A stretch of DNA of 64,000 nucleotides from Sitta carolinensis (lineage: Eukaryota; Chordata; Aves; Passeriformes; Sittidae). Within the stretch, counting starts at the first letter, position 1; each line of letters begins with the position of its first letter. Below the pieces are notes generated by a model that was not told the DNA's origin, made no database searches, and saw only the letters and a list, made by a program, of their open reading frames with translations. Location of the stretch: contig CM063283.1 of the NCBI GenBank assembly GCA_032173965.1, forward strand, positions 115,495,187-115,559,186, in the 5' to 3' direction. This document shows, in pieces, positions 1-64,000 of the stretch. The position numbers and the translations under genes are program-made.

Positions 1-115
1 TAAAGCCCCCCCAGAGCCCCCCCTGCCCTGGCAGGGCCCCCTGCCCCAGGCTGCTCCAGCCCCAGTGTCCAGCCTGGCCTGGGGCACTGCCAGGGATCCA
101 GGGGAGCCCACAACA
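1..115 (+). mobile_element. CR1-like retrotransposon fragment
   Basis: Shares the phrase CCAGCCTGGCCTGGGGCACT with the fragments at 16.7, 15.8, 18.7 and 44.1 kb. It is cut by the window start. The family is called from resemblance to the avian CR1 3' region (GTCCAGCCTGGCC, then GGATCCAGGG). Confidence 0.65.
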
Positions 116-724
116 CCCTTGGGGCTCACTCTGGGGTTCAGGCACCAGGGGACATTTATTCTTAGCATTGAGTGATGTCCTTTGCAATCCTCCATGACAA
201 ATTGAAGCTGTCAGCTGCTTGATTGCCCAAAAGCCTGCAGTTCCAGAGAACTGCTCAGAGAAGTTCCAGGGTTGTGGGAAAGATGGGATGTAGATACTCA
301 GGGGCTGTTTCACCTTGTGCTGCTTGAAGGTGTTTGGACAACTTGAGCTGAGAGGTCCAGGCTTCAAAAAAATGTGTGAGGTGGCACTTCATGCTCTGGA
401 AGGGGCTGGGCTTCTACAGGAAGTACATTTATAGGATCCTCCAAAGGGAGAGGATCTTCTGCAGGGACCCCTGTAACACAGCAGTTCACAACCTTCCAAC
501 CACGTGCTGAGCTGCAGAGAGATCAGAATCCTCTTGAAGAGATGGAGGACTCAGGAATTCTCATCCCACAGGGCTTGTGTTTCATGGCTTTTGGCCAGAA
601 TATAGTTCTTTAAGAGGAAACTCTTTATTTTCTCTTCCTGTAAATGTCTTTATATTCCTGACCTAAGTTGCTAATCATTAACACTGTTATTATTAATGAA
701 TTATTAGTGGAGGGGGTAACTTGG
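116..724 (+). other. Intron, unique sequence
   Basis: Non-coding and unremarkable. No exon with fitting phase was found. The preceding coiled-coil exons must lie before the window. Confidence 0.7.
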
Positions 725-990
725 GAGCAGGTTGGGCTCTGCTCCCAGGCACAGGAGCAGAGGGCACGGGCTCAGGCTGTGCTTGGGCAGGCTCAGGGGG
801 AGCCCAGGGGGAATTTCCCTTGGCTGGAAAGGGTGGGCAGGGCTGGGCAGGGGCTGCCCAGGGAGGGTGGCAGTGCCCAGCCCTGCAGGGGACACTGGAG
901 GTGGCACTCAGGGGGACAAGGTGGGCACAGCTGGCACCCCGAGGGCTGGCAGGGCTGTGCCAGCCCCAGGGATTCAGGGATTCTGTTTCA
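725..990 (-). mobile_element. CR1-like fragment, second subfamily
   Basis: On the minus strand it reads CAGCCCTGCCAGCCCTCGGG, then the CCACCTTGTCCCCCTGAGTG and CCACCCTCCCTGGGCAG blocks. The same order recurs at 9.26, 40.45, 43.26 and 60.9 kb. The layout follows the avian CR1 3' end. Confidence 0.65.
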
Positions 991-1354
991 TTTATTAAAC
1001 TCAGGATTAAACATTTTGTGAGTGCTGCTTTGAACATTTCCTCCCATTTAGCCTTGTCTCTCTGCCCTCAGTTTTGGGTAACTCCAAGGCAGGATCAATA
1101 TTCCATGAGAATCAGATCAATTTGATGCATCCACTCTTCTGGACTGGCAGAGAATGTCTGGGATCTGTGGGGTACCCCACAGACACTGCTTGGATGAGCT
1201 CCATAATACAGCACGAGGGAAATAAGCAAAAATACATCATCCAGTGAGGGAAAAATAGAGCAGGAATGAAAATGAGAGGCCTGCAGGCTGAACTGTCCCT
1301 CCCTCACCTTTGTCCTGTCTGTGCTCTTGTTTCCCTGCCCGTGCTGGGCTGCAG

Positions 1355-1442
1355 GAGTCCCAGCAGATGCTGGGCAGGCTGATCCCAGAGAAGCAGCTGC
1401 TCAATGACCAGCTCAAGCAAGTCCAGCAGAACAGCTTGCACA
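1355..1442 (+). CDS. ITSN1: ITSN1 exon: coiled coil ([14 protein letters not shown]...)
   Basis: First ITSN1 exon in the window, 88 bp. It encodes a coiled-coil stretch reading [20 protein letters not shown] and ending QQNSLH. The acceptor is a pyrimidine tract ending in CAG at 1352-1354. The donor is GTGAGT at 1443. The exon starts in phase 0 and leaves one base, which joins GG of the next exon to make Arg. The coiled coil mediates oligomerisation and, in the family, SNAP-25 and Eps15 contacts. The donor is the first member of a long array of donor copies. Confidence 0.93.
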
Positions 1443-4400
1443 GTGAGTAGATTTTGGTCATACCTGAGCACAGTGAGTAGATTTTGGGGCATGCCTGAGC
1501 TCAGTGAGCTGATTTTGGTCATACCTGAGCTCAGTGAGCTGATTTTGGTCGTACCTGAGCTCAGTGAGCTGATTTTGGTCATACCTGAGCTCAGTGAGCT
1601 GATTTGGGCCATACCTGAGCTCAGTGAGCGATTTGGGCCATACCTGAGCTCAGTGAGCGATTTTGGTCATACCTGAGCTCAGTGAGCGGATTTTGGTCAT
1701 ACCTGAGCTCAGTGAGCTGATTTGGGCCATACCTGAGCTCAGTGAGTAGATTTTGGGCCATACCTGAGCTCAGTGAGCACATTTTGGGCCATACCTGAGC
1801 TCATTTTGCACAATGAGTAGATTTTGGGCCATGCCTGAGCTCAGTGAGTAGATTTTGGTCATACCTGAGCTCAGTGAGTAGATTTTGGGCCATGCCTGAG
1901 CTCATTTTGCACAGTGAGCAGATTTTGGGCCATACCTGAGCTCATTTTGCACAGTGAGTAGATTTTGGGCCATACCTGAGCTCAGTGAGCACATTTTGGG
2001 CCATACCTGAGCTCATTTTGCACAGTGAGTAGATTTTGGTCGTACCTGAGCTGGGTCAAGCAGGACACATTCCCTGGCTCCAGCATCCCCTGGAATTTGT
2101 GTGTTGCAAGATGCAGATGGGAAAATGTTGCTTTCTGTGCCCTAAACTGTTCCATAGAAGAAAATCCTGACTTTGCAATGTGTTCCAACCCAGGGGATTC
2201 CCTTCTCACCATCAAGAGAGCCTTGGAAGCCAAGGAACTGGCACGGCAGCAGCTCCGGGACCAGCTGGATGAGGTGGAGAAGGAAACCAGATCTAAACTG
2301 CAGGAAATTGATATTTTCAATAATCAGCTGAAGGTAGTCCAGGGCTCATTAAGCCTTTCTCAATGTTCACTTAATTATTTTCTAACCTGATTGTTGGGGA
2401 AAAAAAAATGAACTGAAATGATTGAGAATGTCAGTTTGGGGAGCATTCTCAAATCTGTCTGTTGAGGATTTTATTTAATTTTTGGGGGTTTTTTTAAGAA
2501 AATGCTGCTCAGCTTTCAAATTCAGGGTTTGAATCAATTTAATCTGCACAGTCTCTTCAGGAGGAAATTTGAGCCCTGATTCTGAATCTATGATTGCAAA
2601 AATGAAATTACCAATTTCTGTGCTTTTGCTTCCAAGAAGTGCAGGACAAGGTCAGGAAATCTGCTGGAATCAGGAATTGAAATCTTGAATAAAAGAGACT
2701 TGATTTTTAACTGCCACCCCAAACTGTTATCTGCTGTCTGTGTGCTCCTGCCTGTCCCTGAGTGTAGCTGCCTGTGGTTTGTGCTTTCATGCTTTACTGC
2801 TCAGTCTTTGTTAAAACTGTGATTTTTTTTTGTGTATTTCTGCACCAGCAATGTCAGAGTTCTGCAGAGAGAAGGTGGAAATCAGTCTGTAGTTACAAAC
2901 TTTTATTAGCATTCATTTTTTTCATAAAATATTCCAATGTTCACGTACTTTATCTGCTAATTCCACTGGTGGGTTCTCCTGAAAGCTGACCAAAAATGCT
3001 CAATTTCCTGCAAGGGGTCACAAATTGTGCTACAAGTATTCAGCAGGAAAATCACTGTGACAGAGACATGAATGGAGTTTTTTTAAAAGTTGACCAACTG
3101 GGATTAAATCAAACAATTCAGGATGGAAAGTGGGGTTGAATTTAAGCAACAAATAGCTTGTTTAAATTGGAGTTATTACTAATTACAGGGAAAATGAAAA
3201 GTGAGGCCCTGTTTTAAAATTCAATTATGGATGACTCTCCCAGTCTGAGACAGGGAGGATGGAAGGGGAGAATTTGCTGAGTCAGACACAGAACAAATAA
3301 AATGGGCACAATTTATATTTAAAAGGAAATAGAATGGTCTAATCCTTGCTTAATTAATCCTTGAGGTTTAAACCTCACTTAATTTTTCTTCATCTGTAGC
3401 TTTTGGATGCATCTTAGCATTTTGTGCTTCTTGGGTATTATTTATTGAAAGCAGTCCTTTAAAAGTGATACATTGGACCAAAGGATATTGATTCTAAATT
3501 TATTAATTTAAACCAAAAGATAATTAATTCTTAAAGGATATTAATTCTAAAATTAGTGCCTGTGTTTGGTATGTCAGGATAAAGAATTCCTTCCCAAAAT
3601 CCCTGGATGTAAATCCCTCCAAGCTTAAGGCTCAGTGTGACCCCAGTCTCCAAGGACCAAATTTCCTATAACATGGAAGAACCCAGAATTTCTTGCTGCC
3701 CAAGAGCACACAAGGAATGAGCTCATGTTTCTGAAGTAGTTCTGCTGAGAATTTTTTCCCAGTGCCTGGCAAAAGCAGTGACCCCCTGGGCTGAAGGTGT
3801 GCTGGGGCTGTCAGTGTCAGCAGGGCACTGCTGCTCCCAGCCCCTCTCCACACTCTGCATTTCTCCCTGCCAGTCAGTGGCAGTGCCTGCTCCTCCTGGG
3901 CTGCATCCAGCACTTGCACTCCTTGCCAAAGGTCTCCATGCCCTGCTCAGCAGGACCCAGCTCTCTCTGAGTGAGGAGCCTCCAGAGTTCTGTGCTTCCC
4001 TTGCCCTCAGCAGGTGAGTGTGCAGTGTTTCACAGCCAGTGTTTGTGCTGATGCTGCTGGAGCTGGGCTGGAGCAGGGAGCAGCAGAGCCCAAGGGCCAG
4101 GCAGGGCTGGATCCCAAACAATAACCCCAGGTGGGCAGCAGCAGAGCCCAAGGGCCAGGCAGGAATGGATCCCAAACAATAACCCCAGGTGGGCAGCAGC
4201 AGAGCCCAAGGGCCAGGCAGGAATGGATCCCAAACAATAACCCCAGGTGGGCAGCAGCAGAGCCCAAGGGCCAGGCAGGAATGGATCCCAAACAATAACC
4301 CCAGGTGGGCAGCAGCAGAGCCCAAGGGCCAGGCAGGAATGGATCCCAAACAATAACCCCAGGTGGGCAGCAGCAGAGCCCAAGGGCCAGGCAGGAATGG

Positions 4401-7400
4401 ATCCCAAACAATAACCCCAGGTGGGCAGCAGCAGAGCCCAAGGGCCAGGCAGGAATGGATCCCAAACAATAACCCCAGGTGGGCAGCAGCAGAGCCCAAG
4501 GGCCAGGCAGGAATGGATCCCAAACAATAACCCCAGGTGGGCAGCAGCAGAGCCCGGCTGGGCCCCAGCCCAGGGGAAGCCAAAGGGGGCCCAGAATGGC
4601 CCCGGCCCCCAGGGCCCAGCCTGGGCTCAGTTCTGCTCCAGGGGCACAGGGCAGTTCCTGGGGCAATGCCAGCCCCAGCCCAGGCAGCTCCAGCCTCCTT
4701 GCTTTGCCTTCTCACTGCACCCTTGCCTTTGCTCCTGCGCCTCCAAGTTGTCCTTGGGGCCAGGCTGGAGCAGGAATTGTTTTGTGTCCCTGCTCTGTGA
4801 AAAGAGCTCAGCAGCACTGAATATGAAACTCAAAACTACACACTAAAAGAGCCCAGAATCTAAAAAATATAAAAGCTGAAACTTGAGGCATCAAGGCCAG
4901 CACCAAAACAAATCCAGAGAGAAGAGTTTAGCATTAGATTTTTATCTAATCCTTATTCCTGTGTGAGGCCTGTGCCTTGAATTGTAACTTGGGCACCATT
5001 CTGGTCAGTTATTTGTGTCTTCTGCTTATCTGGAACCTTAAGAGTTTAAGTAAATTGCCTGTCTAGGTCATGATTTTCAGAATTTTTAAAAAGCAGATGC
5101 TTGGGTGGGAAGTATCCCTACACATCACTGTAATCTGTGATTGCAGGAGGGACAGAGGTGGCAGCTCCCTTCCTTTGCCCAGTCCCCCAGGATGGGCTGA
5201 GGGGAGGGATTGTCTGCCAAGCTCAGAGCTTTGGGAGCTGGGCAGTGGGGCAGGAAGGGGATGCTCTGGAAAAGCTCCAGGGAGCACAGAACTGCAGGGA
5301 TCCTCTGGCATCAAGTGCTCTGCTTGTCTCAAGGAGAGAAGATCTGATGGAAACCTTGGCTTGTAATCCCTGAAGCTCCCAAGTGCTGTTGCCTTTCTGT
5401 CCAAAAGGCACAATCTGTCCCAAAGCAGCTCCATTTCTACCACGAAGGTTTTTGTAGCCAGTGCCTTGGCTGTATATAGTGAATATTGCCCTGCTCTAGG
5501 AAATGCTCTCATTCCCATTCAATATTAAAAATGTGGCTCTTGGAACTTCTCAAATCCTCCTTGTTGGTCTGTTTGGATTTAAACACCAGGGTAACAATTC
5601 CTCTGCTTTTAAGGTTTTTTCCTTGTCCTGCACCCCAGAAAGGAGCAAAGCCTTGGGGTGTGTCATGGTTTGACGCTGGCACAAGGCCAGTGCCCCCATG
5701 AAGATATACTGTCCCTGGTGCTTGCTGTGAGATGTGACCAAAGCCAGAGCAAAACAGTTTTTAATTTAGAAACAAAAGGAAAGAAAAACTTTATTTACTT
5801 ACAATAGGTAAAGAGACACACACAGAAGAGGATGAAAACTTTAAAAAACACTCCTCCTCCCCCCCTCCCCAAGTTCTCAACACAGTACAACACAACTAAA
5901 AATTCCCAGTCAAGTTACCACTTTTCAGATAATTAATCTTCAGTCCATTACCACCCTTCTGATAATCAGCACTCAGTTCATCAAGGAGAGATAGGAGTCT
6001 TTCTTGCACCATCTTGTGACCTCTTCCTTCCATGTGCAGTGCTCTCACCACTGTGCATGGACCAGAGCTGTTTCTAGGGTTTCTCTTTTTAAAGATGCTT
6101 TGGTCAGTTCCAAAAAACGACAGCTTCTCAAATTTTGGGACACCAGTCCCCCCCAGTTTCACCCCCTGGGGCCGAGGGGCCTTGAGAACAGAGCTCTTCC
6201 TCTCATCTCTGTTCACACTACTGTCCACTCTTGGCTCCAAGCCAATGCCTCTCCCCAGATGCCGTTTCTGTGTTACAGGAAAGAAATGAGTCCGGCCATG
6301 GCCATACAAGAACAGTCCAGCCAAAGGCCACTCCATCATCTCCTCCCACCTAGGATTCTTTTCAGCATTCTCTGACAATCTTCTACTTGCAAGAACTTTC
6401 ATCACCTTTGCTCAGTTCTCTATCTTCCTTCTTCAGATTCAGGAGGATTAGCATTTATAAAGTTTCCATCATCTACAAAAAGGGTTCAAACCTTGGACTG
6501 TGCCTGCCCAAACTCCCACAGCAAGTTGCCAGCACCTCTCGTGCTGCTCCCTCCTCCCTCCTTGGGCCGTGCTGCCCGGCTGCTGCTATCCAGTTTGCTC
6601 TGCTGGGCAGGGGAGAGCTGTCCTCCCTCAGGGACTGGAACCAAGAGAGAGTTCTCCTGGGAGCCCTCTGCTTTGAACCCCCTGTGTTCTCAGAGGGGAG
6701 CCTTGTCCGCAGTGGCCACACCAGGTGCCAATATTGAAACTTGAGCACTCATTGGTTTGACCACTGAATTCCAAAAAAATCCTCATTTCCTTTTCAAACC
6801 ACCACAGGGTGCCTTTGGAGTTGGAGCCCAGTGGGACATGTCCAGCTGTGTGTGCAGGATGAGTGTGGGGCTGTGCTGAGCAGGCACCTGGAAAAGGCTT
6901 GGCTGCTGAAGTGTTAGCAGGGTTTTGTCCAGCTGCTTTCCAGCAGAACTGGGGGAGATGCTGGCCCTTCCTCCCCAGCCTCCCACCTGCCAAGGCAGTG
7001 GAGCATCTCTGTTGCATGAGTGTTTCAGGCCTGAAATTTCAGAGTTTCTAAACCTCTTTAATTTACTGCAATTCCTTTCCCAGGAAGAACATAAACAACA
7101 AAACTTTGTTCTTGTAACAGTACTCATGTTGTTCATTCTTTCTCTGAGAGAAATTTTCTTTTAATGCCCCTCTAGTTTGGCCAGTGTGGGTGAAGAGCTC
7201 TGCTTCTGGTTCACCAGTCACAGTGGGCTGTAGAAACTGTATAAAAGAACAATCTTTAGAAATGAAGATTCTTCTTCAAGAATGTCATTTTATTCCCTTT
7301 TAATGCCTTTAAAAAAATGTCACTAAAGTCTGTTGTGTGTGTTATCACAACAGTGACACCTGAGATGCTCAGCACATCTTTGTTTCCTGCTGGCTGACCC

Positions 7401-10400
7401 AAAAGGGATGGGTGTGGGATTTTATCATCTCCAAAAATGCTCCATCCAGTGCCAGCACTACAAACTGGGTTTGATTTTCTCAAGGCACAGGAAAATCCTT
7501 TCACAGAACCCAGAGCCAGCACAGCAGCTTGGCTGGGAGGGAATAGTGTGTTAAAATGTCTGTGGGAAACTTAAATGATTATTAAAATATCTCTTGAATT
7601 CCAACTTCCCTGAGAGCTGATTCTCTCTTTATTGCTGCTGAGCTCAGCTTTCACTGAATTTAAAATTGAGGAGCATTAATGAAATAAAACTGAGACCTGG
7701 GCCACAAGGACCAGCTTCCCTTTTGAATCTTTCATCCCTGTATCCACTGAGTTTGAATCACTTCAGTTTGGTTTTTTGTCTCTTACACAATTTTCTCATT
7801 TGGGGCAGTGCATGGGGAGTTTTATCTGAAAACTTCCTGTGGTTTGTAGATTGTGAATTTCTGAAAAAACATCCAGGTATTTCCAACATGAACTGTTTCA
7901 ACTTCACCTGTGCCTTTTTTTTCATGAAAAGACAGCAATTTTTGAAGTGAACTGTTGTCAGTGAAAATCCTCAGTGGTCATAGGTAAATTTTCCCTTTTT
8001 CTACTCTAATGCTGAGGAGTTCAGATGCAAAATTCCAGGTTTATGCAAAGAAATTCCAGATAAAAATTGGATTTGTGTTAATAGGTGTTAATGCAGAGAA
8101 CAAATCTTGAGGAAAATATTATGGTGTTATTATTATTTATATTCTAATTTTACCAGGCAATTGAAGAAAAACTGACTTATATGTGAATGAATATTTTCTG
8201 TACCATGATTCATCCCAAAGACATTCCTTAAGGATTTCAGTCTCCTCTGTATAAAGCAGCCCTGAAGGTTCTTTAGTAAATCAGCATTAATTGGCAAATG
8301 AAGCTGATTGAGAGTTGCTGTTATGAGAGCTCAGAGGGCAGATTTGTGTGTGGAATTTAATAACTGAATTCCATAAACCAACAAACAGAATAAACCAGAA
8401 GTGACTGCTCAGATTGAGCTTGGTCCATTTTTCAGAGTCCCATTTAAAGGTTTTCTTGTTCCTAACCCTTTAATGGATAAAAATAGGAGAACAGGAGGTG
8501 GTTCGTAGCCCCTGGAATGAAGCTGAGCTATCTGCATTTGGCAGGAGTGTGAGTTTGAGAGCTCCCCAAGCACTGTCAGCTGTTGGCCCCTCACAGGGAA
8601 CTCTCTGGGGCCCTCAGGTCTGACTCACAGAGTGGATGTTTACACCCCTTTGCCTTATTTTTAAACCCAGGAGCTGAGAGAAATGCATAATGTGAACCTC
8701 AGAGTGGATGTTTACACCCCTTTGCCTTATTTTTAAACCCAGGAGCTGAGAGAAATCCATAATCTGAACCTCAGAGTGGATGTTTACACCCCTTTGCCTT
8801 ATTTTTAAACCCAGGAGCTGAGAGAAATCCACAATCTGATTCACAGAGTGGATGTTTACACCCCTTTGCCTTATTTTTTTTAATCCAGGAGCTGACAGAA
8901 ATGCATAATGTGAACCTCAGAGTGGATGTTTACACCCCTTTGCCTTTTTTTATAAACCCAGGATCTGAGAGAAATCCACAATCTGATTCACAGAGTGGAT
9001 GTTTACACCTGTTTGCCTTTTTTTAAAATCCAGGAGCTGAGAGAAATCCATAACAAACAGCAGCTCCAGAAGCAGAAGAGTTTGGAAGCTGAGAGGTTGA
9101 AACAGAAGGAACAGGAAAGGAAGACAGTGGAGCTGGAAAAGCAAAAAGAAGCTCAGAGGTAACAAAGTGCTTTAATGGAGCCCTAAATGTAACACCTGGC
9201 ACCTCCTGGAAGATATTCATGTCTACCCAAAACTTCAGGGGTGCAGATGAGGTTTGTGTCCTCTAGTGCCACCCTCTGATGTTTGGGAAGTGATTGCTTG
9301 GACACCAGGGGGAATTTCTTTTTTGTGGCAAGGGTGGGCAGGGCTTGGAACTGCCCAGGGAGGGTGGCAGTGCCCAGCCCTGGAGGGGGCACTGGAGGTG
9401 GCACTCAGGGGGACATGGTGGGCACAGCTGGCACCCCGTGGGCTGGCAGGGCTGTGCCAGCCCCTGGGATTTGGGGATTCCATGAATTAGGTTTTTTCCT
9501 CATGCTGTTTTTCATCAGGAGTTCATGTTGTCTTGGACAAAGTCTTTGTGTCACACCAAGAGTGTGAGGAGCAGCTGCTCCTCAGGCATTTGTCTCTAAT
9601 TCTGAAGAAATTCTGGGGGGGGAATAGGCCGTGGAACAGACTGGAGCACGCTGGGCATCCTTCAGTGGGACAAATTGTTTCCACCAGAGAATATTTATTT
9701 ATTTATTGGTGCCTTGTCCTCTGGTGGAAGGGAAGGACTTGTTACACCTCTGGCAGTTGGGAATGGGAAATATTCCCAATAATTCTCTGGAGTGCTGTGT
9801 AAAACTTGCAAATACTCCTCCTCCTTGCCCCTCAACATGAGGACAAGGATGGCCACATGTTCTCAGTCCTGCCTTTCTCTTTCTGATTTATTTGGCTCTT
9901 TGGAGTCTTACCTTGGCTTGGATCTTTAAGGTCCCTTCAACCCAAACCATGCCACGAGGTTGGGATTTCTGGGACTCATTCCCAGTGCAAGGAGATGCTG
10001 GGGAGTGGTTGATAACTCTAATAAAGTCAGGGCATGGCAAAGCCCTCAAGAGGACCCTTAGCCCTGGAGATGACCTAAAAGCTCTGGTGGCTTTGGTCTG
10101 AGTGGCTCTGACCCCCCCGTTGTCCCCAGGCGGGTCCAGGACAAACCGCGGCCGGAGGAGGAACCGCAGTGGCAAAAAAAACCCCAGGAGGATGACAAGC
10201 AAAGAAGGGAAGAGCTCCCCAAGAAGAAGGAAAGTGAGGATAAAGGGAAGCAGGAGATGCAGGAGAAGCTGAGTAAACTCTTCCAGCCCCACCAGGAGCC
10301 CAACAAGCCTGGCCAGGCGCCGTGGTCCAATGCAGGTAGGGCTCAACAGCAGGGAGTGCTCTGGGACAGCTCAGTTCTCCTTTCCCAGTTAACATGGAAC

Positions 10401-13400
10401 AAGGTGGTGTTCAGGGCTGGATTGGAGTGCTCTGGGACAGCTCAGTTCTCCTTTCCCAGTTAACATGGAACAAGGTGGTGTTCAGGGCTGGATTGGAGTG
10501 CTCTGGGACAGCTCAGTTCTCCTTTCCCAGTTAACATGGAAAAAGGGTGGTGTTCAGGGCTGGATTGGAGTGCTCTGGGACAGCTCAGTTCTCCTTTCCC
10601 ATTTATCATGGAACAAGGTGGTGTTCAGGGCTGGATTGGAGTGCTCTGGGACAGCTCAGTTCTCCTTTCCCATTTATCATGGAACAAGGTGGTGTTCAGG
10701 GCTGGATTGGAGTGCTCTGGGACAGCTCAGTTCTCCTTTCCCATTTATCATGGAACAAGGTGGTGTTCAGGGCTGGATTGGAGTGCTCTGGGACAGCTCA
10801 GTTCTCCTTTCCCAGTTAACATGGAACAAGGTGGTGTTCAGGGCTGGATTGGAGTGCTCTGGGACAGCTCAGTTCTCCTTTCCCAGTTAACATGGAACAA
10901 GGTGGTGTTCAGGGCTGGATTGGAGTGCTCTGGGACAGCTCAGTTCTCCTTTCCCATTTATCATGGAACAAGGTGGTGTTCAGGGCTGGACTGGGAGGCT
11001 TGTTAAAGTAAATAATGCATGGATTGAGCTCCATACTCCACAGATGATTGTTAGGCATCACTGTTCTCCCCCAAAGGCTGAGCAGAAGGCACAGCCCTGA
11101 CACTGCAGGGCAAGGGAAGGGGGGATCTCAGCTGGAAGGGGCTGGATGCAAGATCAAAAATGATTTCTGTCGTTTTTATTTTGCTGTGGGATGCATGCCT
11201 TGAGATTTTTCAGAGTAGGAACAATATGTTGTCCAGTCACCCTTTTCCTTTCCTGCCTTCCTTTGTTCACTGGACCAATGACCTGAAATCTCAGATTTAA
11301 TTCCCCTTTTTGTGCTCTCCACATAGTCACTTTCAGCTGAGAGCTTTTTCCCTGCATTGTATCCTGATTTTTGCCTGTATTGGGAATCCTGCTTCCCTCT
11401 GAAGTGCCTTGGATACACACGAGGGCTATTTGGGAATGTAAAACTGGTTTAAATATTTGTCCAAAGGATTGCATCACTTTTAGGGCTGAATCCTGCCCAG
11501 AGGGGCTGGGGACTCCCAGCTCCTGGTAGTGCCCCAGGCCAGGCTGGACACTGGGGCTGGAGCAGCCTGGGGCAGGGGCAGGGGGGGCTCTGGGTGGGCT
11601 CTGAGCTCCCTCCCAACCCTTCTGTGTTTCTATGATTTTCCCTCTTGTTTAGAGGGAAAAATAATAAAAAACTGGTATTCAAATAATCAACTTTTATGTT
11701 TCCCTTGTGGAAAAAGGGGATAAGATCTTTTTGCAGACCCTGCCAGGTTGGGTGATTCTTGTCTCCACTGCCACCCCATTTCCAAGCGTTTCAGAACCAG
11801 GTGGTTTGATTTGTTCTCTCTGTATCTGTGTGTTTGTTTCCTTTGCTCAGAGAAAGCTCCTCTAACCATTTCTGCTCAGGAGGATGTAAAAATAGTGTAT
11901 TACAGAGCTCTGTATCCTTTTGAATCCAGAAGCCACGATGAGATCACCATCCAGCCTGGAGACATCGTCATGGTGAGCAGGGATTGGGATATTCCCTGGG
12001 AAAACCCTTCAGCTTCTGCCAGGGCTGCTTTCAGTTTTATAGGGCAAGAAAGGAGACTTCAAATCCCAAAAGTTTGGTTGCAATGTGTGGAAAATCATTC
12101 CCAATTTTTCAGGGCTGTGGTCAGTGTGTTGCCTCAGATTCTGAGGCAAGATTTGCTTTTGTCTCTCTAAGTTATAATTCTCTGGTTAATCTGGTTAATC
12201 TCTGCAGGGATTAAGTGGCTATTAATGCTAATTAATCATGAGTGTGTTCTTAACATGCAGAATGAAAATTCCTGGGGGAGTTCTTAAATACTGCTCACTA
12301 GGGAAGCAGAATTGATTTTAAGAGCTCATACATTTTAGCTCAGTTCAGTAAGAGTGGATTTTGGAAAAATACACTTCATAGACTCCCCTAAATTGTAATT
12401 ATTATTAAAAAAAAAAAAAACCCTTCTGGGAAATTGAACCTTTTGGGGTTGGTTTGGCTTTTTACTTATTGGGTGTTTGTGGCCTTGGAATGGGCTTCTG
12501 GAAAATCCCAAGTGGATCCTGGCTGGGTGTCACTGCTGAGGACTCTGAGGTTCTAAAGCTGCAGCAGGAAATGGTGTTGGAGAGGAGACTGGAGGCTGCT
12601 GGCAAGTGCTGGGATGCCTTTTTTTTCCTGGGAAATAAGGGGTAGCCTGGGTTTACAGGTCATTCTGTGGGCAAGAGTGATCCCTGTTAGGCAGACTTGC
12701 TGGGAAAATAACAATTTTCCCCAAGATTGCAATTTTAAGAAGCATTTCACGCATTTCTAAAGAGAGACTTGCAGTGAAAATGACATTTTCCCACAAAATA
12801 TGTGGTTCTAGGCAGTTCTGCACATATTTATCCCTGTTATTGCAAGGAAAATAACATTTTTCCTCAAATATGTGATTCTGAAGAGCGCTGAAATAATTTT
12901 TAAATTGGGATTTGCGGGGAAATAAGATTTTTCCAAAATACACAATTCTAAAGAGCACTGAAATAATTCTTAAATAGGGATTTAAATAGGATATATGATT
13001 CTAAGGCTCACCACACAGATTTTAAATAGAGACTTTGAGACCATCCAAGTCTTGTTATCTGTTGCTTACAGGCTCGATTTTAACCCTCTCAGCCCCAGCA
13101 GGGTGACCCCTCTCTGTTGTGTTTACTGAAGTGATTTTGCCCATAATTAATAATTAATTTCCCATAAATAATTGCTGCCCTGCTGGAAGGCTCAGAGGGT
13201 TGCTCTGGCAGTGCTGGGGTCAGTGCTGAGCTGATTTGCTTTGCAGCCCTGCTTGCCCTGCAGTGAGTGCCACCCCCAGGACCCTGCAGTTCCTTGGGTC
13301 TGACCCCACCAACCTTGGGGTCAAATCAACAACCCCCAGCTCGTTAGCAGAAGGAGCTCAGCCCTCCTGGAGCAGGGCTGGCTTTGGCTGCTGCTCCCTC

Positions 13401-16400
13401 AGGCCTGCCCTGTTGGTGCTGTGGTTCCAAAGGTCCCCAGGTGCCTTTCCCAGGCTGCAGTGTGCTCAGTGCCAGGGGGTGATGGGGACAGCAGCTCAGC
13501 TCCAGCACCACATCCCAGCTCCTGGCAGGGCTGTGCTCACACCACAGGGCTGCCCCACACTGCCACTCAGGCCCTGACCCCTCTGGGCAGTGGGTCTGTC
13601 AGGCAGCAGGCAGGAGGGGCCACCCAGGGCCTGGCTGGATCCCAGCCCTGGATCCCAGTGCAGGATCCCAGATCCCAGTCCTGGATCCCAGATCCCAGTC
13701 CCAGATCTCAGATCCCAGCCCCCGATCCCAGTGTGGGATCCCAGCCCCAGATCCCAGTGCAGGATCCCAGCCCCAGATCCCAATGTGGCATCCCAGCCCC
13801 AGATCCCAGCCCCAGATCCCAGTCCAGGCTGGGAGCAGGCTGGGCTGATCCTGGCCTGGGCTGATCCTGGCCTGGGCTGATCCTGGCCTGGGCTGATCCT
13901 GGCCTGGGATGCTCCTGGCCTGGGATGCTCCTGGCCTGGAATGATCCTGGCCTGGGCTGATCCTGGCCTGGGATGCTCCTGGCCTGGAATACTCCTGGCC
14001 TGGAATGCTCCTGGCCTGGAATGCTCCTGGCCTGGAATGACCCTGGCCTGGATGACCCTGGCCTGGAATGCTGGCCTGGAATCCCGTGCCCTGGCTGAGG
14101 GAAGCAGGCAGGAGGAGGCTTTTTCCAGGAAGGAAAAACATTTACCAGTGCTGGGAAAAGCCTGTGGCACCCCTGGATCTGGTGCCAGGGATTACACAAT
14201 TACTCTGGCTTTTTAATTCTCCCACTTTTTAATTATCTTATCCTTTCAATATTCTGTGAATTCTTCCACTGTAAGTTCAGATTGATTTTAATCCTGGCTA
14301 TAGTTCAAGCAAGCTTTTGTGTGGGAACAGATATTCTTCCCTGAAAAATCTACAACAAATTCTAATGACAGTTTCTCATCAGCTTTCTTAGTTATTGATG
14401 GTTGGAGTTGGAATCAATCTTCTTTGTGATCCACAGAATTAAGGAGTTGTCAGCTGTGGCTCTAAAGTACAGTTGAATAAATAAAACCAACCTCCCCCAC
14501 ACAGTAATTCACTATTCAGGTGACTATTTTAAAGTCTGGTTGTATTTTGGAAAAAATAATCTGGGATTATTGTTGGAACTTGTGGGTGGAAAAAATTAAG
14601 GAAATTGAAACAAAATAGCTTGAAAAAGATTCAAAGGAATTTATTTAGTTTCAGTGCAGTACTGCAAAACCAGATGTGGTTTGTATTTTAGATGAAGAAG
14701 AAACCAGAGCTGATATGAATGATGAAGTTTAAATTCTCCTTCAAAGTGCCTTTTCATGAGTGTGCCTGGAGAACTGAATAGGGTTGAGTAAGCAGGGATC
14801 TGAGTGTCCTCATGTGCAGTTCTAGAATTACTGCAGCCTCAAGTCCTCTCCTGGAGAGGCATTAATTGGATGGTCTAAAACCTTTTGGTTGGGATTTCTT
14901 TTCCTTTTGCCTGAAGAATGCCCGTTGGTTCTGTAAGCCTGTGGCTCACCTCAGAGTTGCTCTTTTTAGAGCATCTCCACAACCCAGATTTGCCTTTGCA
15001 GTGCTCTTTGTTCCCCCTGAGTGGTGAGTGCAGTTCCTGTGTGCATGATTCAGCCTCGGGGCTTTAATCCTATTTTCCCAGCTCCACCTCAGCTGTGCCC
15101 TTCCCTCTCCCATCTCTGCTGCAGTGGAAATTTTGCTCTGCACTGCAGGAAAAGCACATGGAACCGGTCAAGCACCAAGTGCCTTTATTTCAGGATTGCC
15201 TTGGGCTGAGAGACAGGAGGGGAACCCAAACCCTGCAGGAATAAGGGCTTGGTTTGCACCGGGAGGGGAGGGAGAATGCAAATTCCAGTGGGAGGCACAG
15301 AGTGAATGGCTCGAGGCAAAGGAATTTGTCAGCAGCTCCTCTGAGGACTGCAGGGCCTGGGATCCATCCCTGCCCTGGGCTGAGCCCAGCTGGGCAGCAG
15401 GAAAGGGATTTGGATTGGCATTGGGATTGGGATTGGCATTGGGATTGGGATTGGGATTGGGATTGGGATTGGGATTGGGATTGAGCCCCACCTGCAGAGC
15501 TGCCCCAGCCCTGGGATCCCAGGCCAGGAGGAGCTGGAGCTGCTGGGCAGAGCCCAGAGCAGGGAGCAGGAGGAGCAGAGGCTGGAGCAGCTGTGCTGGG
15601 AGGAAAGGCTGGCACAGCTGGGATTGTTCAGCTGCACAGGAGAAGCTTTGGGCTGAGCTCAGGGTGGCCTTGCAGGAACCCTGGAGAGAGACAATTGCCA
15701 AGGGCTGCAGGCACAGCACCAGGGAATGGCTGCAGAGTGGGATTGGCTGGGATTGGGGCAGGAATTGTTCCCTGGAGGGGCTGGAATTGCCAGAGCAGCT
15801 GTGGCTGCCCCTGGATCCCTGGCAGTGCCCCAGGCCAGGCTGGACACTGGGGCTGGAGCAGCCTGGGGCAGGGGCAGGGGGCCCTGGGACAGTGGGAAGG
15901 GTCCCTGGGGCAGTGGGAAGGGTCCCTGGCACAGTGGCAGGGGTCCCTGCCAGGGCAGGGGGTGGAGCAGGACAGGTTTAAGTTGTCTTCCAACCCAAAC
16001 CATTCCATGGTTCTGTGATTTCAGTATGGGAAAAAAAAAAAAAAGAAAAAACAATTTTTAAGCCCTCTGACATTGCAAAAAGTTTATTCCTGTGGAGGAG
16101 ATGTGTTGTTTTCAATAAAATTTCTATTTGCAGGCTGTGTTTGTTAACTCTCTGAATTCCTGTGTCTGCAGGTGGATGAAAGCCAGACTGGAGAGCCAGG
16201 GTGGCTTGGTGGAGAACTGAAGGGGAAAACTGGATGGTTCCCTGCAAACTATGCAGAGAAAATTCCTGACAGTGAAGTTCCAGCCTCTGCCAAGCCCACG
16301 GCCGAGCCCTCTGCTGCTCCCAAAGTGGCTGTGCAGGAAACCTCCACCCCCCCAGCAGCCCCTGCCCCTGCAGAGGCTCCTGCAGCAGCCAACAACTGGG

Positions 16401-19400
16401 CAGACTTCAGCTCCACGTAGGTTTGGGTGCTGCTGAGCCCCTGGGGACTCTGAACACAGGAGCCAGAGTGCAAATAAAAACCCTTTCTGTGAAGAGAAAG
16501 CTGCTGTCTGTAGGGATCAGTTCAGCCTGCAGCCCTGGGGCACTGAGGCTGCTCCCCTCACACTGCCTGGGCACAGCAGGAGCAGGAGGCAGCCCCAAGG
16601 CAGGCTGTGGGCAGGGGGAGGTCCCAAGGGGTTCACTTCCTTTGGGATCACTGAATCCCAATGGGTTTGGGCTCAGGGGGAGCTCAGAGCCCTCCCAGAG
16701 CCCCCCCTGCCCTGCCCCAGGCTGCTCCAGCCCCAGTGTCCAGCCTGGCCTGGGGCACTGCCAGGGATCCAGGGGCAGCCACAGCTGCTCTGGCAATTCC
16801 AGACCAGCCCCTGCCCACCCTCCAGGAACAACTCCCTCCTCATCTCCCACTTAAATTTCCTCTCTTTCAGTGGGAACCCATTCCCCCTTGCCCTGCCACT
16901 CCTCCTAATGACCAATCCCTCTCCAGCTCTCCTGCAGCCCCTTCAGGTACTGCAACCTCCTAAATCCCTTTCTCCTGCAGTAGTTGCCACCAAGCCTTAT
17001 TGAAGGCTTCCAACTTGTTAATTGTTGTGTTATAAACTGCTGATGGAGGGGATGACATGAAAGGTGATTTAATTCCTGATCCCAGCCTTAGTAAAACTGA
17101 TGGAATTTGAACATGTGCCCTTCCCTGGATGTCTTAACTCAATACTCTGGGCACCTTTAGCAACTGCAGTTCCTTTGCCCATGAAATCCATGTTTATAAA
17201 CTGGTATCTCAGTAGGAGGTCCTGGCCCAGGGTGCCCAGAGCAGCTGTGGCTGCCCCTGGATCCCTGGCAGTGCCCCAGGCCAGGCTGGACACTGGGGCT
17301 GGAGCAGCCTGGGGCAGGGGGCCCTGCCAGGGCACTGGATGGATTTTAAGGTCCAAACCCAAACCATTCCATGATTCTGTGTCTAAAGAAAAGGGATGTG
17401 AGAGGTCAGTGACGAGCAGGGGAGAAGATTTCAAACCAGGTTTGGAAAGAAGGATTAATTATTTTTATTTCACTTTCCGCTTTCCAAGCCTGCACTGCTT
17501 GAACTTCTGTTTGTTGGGACACAGCTAAGAATGGAAATAAAAACCTCCAGTGGCAGGGACAAGGAGCTCAGTTTGGGGGTTGCCTTTGAAGGTGAAGTTG
17601 TGCTTAACCAGTGTTCATTGCACTGCTGCTCCTGGAAGAGAAACTAATGTACAATGTTGAAATATTTATTCTGCCAGAGTTTTTCTCTGTTTTTAACAGC
17701 ATGAATTACATTGTTCTTTTCTTTTCCTTTCCAGCTGGCCAGCAAACAGCAGTGAGAAGCCAGAGAGTGATAACTGGGATGCCTGGGCAGCTCAGCCCTC
17801 CCTGACCGTGCCCAGCGCGGGGCAGCTCCGGCAGCGCTCAGCCTTCACCCCTGCCACTGTCACAGGCTCATCCCCCTCCCCTGTCCTGGGCCAGGTGAGC
17901 TCCTGGCACACCTCAGTGTTCTGAGCCACCACAAAGGCTTGGAGAGCAAAGGGTGAGCCTTGCCCGTGCATTAGAGCACTCACCTGGTGTAGGTGAGCAC
18001 CCCCAGGAGGGGAGACTGGTGGATTGAGAGAGACACGGGGCCACTGAGGATCAGAATGGGATTTTACTGTCAGCTGCATCTGCTTATGTTCCATTCTAGG
18101 AAGGCTAGAAATGTTTTACTGCATTGATTGGAGCCAAACATCATACAAACCAACTTGTACATTTTGCATCGCTGTGACTAAATCCCATCTTCATTCCCTG
18201 TCACCAGACTGATCCAGTATTGCAATCTTCAAAGCTCTGTTTGCTCTTACCAAGGCTGGCCACCAGACTGCTCATGCTCATTAAACCCCAGCACTCTGTC
18301 CCATCCCTGAAGACATCTGACAGGGAGGGTCCCACCTGCAGAGCTGCCCCAGCCCTGGGATCCCAGCCCAGGAGGAGCTGGAGCTGCTGGGCAGAGCCCA
18401 GAGCAGGGAGCAGGAGGAGCAGAGGCTGGAGCAGCTGTGCTGGGAGGAAAGGCTGGCACAGCTGGGATTGTTCAGCTGCACAGGAGAAGCTTTGGGCTGA
18501 GCTCAGGGTGGCCTTGCAGGAACCCTGGAGAGAGACAATTGCCAAGGGCTGCAGGCACAGCACCAGGGAATGGCTGCAGAGTGGGATTGGCTGGGATTGG
18601 GGGCAGGAATTCTTCCCTGGAGGGGCTGGAATTGCCAGAGCAGCTGTGGCTGCCCCTGGATCCCTGGCAGTGCCCCAGGCCAGGCTGGACACTGGGGCTG
18701 GAGCAGCCTGGGACAGTGGGAAGGGTCCCTGGGACAGTGGGAAGGGTCCCTGCCCATGGATGGGATGGGATGGGATGGGATGGGATGGGATGGGATGGGA
18801 TGGGATGGGATGGGATGGGATGGGATGGATGGGATGGGATGGGTTGGGCTTTGAGGTCCCTCCCAACCCAGACCATCCCATGGATCTTTGATCCATTGGT
18901 AACAGCTGGGGCAGGATTTAACACAAAGCAGTTTCTGGATTGCTGTTCTGGGATGGGTTTTTTAGGTTTTGGTGGTCTGGGTTTGGGTCACTTCCTTGGG
19001 GCTTTCTGGACTCCCAGGTGGGTGAAGTGGAATAGCAGTGGCAGAGCTTCCCAGCTGAATTCTCTCCCTTTGTTCAGGCATTTCCTTTTCCTCAGAAGAA
19101 CAACAGACTGTTCTTGGGAGCTCACGTGTTCTGGGAAGTGCTAAATATCTACCTCAGAGCAAAAGGAAATTGAAATGTCCATGAATAATGTGCAGCAAAG
19201 CAGCAGTTTCCATAAAATGGACCCTATGTCCTGCTGAAGCAGCTTTATAAGGGTTTATTACAGGTTTATCTGCCCTGGTTTGGCATTGATTTATTCTTTT
19301 TAGTGGAACTGATTCCTTGGCAGAACCTTTTTGACTTCAGGGGGCCAGTCAGGGCCAGTTTTGAATACTGACACATGCTTAAACCACCCACATAATTAGT

Positions 19401-22400
19401 GCATTGACCAGGAAATCCCAAATTATCTCAACAAACCAGTACAGTATCTTAAAGTAAAAGCAATTAAATTAATCTTGCATTGATGATGTGTTAACAGACA
19501 GAGCTGCAGGAGGTCTGTAAACATTTCTGGAATTACTTTGGCACTATAACTGCTGCTTGTTGCAGCCTAAGGATGTAATTCTCACTGCAGGTGGAGCATC
19601 ACTGACTCCTGTGTCTCTTTCTGAAGGGTGAAAAAGTGGAAGGGCTTCAAGCCCAGGCTCTGTATCCTTGGAGAGCAAAGAAGGACAACCACCTGAACTT
19701 CAACAAGAACGACGTGATCACGGTGCTGGAGCAGCAGGACATGTGGTGGTTTGGGGAGGTGCAGGGTCACAAGGGCTGGTTCCCCAAATCCTATGTCAAG
19801 CTCATTTCAGGCCCCATCAGGAAATCCACCAGGTATTGGCTTTGCTTTTCCTGCCCTTCCCTCTCTGCTGGGGGAGGAGGAAATAAGAGCTGCCCGCCGG
19901 GATTTTCAAGGGTTACCCCTGGAAAAGGGGCTTTGGTTTTTTTTATCTGGAGGGTTTTGACTTCCAATCCTGAAAAGTTGTGTCAGCAATAAGAAAACTG
20001 ACCTCAGTTCTCCTTGGGTTGTGCCTCACCAACAAAAGATTAATTAACCTTCTTACTTTACGTGACTTGCAACTGAAAAATGAGTGTATTGGACTTCCTG
20101 AAGTACAGTGTGTAAGTCAGAGCTCCTCTCTGCCCAAAATTAAAAGGTATTCCTCAAATCTAAATCACTTCTCATTATTCTTGGAGGATTAAATATTTAA
20201 AATCTCGTTTTTTATAATGTGAAGGCAACATTAGCATTAGGAATACAAATGAGAATGATTTTAAATGTTTGGGGTTTTTTTTCCTGAGGAAAAAGAGGAG
20301 ATGCAGAAAATTCTGTATTAAAGGCACTTGCTTAAATGTGACCTGGATTCAAATTTTTCTTGTTTTATTGTCTCTTCTGTAAAACCCAGGGAGTTGCTTG
20401 GGGGTGCACATGCATTTTCGAGTTTGAACTATAATAATAATTTCTCTGAAGAGATTGAATTTCTCAAATAACCATTATTTTCTTCTAAAGCATGGATTCT
20501 GGTTCCTCAGAAAGCCCTGCTAGTCTGAAAAGAGTAACATCCCCAGCAGCCAAGGCAGTGATGTCAGGGGAAGGTGAGTCCTGGCAGCCTCTCCCTGCCA
20601 CTGAACACAAGAACTCTGCTTTTTGCCAAAATCACATTGTGCTCTTCAAGTGGTGCCAAAATCCAAGTGCAAATCAGCTTGCCTCTAGAATAATTCAGAA
20701 TTATTATTATTACAGTAACAGTTTATGTATGTTGTGTCTAGAGAAGGAATAATTTCACCTATCACCAAAGAGATGGAAATATCTTTTGCAGTTTGTACTT
20801 TTTCTAATATTTCTAATTTTTTTTTGCCATTATTTTGGTAATATTTTCTGATCTAGAATGGTTTTCACAGAGGGCCCAATGAGCACATCTGTGGTGCCAG
20901 AAATTGGTCAATATTTTATTCCCAATGTTTCATTAAATGAAGGCAGTGCCAGTCACTTAGAGAATCCTTATGGTCAGCTGCATTTTAAAGGTGGAGCCTG
21001 GGGCCCAGAATTCACAGATTCCTTCCTGAAGGGTTTTTAAAGGGGAATTCCTGGCAATCACCCCCCTTGAGCTGCAGGGGAATGAGCTGCCTTACCTCTT
21101 AATGCAGTCAGCTGCAGGTGAATTAAATCACAGGCAGATGAAATGAATTACTGTAAATTAAGGTTACAGGTGAGCATTTGTGTCTCCTGCTGAAGTTCCT
21201 AACTGCAATCCAGTTTTAGGGACATTTCCATTGCATTTGTGTCTGGCATGAGCAGCACAGAAACTACAAGGAGGGAGCAGCAGAGCAAAGGGAGATAATC
21301 AATTATTTCAAAGTACAGCTGCTCTTGCTCAGTAAATATTCCATGGAATCCCAGCTGGTTTGGGTTGGAAGGGCCCTTAAAGAGCTCCTCGTTCTGGTTT
21401 TCCTCCTGTTTGAGCAGGAGGAATTGTGGACATGCAGTTGTCCCAGGTGGGATATCTCAGGTGTTGTGTTTGGGTTAAAAAGGAACACAACTTTTGTTTA
21501 AACGCTTGAAAAAAAGTGTTTAAACCCTTCAAGAAGTGGTTTTGAGAAACAGCAAAGCAGGGATGTAACATCTTCTGTTGGGAGGGTTGAAGAAAAGCTC
21601 ATGTGCAGAAGGGGATTTTTAAGGTGTGTGGACTTTTCACCCCAACTCTGAAAATTCCACTCGTCAGCACAAACCAGAAACCACGGGGAAACATGTTTAA
21701 TATCTAAATAAATGATTTATGTACATTTTAATTATAATAGCAAATTATATACAACCCCCCTGAGGCAGCCTTTGGGCAGATCCTATTCAGTTCTATTAGA
21801 TATCATTTTCTTCATTAAATATTGATGTGTCCATGAGTAATAAATAATAAATTTGCCTTCTGCTTAGCCCTGGTATTAATGGGGTTTTGCAGAGGATCAC
21901 TGGGGGCTTCTCTGGAGTTTTCTGTTGGAACCCTGCACACAGAGAATTTCAGGCTTTGTGCTGAGAGAAAATGATCCTAAAAAATAAACTGCATTTGACC
22001 TAAAACCATGGGAAAGCTTCCACAATTGAGTGATAGCACTGAGAGTGTGGAGTTGAATAGAGGTGTGTTATATAAATATAAATAATATAAATATTATATA
22101 TAAATAAATCTGTTATATCACAGGTGAGAGATTAGAATTTAAAGCAGTGAATTAAAATAATATATATGTAACAAAATAGAGGGTTTAAGGCATAGTGTCC
22201 TTCTTTTTCTCCTTCTCCATCACAAGTTTTGTGTAATTAGTTAGAAAAGCCTGCAGTGCACAACAGAAGTAGCTAGTTATTAGATTAAACATTAAATTAG
22301 TTAACCTCTCATAATTAAGTAATTTCAGCTTGTAAAACCCTTTAAGTCTTTACTCTGCCCTCTATTTTTGCTTTATTAACTGAGTGCTCCTGTACTTTAA

Positions 22401-25400
22401 GACTACAACTCCAATAAAACCCAACAAACATCCAAACCTGAACAAAAATCCTGCTTCTCACCCTTTTAACCCTCAGCCCAGCTAAAGCCCATTTTTTTCC
22501 CCATTTTTTTTGCAGAGTACATTGCCATGTACACCTACGAGAGCTCGGAGCAGGGGGACCTCACTTTCCAACAAGGTGACCTGATCCTGGTGACAAAGAA
22601 AGATGGTGACTGGTGGACGGGCACGCTGGGTGATAAATCAGGAGTTTTCCCATCTAATTATGTGAGACTCAAAGATTCTGAGGTAGAGAAATGTTTTTTT
22701 TGGGGGGTCCTAGTGGTAGCTGCGAGGCAGGGGAAATGAAAAATACATTGCAGGTTGGCTGAGGCTGGAAAGGAAAAATAATTGCAACAGCAATAGTTGC
22801 ATTTTACAGCTTAATATCATCAATAACTTGGGGATCAGCCATTAAATGAATGCCCACAGCTGTAGTGCACTTGGCAGTTTTTTTAGAGTGATCATAACAG
22901 CAAAATTGTTTTATTGCCCTGGTAAGTTTTTAATTCCTCAGCTGTATCTTACTGCCATTATTTAAAAAAAAAAAAAAAAAAAAACACCACAAAAATCTAC
23001 ACAGTAATATTTCAGTTTATTACATTTTTTCCCTATCATTTCTTGCAATCAGGAACAAATTTTGCACCAAAACTTTGCTGACTGTTTCATTTAGATGCTG
23101 TATTTAGCATCTGTATTTAGATGCCAGGTTTTGACTGAATAAGAGAGATGTTTAATAGATGTTTCATCTCTTATTATCTTGAAATAATTCCATAGAACAC
23201 ATCCTTGGGCTTTGGGGGATTTTTTGGGGGGGGTTTGGGGGAGGGTTGTGCTTTTTTGGGTTTGTATATTTTTTTTGAGGGGTGGGATTTTTTGGTTGTT
23301 TTGTTGTCTGGTGTGTTGGAGTTTTTTTTTTGTTGTTGCTTTGGGGTTGGTTTGGTTGGTTTTGTTGGGGTTTTTTTTGGTTTTTAGGCATTCTAAAGAG
23401 AGATGTTCTCTCATTTATATGGCTTGAGAGGGTAATTTATCTCCCAGTAGGAATTAATTTAGCTTCAGAGTTGGGTGTACACAACTGATCTCTTGACAAG
23501 AAGGATTCTGGTTTATATCTCTGGAATAATGAGGGATTAAAGGTGAATAATAAAAATTTTGAGGAATCTGGATAACAATGCACAAAAACTCAGTGAAAAA
23601 CTGCAACACAGATCCTGAGCAGAGTCACTCCTTAAAACCATTCCTGCTGCTGGAAAGGCCAGAGGATGAAAGCTCTCAGCAGTGTCAGCACATCCCACCA
23701 ATGAAACCCCTTGTAATTAATTAGTGATGCTCCCTTTGCAGCCCTTGGAGAGCTGGGTTGGGCCCCTGCTGGAAATCTTGGGGAGAGCTCAGGGGTTCAG
23801 TTCTGAGTCCCTTTGCTGAGAGCTCCCTTTGCTTTGTGTCCCCTCAGCTTGGCTGGGGCTGCACCCCAGAGTGCCCCCAGTGCCCTTGGGGCTGGTGAAA
23901 ATCCCACCTGCAGCTCAACTCTTGGCAGGGAGGGAGGGAAAAGCCCAGAGCAGCTGCTCCTGGGATGGTGATTTCATCCCAGGGTTCCTGTGCCTGCAGG
24001 ACACGGAGCTGGCTCCAAGGGGGGAACTGGGTTTTGCTCTCCAGCCTGGTCCCAGAGCCAGTTTTAGCAGAGGATTTCCCAGTCCTGGCTCTCTGGGCAC
24101 TCAGCTGTGCTGCTGGGCTTGGACAGCTGCCTGGGCAATGTTCTGAAAAGAGGAATAATTTCATGTGGTCTGCAGTATTGACAAGCCCTTTCATTGACAA
24201 GATCTTTCAGCAGCAAGGGCAGAGTTTCTAGAAATGGCTCAAAATCTCAATGGTTTCTACAGCAGAAGAATTTTTAAAAATTGTTCTTCTGTGCCAGGCT
24301 GTGCCCATTCCCCTCAGGGTGCTAAAAGAAACCATTCCCTGTTCCTTCAAGCTGCAGTTTATTAAAGCAGTGGGGAAGTGTTTGTTCTTCAGAGGAACAG
24401 TGGCACAATGGCCCATTCTCAGGGTTTTCCCTAGGGAGAGGTGGATGGATACAGGATTTTATTCTGGCCACTGGTGAGAATTCCCCTCTGTGGGGATGGA
24501 GCTCGGGAGGGGCTCAGAATCACAACAATTTCAAGACATTGGATTATAAAGCTTTGCAGAAAATAATCCCTGAATGGATCAGGATGGGATTTGAAGGGCC
24601 CTGCTGTACAAGTGCTTGCTGGGGGTTTGTTAAACTGACAAAGCAGGTTCTGCTCTGCTGGCTCAGGAGAATCCAGCACTTGTCAAAAAATGCTCTCAGG
24701 TGTCCAGGGAGTGTCCCAGGGGGGCAGGGGGAGATGGAGCAGGCTCTGTCCTGGCTGCTGTGTTTTCTCTCAGCAGAAGGAATAGGAAATGCTTCTCCAT
24801 CTCCAGAGTGGGCCAGAAATGGGGAACATCCTAAAGGCATTATTTATGGATTTAATTATTTATTGAAGTGCTCCCTCAGAGAATCCTTAAGGGCAATTCA
24901 GGCTCACTCTGGTCAAGGTGGTTCTGAAGTTTCTGGTTTAAAATCCTCTCTGTTTCACAGTAAAGAGGAAGTTTGATTGCCCAGCAGCAGGAATTGTGAC
25001 CAAGGGATGCTTGGGAGGAAGGGGGTCTCTGCAGGTCTCTCCTGAGGAGGGCAGAGGGTGTTCCTCTGCCAGAAACACTCCCAGAGCAGAAGGAATTCCT
25101 GGGCTCCCCCTGTCAGTCCTTTGGGGCTCTCAAGGCCATCTGCCCCTGTCCCCAGAGCTGCACTGGGGTTTGCCCCTGGTCCCCAGGGGAGGGGAGAAGG
25201 GAGAATCAAAAGGGAAGGGTGGGAGAATGAGGAGAATGCAGGGAGGAGAGGAAGATGTGCTGCTCCTGGGAGGTGTAACTGTAATAACCTGGCAGTGACA
25301 GGAAAGGAGCACTGAGACATCAGGCAAGCTGAAGATGTAGCTGATAATCCATTTTATAGGAGACTCAAACCAGCACACACCTTTGAGCTGCCCTCTTCTC

Positions 25401-28400
25401 TCAGCCATGGAGCTGTTCTGTAGTTACTCCTCAGTCTAATTTCTGCCAGAATCCCCAAGTTTTCAAAGCATCAGTTGACAGGGAGGATGTGGAGGAGGAC
25501 ACTGTTGTTTTCCACAGAGGATTTAGGATTCTGTGGAAACCTTCAGGTCGTTTGATGTTGGCTCTAAGTTTGTAAGGAGGTGAAGAAGTTGAGGGAGGTG
25601 GAAGTGTTGGAGGCAAGAGGACATTTCTGGCCACAGTACAGTTTAGATTTCAGTTTCTGTTTCCCACCTCAGACCCCTTTACTGCAGGACACAGAGCTGC
25701 CAGTGGCCTGGGAGCAAACCAGCAATTATTTAGGAACTGGCTGATTCATCCCTCCCCTCACCCTGTCTGGGTGCAGGGAGTTTCTCAGGAACAACTGCAA
25801 TCCAGCTGTCTGGAGGGATGAAAACTTCTGTTGTTGTTTCAGCTCACCTCCACAGAATTCCCATTCTGTAGGTGTGTGGATTTGCAATCACAAATGGGAT
25901 CTGCTTTGGGATTACAAGTGGGATCTGCTTTGGGATTAAAAGTGGGATCTACTTTGGAATCACAAGTGGGATCTACTTTGGGATTACAAATAGGATCTGC
26001 TTTGGAATTAAAAGTGGGATCTGCTTTGGAATCACAAATGGGATCTGCTTTGGGATTACAAATAGGATCTACTTTGGGATTGCAAGTGGGATCTACTTTG
26101 GATTTGCAAGTGGGATCTGCTTTGGAATTGCAAGTGGGATCTACTTTGGATTTGCAAGTGAGATCTGCTTTGCAATTACAAATGGGATCTACTTTGGGAT
26201 TGCAAGTAGGATCTGCTTTGGAATTAAAAGTGGGATCTACTTTGGAATCACAAGTGGGATCTGCTTTGGGATTACAAATAGGATCTACTTTGGAATTAAA
26301 AGTGGGAACTGCTTTGCAATTACAAATGGGATCTGCTTTGGGATTACAAGTGGGATCTGCTTTGGGATTTGCAGCCCATAAAGGGTTATATAAAAGTCTG
26401 CACTTCTGCATTAACAAATCATCACCACATGCTTGGTGTTTATTCCCAGATGTTTATTGCCATCTAGAATATTGAGGATTTCTGTAAAAACAGAATTTCC
26501 TGTGAGTTTTTGACTCCCATGCTTGTTGAGTGAATCTTTGCAAATCACTTTCATGTACTGGAGGAAGAAACCTGAGTGCTAAACTTGCATCTTGTTCTCC
26601 ATTTCAAGGCTCCCGGAGCAGCTGGGAAAACAGGAAGCTTAGGGAAGAAACCTGGTGAGTCAAATATTGTGACAGCACCTTCTCTCTGTTCTTAAGTGTT
26701 CAATTCAATGGCAAGAGAACCTTTTCCATGAAAATACAGTATGTTTGCTCTTGATCATCTTGGAGTAGTTTGCACTGATGAAAACCATTATAAAATAACT
26801 GGAATAAATGCAGTTAATAAATAATGTAACTGTAATAAAAGAATGCATCCTCTAATCATTCTAGCGTGTCAATCACTGAATAACCTGTAGCTAGAGAATA
26901 AAAATGTGCTTGCTCCAAAGTGAGGGTAAACTTCCTGATGGATTGCTGAGCAGAACAGGGGGAGCCATTCCCCCTTGTCCTGCCTTCCCAAGCCTTGTCC
27001 CTCTCCAGCTTTCCTAGCTGTGAAAGCACAAGACAGGAGGAGGAATTTCTAATTAAATACAGCAGATGCTGGCAGGAGAGTGGAAGGTTTAAGCAGAGAA
27101 AAGCCAGGAGCTGAGTCAGTGCTGGGTGAGGGCAGAGCCAGGGAGTGCTGGGGCTGGGAACAGGCTCTGCTGCTGGAAAGGGCTGGGCTGGGTGGGATTG
27201 GGGACAGGAATTGTTCCCTGGAGGGTGGGCAGGGGCTGGGCTGGAATTGCCAGAGCAGCTGTGGCTGCCCCTGGATCCCTGGCAGTGCCCCAGGCATGGA
27301 TGGACACTGGGGCTGGAGCAGCCTGGGGCAGGGGCAGGGGGGGCTCTGAGCTCCATTCCATTCCAAACCATTCCATGGCTCCATGAATTTGTGTGCTAAT
27401 CCTAGATCGAGGTTTAAAGCACCTTTAAACTCAGCTCCAGCCCTTCCCATCCCCTGCCTGGCTCTCCTGTCCCTGCCTCTCCCTCCTGAGGGAGGTTCTG
27501 CTCTCGTTGATTCCTGTGTCCCCTGCAGGGCCCTTGGATTGTTCCTCATCCTCCTCGTGCTCTTCATCCTCTGCTCCTCATCCCCTGTTCCTCATCCCTC
27601 TGCTCCTCATCCTCCTTGTGCTCCTCATTCCTCTGCTCCTCATCCCGCTGCTCCTCATCCCGCTGCTCCTCATCCCCTGCTCTCATTCCTCTGCTCCTCA
27701 TCCGCTGCTCCTCATCCCCTGCTCCTCATCCCTCTGCTCCTCATCCTCCTTGTGCTCCTCATTCCTCTGCTCCTCATCCCGCTGCTCTCATCCCTCTGCT
27801 CCTCATCCCCCTGCTCCTCATCCCTCTGCTCCTCATCCCTCTGCTCCTCATCCCTCTGCTCCTCATCCCGCTGCTCCTCATCCCGCTGCTCCTCATCCCG
27901 CTGCTCCTCATCCCCCTGCTCCTCATCCCCCTGCTCCTCATCCCCCTGCTCCTCATCCCCCTGCTCCTCATCCGCTGCTCCTCATCCCGCTGCTCCTCAT
28001 CCCGCTGCTCCTCATCCCCCTGCTCCTCATCCCGCTGCTCCTCATCCCCCTGCTCCTCATCCCCCTGCTCCTCATCCCGCTGCTCCTCATCCCGCTGCTC
28101 CTCATCCCTCTGCTCCTCATCCCCCTGCTCCTCATCCCGCTGCTCCTCATCCCGCTGCTCCTCATCCCTCTGCTCCTCATCCCCCTGCTCCTCATCCCGC
28201 TGCTCCTCATCCCGCTGCTCCTCATCCCCTGCTCCTCATCCCCCTGCTCCTCATCCCGCTGCTCCTCATCCCGCTGCTCCTCATCCCGCTGCTCCTCATC
28301 CCGCTGCTCCTCATCCCTCTGCTCCTCATCCCGCTGCTCCTCATCCCTCTGCTCCTCATCCCCCTGCTCCTCATCCCGCTGCTCCTCATCCCGCTGCTCC

Positions 28401-31400
28401 TCATCCCTCTGCTCCTCATCCCTCTGCTCCTCATCCCGCTGCTCCTCATCCCTCTGCTCCTCATCCCCCTGCTCCTCATCCCTCTGCTCCTCATCCCTCT
28501 GCTCCTCATCCCTCTGCTCCTCATCCCGCTGCTCCTCATCCCGCTGCTCCTCATCCCGCTGCTCCTCATCCCGCTGCTCCTCATCCCTCTGCTCCTCATC
28601 CTCCTCGTGCTGCTCCTTTGCATCTCAAACATTTCTCTGATCATTTTTCATGGTCCTTTCCTTCTAACTTTCCCCTCAGTCGTTTGCTCGTTTCCATGCT
28701 GGCTCTCAGCTCTCTTGTACCTTGCCTGCCCCTGCCCTCCCTGAGTTCCCTCCTCCCAGCTGTGTGGGTCCTGTGCCTGGGCACTGAGTGCCTAAGGTCC
28801 TATCCCCATCCCAAACCATCCCAAAGCATCCCAAACTATCCCTGGTGCCCAGGGAAGGGGCAGCAGCAGCACCAACCCCCCCTGTGTGTGTTAAACTGGG
28901 TGTGTTAAACCCAGCCCAGGGCTAAGGGAGCCCCCAGAACTCCTGGAACCCAGAGCTGGGTTAAGCCAGAGCAAACCCCAATCCCTCCCTGGGACTGGGA
29001 GCTCCTCTCCTGGGACAGGGATTGCCAGGGAAATCCTCTTTGCTGCTTTCTGGAAAACATTCATTTTTGGCTCAGGTGGTGAAAAATTTCCTGCCAGCCT
29101 TAATTTGCACCTCTTGGTGCAGCTTCATTATTTTGTCATGGCTGTGTCTCTTCTCAGGGAGCTCAGTGCAAAGATGCATTTACTGCATTTGAAGAGCTGT
29201 ACAGTTCCTGTTATTATTACTATTACTATTATTATGCTCTATTTCATTTTTTATCTCCTCCCATAGAGCTGCTGCACCTCTGGTTTCTGATTTATTTCTT
29301 CCTGTAGTCTTCTGAAGCTCTCATTTATTTTACAATTACTACATGTATTCATGGAAATACATAAATCCATGGTAATTTTATGGCAAGAAATAACACGGTG
29401 TTACAGCAGAATTAATGTTGGATAAAAATGTGTTCGGATTTTTTTTTCAAATTAATCTTTTCTTTCCTCCTCTTCTTCAACAGAAATTGCCCAAGTTATT
29501 GCCTCTTACACAGCAACAGGCCCAGAACAGCTGACCCTTGCTCCTGGCCAGTTGATTCTCATCAGAAAGAAGAATCCAGGTGGTTGGTGGGAAGGAGAGC
29601 TCCAAGTGAGTTCCTTTTTTTTTTTTTTTTTTACCTAGTAAAATCCAATTTAAAATAAATAAATAAATAAATAAATAAATTTTAAAAAATTAAATTAAAA
29701 AATATTAATTTTTAAAATAAATTAAAAATTAATTAAAAATTAATTAAAAATTAAAAATAAAATTAAATTTAAAAATAAATTTAAAATACATTTAAAAATA
29801 AAAATAAATAAATTAAAAAAAAAGGTTTTTAGTAGTTCAAAATGCTGCCTGTGTGGGTGATGACTAAATTTGACCCCGTTCCCAATAAACCCCTTCCCAG
29901 GAACAGCCCCACCTTGCTGGCTTTGGGGGAACCCGGGAGAGAGCAGCAGAGCTGAGCAGGGCGGGGAGCTCCGGGCTGGGCTGCCGTGCCCCTGCCGCGG
30001 CTGACAGTGGAATTGGCCAATGTGCTGCTCCTGGAGGAGGCTCCGTGTGCTTGGGGCTAGCAGGAGCTCTGAGACGAGCAGTGCTGCTGCTTTGTCTGGG
30101 CAGTGCACCCCTCGCATTAATTCAGGCCTTTTCACACTTGGCACCCGCCCTTTTGGCCTTTCCTCCTGGTGCTTTTTACTCTTTCCTGGAGGGATCCTCT
30201 TCCAGGATTCCTCTGGGCTTTTCTCTCACTTAACCTTGAGGCTGTTGGTAACTTTTAAATTACTTTTAAGTAACCTTTTAAGCTTTTTAAGTAACTTTTA
30301 AGGCTCCATTAAATGGATTTTAAGAGAGAAAATTAACTTGTCTGGGCAAGAGCTGCCACAGTTATCACTGAGCAGCTGCTGTGAGGCTCTGAAACAGTGA
30401 AATGTTGGGTTTGGCTGTGAACCTCTCATTTATTGTACAATTACCACATCTATTCATGGAAATACATAAATCCATGATAATTTTATGGCAAGAAATAACA
30501 CAGTCTTATAGCAGAATTAAACTGACTCCTATGCAAGTGTAGATAATGTCTTACATGTCTTTTTAACATATAAAAGCAATGTCAGGGTTTTACAGTTGGG
30601 TTTTATTTTGTTGGCAATCCCTGACTTCTTTTTATTCTCCTTTTTCACACTTGGGGGTCAGAGTGAAGGGGAAATAAGGCAAATATTTTAAGCATTACAT
30701 TGTTGGTTTAATGCAGTGTAATTAAATATTTATTAAATATATAGTGTATTAAGTAAATTATCTAATTAGACTTTAGATAAAGTATTTTCTTTTTTAGTAA
30801 AGATTTAGACTGGGAAGAAAGTAGTAAATCCTTTAGATGACTTTTTTTCCACCAAAGCTAACAATCTGTTTTTAAGAGGCAAAATTCTCCTTGCCCAAAA
30901 TGTCAACCTCATTCTAACACAAAAAGGGAACAAACAGTTAAAATAATTCTTGATAGAGAGTTGGAAGCTGGGATTCAAAATTCTGGAAGAACTTTTCTTA
31001 CTGTATGGAATTTTTATGGATCTGATTTGCAGTGGATGTTGGATTTGGGGAAATAACAGAAAAGTTAAAAAAGTTAAAAGTTAAAGTTTCCTGCTTTGGT
31101 GACACAAAGGAAAAAAAAGCTTGGATATGTTACTGTAAAAGCAAAAAGGAAAAAGAAAAGAGGAAATTTGGATTCTTAATCTATTTCAAGTGTCACACCC
31201 TGGGGATCTAATGTAACTAATGTTTAAATGTAACTTCACGAGCGATCATTTCACCCGAAATACCAACGAGGTCCTGTGTGGGCACTGCACTGGGCACTGC
31301 TGGCACAGAGAGAGCACGGGCTCCCTCCCTGTGCCCTGTGCCCGGCCTGGGCTGGGCTGAGCCCCGAGCTCTGCCTGCCCGGGCCGGGCTCAGCCCCGAG

Positions 31401-34400
31401 CTCTGCCTGCCCGGGCCGGGCTCAGCCCCGAGCTCTGCCTGCCCGGGCTGGGCTCAGCCCCGAGCTCTGCCTGCCCGGGCCGGGCTGAGCCCCGAGCTCT
31501 GCCTGCCCGGGCCGGGCTGAGCCCCGAGCTCTGCCTGCCCGGGCCGGGCTGAGCCCCGAGCTCTGCCTGCCCGGGCCGGGCTGAGCCCCGAGCTCTGCCT
31601 GCCCGGGCCGGGCTCAGCCCCGAGCTCTGCCTGCCCGGGCCGGGCTCAGCCCCGAGCTCTGCCTGCCCGGGCCGGGCTGAGCCCCGAGCTCTGCCTGCCC
31701 GGGCCGGGCTCAGCCCCGAGCTCTGCCTGCCCGGGCCGGGCTCAGCCCCGAGCTCTGCCTGCCCGGGCTGGGCTCAGCCCCGAGCTCTGCCTGCCCGGGC
31801 TGGGCTGAGCCCCGAGCTCTGCCTGCCCGGGCTGGGCTCAGCCCCGAGCTCTGCCTGCCCGGGCCGGGCTCGGCCCCGAGCTCTGCCTGCCCGGGCTGGA
31901 CCGGGCTCAGCCCCGAGCTCTGCCTGCCCGGCCTGGACCGGGCTCAGCCCCGAGCTCTGCCTGCCCAGCCTGGGCCGGGCTCAGCCCCGAGCTCTGCCTG
32001 CCCAGCCTGGACCGGGCTCAGCCCCGAGCTCTGCCTGCCCAGCCTGGACCGAGCTCAGCCCGAGCTCTGCTGCCCGGGCGGCTCGGCCCGAGCTCTGCCT
32101 GCCCGGCCGGCTCGCCCGAGCTCTGCCTGCCCAGCTGGGGCACCCCACCCCGGGCTCGGCCCCGAGCTCTGCTGCCCGGCACCCGAGGTGCCGGCGGCTC
32201 GGCCCCGAGCTCTGCCTGCCCCGGGCCGGCTCAGCCCCGAGCTCTGCCTGCCCGGGCCGGCTCGGCCCCGAGCTCTGCCTGCCCGGGCCGGGCTGAGCCC
32301 CGAGCTCTGCCTGCCCGGGCCGGGCTCAGCCCCGAGCTCTGCCTGCCCGGGCCGGGCTCAGCCCCGAGCTCTGCCTGCCCGGGCTCGGCTCAGCCCCGAG
32401 CTCTGCCTGCCCGGGCCGGGCTGAGCCCCGAGTTCTGCTGCCTGCCCGAGCTCGGCTCAGCCCGAGCTCTGCCTGCCGGCCGGGTGAGCCCCGAGCTCTG
32501 CCTGCCCGGGCTCGGGCTCAGCCCCGAGCTCTGCCTGCCCGGGCCGGCTACCCCGAGCTCTGCCTGCCCGCTGCTCAGCCCCGAGCTCTGCCTGCCCGCT
32601 GGACGGCTAGCCCCGAGCTCTGCCTGCCCGGGCTGAGGCTCGGGCTCAGCCAGCCCCGAGCTCGCCTGCCAGCTGCCCGGCTTGCCTCCGGGGCTCAGCC
32701 CCGAGCTCTGCCTGCCCGGGCCGGGCTCAGCCCCCAGCTCTGCCTGCCCGGGCCGGGCTCAGCCCCAGCTCTGCCTGCCCGGGCTCGGCTCAGCCGCGCT
32801 GTCTCCGCAGGCGCGTGGCAAGAAGCGCCAGATCGGCTGGTTCCCCGCCAACTACGTCAAGCTGCTGAGCCCTGGCACCAGCAAGGGCACCCCCACCGAG
32901 CTGCCCCGGCCTGCTGCCCCCTCAGGTGAGCCTTGGTGCCCCCTCAGGTGAGCGTTGGTGCCCCCCAGGTGAGCCCTGCTGTCCCCAGGTGAGCCCTGCC
33001 CACATCCTGGGCCTCTGCTGGGCCTGTTCAGGGAGGGCTGGGGTGCTCCAGAGCCTCAGGGGTGTTCCTGCATGCCCTAAAGCATCCCAATCCCAAAGCA
33101 TCCCATCCCATCCCATTGATCCCATCCCATCCCTACAGTGACTGTGGGACAGGTGCTCTGGGATGTTCCTCCATCCCATCCCATCGATCCCATCCCATTC
33201 CATTCCACCCCATCCATGCCCTGGCTGTGGGATAGGAGCTCTGGAATATTCCTTCATCTCATCCCCATCCCACTGATCCCACCCCATCCCATCCCATCCC
33301 ATTGATCCCATTCCACCCCATCCAATCCCATCCCATCCCTGCAGCGACTGCGGAACAGGAGTTCTGGGTTGTTCCCATTGATCCCATCCCACCCCATCCC
33401 TGGCTGGGACAGGAGCTCTGGGATGTTCCTCCATCCCCACCCCATCCCACTGATCCCATTCAACCCATCCATCCATTCCATCCCACCCATTCCATTCCAT
33501 CCCATCCCATCAATCCCACCCCATCCCAGGCTGTGCCAGGAGCTGGAGGGGCTCAGGGGATGCAGGGCTGGCCCGGGGGCTCCTCTCCTGCAGCCCCCTG
33601 CCCGGGGGCTCCCCAGGTGCCACCCATCATCCTGGCTCTGGAACTGCTGCTGGCTGGTACAGAAACCCAGAGAATGCCTTCCCCAAAGCCTCCTGGAGTT
33701 CAGGTGTAGAATGGGAACTCAGCAGTGAGGCACCACCTTTTACAAGGGAATATGATGAGATTTTTTTTAATATATTTTCGACATTTTTTCAGGTTGGACA
33801 ATCTGAGACTTTCCCCACATGCTAAATTTTACAGAATAAAATTTTAGCAGTTATTGTATTGCCTGCAGAACATCAAAATCTTAATTAAACTGTAATTAAA
33901 AAGAAGAGAGAAGCTGTTTGGCAAATTGAAATCAGCTGCTGGCTTGGTACGAGGATGAAAATAAAAGCAAATTTTAGGATTAATCCACTGGGGAGAAGCT
34001 GCCAGCAAGGCTCATTAAATAGAAGTCTGGTGGGAAAACCCAGAAGCCCTGTGGCCTGGCAAAGAGAGAACAGCAGAGAAATAAGAGGGGATTATTTATT
34101 TAACTAAACAGTCCTGCTGCTTCAGAGAATTCAGGGCTGCTTTGTCCCGAGTGAGCAGAGCCAGCTGTACTCTGAGCCTGGGGAATTCCACTGCAGGAAA
34201 GAGAAAACCCCTGCAGGAACCAGTGCTGGGTGCCAGCAGAGCAGCTTTTTTGGCCAGTTCTGTTCCTTTTCTCTGGTGTTTTCCAAGATTTTTTAGTTCT
34301 CAAAACCTCACTGGGACAACAAGGACATCACCCTTGGCTTTCTTGTGGATTATTTCAGCTTCCAAGAGTGGAAGTTGAAACATGTCCCAGATTTTCCTGT

Positions 34401-37400
34401 CTGCTGAGCAGTCCTGGGGGGTCCCAGGGGGAAGGTGTCCCTGTCCTGGGCACTGCATGGGCTTTGAGGTCCCTTCCCACCCAAGCCCTGCTGGGATCCA
34501 TGAAACTCTTTGGGGTTTTTAAACCCCTGGAGTCAGTTTGGGGAGGGCTGAGCTGAGCCCCAGGATGGGCTCTGTGGGAATTATTAAAGGTGAGAAGGCT
34601 TTCAGAAAGGTGTAAAAGAAGGCCTTAGAAACAGAACAGAACAGACAATTTGGAATTAAGCTGCAGTTGTAAAGTTTGAAAGTAGAAGAGTTACATTAAG
34701 CGTAATAAGGAAAGACATGAAACAAGAGCTTGAGTCTTAAGCTTAGCTAGAATAAACATTAAAACTACAGAAAAATCTGCTTAGTAAGAGAGGTTGAAGT
34801 CACTGCAGTGTCCTGGAGCTGTCCTGAGCCATGGGCAGTGTCCAGAGCTGACCTCTGCACGTGGGCAGGGTTAGGCTGGGGATTAGGGCTGGGTTAGGCT
34901 GGGGTTTAGGGCTGGGTTAGGCTGGGGATTAGGGCTGGGTTAGGCTGGGGTTTAGGGCTGGGGTTTATGGCAAGGTTCTTCCCCTGAGGGTGCTGGCACT
35001 GCCCAGGGAAGGGGCACGGCCCCGAGCTCCAGGACAGCGCTCAGGCTGTCCCGGGGGTCGGTGGAGCAGGGCAGGGTTGGCTCAGGCTGTCCCGGGGGTC
35101 GGTGGAGCAGGGCAGGGTTGGCTCAGGCTGTCCCGGGGGTCGGTGGAGCAGGGCAGGGTTGGCTCAGGCTGTCCCGGGGGTCGGTGGAGCAGGGCAGGGT
35201 TGGCTCAGGCTGTCCCGGGGGTCGGTGGAGCAGGGCAGGGTTGGCTCAGGCTGTCCCGGGGGGTCAGGCAGGGCTGGCTCAGGCTGTCCCGGGGGTCGGT
35301 GGAGCAGGGCAGGGTTGGCTCAGGCTGTCCCGGAGGATGGTGGGGTCAGGCAGGGTTGGCTCAGGCTGTCCCGGGGGGTCAGGCAGGGTTGGCTCAGGCT
35401 GTCCCGGGTGGTTGGGGGAGCAGGGCAGGGCTGGCTCAGGCTGTCCCGGGAGGTTTGGGGATCAGGGCAGGGCTGGCTCAGGCTGTCCCGGGAGGTTTGG
35501 GGATCAGGGCAGGGCTGGCTCAGGCTGTCCCGGGAGGATGGTGGGGTCAGGGCAGGGCTGGCTCAGGCTGTCCCGGAGGATGGTGGGGTCAGGGCAGGGC
35601 TGGCTCAGGCTGTCCCGGGGGTCGGTGGGGTCAGGCAGGGTTGTCTCAGGCTGTCCCGGGAGGTTGGTGGGGTCAGGCAGGGTTGGCTCAGGCTGTCCCG
35701 GGTGGTTGGGGGAGCAGGGCAGGGCTGGCTCAGGCTGTCCCGGGAGGTTTGGGGATCAGGGCAGGGCTGGCTCAGGCTGTCCCGGGAGGTTTGGGGATCA
35801 GGGCAGGGCTGGCTCAGGCTGTCCCGGGAGGTTTGGGGATCAGGGCAGGGTTGTCTCAGGCTGTCCCGGAGGATGGTGGGGTCAGGCAGGGTTGTCTCAG
35901 GCTGTCCCGGGAGGTTTGGGGATCAGGGCAGGGCTGGCTCAGACTGTCCCGGGAGGTTTGGGGATCAGGGCAGGGTTGTCTCAGGCTGTCCCGGGAAGTT
36001 GGGGGAGCAGGGCAGGGCTGGCTCAGGCTGTCCCGGGGGTCGGTGGAGCAGGGCAGGGCTGGTTCAGGCTGTCCCGGGAGGTTGGTGGGGTCAGGCAGGG
36101 TTGGCTCAGGCTGTCCCGGGTGGTTGGTGGGGTCAGGCAGGGTTGGCTCAGGCTGTCCCGGGAGGATGGTGGGGTCAGGGCAGGGCTGGCTCAGGCTGTC
36201 CCGGGGGTCGGTGGGGTCAGGGCAGGGCTGGTTCAGGCTGTCCCGGGAGGTTGGTGGGGTCAGGCAGGGTTGTCTCAGGCTGTCCCGGGTGGCGCAGCCC
36301 CCAGGTGAGCCCTGTCCCCCGCAGTGTGCCAGGTGATCGGCATGTACGACTACAACGCGCAGAACGACGACGAGCTGGCCTTCAGCAAGGGCCAGATCAT
36401 CACCGTGCTCAGCAGGGAGGACCCCGACTGGTGGAAGGGCGAGGTCAACGGCCACGTGGGACTCTTCCCCTCCAACTACGTGAAGCTGACCACGGACACG
36501 GACCCGAGCCAGCAGTGTGAGTGTGTGCGGGCAATCGGGCGGGGAACAGCGGCAGTGTCAGAGTGCCACGGGAAACCGGGCTGGGACCCTGCCCGGCAGT
36601 GTGAGTGGGCAACCGGGCTGGGACCCTGCCCGGCAGTGTGAGTGGGCTGGGGACCCCCGGCAGTGTGAGTGGGCTGGGGACCCCCCGGCAGTGTGAGTGG
36701 GCTGGGGACCCCCCGGCAGTGTGAGTGAGCCGGGGACCCCCGGCAGTGTGAGTGAGCAGGGAACCCCCCGGCAGTGTGAGTGAGCAGGGAACCCCCCGGC
36801 AGTGTGAGTGAGCAGGGAACCCCCGGCAGTGTGAGTGGGCCGGGGACCCCCCGGCAGTGTGAGTGAGCCGGGGACCCCCCGGCAGTGTGAGTGAGCAGGG
36901 AACCCCCCGGCAGTGTGAGTGAGCAGGGAACCCCCCAGCAGTGTGAGTGAGCAGGGAACCCCCCGGCAGTGTGAGTGAGCCGGGGACCCCGGCAGTGTGA
37001 GTGAGCAGGGAACCCCCCGGCAGTGTGAGTGAGCAGGGAACCCCCGGCAGTGTGAGTGGGCCGGGGACCCCCCGGCAGTGTGAGTGAGCAGGGAACCCCC
37101 CGGCAGTGTGAGTGAGCCGGGGACCCCCGGCAGTGTGAGTGAGCCGGGGACCCCCGGCAGTGTGAGTGAGCCACGGGCAGGCGGGGCCGGGCCACAGGCT
37201 GGGGCTGGGCAGGAGCCACAGGCAGCGCTGGGGCAGGACAGCACTGGGGCCACAGGCTGCACTGGGGCCAGGCAGCCCCAGGACCCCCTGCAGGTGCCAC
37301 AGGCTGCACTGGGCCCTGCACAGGTGACACAGGCACCCCCGAGGCCACAGGCAGCACTGGGGCCACAAGGAGCCACATGCAGCACAGGTAGCACTGGGAC

Positions 37401-40400
37401 CACAGGTAGTACTGAGGCCCTGCACAGGTGCCCCAGGCAGCACAGGAGCCCTGCACAGGTGCCTCAGGCAGCACAGGAGCCCTGCACAGGTGCCTCAGGC
37501 AGCACAGGAGCCCTGCACAGGTGCCCCAGGCAGCACTGGAGCCCTGCACAGGAGCCCCAGACAGCACTGGGACGCTGCACAGGTGCCCCAGGCAGCACAG
37601 GAGCCCTGCACAGGAGCCCCAGGCAGCACTGGGACGCTGCACAGGTGCCCCAGGCAGCACTGGAGCCCTGCACAGGAGCCCCAGACAGCACTGGGACGCT
37701 GCACAGGTGCCCCAGGCAGCACAGGAGCCCTGCACAGGAGCCCCAGACAGCACAGGAGCCCTGCACAGGTGCCCCAGGCAGCACTGGAGCCCTGCACAGG
37801 TGCCCCAGGCAGCACGGGAGCCCTGCACAGGAGCCCCAGGCAGCACTGGAGCCCTGCACAGTGCCACATGCCCCCAGGGCCCTGCACAGTGCCACGTGCC
37901 CCCTGGCAGCCCGGGCTCTTTGAAGACCTTCTGGCCCGTCGTGTTTGGTTTCGTTGCCATCCCCGTAGCTCGTTGGTGTCCCCCCCACACCCCCCACCCC
38001 ACCTCCCATCATTTTTGCTCCATGCCTCGCCACGCCTGCCTCATTTCCCTAGCTTGAATTTGCTCATTGTTTTGTTTTGCTTATGTGTTGTTTTCCTCCT
38101 TTTTCTAGGAATCATATGTTGTCCATCCCCACTCAGGCTTGAAAGTCCTCAAAGAGACCCACTATCCCATAGAGTGCCCAGAGGGAGGATGGGAGATGCA
38201 GCCTTGATCATGTGGCTTCCAGCATGATCACCTACTGCCTTCTGAGTCAAGAACACACTGCCCTGCAGTTTTACCTCATTTGACATTTAGTTGCATGGAA
38301 TCGCAATGGTTGAGTTCATGACCGGCAAAATTAAACTGATTCAAAACGAAAAAAAATACAAAACGAAACAAAAACACACCACCAAAAAAAAATCATCAGA
38401 GGATAGTGGGTCCTTTTGTGGCTTTCAGAGTTACCAAACTAATTTTTCCACCTTTGCACAGGTGCTTTTTGGTAGTTTTTAAAATTATTTTTTAAAGATA
38501 TATTTTAGCCTTTTAAAGGAAAAGTATAAATTAAATTTCTTCATTGCAATTTTGTTTGTGCAAAAAGACCCACTATCAAGGAATGCTGCATGTGCTATTA
38601 AAATTGTTCCAAATGTCCATGAATTGGAGACTTTATGTATCTTTCTTTTTTATTGTTCACTTGTCCAGTGTTGTCAATATGTCTCTTTTTTTTATTATTT
38701 TGATTATTTTGATTTCTTTTTTTTTATTATTATTATTTTTTTTAATTCCAAAAGAACAGAAGGAGTTCAAACCAGTTCCAGGCAGTTGAAAGGTGCCCAG
38801 TTCCAGGTGTTCTGTCGTAGTTGCTGTGCTGTTTGTCCCAGGTGTCGTTGTCGAGTGTGTGACCCACAGCGGGCAGGGGAGACCCCGTGCCACAGGCAAA
38901 CCTGGAGCTGTTTGGCCAGCTCTGATCTTTGATTTTGCACATTCCCTGGGGCTGCAGGCAGTGAGCAGCCAGCCTGCCCTGGGGCTCAGGGGGGCTCAGC
39001 TGCTGCAGATCCCCCGGGCTCGCAGAGCTCCCTCTCTCTGCCCCCGCCCCTCTGCAGAGCCCCAGCTCGGCACCCGTCAGCTTCCTGACAAGGACGAATG
39101 TAGAGAACTCTCTCCCCTGCGATTAATTTCCAATGTTTACATTTTTTGAGACTAGACTGTGGAGTTTCTAGCAGTGACTCTGAACTGGAGCTCGGCGTGG
39201 AGCCGGGCCGTGGCGTTAGCGCGCGGCTCCGGCTGCAGTGCCCGCTGCTGGCAGTGCCCGCTGCTGGCAGTGCCCTCCCGGCTGTGCCCGGGCACAGCAG
39301 AGCCCTGCTGCTCCCCACTGCCCCCCAGTCACTCCTGGGCTCTGTGCCACTGTCCCCAGCTCCTGCTGCCAGCCTGGAGCACTCCCAGCCCAGCTCCCTG
39401 CTCCCCACCCGTCCTGCGGTGCAAAGGACAAGCCAAGCTCCTGACTCAGTTGCACTTCAGTATTTTCATCACTATGAATGTAAATTATATAAATATATAA
39501 AAAACCTGCAGCTTTAACAACTGTAATACAGCCTTTCCAATTAGTTCCATGTATAGAGAATTAAATCCTTCCTACAAAAGAGGCCACCACGTGTTTGTTG
39601 TCTCGTTGCTGGGTCGCGCCGAGCTCGCCACCCCCGAGGCCTGGAGCCCTTTGGCCTCCCGGAGCCCCTGGCCTGGGTTCTTGGAATGTTTCCCTCTCAT
39701 TGCTCACATTCTGCAGCCTTATCTGCAGCCTTTTGCCCCTTTGGCTCAGGGGGATTGCTGGGGTGTCCTTGGACTCCTGCTGAGTCCCTTCCAGCTCAGG
39801 ATGTTCTGTGAGTCTCTCATTCCAGACCCAGGGTTTCTACGTGGCACCAAGCAGTGGATTTTGATTCTTTTTTTTTAAACAGATAAAATAATATTCTTTC
39901 TTGGCTTGCTATGGATTTGGGATGTGTTTTATGCCAGAAGCTCAAGTCTGAAAATACGTACAACTGCACAGATTTTCCTTCTTTTTAGGACAGTATTGAA
40001 ATAGTAAAACATCTTCCAATCTTCCATTTCTGCCATTAAAAAATAATTCTTCTCCATCGTGGCCACTTGCTTACAGCTGCAGAAACGGAACAGCACATCC
40101 TACTTGTGATTTTCAGTGCTCTCTGAAGGGATGGAGCCAGGCTTGGCTCCACTCTGTCAATATTTTGTGCATTAACTGATATTTGAACAAGAGGAGCTCT
40201 CTCTTCTCCCATCCTGAGCTGCTGAGTTGGAAAACTGACTCAACTAAAAGCCCTGGCCCTCAGGGTTCTTGTGGTCCTGTGACTTCAGGCCACAACTCCA
40301 AACTGAATCTGTAGGGAAACATTTGCAATATTTCAGCTGTAGGGGATTCAGGTGCTGCTCTTTTCTTTCTCTTTACATCAAGCTCCTGCAGAACCCTGCA

Positions 40401-43400
40401 GGGTCTCTCCTGTGTCTGCCAGGGGCTGAGACTGGAGCCTTTAAAATCACCAAATCCTGGGGGCTCCTGGGGCAGCTCTGGGACTCTCAGGAATCCTCAG
40501 ATCCCTGGGGCTGGCACAGCCCTGCCAGCCCTCGGGGTGCCAGCTGTGCCCACCTTGTCCCCCTGAGTGCCACCTCCAGTGTCCCCTGCAGTGCTGGGCA
40601 CTGCCACCCTCCCTGGGCAGCCCCTGCCCAGCCCTGCCCACCCTTGCCAGCCAAGGGAAATTCCCCCTGGGCTCCCCCTGAACTCCCACCAGGCCCTGCT
40701 TGTGCCAGCACTCCTCAGGCACAGGAACAGAACCAGTCTCATGTCCAGGTCCCACACAAGGACACTCCCTTATGGCTTAAGTGACAGCTACTGCAATCCC
40801 TGGAATGTTCCTTTCCTCCACGAGTGCCTGAGGGTCTCTGGGAGCTTGGTAGGGAGTGTTTCATCCTCATCCTCCTCTTCCTCCTCAGGGATTCTCCCTG
40901 AGCTGCTGCAGGGAACTGCAGTGACTGCTTTACCTGCCTGCACTTGCCTCTATGGATATATATAAACATAAATATATATAAATATAAATATAAATATCTG
41001 AGCAAGGGCGTGCCAGTGACTGCCCAGAGCAGCTGTGGCTGCCCCTGGATCCCTGGCAGTGCCCAGGCCAGGCTGGACACTGGGGCTGGAGCAGCCTGGG
41101 GCAGGGGGGCCCTGCCAGGGCAGGGGGGCTCTGGATGATCCCTAAAATCCCTTCCCACCTGAACCATCCTGGAATTCTGGGAATTGGTTCTTTAGATTCA
41201 CTTCCCTGGGCCAGGTGCCTCCTGCTGTTGCACAGGAATTGTCCCTTGAGGGGTGGAGAGGAGGCTGGAATTCCAGACCCTGCCAGTGCTGCTGGATTTT
41301 ATTCTTCACTGGTTTTACTGTTGGTGGGAATTCCCTCTGTATTCAACTGCTGACAAAGAATTCCCATGGATGTTCTTTCAGAGAATTTGTTCTTTTCAAT
41401 ACTTGAAATCTGTCCAAGACAACTCTAATCCTGAAACGTGGGTTTGTCAAGAACATTTTGCTTTATATTCAGGATCAGTTTTATTTAAACTTCAATTCTT
41501 TTGAAGCTTTAGTGGCTTTGTTTTCTGTCCCCAGGAGCTCACCGAGCACATTTTATTCCTGTAACCAAAACGACTGAAATTCTGGTTTTGTTCACTGATT
41601 TTAAAGCACTTTTTAATTCTCTGTGGTTATTGACTCCAGTGCACTGTGAGTAACTTCTGTGCAGTAAATTCAGATGACAAATGACTTGGGTTTAGCTGTG
41701 GTTTAGACAACTTCAGTAGATTCAGGACCAATAAACCTCAGGCAATGCTGCACCTCTGGAACTGGCACAGACAGGAGGTGACAAAGGTGCTGAGGTGACC
41801 TTTGGCCTTCAGGACATTGTCCTGCTGCAGTTAAATATGAGAAGGATTTTACCAAGACTTCACTGCCCACCTGGGGACTGTAATGAGCAAATCACTTGAA
41901 CTGAGCAGGGAGGGACCCCCAGGACCACCCAGTCCATCCCAAAGGCTCCTGGAGCTCTGGCAGCCTGTGCCCATTCCCTGGGCAGTGCCAGCACCCTCGG
42001 GGGAAAATCCACCCTAAATGCCCTAAAATCCACCCCAAATGCCCTAAAATCCACCCCAAATGCCCTAAAATCCACCCTAAACCCTCCTGGCCCAGCTCCA
42101 GCCCCTCCTGGGTGCTGTCCCTGTGCCAGGGCAGAGATCAGAGCTGGCCCTCTGCCAAATGAAAGTGAAAAATTAATGAAATGTTGTTTGATACGAGGTT
42201 GGAACATTTCAAATACTGCATTTGGCTCCCACGTTGCTGGTTCCAAGTGAAGTGCCTGCACAGCACCTTTGTTTGTGGAATTCCCTGTGGAATGGGGCTG
42301 TGCAGTTCCTTCTCCTTGGACCTGTGGCTGCTGCTTGTGACTCTGCTGCTCCTGTGCCCTGAGTGCCCAGGGGCTCAGACAGGCCCTGGGTCACAATTCA
42401 GAGGGGAGATTGAGTTTCCTGATGGGTTCTGAACCATTCCAGGGCTTGCCTAACTCTGCGAGTTACATTTTTGGATTCTTGATTTGCATTCTTGCCCTCA
42501 CAAGTAGAATTTTACTGTCCCCAAGCAGCCCCTGGAAAGGGATTGGTAGAATCAGTGACTCATGGAGTGGTTGAGGTTGGAACCTCAGCCTCAAGTGCCC
42601 CATCCACACCTTTGAACACTCCAGAGAGGGCAATTCCACCACTAAATAAAGCTTCAGGTTTTGCCAGTGGGACTGCCCAGGCTTGTTCCAGCTCCTTGCG
42701 TGCAGCTCAGGGGGCAGTGCCCTGCTCTGACAGGAAAGGGACACACTGCTCTGCTTTAGGAATCCCAAACGGTCTGAGATCAAGGAAAACAGCTGAGAAA
42801 TGGGACTGGGCATTGCAGGTGCCTGTGGGGGAGAGATCTGTTTGATCCACACAATGTCCCCTCCAGGAGCCCGGGATGGCCTCTGGGTGGAGGCTCCACC
42901 CCAGGAGATTTGAGGGGAATTGGTTGCATCTGAAACAGGTGCTAAGAAAGCTGAGTGTTGAAATGCTGTGATTTAAATAAGTCAGCACTGAGAGCCCCTC
43001 GAGGGCTGTGAGCAGCTGTGGCTGCTGCAGGAGAACCTGGAGAATCTCTGGGGGAGCCGGGCAGGGGCTGGAGAATCCCTGGGGGAGCCGGGCAGGGGCT
43101 GGAGAATCCCTGGGGGAGCCGGGCAGGGTCTGGAGCCCCAGCAGGGCTGGGGGAGCCGGGCAGGGGCTCAGCCTGGAGCACAGGAGGCTCAGGGGGCCCT
43201 GCTGGCTCTGCACAGCTCCTGCCAGGAGGGGCAGGCAGGGGCTGAGGGCTCTGGGCACAGGGCCAGGCACAGGAGCAGAGGGCACGGGCTCAGGCTGGGC
43301 TGGGCAGGCTCAGGGGAGCCCAGGGGGAATTTCCCTTGGCTGGCAAGGGTGGGCAGGGCTGGGCAGGGGCTGCCCAGGGAGGGTGGCAGTGCCCAGCCCT

Positions 43401-46400
43401 GCAGGGGACACTGGAGGTGGCACTCAGGGGACAAGGTGGGCACAGCTGGCACCCCGTGGGCTGGCAGGGCTGTGCCAGCCCCAGGATTCGGGATTCTGTG
43501 AATAATTTAGCTGAGTCCAGGGGTGCTCTCCTGGTATGCTGTTCCCTTCCCCCTAAGGATTTGGAGGAAAACTGTGACATCCCTTTTGCCTGCTCCAGTT
43601 CCTCTCTAGCAGGCCAGATTCCTGCCTCCTGTGGCCTTGTCACTACAGACTGGGCCAGCACGAGGCTTACAGGGAAATCTGGCAGTGCCCTGCTTAGGAA
43701 ACCTCCCCAGATGGAAAGGACTCAGCAGCTGTGGCCCTGGATGTGGATCAGTGATTTCCACAGCAGAAGCCCCCTTCCCAAAGAGCAGCATCTTGCTTTA
43801 GGCTCAGTGTTTATCTTGGGAGGCCCAGATCTTCAGGGCTGACTTTGTAGGGAAGAGGAACAACGTGTTTACTCTGTACAAAGAGATTTGAAATGATTTT
43901 TTTTTTTTTTTTGCATTTCTGGAGCCCATTGATCTGCAGGGCCTGTTTGCTGGGAGGTCAAGGCACAGATTTGCAGTTGCAACATTTGCCTGTTGGTTCT
44001 CCAAGTCCAGCCAGAGTGGCAGAATTCATGGATTCACTCTCAAGTTAATTATTGTCAGTTCCCCATCCTTTCCTGGCTTTACTGGATTGAAGCAAAGAAT
44101 TGCCAGAGCAGCTGTGGCTGCCCCTGGATCCCTGGCAGTGCCCCAGGCCAGGCTGGACACTGGGGCTGGAGCAGCCTGGGGCAGGGGCAGGGGGCCCTGC
44201 CAGGGCTGGGGGATTTTCAGGTCCCTCCCAACCCATTCCATGATTCTGTGATCAGTGGAATTCAGTTCACCAAAGTTCTTTGGCATCCACGGAAAACGAG
44301 CCAGACATTTCCACTTGGAAAGGAATCCAGTTCTTCTTTGGTGTTCTTAAGACAAAGACCAGAAAAATCTCTGTACTTGAGCACTTCACAAAGACAATCC
44401 CCTGCCAGGAAAGTCTCTTCAGGATGTTCTGCTCAGATTTGGGCTTTTTCCCCCAAATATTTCATATCCTAGAGCAGAGTGTTTATCATGGATCAGAGCT
44501 GGGATGCCAAGGGAGCCACTAAAATGGTTCATTATTGAAAATATCACAGCCCCCTCCAAGGTTGGAAATCACCTTCAGACCAAGGTCATCACATCTTTGA
44601 ACAAGAACTTCCCCAAGGAAAAGTAATTTAACACTTGGGTCTCTTCTAATGAAGCTCTGGGGCTGTTCCTAAGCCCTGTGGTTTGCTTGGTACCAAAGGA
44701 ACTGCTCTGAAGTCAGGGATTTATTCAACAGAGATGAAGCTTCTGGCTTTGGAAAGAGGCCAAAGTTCATTGTTTTGGCATGAAGTTGGTATTTCTCCAA
44801 ATCTGCTTTTTATTCCAAGCAAAGTTTCAATTGTACTTTGTGAAGGGCTGTGACACCCTGGGTCTCAAGGGAGCCTTATCAGAGTTAGTCTGCTCCACAC
44901 CTGATCCCAGCTCCTAACCTGATCCCAGCTTCTAAACTGATCCCAACCTGATCCCAGCTCCACACCTGATCCCAGCTTCCATCCTGATCCCAGCTTCTAA
45001 ACTGATCCCAGCTCCAAACCTGATCCCAGCTCCAAACCTGATCCCAGCTTCTAAACTGATCCCAACATCTAAACTGATCCCAGCCTGATCTCAGCTCCAC
45101 ACCTGATCCCAGTTCCTAACCTGATCCCAGCTTCTAACCTGATCCCAGCTTCTAAACTGATCCCAGCTCCACACCTGATCCCAGTTCCTAACCTGATCCC
45201 AGCTTCTAACCTGATCCCAGCTTCTAAACTGATCCCAGCTCCACACCTGATCCCAGTTCCTAACCTGATCCCAGCTTCTAACCTGATCCCAGCTTCTAAA
45301 CTGATCCCAGCTCCACACCTGATCCCAGCTCCTAAACTGATCCCAACATCTAAACTGATCCCAGCCTGATCTCAGCTCCACACCTGATCCCAGCTTCCAT
45401 CCTGATCCCAGCTCCCAGCCTGATCCCAGCTCCAAACCTCCTCCCAACTCCCAGCCTGATCCCTCCCAGCTTCAGTCAGAGAGGAAACAACCTTGACTGT
45501 CTGTATCTCCTTTCCTGGGTCCGTTTCATTTGGTTTTGTTTGGGGTTTTATGTTTCTGTTTTTGTGTTGTGGTTTTGGGGATTTTTTTGTTTTGTTTTTG
45601 TTTTGTTATTTTTAAGTCAAATCCATCATTCCCCTTTCAGGAGCACAGCTCATTTAAAGCAGATATTGCTGCTGTTCCATGGAAATAATGGTGATATACC
45701 TGGACCTTCCCAGTGGCATTGTCTGAGCTCCATTCAGGAACTAAAAATGCAGGAAATACTCCCTGAGTGTTAACTTGATATGCAAAGAACTGAAAGAGTT
45801 ACCTGGGGCCTGATGCTTCCTTAAGGAAAGTTTGTTTCCATGGGGAATATACTGAATTTGCTGAGGGCTGAGGGAAAGAATTCACATGGGGAATTTTGAT
45901 TGTGTGAAAATAGTTGAAATAGATAATTTTTAGAGCCAAATGTTTTCCACCTGTTTGAAGTCAACATTGCTTTTTGAAATGCATTGTATTTTATGCAGAA
46001 AAGTAGCAAAAACTGGAAGAAAACATTCTGTGTTCCAGTCTCAGAAGAACTTAATTAAGCTCGGCTGAAAAATAACAGCCTACAGAAGAAAGAATGGAGT
46101 TAAATGTTCTGTCTAATTCAGAGTAGAAAACAAAATTTGAGACTGTGGAATTGATGTAAAAATCCTCCCATCTGCAGGGGATCAGTGCCAGGGAGGTTTG
46201 CAGCAACGAGAGGACAAAACTGATGGAAGAGGAGCCCTTTTCCTGTGCTCTTAAACATAAAGGGGAACAAAATCCACCCCTTTGGCTTGGCCCAGAGATC
46301 AGTGGAATCTGGGGCTCTCCAGTGACCTTTGCATGTCCTGCCTCGAGCCCTTCACATATTTAGGAGCGGTTTTTAATCGAAGTGTGAAGAAGTGACGAGG

Positions 46401-49400
46401 CCCTGCAGGCCCTTCTCGAGCAGGATTTCTTTGGTCAGGAGGGGAAGGTGAACCTTGGCTCCGGAGCATCCATCAGCTCAGGGAATGACCCCAAGGTGCC
46501 CCTCGGGCCATCAGGGTCACTGCAGCTCCTGCCCAGCTCCCTCTGCGATGTCTCTGCCTCTTCCCACACCACAGCAGCTCCTTCCCCCTTCTTCATTGCA
46601 GTGACACAACCCCAGGGCTCCAGGGTGAGCTCGGGAATGCAGAGGTGAGGGAGACTGTTAGCTGGGCCCCCAGGGAAGAGTTCACACAGAGAGCCGGCCT
46701 TTGTTCTAATAAATAACAAATAGGTGTTAAACAGAATGTGTACTCAAATACGTGCCCGGAGCAGAGAGGGGATGGCTGGGGCTGTGCCCGGCGGGCAGGA
46801 AGGAGGTGCGCAGAGCAGGCAGCGGTTGCTGTGTGTGCCGTGCTGCTGAGCCCTCTGCCGAGAGCCCGGTAGAGCCCAGGTGCCGTTTGTTTTGCAGGGT
46901 GTGCAGACCTGCACCTGCTGGACATGCTGACCCCCACGGAGAGGAAGAGGCAGGGCTACATCCACGAGCTCATCGTCACCGAGGAGAACTACGTGAACGA
47001 CCTGCAGCTGGTGACAGAGGTGGGGCAGCGCTGCAGCCTCGGGCCGCTCCTCCCGCAGCCCGGCCACCTGCACTGCAGCACTGCTGGGGCTGCAGCACTG
47101 CTGGGGCTGCAGGCACTGCTGGGGCTGCAGCACTGCTGGGGCTGCAGCACTGCAGGCAATGCAGGCACTGCTGGGGCTGCAGCACTGCTGGGGCTGCAGC
47201 ACTGCTGGGGCTGCAGGCACTGCTGGGGCTGCAGCACTGCTGGGGCTGCAGACATTGCAGCACTGCTGGGGCTGCAGCACTGCTGGGGCTGCAGCACTGC
47301 AGGCAATGCAGGCACTGCTGGGGCTGCAGCACTGCTGGGGCTGCAGGCACTGCAGCACTGCTGGGGCTGCAGGCACTGCTGGGGCTGCAGCACTGCAGGC
47401 AATGCAGGCATTGCATCACTGCAGGCAATGCAGGCACTGCATCACTGCAGGTATTGCTGGGGCTGCCTGCCCTGGGGGCTCTGCCCAACCCTCACTGACT
47501 GTATTGATAGAGGGACAGGGACAGAGAGATGGACAGAAACAGGGACAGGGACAGGGACAGACAGGGACAGGGATTGGGACAGGGACAGACAGGGAGAGGG
47601 ACAAACAGGGACTGGGATGGGGACAGGGACAGGCATGGGACAGGGACACAGGTACAGGGACAGGCATGGGACAGGGACAGGGATGGACAGGGGCATGGAC
47701 AGGGATGGGACAGGGACAGGTACAGATGTACAGTAGAGTACAGGTGTAGGTAGAGGTACAGGTTCAGATACAGAGGCAGGTGCAGGTACAGATACAGCAT
47801 CTGTATTTATACAGGTACAGATACAGGTCCAGGTCCAGGTCTGTATTTTTACAGATACAGATACAGCTGTGGGTGGGTGCAAACCACAGCAATCCCTTGT
47901 GCTACCATCCCCAAAATGCTGATGTTTGAAGAGTCATTTTAGCAAACCCCTTTTGCTCCTGACTCTCGGTGTTTATTTCTCATGTACAAGTTCTGAAGTT
48001 TAAACAAATGTTCTGAAATGAAGCACATTCCCCAGGCTTGCAGTGGGGCTCACTTACCACTTCCTGTGATTGGTTTTAGAGGTAGGAAAAAAAAGGAATT
48101 AGTACAGACAACTATGGACAATTCTTTTGACAGGGAAGAAAACTCTTTTTAGAAGAAGAGTTCAAGATACGCAAACCTGGGACTCCCAGAGAAATCAAAT
48201 CTTCCATAAAAGACTCCAAAGTAAAACCTATTTTCCTTTACCAAAGGAATCCTGGGAGCTCTGCTAAAATTGCCAGGTTTCCAACAGATTATCCAGATCA
48301 GAATTAACACCCCTACCCCTACACATTCAGAGTATTCCCTGTTAAAGCCCCTCAGACCTGAGGGTCTCCTCAGTCCCAGCCATGCCAGGGAACACAATGG
48401 ATGTCTGGGACATGGAGCATGCTGGAAGTCTGTCTGTACTTACCCTGTGCACTCACTTCTGACTCCCCAGATCTTCCAGAAACCACTGATGGAGTCCGAG
48501 CTGGTCACAGAAAAAGAAGTTGCCATGATTTTCGTTAATTGGAAGGAGCTGATTATGTGCAATATAAAACTACTGAAGTAAGTTGGTTTTTCCCCCATAC
48601 TGCACCAAAACAGAACCCTGGCCCTCTCCCCCTGCTTCTCCTTTTATCTGCATGAAAATATTTGCCTCTTACACAGATCCTAACCAGAAGGGCCACGTTT
48701 TTCTCCCTGTGGGACAGGGCAAGGTGGGGGCAGTGTCTGCTGTGAGCTGCTGGGCAGAGCCCTGCAGTTCTCTGCCCTTTGCACTCGCTTTGGTCCTGTG
48801 CTCCAGGAGGCAAATCCTCCCCTCCCCTGAAGAGCAGGGCTTGCCCTGCCTGCTTCCAAAGGGTTTGTGCCCAGGGCACCCCTCCCCAAAGGCTCCAGGT
48901 GCTGCTGCCCCAAATCCCTGCCCTTTGCCAGGGAAACCAAGTGAGGGCACAATCAAACCTTGATAAGCAAAACCATTCATAAAGTTATTTTCTTTCCCTA
49001 CTGGGCTGCTAATTTTCACTGAACCTACAGGGATTTTACAGCTTTGTAGTTTCTCCTTCTTTTGGTAAAACATGTTTGGAAATGGCCCACAAGTTGGAAA
49101 GTTGTGGTGGTGACAGGACAAATGACAATGAACCTTTCCTGAGGAAACCAGGCTCAAAACTCAAAGTGATGGGGTTTTCCCCTCTCTCCCTCCCTCCCTC
49201 ACTCACACATCAGTAACTCTCTTTCTAAACCAATAGAAAAGGAAATTGTCCTCCTCTTCCTCTCACCTCTGATCTGGCACTGCATTCCAGTCGAGCAGGA
49301 GAGGGAGAGGTGCTGGCTGAGGGTGCAGCCTGGGCTCTTGGATCCTCGCAGTAAATCTCGTGGCTGATGTTTTCATCGTTCTCTGGGTTCCCACAATGAA

Positions 49401-52400
49401 TAAGAACCCACCCCTTTATTCCATAACTGAGGAGTGGCTCTTTGTCCAACCCCATGCCCTGCTCCTGCTCAGGGCCCTGCGTGTGAGGAAGAAGATGTCT
49501 GGGGAGAAGATGCCAGTGAAGATGATCGGGGACATCCTGACAGCCCAGCTGCCCCACATGCAGCCCTACATCAGGTTCTGCAGCTGCCAGCTCAACGGGG
49601 CTGCCCTCATCCAGCAGAAGACAGATGAAGTGCCCGACTTCAAGGAGTTTGTCAAGGTAAGAGGAGCAGCACGCCCTGGGAATCGTGTGCATCTTCTCAC
49701 TTGGCTGAGCTGAACAAACGAGGCCTACCTCGAGGGCTGGGGCCACTTCTGGGCACTCGCTGAAAAAGGACCTGGAAGGGCTGGAATGTGGCCAGGGAAG
49801 GAAAGGAGCTGGGCAGGGCTGGAGAATCCCTGAGGGAGCTGGGAAGGGGCTGGAGAATCCCTGAGGGAGCTGGGCAGGGAATGGAGAATTCCTGAGGGAA
49901 CTGGGCAGGGGCTGGAGAATCCCTGAGGGAGCTGGGCAGGGTCTGGAGAATCCCTGAGGGAGCTGGGAAGGGAATGGAGAATTCCTGAGGGAGCTGGGCA
50001 GGGTCTGGAGAATCCTGAGGGAGCTGGGAAGGGAATGGAGAATCCCTGAGGGAGCTGGGCAGGGAATGGAGAATTCCTGAGGGAGCTGGGCAGGGAATGG
50101 AGAATTCCTGAGGGAGCTGGGCAGGGAATGGAGAATTCCTGAGGGATCTGGAGAATTCCTGAGGAGCTGGGCAGGGGCTCAGCCTGGAGCAGAGGAGGCT
50201 CAGGGGACCCTGCTGGCTCTGCCCCAGCAGGGGCAGGGAGGGGCTGAGGGCTCTGCTGCCCTGTCCCAGTGACAGAATGGCCTCACATTGCACCAGGGCA
50301 GGTTCAGATCAGAAATCAGAAATAATTTTTCCCTCCCAGAGTGGCCAGGCCTTGGGCTGAGCTGCCCAGGGAGGGTTGGAGTGCCTGGCATTGTCCCCAG
50401 CAGTGTGGCTGTGCCCTTGGGGACAGGGTTTGGGGGCTGCTGGTGCTGCTGGGGGGCTCTGGGTGGTGCTGAAGGGCTTCCAGCCCTGGTGATCCTGGGA
50501 TTCTTGTCCAGACAAGGCAGGTGAAGAAGTCTTGTAAAAGCCACAATGAGTTCTCCTGCTGATGTCGTAATCTCAGAGCAGATTTAGTTGAGGATTGGTG
50601 CTCATTTATTGCCTTCCCCTTTCCTTTCTTGGAGGAGCTCATTTTTCAGGGTTTAAACCACCTGACTAACCAGATTTTACCTCTCTAATGTTTCAGAGGT
50701 TAGCAATGGATCCTCGCTGTAAAGGAATGCCACTATCAAGTTTTCTGCTAAAGCCTATGCAACGGGTAACCAGATACCCACTAATAATTAAAAATGTACG
50801 TTCCTTTGCACACGTGGTGGGTTTGGTGCTGCTTTGCTTTCACCTTGATTACAGGGTTGTTTCCTTATTTGTGTCAGGCTTTGTCGCTGTGAGATTTCTG
50901 ATGTGCTGGGCAATGTGGGATGTCCTTTAATACTCGATTCCAGGATAGGAAATGGGATCATTCCTTGGGCTTTGGTGAAATTGTTCATTATTTCCATTTG
51001 AAACAGAGGTCAAGCTTGCACCCAAAGAACCAGAAGGCAGCGAGTGCTGAGTGAAAAGTTAAAATTCAGATAAGAGGAGCAACAAGACAACCTTGTGCTC
51101 ATATTTGTCTTTCCCCTCAGTGCCAGTCCCTCTCCACAAGCTGGGAGGTGATGCTGAGCCTGGCTTGTTGCAGCTGATGGTGCTGGAGGATTTACAGCCC
51201 TTCCACTTCCATTTGTTGCTTAACACTTCCCATCCCAAATAACACCATGGAACACGGCCCAAGGCTTTCACAGGCAATGATGAATTGGATGTTGGCATCT
51301 AAGGGGTTCCCTCAGCAGTCGTGGCTGCATTCCTGCATTTGGCTGTAGTGGGTGTGTGCTTCTGTCAGGAGAGCCAGCAGGGCCCTGGTGCAAAGGCTGT
51401 GCAGGCAGGCCTGCAATCCAGCTGTTCCCAAAGAGTGGTGGTCTCCCATTTCTCATCTGTCAGGGAATTTGACATCACCATCAGATTTCACATCTGTCAA
51501 GGAGGACAATACACGTTGGGGTACGGGCTGGCTCTGCTGGCAGTAGAGCCCTGCAGTGGCAGCTGACAGGAGCCCTGCCTTTGTCTGTGTGCAGATCATG
51601 GAGAACACCCCCGAGAACCACCCTGACCACAGCCACCTGCGGCAGGCCCTGGAGAAGGCGGAGGAGCTGTGCTCGCAGGTGAACGAGGGCGTGCGCGAGA
51701 AGGAGAACTCCGACAGGCTCGAGTGGATCCAGGCCCACGTGCAGTGCGAGGGCCTCTCCGAGGTAACCGGGCCTGGGGGGTCAGGGCAGCCACCCCAGCA
51801 CCCCACTGTCCCCCTGTGCCCCCCTGCCCTCCCGTGCTCCCCCTGCCCTCCCGTGCCCCTCCCGTGCTCCCCCTGCCCTCCCGTGCCCCTCCCGTGCCCC
51901 CCCTGCCCTCCTGTGCCCTCCTGTGCCCTCCTGTGCCCCTCCTGTGCCCCCCTGCCCTCCGTGCCCCTCCCGTGCTCCCCTGCCCTCCCGTGCCCGCCCT
52001 GCCCTCCCGTGCCCCCCCTGCCCTCCCGTGCCCCCCCTGCCCTCCTGTGCCCCCCCTGCCCTCCCGTGCCCCCCTGCCCTCCTGTGCCCCCCTGCCCTCC
52101 TGTGCCCTCCTGTGCCCTCCTGTGCCTGCCTGCCCTCCTGTGCCCCCCTGCCCTCCTGTGCCCCCCTGCCCTCCCGTGCCCCCCTGCCCTCCCGTGCCCC
52201 CCTGCCCTCCCGTGCCTGCCCTGCCCTCCTGTGCCCCCCTGCCTCCTGTGCCCCCCTGCCCTCCCGTGCCCCCCCTGCCCTCCCGTGCCCGCCCTGCCCT
52301 CCTGTGCCCCTCCTGTGCCCCCCCTGCCCTCCCGTGCCCCCCCTGCCCTCCTGTGCCCCCTGCCCTCCTGTGTCCCCCTGCCCTCCTGTGCCCTCCCGTG

Positions 52401-55400
52401 CCCGCCTGCTGCACGCCAGCCTGCCTGCTGCTCCTCTGCCCGCCCCTGCTCGGTCGCTTGGCTCCCGATCCCCCTTACAAAGAATCCTGGGAGCTCTTGC
52501 AGGAGACCTCTGCTAAAATTGCCAGGTTTCCAACAGATTATCCAGATCAGAGTTAACACCCCCAGCCCTACAAATTCAGGGTATTGCCTGTTAAAGGCCC
52601 TCGGACCTGAGGGTCTCCCTAGTCCCAACCATCCCGGGGATCATGATGGATGTCTGGGACAACAATCCAATTGGCAACCACAACTTGCCAGTTTCCCAGC
52701 TCTTCGTGGTGCTGTGGTTTTGGGTCTGCTGTATCCCACTGCAAAGCTGCACCTGTCCACTTTGGAGTGCTTTAGAAACCAAATCTTCAGAAATGTTTTC
52801 TGTGGTAAAACTGTATACATTTGAAAACTCAAGAATATTGATCAAGTCTCTGGAGACTTTACAGGGAGAATCCTGCCTCCCATGCCAGGTTATTTTTTTA
52901 TGGTTACGTGATAAGTTTCTTGAAATATTGTGTCTGTATGTCCTGCAAGAGGAGGGAGGATATTCTTATGGCCTCCCTGTTGTTTTTGGAGGTAACAGAG
53001 GCAGATCACAACTTGATTTTCAAACTATGCACCAAGTTTCCCATTCTAGAAGGTAAAGAAATAATGAGCACTGGTTGGTCCATAAAGCAGAAAAATTGCA
53101 TTTCACCTGGGGAGGAGAAGAGGTGTGTCACGATGTCAGCACATTCAGCTGTCTGCCAGCCACTGCCTGAAGGAAAGTGGCTGCTGTTATCTTCTCTGCA
53201 TGGAGCCTGGCCCCAGAACAGCAGATGCACACCCTGGCAGGGCCTGTGGTGCTCGCTGCCCCGTGACAGCAGCAGCAGCCATGGCAGGAACAGCCCAGCG
53301 TCTCCCTGGTGTCTGTCCAGGGGGGCTCCAGCCTGCCAAAGGAGCCCCTCCAGATCCAGCTGCCCAGGGTGGTGAGAGCTGTGCCAGCCCCTGCTGAAAA
53401 TGAACCTGAAAATGGCCCTTCAGGCGAGGGCAAGACTCTGCTGGTCCCTAACTCGGGGTGTCTGGAATCCGCTGGGCTGTTTGAAGGGGTGAAATCGGAG
53501 CACGATGCAGAACGCAGCCCTCGAGGAAGCTCAGCCTGCGGCGAGGCCGTTAGCAGAGCTGCTGCTCCTGCAGGGCAGGTGCCCTGGCTCAGTCCCGCTG
53601 CTGGAGGTGCATGTGTGTGCCCAGGGGGCACAGATGCTTTTGGCTTGCCCTGCCTGCCCAGCCCGTGCCCTGTCACCGACGGGGGCTCTCCCGGGGCCTC
53701 CCGTGGCTTGTGCTGCCTGTCGTGCTCGAGGCATGGCTCGTCACGCCGGGAGCCACACTGGAACCAGGACTCTAAACTGTGTTTGCTCTCTTGCAGGGCA
53801 GCCCCGATTGTTTCACTTTATACAGTGCGTTGTTGTTCTTCTTCTACTTTTCGCAGCAACTCGTTTTTAATTCAGTCACAAACTGCTTGGGACCACGCAA
53901 GTTCCTGCACAGTGGGAAGCTCTATAAAGCCAAGAGTAACAAGGAGCTGTATGGTTTTCTCTTCAACGACTTCCTCCTCCTCACTCAGATCATAAAACCT
54001 CTTGGCTCCTCTGGCACAGACAAGGTCTTCAGCCCCAAGTCCAACCTGCAGTACAAAATGTACAAAACTGTAAGTGCTGCTCCCACACGGGGATGGGCAC
54101 AGGGCTCAGTGGCTGAATTCTGGGGGTGTGGGCAGGAGCCTTCCTAGAGAAGAGGTTTGAAAGCTTTGGGGTTCAGGGGCTGATGGCAGGAAGGGTGGCT
54201 GTGTGCTCTGGTGAGATAAGAAAAGATGCTTTTGAGGTTTTGCTTGAATAAAACTCTTCCATGAGGATTCATGTGTTTGGGGAAGGAAAGCAGCACTTGC
54301 TGTTCTCTGAGGGAGGAAACTCTGCTGTGCTTGGCTCTCTCCAGGAGTGTTTCCAGGCTGTGCAGGCACCTCTGTCCTTGTCAGCTTTTAAAATTTTCTG
54401 CTGAAAGATGGGAGGCAGAAGGGGGGAGATGGTTGGGGCATGGAATAAGCCTGCTGTGAGCTGATGTGTGCTGAATGCCCCCGAGCAGACTGTGCACTCC
54501 AACCGCAGCTCTGCTGATGTTTTGCAGCCCATTTTCCTAAACGAGGTACTGGTAAAATTGCCCACAGACCCTTCTGGAGATGAGCCCATCTTCCACATCT
54601 CCACATTGACAGAGTCTACACGCTCCGGGCTGAAAGCATTAATGAAAGGTAAGTGTCTTTGTGGGCCTTTAGAAAGTCTGGGAAATGTGGGATGGGGCTG
54701 GTTGTGATGGAAACTTGCAGAGCACTCTCCAAGCTGGTTATTTTAAAAGACTGGAAACTTCCTTCTTGGGAATATGGTGATCTGGAAAGGAGGGAGAAAT
54801 TATGATGTTTCCTGAATTCCAGCGGGACCAATGATGAAATGGCTGAGGGTGGAAGTTTAGGCTGCGTTTCACATTTTATGGAAATGTGAAGAAGCCAAAA
54901 GATGCAATTCTATCTTCTGCTGCTACCTGGGATAGTGGGAGGTGTCCCTGCCCATGGCAGGGAGTGGCACTGGATGAGCTTTAGGATGCCTCCCAACCCA
55001 AACCATCAATGTGGAGCAGCAGCTCTTCATTTGGGGTTCCAAAATTCATCCACAGCTGCCAGATTCTCCCATGTTTCCTTGACTCAGGCTGCCTTGTATG
55101 TCACAGCAGCTCTTCCAAGCCCTTGAGGTCACTGAGTAGCCCTCCTGCCACCCTTTATCTCTGTCAGCCTTCCCCTCAGCCTCCTCCAGGCACAGGCTGG
55201 GATGGTTGGGGTCAGGGGTGGACTCAGTGATCCATGTGGGTCCCTTGCAACTCAGGATGTTCAGGGATCTGAAGCATGAACTGATTCCCCAGAAGGGCCC
55301 ATTCACCACCCGTGGACTCCCCAGGTTGCACTTCTGAAGTCCCAAGAGTCAGAAGGATTGGGTAGGAAATCTCAGGGACCAAGGACAGGGGCCACCTCAG

Positions 55401-57787
55401 CAGCACCAGTGGCTTGTACCTCCTGCTCTAAGAGTCAGTTTATTTCAGGAAAACAAAGGGCTGGAGGAAAGCACACCTGTCCTTTAGGCCTTTTGTTTTC
55501 TCACCAAGCACCTCCTGCTGGTGGTTCTCTTGAGCTGTCTGTGTGGTGGGGTTTGCTGCCTGGGGATGGTTACGTTCTGCAGGTGCTGTGAATTCCAGTG
55601 ACATCCCTTCCAGGCAGCCAGCTGTGGGATGGCAGAGCCTGGGATGGGGCCAGAGCCTTGGCTGGGAGAGAGGGGCAGCTTTACTTTTGTCTGCTGTGCT
55701 GCAGCAGGGAAAAATGGAAATGGCATTTTGCAGCTTGTTTTCTCTCCTTTCCTTCTGAAGGACTGCCTGGGTTCAGAAGATCAAAGCTGCTTCAGAACTT
55801 TACATAGAGACCGAAAAGAAGAAGAGGGAAAAGGCCTACTTAGGTACAGCATAGGATGTGGGGGGTCTCATCTTTTGTGGAAAAGTCCCTGGGCAGGAAA
55901 ATCCATTGGTGACATTTCTCTCTGCTCTTCTGTCCCACCACAGTTCGCTCTCAGAGAGCAACAGGCATCGGGAGGCTGATGGTGAACGTTGTGGAAGGCA
56001 TTGAACTAAAACCCTGCAGGTCCCACGGTGAGTGCCTTGGCTTTCTCTGCTCCACCAAGAGGACATTCCCATTTGCCAGCCTAACTCTGCAGGGGACATG
56101 ATTGTGTTAAATGATGTGGGTTTAATGAAGGTAAAACAGCAGAGGTGAATGTGGTCCTGCAGTTGTCCTGCACGAGGCTTTTGTTTCTGACTGCCTTGGT
56201 TTCCAGCACACAAGCCATAAAATCCTGAAAGGAAGAGTGGAGGGTGCTCAGCACCCAGCAGAGTATTCATTGTGATGTTACTGCAGCCCATCACAGAGGC
56301 AGGGAAGCAGAGCCTGGGATGGGGCCAGAGCCTGGGATGGGGCCAGAGCCTGGGATGGGGCCAGAGCCTGGCGTGGCCAAGGTCCTTCCCAGCCCAGCTG
56401 GCTGTTGGAGCAGAAGGAAGCTCAGGAGCAGGATCACACAGCTAAAAAAGCCCCGCTCGTTTCTGTTCCCATCCGCCCAGGAAAGAGCAACCCCTACTGC
56501 GAGGTGACCATGGGCTCCCAGTGCCACATCACCAAGACCATCCAGGACACCCTGAACCCCAAGTGGAATTCCAACTGCCAGTTCTTCATCAAGGACCTGG
56601 AGCAGGACGTGCTGTGCATCACGGTGTTCGAGCGGGACCAGTTCTCCCCGGATGGTGCGTACAGGGCTGCCCCTGCCAAGGGCATTTGCAAAGCTCTCTT
56701 TGGAGGAGGAGCATTCCTGCTGAGGGAAAGCAGAGGGAATGGGCTAGGCTGGGAGAGGATCTTTAAAGATACCCCAGGTTTGACCCTCTTGGCATATTTA
56801 GGAGTCAACTTACCCTGACTCCACCCCAGTATCAGCACAAAAAGGATGCAGCTCCCTCTGGGTTTGGAGAGTTCCTTTTTTGTGCAGTTGACAACAACAG
56901 AAGTGTGGTTTGTCATTCTGCTAAGACTTCAGAAAGGGATGGGGTCAGGCAGGAGAAGGAGAAATGACTTTGAGTTCCTGTTATATGCAGCAACAGTAGC
57001 AAACATGAGCCCAGGATTCTCAACCCGGTAGAATCATGGAACTGTTTGGCTTGGAAAGGACCTTAAAGATCATCCCCTTCCATGGGCAGGGGCACCTTCC
57101 ACTGCCCCACGTTGCTCCAGGCCCCATCCAGAGTGGCCTTGAACACTTCCAGGGATGGGGATTGCACAGCCTCTCTCATTCTCATTTCATAAGCTGGGAT
57201 AAACACCTGGTGTATTTTGGAGTCACAATCTCTCAGGCAGTGTTTGCATAGGACTGGTACTGGCTCATTGACCTCATTGCTGATGTCCTGCTTGGCTCTG
57301 TCATCTCCAGCAGGTTCACTCTCAGGTTGAACTGTTCAGCGATTTTTGGCCTTCTGCTAACATGTCATAAAATCAAGAAGTCCCTGAAGCGAGGCAGCTG
57401 TGAATTCCATAGTGGGGTTTTCCACTCATGGGCCTGTTTAGTTCTGATGCTGCTGCTGTTTACCATGGTCTGGCTAAATCCCCTCCTATGCACTTGGCAG
57501 CCTTTGGCCCTCTTCAAGTGCACAAGTAGAGTTGGACCAAAGGCTTGTTTTCTCTTTTGTGGTGTGTGGGTGGTAGTTCAGGTCCTTCTGCAGACTCTGG
57601 TTTCCCTTTCCTGAGCAGGCTGTGTTTCTGCATTCCAGACTTTTTGGGCAGGACAGAGATCCGTGTGGCAGACATCAAGAAGGACCAGGGTTCCAAGGGA
57701 CCAGTTACAAAGTGTCTCCTTCTTCACGAAGTCCCCACGGGCGAGATCGTGGTGCGCCTGGACCTGCAGTTGTTTGATGAGCCTTAG
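1355..57787 (+). CDS. ITSN1: ITSN1 (intersectin-1), 3' two thirds, long isoform, 25 coding exons
   Basis: Intersectin-1 is a cytosolic scaffold at clathrin-coated pits and synapses. Its SH3 domains bind dynamin, synaptojanin and N-WASP, and its DH-PH unit is an exchange factor for Cdc42. Exons placed here give, in order, the coiled coil, SH3A-E, DH, PH, C2 and a TAG stop at 57785-57787. All exons have AG/GT borders and matching phases. They sum to 3,521 bp, one short of 1,174 codons, and the missing base is in the PH exon. Human ITSN1-L has 1,721 residues, so the EH domains and early coiled coil (about 550 residues) lie upstream. ITSN1 rather than ITSN2 is called from SH3A ([15 protein letters not shown]), where remembered ITSN2 reads quite differently. 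The exons are compact and conserved, while the introns are packed with minisatellites and CR1 pieces. The identification is very secure; exon edges are inferred from splice consensus and protein continuity. Confidence 0.97.
1443..2055 (+). repeat. 30-bp minisatellite that repeats the splice donor
   Basis: About 20 tandem copies of a unit starting GTGAGTAGATTTTGGTCATA and ending CTGAGCTCA. The first copy begins at the first base of the intron. Several later copies also carry TTTTGCACA in front, imitating the exon end TTGCACA. Each copy is thus a decoy 5' splice site. Confidence 0.95.
2194..2333 (+). CDS. ITSN1: ITSN1 exon: coiled coil ([20 protein letters not shown])
   Basis: A 140-bp exon encoding [20 protein letters not shown] followed by [20 protein letters not shown] and FNNQLK. 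It is highly charged and heptad-like. The acceptor is CAG at 2191-2193 and the donor GTAGTC at 2334, weaker than consensus. It continues the coiled coil with no stop. Confidence 0.95.
4081..4555 (+). repeat. 58-bp minisatellite, about 8 copies
   Basis: The unit starts CAGCAGAGCCCAAGGGCCAG and continues AATGGATCCCAAACAATAAC. Copies are nearly identical apart from the first. It lies in the intron between 2334 and 9033 and causes open frames on both strands that are not genes. Confidence 0.95.
5661..6806. mobile_element. Solo LTR of an endogenous retrovirus with target-site duplication
   Basis: A 1,146-bp block starts TGTCATGGTTTGA and ends TCAAACCACCACA; these ends are inverted repeats matching at 11 of 13 positions. 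It is bounded by a 5-bp duplication GGGTG (5656-5660 and 6807-6811). TG...CA ends plus the duplication fit LTR integration. No gag, pol or env sequence accompanies it, so it is a solo LTR. The family name cannot be given without a search. Confidence 0.85.
8625..9055 (+). repeat. 72-bp array that repeats the splice acceptor and exon start
   Basis: Six units of about 72 bp. Each holds GTGGATGTTTACACCCCTTT, a T-rich tract, CCAG and then GAGCTGAGAGAAATCCATAA or a close variant. The last unit is the real acceptor (AG at 9032-9033) and the real exon start. The five decoy acceptors precede GAG or GAT at 8671, 8743, 8815, 8889 and 8962. Confidence 0.95.
9034..9158 (+). CDS. ITSN1: ITSN1 exon: coiled coil ([15 protein letters not shown])
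   Basis: A 125-bp exon encoding [20 protein letters not shown], then [20 protein letters not shown]. Its acceptor CAG at 9031-9033 is the last of six tandem copies of the same acceptor plus exon start (8625-9055). This copy is chosen because only here does the reading frame stay open; the upstream copies run into TAA. The donor is GTAACA at 9159. Confidence 0.95.
9255..9485 (-). mobile_element. CR1-like fragment, second subfamily
   Basis: Carries CCCAGGGAGGGTGGCAGTGC and the GACATGGTGGGCACAGCTGG block in the same order as the 725-990 copy. It lies 97 bp after the donor of the 9034 exon. Confidence 0.65.
9895..9975 (-). mobile_element. Short CR1-like remnant
   Basis: GGTCCCTTCAACCCAAACCA is the minus-strand form of the CR1 phrase TGGTTTGGGTTGGAAGGGACC. 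Only the extreme end is recognisable. Confidence 0.5.
10130..10335 (+). CDS. ITSN1: ITSN1 exon: end of coiled coil / KLERQ region
   Basis: A 206-bp exon, Lys/Glu/Gln rich ([20 protein letters not shown]), ending ...APWSNA plus one base. It matches the human segment that ends GRLFHQHQEPAKPAVQAPWS. It is less conserved than its neighbours, as usual for this linker. The acceptor is CCCCAG at 10124-10129 and the donor GTAGGG at 10336. A 71-bp minisatellite starts about 20 bp downstream. Confidence 0.9.
10350..11000 (+). repeat. 71-bp minisatellite, about 9 copies
   Basis: The unit starts AGTGCTCTGGGACAGCTCAG and contains AACATGGAACAAGGTGGTGT. Period 71 is not a multiple of three, so all frames are cycled and long false ORFs result. 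It begins about 20 bp after the exon donor at 10336. Confidence 0.95.
11495..11640 (-). mobile_element. CR1-like fragment
   Basis: Contains GTGCCCCAGGCCAGGCTGGA, GGAGCAGCCTGGGGCAGGGG and the terminal CCTCCCAACCCTTCTGTGTT. This is the minus-strand form of the CR1 3' end. Confidence 0.65.
11851..11972 (+). CDS. ITSN1: ITSN1 exon: SH3A, first half
   Basis: A 122-bp exon encoding [20 protein letters not shown] and [20 protein letters not shown]. It carries the ALYPF motif (the SH3 ALYDY equivalent), the acidic RT loop and the start of the diverging turn. It ends exactly after IVM, the point where mammals insert a neuronal microexon (VKGEW). No such microexon was found in the following intron. 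The donor is GTGAGC at 11973. Confidence 0.96.
13635..13835 (+). repeat. GATCCCAG-based tandem repeat
   Basis: An irregular array built from GATCCCAGCCCCAGATCCCA and GATCCCAGTGCAG variants, rich in purine/pyrimidine bias. It directly precedes a second, unrelated array. Confidence 0.9.
13836..14090 (+). repeat. 16-17-bp tandem repeat (TGATCCTGGCCTGGGC)
   Basis: About 15 copies of GCTGATCCTGGCCTGG and its variant GATGCTCCTGGCCTGG. It lies in the SH3A intron and forms false ORFs on the minus strand. Confidence 0.9.
15404..15485 (+). repeat. (TTGGGA)n hexanucleotide tract
   Basis: About 13 copies of GGGATT with occasional GGCATT. Runs of GGG every six bases could form a G-quadruplex. It abuts the 5' edge of a CR1-like element. 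Confidence 0.9.
15485..16022 (-). mobile_element. CR1-like element, long copy
   Basis: Runs from CCACCTGCAGAGCTGCCCCA to TTTCTTCCAACCCAAACCAT-type terminal sequence and CATGGTTCTGTGA. Over about 330 bp it is nearly identical to the copy at 18.33 kb. The 3' end contains three variant copies of GGGAAGGGTCCCTGGGGCAG, a small internal tandem repeat. Confidence 0.7.
16172..16416 (+). CDS. ITSN1: ITSN1 exon: SH3A second half and A/P-rich linker
   Basis: A 245-bp exon. Residues [20 protein letters not shown], then [12 protein letters not shown] complete SH3A, with the conserved Trp, Pro and Tyr of the ligand groove visible. An Ala/Pro-rich linker follows, ending [12 protein letters not shown] is a WxxF motif; in the family the SH3A-SH3B linker binds the AP-2 appendage through such motifs. 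The acceptor is CTGCAG ending at 16171 and the donor GTAGGT at 16417. Confidence 0.96.
16665..16985 (+). mobile_element. CR1-like fragment, opposite orientation
   Basis: Reads forward CCCTGCCCCAGGCTGCTCCA, GGCAGCCACAGCTGCTCTGG, AACAACTCCCTCCTCATCTC. It lies in the SH3A-SH3B linker intron in the opposite orientation to its neighbours, so inverted pairing with the 15.5-kb and 17.2-kb copies is possible. Confidence 0.65.
17220..17385 (-). mobile_element. CR1-like fragment
   Basis: Contains AGAGCAGCTGTGGCTGCCCC, GGACACTGGGGCTGGAGCAG and CAAACCCAAACCATTCCATG. It is truncated compared with the 15.5-kb copy. Confidence 0.65.
17735..17894 (+). CDS. ITSN1: ITSN1 exon: AP-2-binding linker between SH3A and SH3B
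   Basis: A 160-bp exon encoding [20 protein letters not shown] and [20 protein letters not shown], ending SPVLGQ. DNWDAW is the second Trp-based motif of the AP-2-binding linker. The acceptor is TTTCCAG ending at 17734, after a good pyrimidine tract. The donor is GTGAGC at 17895. Confidence 0.96.
18330..18895 (-). mobile_element. CR1-like element, long copy with internal GGGAT tract
   Basis: Begins CCCACCTGCAGAGCTGCCCC and ends CCCAACCCAGACCATCCCAT. Its 5' half is nearly identical to 15.49-15.83 kb. A GGGAT microsatellite has expanded inside its 3' end. Confidence 0.7.
18757..18845 (+). repeat. (GGGAT)n microsatellite, G-quadruplex prone
   Basis: About 17 copies of TGGGA with a single ATGGAT interruption near 18826. 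GGG runs separated by two bases meet the G-quadruplex pattern. Confidence 0.95.
19627..19832 (+). CDS. ITSN1: ITSN1 exon: SH3B
   Basis: A 206-bp exon holding the whole SH3B domain: [20 protein letters not shown], the double Trp MWWFGEV, and [11 protein letters not shown]. It ends in the linker SGPIRKST. The acceptor is TCTGAAG ending at 19626 and the donor GTATTG at 19833, a weak donor. The exon is almost identical to human SH3B. Confidence 0.97.
20491..20573 (+). CDS. ITSN1: ITSN1 exon: SH3B-SH3C linker
   Basis: An 83-bp exon encoding the Ser-rich linker [20 protein letters not shown] and KAVMSGE. The acceptor is TTCTAAAG ending at 20490 and the donor GTGAGT at 20574. Both phases fit the neighbouring exons. 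Confidence 0.95.
21337..21400 (+). mobile_element. Short CR1-like remnant
   Basis: CCATGGAATCCCAGCTGGTT, then GGGTTGGAAGGGCCCTTAAA is the CR1 3' terminal phrase. Only about 60 bp can be recognised. Confidence 0.55.
22516..22682 (+). CDS. ITSN1: ITSN1 exon: SH3C
   Basis: A 167-bp exon holding SH3[21 protein letters not shown], the pair [12 protein letters not shown], and [13 protein letters not shown]. The acceptor follows a T-rich tract, TTTGCAG ending at 22515. The donor is GTAGAG at 22683. In mammals the exons around SH3C can be skipped; nothing here tests that. Confidence 0.97.
22683..25874 (+). other. ITSN1: Intron after SH3C, first part
   Basis: Contains an A-run at 22.96 kb and a T/G-only stretch at 23.2-23.39 kb. 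The rest is unique with no coding signal. Confidence 0.7.
25875..26370 (+). repeat. 24-bp minisatellite, about 20 copies
   Basis: The unit is GGGATCTGCTTTGGGATTAC plus AAGT, with variants GGAATTAAAAGT and GGATTTGCAAGT. Period 24 is a multiple of three, so several frames stay open through the array (false ORFs of 169-214 codons). It lies 240 bp upstream of the 46-bp linker exon. Confidence 0.95.
26609..26654 (+). CDS. ITSN1: ITSN1 short exon: SH3C-SH3D linker
   Basis: A 46-bp exon encoding [15 protein letters not shown] and the first base of Glu. Human has [16 protein letters not shown] here. The acceptor is TTTCAAG ending at 26608 and the donor GTGAGT at 26655. Its phases (0 in, 1 out) fit both neighbours. 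It sits in a 6.8-kb region that otherwise holds a 24-bp and a 15-bp minisatellite. Confidence 0.93.
27185..27385 (-). mobile_element. CR1-like fragment
   Basis: Contains GGAATTGCCAGAGCAGCTGT, GGATGGACACTGGGGCTGGA and CATTCCAAACCATTCCATGG. Same family as the 15.5-kb element. Confidence 0.65.
27540..28615 (+). repeat. 15-bp minisatellite (CTGCTCCTCATCCCN), about 70 copies
   Basis: A 1.07-kb array of CTGCTCCTCATCCC followed by C, G or T. The period is a multiple of three, so frames stay open for 377-453 codons on + and 65-140 on -. These are not genes: the predicted peptides are pure repeats ([15 protein letters not shown]). The strand is pyrimidine-rich, and polypurine on the other strand favours triplex formation. 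Confidence 0.97.
28616..29324 (+). other. ITSN1: Unique intron sequence before SH3D
   Basis: Nothing recognised apart from a short ATTATTACT tract near 29215. Confidence 0.65.
29325..29417 (+). repeat. Direct repeat, copy 1, upstream of the SH3D exon
   Basis: Contains GGAAATACATAAATCCATGG and ATGGCAAGAAATAACAC. A near copy is at 30425-30520. The pair brackets the SH3D exon (29484-29605). Confidence 0.9.
29484..29605 (+). CDS. ITSN1: ITSN1 exon: SH3D, first half
   Basis: A 122-bp exon encoding [20 protein letters not shown], then [20 protein letters not shown]. The ASYTA motif replaces ALYDY as in human SH3D. The acceptor is CAACAG ending at 29483 and the donor GTGAGT at 29606. A pair of about 95-bp direct repeats flanks the exon. 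Confidence 0.96.
29640..29825 (+). repeat. A/T-only low-complexity tract
   Basis: Variants of AAATAAAT, TTAAAAATTA and TTTAAAATAA with almost no G or C. It follows a T-run 15 bp after the SH3D donor at 29606. Confidence 0.9.
29826..31354 (+). other. ITSN1: Intron inside SH3D, AT-rich part
   Basis: Unique apart from direct-repeat copy 2. GC content rises abruptly at about 31.3 kb, where the 32-bp array starts. Confidence 0.65.
30425..30520 (+). repeat. Direct repeat, copy 2, downstream of the SH3D exon
   Basis: Matches copy 1 over about 95 bp with roughly 10 differences, including CTCATTTATT and ATTCATGGAAATACATAAAT. The spacing is 1.1 kb. The exon itself is not duplicated. Confidence 0.9.
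31355..32795 (+). repeat. 32-bp GC-rich minisatellite, about 44 copies, ending at a splice acceptor
   Basis: The unit includes GGCTGAGCCCCGAGCTCTGC and CTGCCCGGGCCG. Each copy holds the palindromes GAGCTC and CCCGGG. Copies are regular until about 31.87 kb and then degrade, with indels around 32.05-32.7 kb. The last copy ends about 15 bp before the AG at 32809-32810. Confidence 0.97.
32811..32925 (+). CDS. ITSN1: ITSN1 exon: SH3D second half and linker
   Basis: A 115-bp exon encoding [20 protein letters not shown], then [18 protein letters not shown]. The third codon position is far more GC-rich than in earlier exons. The acceptor CTCCGCAG ends at 32810, and a 32-bp minisatellite runs almost up to it. 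The donor GTGAGC at 32926 is followed by three further copies of itself within 65 bp. Confidence 0.95.
32918..33000 (+). repeat. Four tandem copies of a splice donor (about 21-bp unit)
   Basis: CTCAGGTGAGCCTTGGTGCC, then CTCAGGTGAGCG, CCCAGGTGAGCC and CCCAGGTGAGCC. GT dinucleotides are at 32926 (authentic), 32948, 32969 and 32989. All four look like strong donors. Confidence 0.95.
33070..33535 (+). repeat. CATCC/CCCAT-rich degenerate satellite
   Basis: Repeats of CCCATCCCATTGATCCCATC mixed with GGAGCTCTGGGATGTTCCTC at intervals of about 90 bp. The higher-order unit suggests nested duplication. Confidence 0.85.
33536..34861 (+). other. ITSN1: Intron between SH3D and SH3E, unique part
   Basis: No exon or repeat except a CR1-like remnant at 34.45 kb. 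Confidence 0.65.
34450..34500 (-). mobile_element. Short CR1-like remnant
   Basis: GGGCTTTGAGGTCCCTTCCC, then CACCCAAGCC: minus-strand CR1 terminal phrase. Confidence 0.45.
34862..34975 (+). repeat. GGGTTAGGCTGGGGTTTA tandem repeat, partly telomere-like
   Basis: About 6 copies of GGCTGGGGATTAGGGCTGGG with TTAGGG and TTTAGGG cores. It lies 70 bp upstream of the 41-bp array. Confidence 0.85.
35040..36292 (+). repeat. 41-bp G-rich minisatellite, about 30 copies, next to the SH3E acceptor
   Basis: The unit is made of GGTCGGTGGAGCAGGGCAGG and GTTGGCTCAGGCTGTCCCGG. It ends 32 bp before the SH3E exon. Because 41 is not a multiple of three, every frame is cycled. False ORFs of 415-472 codons result, one of which reads into SH3E in the wrong frame. 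Confidence 0.97.
36325..36516 (+). CDS. ITSN1: ITSN1 exon: SH3E, last exon common to both isoforms
   Basis: A 192-bp exon holding SH3[41 protein letters not shown], and the tail [11 protein letters not shown]. The last base, T, becomes Trp (T+GG) when joined to 46898 for ITSN1-L, or a TGA stop (T+GA) when joined to 38109 for ITSN1-S. The donor is GTGAGT at 36517. In the family SH3E and the following linker hold the DH domain inactive. The exon is very GC-rich and lies between two minisatellites. Confidence 0.96.
36517..37172 (+). repeat. About 28-bp minisatellite that repeats the SH3E donor
   Basis: About 20 copies of CCCGGCAGTGTGAGTGAGCA with GGGAACCC or GGGGACCC. CAGTGTGAGTG is also the exon/intron border at 36513-36523 (CAG T|GTGAGTG). 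Each copy is a decoy donor. The copy with GT at 36601 keeps phase (+84 nt, no stop). Confidence 0.95.
37175..37890 (+). repeat. About 31-bp minisatellite (CAGCACAGGAGCCCTGCACA)
   Basis: Units of GGTGCCCCAGGCAGCACAGG plus AGCCCTGCACA, about 15 regular copies from 37.42 kb, with looser related units (CCACAGGCTGCACTGGGGCC) before that. It lies between the donor array and the ITSN1-S terminal exon. Confidence 0.93.
38109..39590 (+). other. ITSN1: ITSN1-S terminal exon: stop codon and 3' UTR of the short isoform
   Basis: A TTTTCTAG acceptor after a long pyrimidine tract ends at 38108. The exon begins GAATCATATG, so the spliced codon is T+GA, a stop directly after DPSQQ. That is where the mammalian short isoform ends. 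The following text is non-repetitive, in contrast to the arrays on its 5' side, and the first 200 bases resemble the human ITSN1-S 3' UTR as I remember it. The 3' end is not certain: an ATTAAA lies at 39560-39565. ITSN1-S lacks DH-PH-C2 and is the widely expressed form; the long form is mainly neuronal in mammals. Confidence 0.75.
40445..40745 (+). mobile_element. CR1-like fragment, second subfamily
   Basis: Forward copy: CTGGCACAGCCCTGCCAGCC, GCCCACCTTGTCCCCCTGAG, AGGGAAATTCCCCCTGGGCT. Reverse orientation to the copies at 0.7, 9.3 and 43.3 kb. Confidence 0.65.
41020..41172 (-). mobile_element. CR1-like fragment
   Basis: Contains CCAGAGCAGCTGTGGCTGCC, GGACACTGGGGCTGGAGCAG and TTCCCACCTGAACCATCCTG. 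Confidence 0.65.
41998..42085 (+). repeat. 21-bp repeat, four copies
   Basis: Four copies of AAATCCACCCCAAATGCCCT. The period is a multiple of three and gives the VDFRAFG-type false ORF on the minus strand. Confidence 0.85.
42540..42640 (+). mobile_element. CR1-like remnant
   Basis: TAGAATCAGTGACTCATGGA, then GTGGTTGAGGTTGGAACCTC resembles the forward CR1 3' terminal phrase. Diverged. Confidence 0.45.
43005..43495 (-). mobile_element. CR1-like element with small internal tandem repeat
   Basis: From GAGCAGCTGTGGCTGCTGCA to GCCAGCCCCAGGATTCGGGA. Inside it, GGAGAATCCCTGGGGGAGCC plus GGGCAGGGGCT is repeated about 3-4 times. This is the same unit that expanded at 49.8 kb. Confidence 0.65.
44095..44258 (-). 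mobile_element. CR1-like fragment
   Basis: Contains TGCCAGAGCAGCTGTGGCTG, GGAGCAGCCTGGGGCAGGGG and CAACCCATTCCATGATTCTG. Confidence 0.68.
44890..45475 (+). repeat. About 19-bp minisatellite (CTGATCCCAGCTTCTAAAC), about 30 copies
   Basis: Units CCTGATCCCAGCTCCACA, CCTGATCCCAGCTTCTAA and CCTGATCCCAGTTCCTAA form a higher-order pattern of about 58 bp repeated three times at 45.09-45.31 kb. Confidence 0.93.
46898..47019 (+). CDS. ITSN1: ITSN1 exon: start of DH (RhoGEF) domain, long isoform
   Basis: A 122-bp exon encoding [20 protein letters not shown], then [20 protein letters not shown] and [14 protein letters not shown] is the first conserved DH helix (CR1 of RhoGEFs), which contacts switch I of Cdc42. 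The acceptor is TTTTGCAG ending at 46897 and the donor GTGGGG at 47020, a weaker donor. Inclusion of this exon makes ITSN1-L. Confidence 0.96.
47065..47465 (+). repeat. GCAGCACTGCTGGGGCT minisatellite
   Basis: About 20 units of 15-21 bp built from GCACTGCTGGGGCTGCAGCA, with GCAATGCAGGCACTGC variants later. It begins about 45 bp after the donor of the first DH exon (47020). Confidence 0.95.
47508..47870 (+). repeat. (GGGACA)n-type microsatellite grading into ACAGGT/ACAGAT
   Basis: GGGACAGGGACAGACAGGGA units for about 220 bp, then TACAGGTACAGATACAG units. Two related hexamer phases lie in series. Confidence 0.93.
48240..48408 (+). repeat. Dispersed repeat, copy 1
   Basis: Shares GCCAGGTTTCCAACAGATTA, then TCCAGATCAGA and CCTGAGGGTCTCC with 52485-52660. 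About 170 bp, same orientation. Probably an interspersed element of unknown family. Confidence 0.88.
48471..48577 (+). CDS. ITSN1: ITSN1 exon: DH domain
   Basis: A 107-bp exon encoding [20 protein letters not shown], then [16 protein letters not shown]. The acceptor is CCCCAG ending at 48470 and the donor GTAAGT at 48578. It continues the helical DH core. Confidence 0.96.
48578..49472 (+). other. ITSN1: DH intron, unique
   Basis: Nothing recognised. Confidence 0.65.
49473..49656 (+). CDS. ITSN1: ITSN1 exon: DH domain
   Basis: A 184-bp exon encoding [40 protein letters not shown], and [20 protein letters not shown]. The acceptor is CTGCTCAG ending at 49472 and the donor GTAAGA at 49657. Confidence 0.96.
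49805..50165 (+). repeat. 31-bp minisatellite, about 12 copies, expanded from a CR1-like unit
   Basis: Units of GGAGAATCCCTGAGGGAGCT plus GGGCAGGGAAT. The same unit occurs 3-4 times inside the CR1-like copy at 43.0 kb. On its 3' side the array runs straight into CR1-like sequence (CTCAGCCTGGAGCAGAGGAG). Confidence 0.93.
50166..50515 (-). mobile_element. CR1-like element
   Basis: Contains GCTCAGCCTGGAGCAGAGGA, GGGCTGAGGGCTCTG, CTGCCCAGGGAGGGTTGGAG and AGGGCTTCCAGCCCTGGTGA, in the same order as 43.15-43.49 kb but more diverged. Confidence 0.6.
50697..50795 (+). CDS. ITSN1: ITSN1 exon: DH domain catalytic helix
   Basis: A 99-bp exon encoding [20 protein letters not shown], then [27 protein letters not shown] is the most conserved DH helix and part of the Cdc42-binding face. 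The acceptor is TTTCAG ending at 50696 and the donor GTACGT at 50796. Confidence 0.97.
50796..51594 (+). other. ITSN1: DH intron, unique
   Basis: Nothing recognised. Confidence 0.65.
51595..51762 (+). CDS. ITSN1: ITSN1 exon: end of DH domain and DH-PH linker
   Basis: A 168-bp exon encoding [40 protein letters not shown], and [16 protein letters not shown]. The acceptor is GTGCAG ending at 51594. The donor is GTAACC at 51763, followed about 40 bp later by an 18-bp C-rich array. Confidence 0.97.
51795..52412 (+). repeat. 18-bp C-rich minisatellite (CCCCCTGCCCTCCTGTGC), about 35 copies
   Basis: A pyrimidine-rich array with TCCTGTGCC/TCCCGTGCC alternation and 10-bp half units. It begins about 35 bp after the DH exon donor at 51763. 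Its reverse strand is extremely G-rich. False ORFs of 197-422 codons run through it. Confidence 0.95.
52485..52662 (+). repeat. Dispersed repeat, copy 2
   Basis: Matches 48240-48408 over about 170 bp with roughly 15 percent differences (CTAAAATTGCCAGGTTTCCA, CAGATTATCCAGATCAG). It carries an extra TTGCAGGAGACCT near its start. Confidence 0.88.
52663..53856 (+). other. ITSN1: DH-PH intron, 3' part
   Basis: Unique sequence. A long frame at 53309-53995 has no intersectin-like content before 53857 and is not supported. Confidence 0.65.
53857..54069 (+). CDS. ITSN1: ITSN1 exon: PH domain, first part
   Basis: A 213-bp exon encoding [40 protein letters not shown], and [40 protein letters not shown] forms the first strands of the PH fold. 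The acceptor is TTCGCAG ending at 53856 and the donor GTAAGT at 54070. Confidence 0.97.
54528..54648 (+). CDS. ITSN1: ITSN1 exon: PH domain, middle part, with a 1-bp deletion
   Basis: A 121-bp exon; the expected length is 122. It reads [20 protein letters not shown] and IFHIS in frame, then breaks. From 54602 the conserved continuation ([13 protein letters not shown]) is present, but one frame over. One base, most simply a C in what should be a CCC run, is absent at about 54599-54603. Both splice sites (TTTGCAG ending at 54527, GTAAGT at 54649) and the next exon fit the undamaged frame. Conservation on both sides argues for a recent event or a sequence error rather than an old pseudogene. Confidence 0.93.
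54649..55760 (+). other. ITSN1: PH intron
   Basis: One CR1-like remnant at 54.93 kb, otherwise unique. Confidence 0.65.
54930..55010 (-). mobile_element. Short CR1-like remnant
   Basis: GTGTCCCTGCCCATGGCAGG, then CCTCCCAACCCAAACCATCA is the minus-strand CR1 3' end. Confidence 0.6.
55761..55843 (+). CDS. ITSN1: ITSN1 exon: PH domain C-terminal helix
   Basis: An 83-bp exon encoding [20 protein letters not shown], then [17 protein letters not shown] is the C-terminal amphipathic helix with the PH-invariant Trp. The acceptor is TTCTGAAG ending at 55760 and the donor GTACAG at 55844. Confidence 0.96.
55944..56027 (+). CDS. ITSN1: ITSN1 exon: start of C2 domain
   Basis: An 84-bp exon encoding [20 protein letters not shown], then [20 protein letters not shown] is strand 1 of the C2 fold. 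It follows the previous exon after a 100-bp intron, the shortest in the window. The acceptor is CCACAG ending at 55943 and the donor GTGAGT at 56028. Confidence 0.96.
56308..56375 (+). repeat. 18-bp repeat (AGAGCCTGGGATGGGGCC), about 4 copies
   Basis: Perfect copies of GCCTGGGATGGGGCCAGA. A single related unit lies at 55635-55660. In the 450-bp intron before the C2 core exon. Confidence 0.88.
56481..56654 (+). CDS. ITSN1: ITSN1 exon: C2 domain core
   Basis: A 174-bp exon encoding [40 protein letters not shown], and [28 protein letters not shown] and VFERD are the classic C2 calcium/phospholipid loop positions. The acceptor is CGCCCAG ending at 56480 and the donor GTGCGT at 56655. Confidence 0.97.
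56655..57638 (+). other. ITSN1: C2 intron
   Basis: Contains the classic CR1 3' end at 57.03 kb, otherwise unique. Confidence 0.65.
57030..57170 (+). mobile_element. CR1-like fragment (classic 3' end)
   Basis: TAGAATCATGGAACTGTTTG, CTTGGAAAGGACCTTAAAGA, CCATCCAGAGTGGCCTTGAA and CACTTCCAGGGATGGGGAT follow the avian CR1 3' end closely. Different subfamily from the copies at 15-18 kb. Confidence 0.78.
57639..57787 (+). CDS. ITSN1: ITSN1 last coding exon: end of C2 and stop
   Basis: Coding part, 149 bp. It encodes [20 protein letters not shown], then [20 protein letters not shown] and DLQLFDEP, followed by TAG at 57785. This C-terminus is the same as in human ITSN1-L. The acceptor is CATTCCAG ending at 57638. 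Confidence 0.97.
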
Positions 57788-58302
57788 GAGAGAGGGGCCA
57801 ATGTTGGATTTCAGCCAGAGGTCACTGCAGGAGGTGTCTGCAGGAGCTGTCACCGAGCCCTTGCTCGTGAGGCATGAAAATACAGCTCGCCCTTCACACG
57901 TCAGAGGGTTATCAAAGCAAACAGGAGCATCTTTGTGCCTTGATAATTCTCACTGAACACAAGAATCCCAATTTAGTGAGGAGATCTCCCTCAATCTCTC
58001 TGTGTGGAACTTGGCGTTGGTTTCCTGGGCTGGTGAAACAACCCTGTTGTTCCTTGTGCTGCAGTCGGGATAGCTGGCAAACCACACGGGTGGCTGTGCT
58101 TGCTCCAGTTGCCCTGCTCTTTAATTCCCATGGAGGAGGCAGTGTGGGTGTATTTTGGAGGCTTTCTGAGGGTTTTCCCCCTTCAGGAGTTCTGTGCCTA
58201 TTGCTCAGTAGAGTGGTGTGTAAATGTGAGTGAATGGAAGGAGCAGTTTCACAGCAAGAAGATCTTGGAAGATCTTCATGATGGTACTGAAAAGACTTAG
58301 AA

Positions 58303-58308
58303 AATAAA
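58303..58308 (+). promoter_or_regulatory. Candidate proximal polyadenylation signal AATAAA
   Basis: Canonical AATAAA about 515 bp after the ITSN1 stop codon. It would give a short 3' UTR that excludes the downstream array. Use is not shown by the sequence alone. Confidence 0.45.
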
Positions 58309-58619
58309 TAGTCTATATCTATAAACAGAGAAGATTCTATTAACATACCACTTCATGACTCGTGTTGCCCCTGAAAATGAAAGATGTCCAGGCCTTGTGC
58401 ACAGAGATGAATTGCACTCCAGAAGAGTCCAGCCCCCGGTCCCTTTGGAAGTCGCTGCTGTCCCAGGAGTGGAAGTGCTGGGGCAGGAAGCCAAGGGTGA
58501 GGCACAGAGCCCTGCTGGGTGTCCTGTGCACATCCCTCCACTGCTGCTGCTCCCAGGGGTGAGCCTCACCTGCAGTGGGGAAGAAGAAACAATCGTGGCT
58601 CCAGCTCAGGAACCGAAGG

Positions 58620-59068
58620 ACAGCCCTGCAGAGCCTGGAGTGCAGGGCAGAGCCCGGTGTGCAGAGCAGCCCTGCAAGAGCCCGGCGTGCAGAGCAGCCC
58701 TGCAGAGAGCAGCCCTGCAGAGCCTGGAGTGAGGCCAGGTGGCAAGCAGCTAGCAGAGCCCGGTGTGCAGAGCAGCCCTGCAGAGCCCGGTGTGCAGAGC
58801 AGCCCTGCAGAGAGCAGCCCTGCAGAGCCTGGAGTGCAGGCAGCCCAGCCTTGCAGAGAGCAGCCCTGCAGAACCTGGAGTGCAGGGCAGCGCTACAGAG
58901 CCCGGTGTGCAGAGCAGCCCTGCAGAGCCCGGTGTGCAGAGCCCTGCAGAGCAGCCCTGCAGAGAGCAGCCCTGCAGAGCCCGGTGTGCAGAGCAGCCCT
59001 GCAGAGAGCAGCCCTGCAGAACCTGGAGTGCAGGGCAGCGCTGCAGAGCCCGGCGTGCAGGGCAGCCC
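58620..59068 (+). repeat. GCAGAGCAGCCCTGCAGAGC mosaic minisatellite in the 3' UTR
   Basis: Units GAGCCCGGTGTGCAGAGCAG and CCCTGCAGAGAGCAG in mixed order, with CTGGAGTGCAGGGCAG variants. CTGCAG palindromes are frequent. It lies between the proximal and distal polyadenylation signals. Confidence 0.93.
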
Positions 59069-60479
59069 GTGGTGCCAGGTACGGAGCGTTGCCGCGCTCC
59101 CCGGTGTGCGAGCAGCAGCGCCGGGGTCGGGGCAGCCCCGTCGTGCTGCTCTCCCAGGGCGGGTGCTGGGCGTCCCCGGAGGGCTCGTGGTGGTGCAGAG
59201 TGGGGAACCCAGAGCCATCCGGGGGATGCCAGGGCTCTCCATCCCTTTCACTCCATGGATAACAACGTCCTGCCCACATCCATGCTGGGCGAAGCTCCAG
59301 GCGGGCACGGGCGGCTGCTCTCCCTCGGGCACACGTGTGAGTGCTCTGCTGAGTCTGGACTCGGGGACAGAACATCCCTGGGAGTCGAATTCCTCTTTGT
59401 TCTGCTTGGATTCCTTCTGTTCCTGCCCTGCCGCGCATCCACTGGTATTTTTGTAAGGACTTCGTTCCGGATGGGAGGTGCCAGCCCGTGTCATTCGCAT
59501 GTGAACGTTCTCGTGGAGCTGTTGTTAGGTTTTGGTGTTCCTTGCATGTCCTCTCAGTACTGGTTCCCACCTCTCCTGTGTCGGCGGTGTTCTCTAGCAC
59601 TCCAAGTCTTATTGGTTTCCATTAGGAAATTAGGATATATCCATAACAGGTAGGTAGATCAGTATGGTAATAAGTGTAAACTGTGCTGGGAAGTGTCTGT
59701 GTATTATAATTTCCTAAAAGACCACTGTAATGTTTCAAGCAATGGGAAGGAAAAAAAAAAATGTATGTTGGAGGGACAACAAAGTTTACATTTCATACTT
59801 TTCAGAATCGCTTTATTATTTATTTATTGAAGATAGTGTAGAATTTTGTATCAGAAATGACAGACATACTTATGTATTTTTTGAAACAAAACAGAGATAC
59901 ACACTTTAGTTAGAAACTTTCAACTGACCACATTTTAGAGGGAGTGTGACTTCCTAGGCATGCATTTGTTTACCACTAACTGGCTGAAAACACAATTAAG
60001 AGAACTTTAAGTTTCTATTTTTCAATGTTGTTAAGAAAATTGTTTCAATTAAAATATGTAAATAGTACTAAACCCATGCTTTCCTAATTCCATATCAATA
60101 CATTTTATTAAATATAATGTATATGAAAATACACATTGTTGTGGTAGGATAAAAAAAAGTGATAAAATCTATTACTGGAGTACCATTAAATGTCATTGTC
60201 TAACCTTTTTTTGCTGTCCTAATTTTACTCAGTGCTGCCAACGGGGTGCACATTCATTTCAGTGTTTCACAGGTGGCATCACTTTGTTAATAGTGTCATT
60301 TCACCAGCAACTATTACAGTGAACTGGCCAACAGGACAGGAAAATCCCGTGGCTGGAAGGCAGGAACCTCGGGCAGGGTTTGGAGGGAGCCCCAAGGAGC
60401 TGCACCTGCCTGAGGCTCAGCTGGGAGTGGGGGACCCTTCGCTCAGGGGCCCCTCTCAGACTGCAGCCCATGGCATGGA

Positions 60480-60615
60480 CATCAGAGAATCCCAGCAGGT
60501 TTGGCTTGGAGTGGACTTTAAATCCCACCCAGAGCCCCCCCTGCCACGGCCCGGACGCCTCCAGTGTGCCAGGCTGCTCCAGCCCCACCCAGCCTCGGGC
60601 ACTGCCAGGTAGTGC
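60480..60615 (+). mobile_element. CR1-like fragment
   Basis: GAGAATCCCAGCAGGTTTGG, CTTGGAGTGGACTTTAAATC, then CCAGGCTGCTCCAGCCCCAC: forward CR1 3' end in the long 3' UTR. Confidence 0.65.
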
Positions 60616-60892
60616 TGTGCCAGCCCCTACGAGTGCCCACTTTGGGGAACGGGGAGAGAACGAGCACTGCCCAGCCCCAGGGCTTGGGCTGGCCCAGCTG
60701 CCGTCAGGGTTACCCAGCGTTGATGAGGAGAGGCTGGAGTTTGGCTCACGGCAATCCAAGGAACCCCCATCATCCAGTGCTAAAGGGGAAGCTCATCCTG
60801 TGCCAGGCTGTGTGCCTGCCCTGCTGCCAGCGGGGCTGCCCTTGGGGCTCGCTGGCACATCAGCACTGTCAGCTTCCCAGACTGAACTGTGT

Positions 60893-61055
60893 CCTGGAGT
60901 CACAGAATCCCAAATCCCAGGGCTGGCACAGCCCTGCCAGCCCACGGGTGCCAGCTGTGCCCACCTTGTCCCCCTGAGTGCCACCTCCAGTGCCCCCTGC
61001 AGGGCTGGGCACTGCCACCCTCCCTGGGCAGCCCCTGCCCAGCCACAGGCTTGGC
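60893..61055 (+). mobile_element. CR1-like fragment, second subfamily
   Basis: CCTGGAGTCACAGAATCCCA, GGGCTGGCACAGCCCTGCCA, CTCCCTGGGCAGCCCCTGCC. Same subfamily as 40.45 kb. Confidence 0.65.
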
Positions 61056-61872
61056 AGTGCTGTACAATAAACCCACTCCAGGCTGGCAGTGCTGAGAGCC
61101 TGCCCGGGGCAGAGCTGATGGAAAGCTGGGCTGGAAAACCGGGAGAGGCTGCTCAGACCTGGGGAAGGCACTTGGGCACCTGGGAGACAGAGGCTGGCTC
61201 TGAGCCAAATACCTCAGAAATTCCAGCAGGGCTTTTTCTAGGAGCACTTAATCATTCAGTATTTTCTCAACGTGAGTTTTTATGAGGGAACTCTTTCAAT
61301 GCTCATTTTACAATTTTTTGCGCTTTAAAAAGAGTTCAGTCACTTCTTGTTACGTGTGAGGAGGATTGGGGTGGGAAACGTGTAATGGAGTATTTTCTTG
61401 CATACTTTCTCAAAACTGAGATGTGACAAGCCCAGACTGACTCCAACAGCAGTGTGTGGTTCCAGATTGCTCTGCTTGTCACAGTGAGATCTCAGTTCAT
61501 TCAAATCCAGCAGTCAAAGCCCTTGAAACAGGGAGGAGCTGGGAATCAGGAGAAATTGCTGTGAGGGCTTGCTCTGTGCACCCATTCCACATCTACCCTT
61601 GCTTTGTTCAGCCTCTCCACTCCTGCCCTACGTGCACACTGCTGTATCCAGAGCTCAGTACATGCTTATAGATATGTGATTATTGTACATACAGCATAAA
61701 AACACAGCTCTCATGAGAATGAGACATGACAGTTGTCATTGTCAAATACTGAGTAAATCTCACAAAAAAAACATTTAAAAACACGGGTTTTTTTGTACAA
61801 TATTTTAAAAGAGTGTCCTCAGGAAATTATTTTTCTGTATGTAGGAGGATATATTTAGGATCTTATTTAAAA

Positions 61873-61878
61873 AATAAA
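61873..61878 (+). promoter_or_regulatory. Candidate distal polyadenylation signal AATAAA
   Basis: Canonical AATAAA at the end of an AT-rich, unique stretch and before the sequence changes to GC-rich arrays and a CpG island. It would give a 3' UTR of about 4.1 kb. Confidence 0.5.
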
Positions 61879-62119
61879 GAACTGCAATGAGAGTCTGTTA
61901 AACAGCCCTAATTACTTGATAGAGTTGTCAAAGGCTCTGCAGTGACCGTGGATCAATACCTCGCCTGTAAAGCTGCCAAAGTGTCACTGTCCCTGGATTT
62001 AGGGACCAGCTCTTACTCTCACAGTAAGTACTTCAATCACAGAGCACAGCATTAGCCAGGAGAGGTTTCTCTTTTCTCCCACTCCCTGCTGCCTTGATCC
62101 AGAGCTGCCCAGCCCACCT

Positions 62120-62515
62120 GCACCGTGGCGACCGTGCACAGCCCCACCGTGGCACCCACCCACCCTCACAGCCTCACCCTGTCACCTCACCTGCCCTCAC
62201 AGCCCCACCACGGCACCCACCCACCCTCACAGCCCCACCACGGCACCCACCCACCCTCACAGCCCCACCACGGCACCCACCCACCCTCACAGCACCCACC
62301 CACGGCCACCCACCCCCCCTCACAGCCCCACCTTGGTGAATGTGCACAGCCCCACAATGGCACCTCACCTGCCCTCACAGCCTACTCACCTGCTCTCACA
62401 GTCTCACCGTGTCACCTCACCTGCCCTCACAGCCCACGTTCACCACCGTGTCACCTCACCTGCCCTCACAGCCCCACCGTGTCACCTCGCCTGCCCTCAC
62501 AGCCCTCTTCCCACC
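62120..62515 (+). repeat. CCTCACAGCCCCACC minisatellite
   Basis: Four copies of about 29 bp (CCCTCACAGCCCCACCACGG plus CACCCACCCA), then looser copies with CCCTCACAGCCCCACCGTGT and CACCTCACCTG. It abuts the CpG island. Confidence 0.92.
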
Positions 62516-62519
62516 TGCC

Positions 62520-62920
62520 CCACTCAGGGCTGTGGCGGCGCTCGGGGCGCCCCCCGCGGCGCTCGGGCACAAGTGGGACCCTCTCCCCTCTCCCTCTCCC
62601 CTCTCCCCTCTCCCTCTCCCCTCTCCCCTCTCCCCTCTCCCCGTCTCTCCCTGCCCGCTCCCCCGACCCTCCCGCCTTGCGCTCTCCTCTCCGTCCCTCC
62701 CCGCTCCTCCTCCTCTCCCCCGCTCCGTCCTTGAGCGCGGCTCGCCCGCGGCCCGTCCCTCCCCTTCCTGCCGGGCCTCCCTCCCCTTCCTGCCGGGCCC
62801 GTTCCCGGCGCTCCGCGGCCCGGCCGGCGGCTCCAGGTGAGGCGGGGGCGGCCCGGGGCCGGTGCGGGCCCAGAGCAGCGGGAGGGCGGGAGCGGGCCCG
62901 GCTCCGGGAGATCCATCCCC
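62520..62920 (+). promoter_or_regulatory. CpG-island promoter and likely first exon of the next gene
   Basis: Dense CG dinucleotides, C-rich pyrimidine tracts (CCCTCTCC repeats) and no TATA box, typical of a housekeeping promoter. CTCCAG|GTGAGG at 62831-62842 is a near-perfect donor, so a non-coding first exon ending at 62836 is likely on the + strand. No ATG-initiated coding exon was recognised around it. In mammals ATP5PO and then MRPS6/SLC5A3 follow ITSN1, but none can be confirmed in the 1.1 kb that remains. Confidence 0.5.
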
Positions 62921-63250
62921 GCTGCATCCCGCTGCATCCCGCTGCATCCCGCTCCATCCCCGCTCCGTCCCCGCTCCATCCCCGCTCTATCCCCGCTCCA
63001 TCCCCGCTCCATCCCCGCTCCGTCCCCGCTCCGTCCCCGATCCATCCCCGATCCGTCCCCGCTCCGTCCCCGCTCCGTCCCCGCTCCATCCCCGCTCCAT
63101 CCCCGCTCTATCCCCGCTCCATCCCGCTCCATCCCGCTCCGTCCCCGCTCCGTCCCCGCTCCATCCCGATCCATCCCCGCTCCGTCCCCGATCCATCCCC
63201 GCTCCATCCCGATCCATCCCCGCTCCGTCCCCGCTCCATCCCCGCTGCCC
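62915..63250 (+). repeat. 10-11-bp repeat (CCCCGCTCCAT / CCCCGCTCCGT)
   Basis: About 30 copies. It starts 80 bp after the presumed first-exon donor at 62837, again close to a 5' splice site. It makes false ORFs on both strands. Confidence 0.93.
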
Positions 63251-64000
63251 AAATCCCAGCGGGGATCGCTCAGTTCCCGCTGTCAGCGGATAACCCCCCC
63301 TTTCCCAGCCGGCCCCCTCAGCGGGGCTGAGGATTCTGTGTATACAATTCCTTAGGAACGAGTTTGTTGAAATCGGGGCTACCGAGTTCTGAGGAAGTCA
63401 CCTTCGGGGCAGTAATTGAATTTGGAAAGTGTGTTTATTGATGGCTCTGTTTAAGTGGTAGTTACGCCGGGGTGTTGTGGCCGTATGGAAAGCAGCTGTT
63501 ATCTTTGTACGGCACCCAGACGGAGTGAAATCACTGGATCATAAATAAAATGTGTTAATGAGCTCCGTTATCACAAGGTGATGACCTAGTACCTTACATG
63601 GAGCAAAGCCAGCTGAAAACGCTGAGGATTGATCCAGTCCCAAGTACCTGTCCTTTTCCTTCTCTGGGTTGGGGCAGAAGGGCACTTTGGTACGTGCAGA
63701 AGATAGAAATGCTGCTTATCCTTTAATTAACCTTGAGCAGTTCATTTGACCTAGATTTTTGTTTGGCAGTGGAGTGAGCAAAAGAGATGTTGCCCTCTCC
63801 GTGTCTTTAGCTCCACTGATCCAGCAGTGGATTTCCCTGAGGATTTCCCTGAATAAAGAGGAGTTGGCTGGTGTGTAACCGGTGTGTCCAGTTAGTGTTA
63901 TATTCTTCCAATTTGATTTTACATGAGGTCTGACTTTGTCACCTGCTGAGGTGTTGCCCTGGCCGTGTCCCCACATAACCCAGAATCACTGGAATTGCTG
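63251..64000 (+). other. Downstream of CpG island, unique
   Basis: Probably the start of the first intron of the next gene. No coding exon was recognised on either strand. Confidence 0.5.

Follow-up and report, generated by a model that had tools for sequence, protein, structure and literature searches.

Why should unrelated minisatellites crowd against the exon-intron borders of a single gene? The window, the whole stretch of 64,000 nucleotides of Sitta carolinensis DNA analysed here, carries 25 coding exons of songbird ITSN1, with a stop codon at 57785-57787. We identified the gene by tblastn with a protein probe: its PDB matches are intersectin-1, its product has SH3, RhoGEF and PH domains (Pfam), and bird ITSN1 proteins are up to 97% identical. 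The 25 AG acceptors and 24 GT donors mapped on these exons are all canonical, and the 24 introns used for testing are bounded by 48 of these 49 sites. Exon 21 has a 1-bp deletion that breaks the frame, which suggests that the assembly is not error-free. Neither ATP5PO nor MRPS6, used as probes for downstream genes, matched convincingly (lowest E-value 2.0), and three CR1 tail patterns, a bird marker, were not found. Scanning genome and viral contig collections with the ITSN1 protein of Chamaea yielded 63 and 94 pattern matches, respectively, and 0 confirmed relatives.

Tandem arrays were called with TRF (Table 1). Three physically span a junction, namely the donors at 1443 and 32926 and the acceptor at 9032-9033. 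The original prediction had named four arrays whose units contain the splice signal of the adjoining exon; those at 1443, 9033 and 32926 do cover it, but the fourth, at donor 36517, has a junction-like unit and a called start 54 bp downstream of the donor, with a degenerate copy in between. Five further arrays placed beside junctions (10350, 32795, 36292, 47065 and 51795) are indeed there; a sixth, at 62915, lies outside ITSN1. The units are unrelated to one another, as had been claimed.

Table 1. ITSN1 exons and tandem arrays at their borders (positions in the window)
Feature	Position	Strand	Details
Exon 1 of the window	1355..1442	+	donor GTGAGTAG at 1443
Minisatellite over donor 1443	1441..2052	+	30/31/40-bp units; 17 further GTGAG decoys
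72-bp array over acceptor 9032-9033	8619..9053	+	219-bp higher-order period; 5 decoy acceptors
Exon 3 (ELREIHN...)	9034..9158	+	supplies the exonic bases of the 72-bp unit
71-bp array	10353..10994	+	starts 17-18 bp past exon 4 donor
AT-rich low-complexity array	29648..29820	+	42-43 bp past exon 12 end (donor 29606); absent from the original prediction
32/96-bp GC-rich array	31345..32795	+	ends 15-16 bp before exon 13 acceptor
Exon 13	32811..32925	+	arrays on both flanks
21/22-bp array over donor 32926	32910..32999	+	three further CAG/GTGAGC donors
42-bp array	35039..36289	+	ends 35-36 bp before exon 14 acceptor; 11 G4 motifs, + strand
Exon 14	36325..36516	+	donor at 36517
28-bp array after donor 36517	36570..37171	+	21 AGT/GTGAGT decoy donors; degenerate towards the donor
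17/35/52-bp array	47070..47451	+	50-51 bp past exon 15 end (donor 47020)
19-bp array	51801..52408	+	38-39 bp past exon 19 end (donor 51763); 16 G4 motifs, - strand

The arrays take in very little of the exons themselves. Only 2, 20 and 16 exon bases lie under TRF arrays, in 3 of the 25 exons, and the exonic share of the repeated unit reaches 20 nt in only one of the four junction arrays, being roughly 4-11 nt in the donor arrays. Some copies at donor 1443 include TTGCACA from the end of exon 1, and the end of exon 13 has an 11-nt copy at distance 0 from the border. The clearest case is exon 3, whose first bases reappear in intron 2 at 8671, 8743, 8815, 8889 and 8962, so that each decoy acceptor brings about 20 nt of the exon with it. 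Positions 1-20 are copied, the best copy being 20/20 identical; four of the five copies begin at distance 0 from the exon border and the fifth match begins 3 bases in. Intron 2 thus holds direct tandem copies of part of the adjacent coding exon, a mark of exon stuttering, as is a source within 1 base of the exon border, seen in all but the fifth of these copies; repeat-rich introns (TRF) with several clusters in one gene, a mark of intronic stuttering, are present too. We set aside a comparison of exon- and intron-derived identity in the 72-bp units (0.913 versus 0.777 and 0.569), because T-tract indels bias the ungapped alignment.

The first reading of this locus knew of no named system of this kind. 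Such a name exists: sequence or exon stuttering was described in chicken, mainly on dot microchromosomes, by Hron et al. 2026 (PMC12954441, as far as the available part of the article goes), the only article found under 'exon stuttering' or 'sequence stuttering' in the literature from 2015 on. Their filter (blastn-short, at least 20 nt and a bit score of at least 42.1), run on the plus strand, passed 0 matches in ITSN1 introns. Three proximal matches of at least 20 nt were found, the best with a bit score of 40.1, narrowly below a threshold that the available text presents as a genome-wide noise filter. By comparison, the best distal real match scored 30.2, and five shuffles gave maxima of 26.3 proximally and 28.2 overall.

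The repeated words belong to their own junctions. With 14-nt donor words (at most 2 mismatches), the word of donor 1443 has 8 copies in its own intron and 1 in the other 23 introns, that of 32926 has 4 and 0, and that of 36517 has 21 and 3; for the remaining 21 of the 24 donors, the own intron holds no copy. With 23-nt acceptor words (at most 5 mismatches), the exon 3 acceptor (9034) has 5 copies in its own intron and 0 in the others, and the other 23 of 24 acceptors have none in theirs. Local duplication at several ITSN1 borders, as originally proposed, is supported by units that carry own-junction words rare elsewhere.

Could long-read consensus have manufactured these arrays? The frame-breaking deletion in exon 21 lends some colour to an assembly artefact. 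Yet copies within arrays differ by substitutions and indels, and unit lengths are mixed, unlike one read segment used again and again; we regard this explanation as highly improbable.

Decoy sites do stand in line with the true ones, and those at 32926 (3/3) and 36517 (21/21) score as the real donor. The claim that decoys are identical fails at 1443, where 3/17 reach the real score, and at acceptor 9034, where one of five outscores the real site and four are slightly weaker. Having so many decoys close in score to the real site could suggest a selected function in regulating ITSN1 splicing, comparable to the alternative donors of the human IFI6 minisatellite, and two decoys leave the reading frame open over the stretch examined (the acceptor with exon start 8962, +72 nt; the donor at 36601, +84 nt). 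Against such a function, nearly all decoys lead to a premature stop (17/17 at 1443, 3/3 at 32926, 20/21 at 36517 and 4/5 at 9034). Moreover, no product matching exon 3 decoy use appears among 120 ITSN1 proteins listed for birds and reptiles, which are from other species and include many labelled as predicted isoforms. In 97 of these, exon 2 joins exon 3 directly, 18 lack a pattern match and five, from galliforms, have a different insert; in none does LREIHN occur twice within 40 residues, nor does any contain the unit's VDVYT. Decoys may be used or may lie idle, and a selected role is very doubtful.

Another alternative is chance: with minisatellites abundant in songbird introns, some would fall at junctions at random, and starts on the last exon bases would survive as harmless. 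The within-gene test was run on 27 arrays (TRF score at least 100, period at least 10), ten of which overlap a junction or end at most 55 bp from one, against 1.6-3.2 expected under eight null settings. Shuffles gave means of 1.74-3.24 and p = 0.0005, the floor of 2,000 shuffles, and four collapsed-seed settings over all introns gave means of 1.64-3.18 and p = 0.00005-0.00035 for the same count at 55 bp. The 55-bp cut-off was fixed after the largest observed distance (54) was known, and the gene was also chosen post hoc. At 20, 30, 40 and 100 bp the same arrays give p = 0.0005-0.046, and with all 40 arrays (score at least 50) and exon overlap allowed, p is only 0.05-0.14 at 20 and 30 bp.

In favour of chance, no junction comes within 55 bp of 17 of the 27 arrays, and the predicted excess of array edges over shuffles, which holds inside ITSN1, weakens when introns 12-14 are left out (5/16 near a junction; p = 0.022 for any intron, 0.066 for own intron). 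The overlapping class by itself is 3/27 against 0.8-1.0 expected (p = 0.04-0.07, overlap allowed; 0.08-0.14 at other score cut-offs). Nevertheless, 7 of 24 arrays remain near a junction once those three are removed (p about 0.003), the collapsed-seed results stand against random placement, and chance does not account for own-junction copies inside the units unless duplication begins at the junction. We consider chance unlikely.

Junctions might instead be preferred points of breakage or re-replication, at R-loops or G-quadruplexes, that seed arrays. Hron et al. offer G4 and replication stress as speculation (in the available part of PMC12954441), and two junction-near arrays are rich in G4 motifs. 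However, G4 motifs occur in 3 of 10 near arrays and 5 of 17 others, mean GC is 0.580 and 0.581, respectively, and near-array GC skew is of mixed sign; G4 motifs number 0, 0 and 1 in the arrays that cover a junction. G4 and GC thus fail to separate near arrays from far ones, and the proposed G-quadruplex breakage finds no backing here. Nor does GC explain the junction excess, because intron GC outside arrays is alike near junctions (0.49 at 0-100 bp) and farther away (0.46-0.51). Seeding by breakage is, in our judgement, rather improbable.

We think that the ITSN1 arrays are probably exon/intron sequence stuttering, in which border segments underwent tandem duplication followed by local expansion within introns. 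Short segments spanning or adjoining the borders would have been duplicated, and the arrays may then have grown by unequal exchange, gene conversion or replication slippage. Blocks may have been copied rather than single units alone, as the higher-order periods of 219 bp and 71/111 bp suggest. The coding exon would stay intact since it keeps a copy with an authentic splice site at its edge, and duplication could therefore be nearly neutral and tolerated. Against the stuttering reading stand the 0 matches that pass the chicken filter, the short exonic parts of the donor units, the 1-bp deletion in exon 21, and an excess that is post hoc, comes from one gene and weakens without introns 12-14 or, with all 40 arrays, at 20-30 bp. 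The arrays may also be polymorphic; variation in intron length between individuals is a main feature of stuttering in the available text of PMC12954441.

A broader version is more tentative, and we lean against it: splice junctions may be preferred minisatellite seeds in songbirds, stuttering extending beyond dot microchromosomes into many introns of one macrochromosomal gene of moderately high GC, independently of G4, with splice sites competing with lines of decoys. Were junctions to seed arrays generally, the choice of the spliceosome among identical tandem sites could be studied in a natural setting, and the rapid change of intron length in birds would be easier to understand; in such genes, exon ends may be misplaced by gene prediction and by short-read assembly. 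Stuttering, known from dot chromosomes of chicken, would then also occur in a songbird gene that relatives carry on large chromosomes, and it would come into question how tightly it is tied to dot chromosomes and to extreme GC.

How does ITSN1 compare with known systems? The IFI6 (6-16) minisatellite creates multiple splice donors at one human locus, two downstream repeat units being cited as used donors (Turri et al. 1995, as cited in the available part of PMC4526556). ITSN1 shares with it a unit containing a donor and a series of donors behind a single exon, but has several junctions, both donors and an acceptor, whose repeat-borne copies are candidate splice sites. As in a known intron-creating tandem duplication, an intron-exon boundary is crossed and splice signals are doubled; in ITSN1, by contrast, the copies are many and no new intron is apparent. 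Exon-intron structure is also altered by internal tandem repeats in human duplicated genes (PMC2812944, available part): those too are minisatellites, with 30-bp units on average, but in segmental-duplication genes and with half of the repeats in coding sequence.

Chicken stuttering is the closest parallel. By the available text of PMC12954441, it too involves bird introns, imperfect tandem expansions, tens to hundreds of base pairs long and of local origin, and some copies that take in the border of the exon together with the donor or acceptor, while exons stay intact. There, 190 of 236 stuttering introns are on dot microchromosomes, a strong but not absolute preference, with 10 on other microchromosomes and 36 on macrochromosomes, and exonic parts are 20-187 bp, against about 4-20 bp in songbird ITSN1. 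Fourteen of the 24 ITSN1 introns hold an array, with a total TRF coverage of 23.5%. The ITSN1 median of 13.7% is TRF only; the chicken medians, 7-93% on dot chromosomes and close to zero elsewhere, combine TRF and RepeatMasker. ITSN1 is listed with longest contigs of 115-127 Mb in Motacilla, Chamaea, Acridotheres and Passer domesticus (196 Mb in chicken); contigs of other listed relatives are small and uninformative on chromosome size. What is new relative to Hron et al. is a songbird, a gene listed on contigs of about 115-127 Mb in relatives, several junctions in one gene and mostly very short exonic parts.

ITSN1 lies on the forward strand of the window as 25 coding exons, from 1355 to a stop codon at 57785–57787, located by tblastn with an ITSN1 probe. 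The exon borders are canonical (25 AG, 24 GT). PDB intersectin-1 chains and Pfam back the identity, and the best matches listed in the protein search are ITSN1 proteins of passerines (Zosterops, Chamaea, Motacilla, Passer), with identities reaching 97%, so a songbird is very likely the source. The longest contig for several songbird ITSN1 records is 115–127 Mb, and for chicken 196 Mb; other records lie on small contigs. Exon 4 (10130–10335, coiled-coil region) is shorter than in Zosterops, Chamaea and Lamprotornis. Exon 21 (54528–54648) carries near 54600 a 1-bp deletion compared with relatives (HISHIDRVYT in two of them, P0001 and P0002) that shifts the frame; this is probably an indel of assembly or sequencing.

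TRF returned 134 rows for the window. Together these cover 23.5% of intron bases (per-intron median 13.7%) and place arrays in 14 of 24 introns. Merging rows with score ≥100 and period ≥10 gives 27 arrays within ITSN1 introns. In a cluster at 31345–37893, 4,636 of 6,549 bp are tandem arrays, and exons 13 and 14 stand there as islands. Of the 25 exons only 3 are touched by arrays, which take in 2, 20 and 16 exon bases. Downstream of the gene, 62137–63246 is GC-rich, with several arrays and a donor-like CCAG/GTGAGG at 62837, and is perhaps the start of another gene.

The original observation was that four arrays carry a splice signal within their unit. Three do cover the junction, the full number in ITSN1; the fourth is called from a point downstream of its donor, with one degenerate copy in between. 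Donor 1443 is followed by 17 additional GTGAG motifs, and TTGCACA of the exon end is present in some copies. In the exon 3 array, each unit combines a T-rich tract and AG with roughly 20 nt from the start of the exon, and five decoy acceptors (further copies of the site inside the array) stand upstream of the real one. Before exon 14, 36298–36314 (CCCCCAGGTGAGCCCTG) is similar to the decoy donor units that follow exon 13 (about 32960–32999), 3.3 kb apart. The end of exon 13 (32811–32925), directly adjoining the donor minisatellite, encodes LPRPAAPS or similar in many listed passerines versus LPKSTALPS in most other listed birds; the passerine type is one codon shorter.

Arrays at four ITSN1 splice junctions
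Array	Position	Strand	Call or unit	Additional donors
Exon 1 donor	starts 2 bases within exon; donor 1443	+	TRF	
Exon 3 acceptor	covers 9032–9033	+	72-bp units	
Donor 32926	covers the donor	+		three CAG/GTGAGC
After donor 36517	called start 54 bp downstream	+		21 AGT/GTGAGT

Using a 14-nt word around each donor (≤2 mismatches), we compared its own downstream intron with the other 23. Own-intron copies were found for 3 of 24 donors (8 versus 1, 4 versus 0 and 21 versus 3) and, with a 23-nt word (≤5 mismatches), for 1 of 24 acceptors (5 versus 0). Exon 3 is most likely the source of its intronic copies rather than the reverse, because the ELREIHN it encodes is found by pattern match in 102 of 120 listed relatives (bird and reptile ITSN1 proteins from other species).

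Arrays are in excess at junctions within ITSN1, a single gene chosen for its striking look. Ten of the 27 either overlap a junction or have an edge no more than 55 bp away from it, a cut-off fixed after distances had been seen. Uniform placement at final lengths gives means of 1.74–3.24 (p=0.0005, the floor of 2,000 shuffles), and collapsing arrays to two units gives 1.64–3.18 (p=0.00005–0.00035); within ITSN1, the excess over shuffled positions holds. Other score cut-offs at 55 bp give p=0.0005–0.0025, and the 27 arrays at 20, 30, 40 and 100 bp give p=0.0005–0.046. When the full set of 40 arrays (score ≥50) is used and exon overlap is allowed, p is 0.05–0.14 at 20 and 30 bp. The overlapping class alone (3/27) yields p=0.04–0.07 with overlap allowed and 0.08–0.14 at other score cut-offs. 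Removing those three arrays leaves 7/24 near junctions (p∼0.003), and removing an AT-rich array at 29648 leaves 9/26 (p=0.0002–0.00065). Of the ten near-junction arrays, five lie in introns 12–14, and the cluster accounts for four of those; without these introns 5/16 remain (p=0.022 and 0.066).

Are the real sites lined up with identical decoys, as had been proposed? By a crude leave-one-out position matrix built from the 24 donors and 24 acceptors of ITSN1 itself, they are at 32926 and 36517, where 3 and 21 decoys score as the real donor, but not at 1443 (3 of 17) or at exon 3, where one decoy exceeds the real 8.1 (11.5) and four fall slightly below (7.2–7.8). Decoy use is predicted to introduce a premature stop in 17/17 cases at 1443, 3/3 at 32926, 20/21 at 36517 and 4/5 at exon 3. 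The frame stays open, as far as checked, for a decoy acceptor starting the exon at 8962 (+72 nt), and for decoy donor 36601 (+84 nt), where the check extends to the frameshift-bearing exon. Products of the exon 3 decoys have no match among the 120 listed relatives, which are other species with many entries labelled predicted isoforms.

The units are made of sequence from their own surroundings, so the duplicating process is local, as originally suggested. Longer periods of higher order, 219 bp alongside 72 bp at exon 3 and 71 and 111 bp in the first array, suggest block copying, which unequal exchange or gene conversion would produce. Junction-spanning duplication may be tolerated, unlike duplication inside an exon, because one exon copy keeps a working site; the few exon bases touched by arrays fit this. 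The idea of G-quadruplex breakage gains nothing here, because neither G4 motifs (3/10 near-junction versus 5/17 other arrays) nor GC (0.580 versus 0.581) separate the two classes.

The phenomenon, originally inferred to be novel, already has a name. Hron et al. (2026, PMC12954441) describe sequence stuttering in chicken, an imperfect tandem expansion within introns that in some cases copies an exon edge including the splice donor or acceptor; ITSN1 does not occur as a word in the main text. Related cases are minisatellite-borne splice donors in human IFI6 (as cited in PMC4526556) and boundary-crossing tandem duplication in intron gain (PMC4974935). The valuable part is the possibility that arrays are preferentially seeded at splice junctions even away from dot chromosomes. 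The ITSN1 arrays are a real new instance of this recently named phenomenon: compared with stuttering in chicken, they match in anatomy, fall narrowly below that paper's numeric filter (best 40.1 versus 42.1), and occur in another bird with shorter exonic parts.
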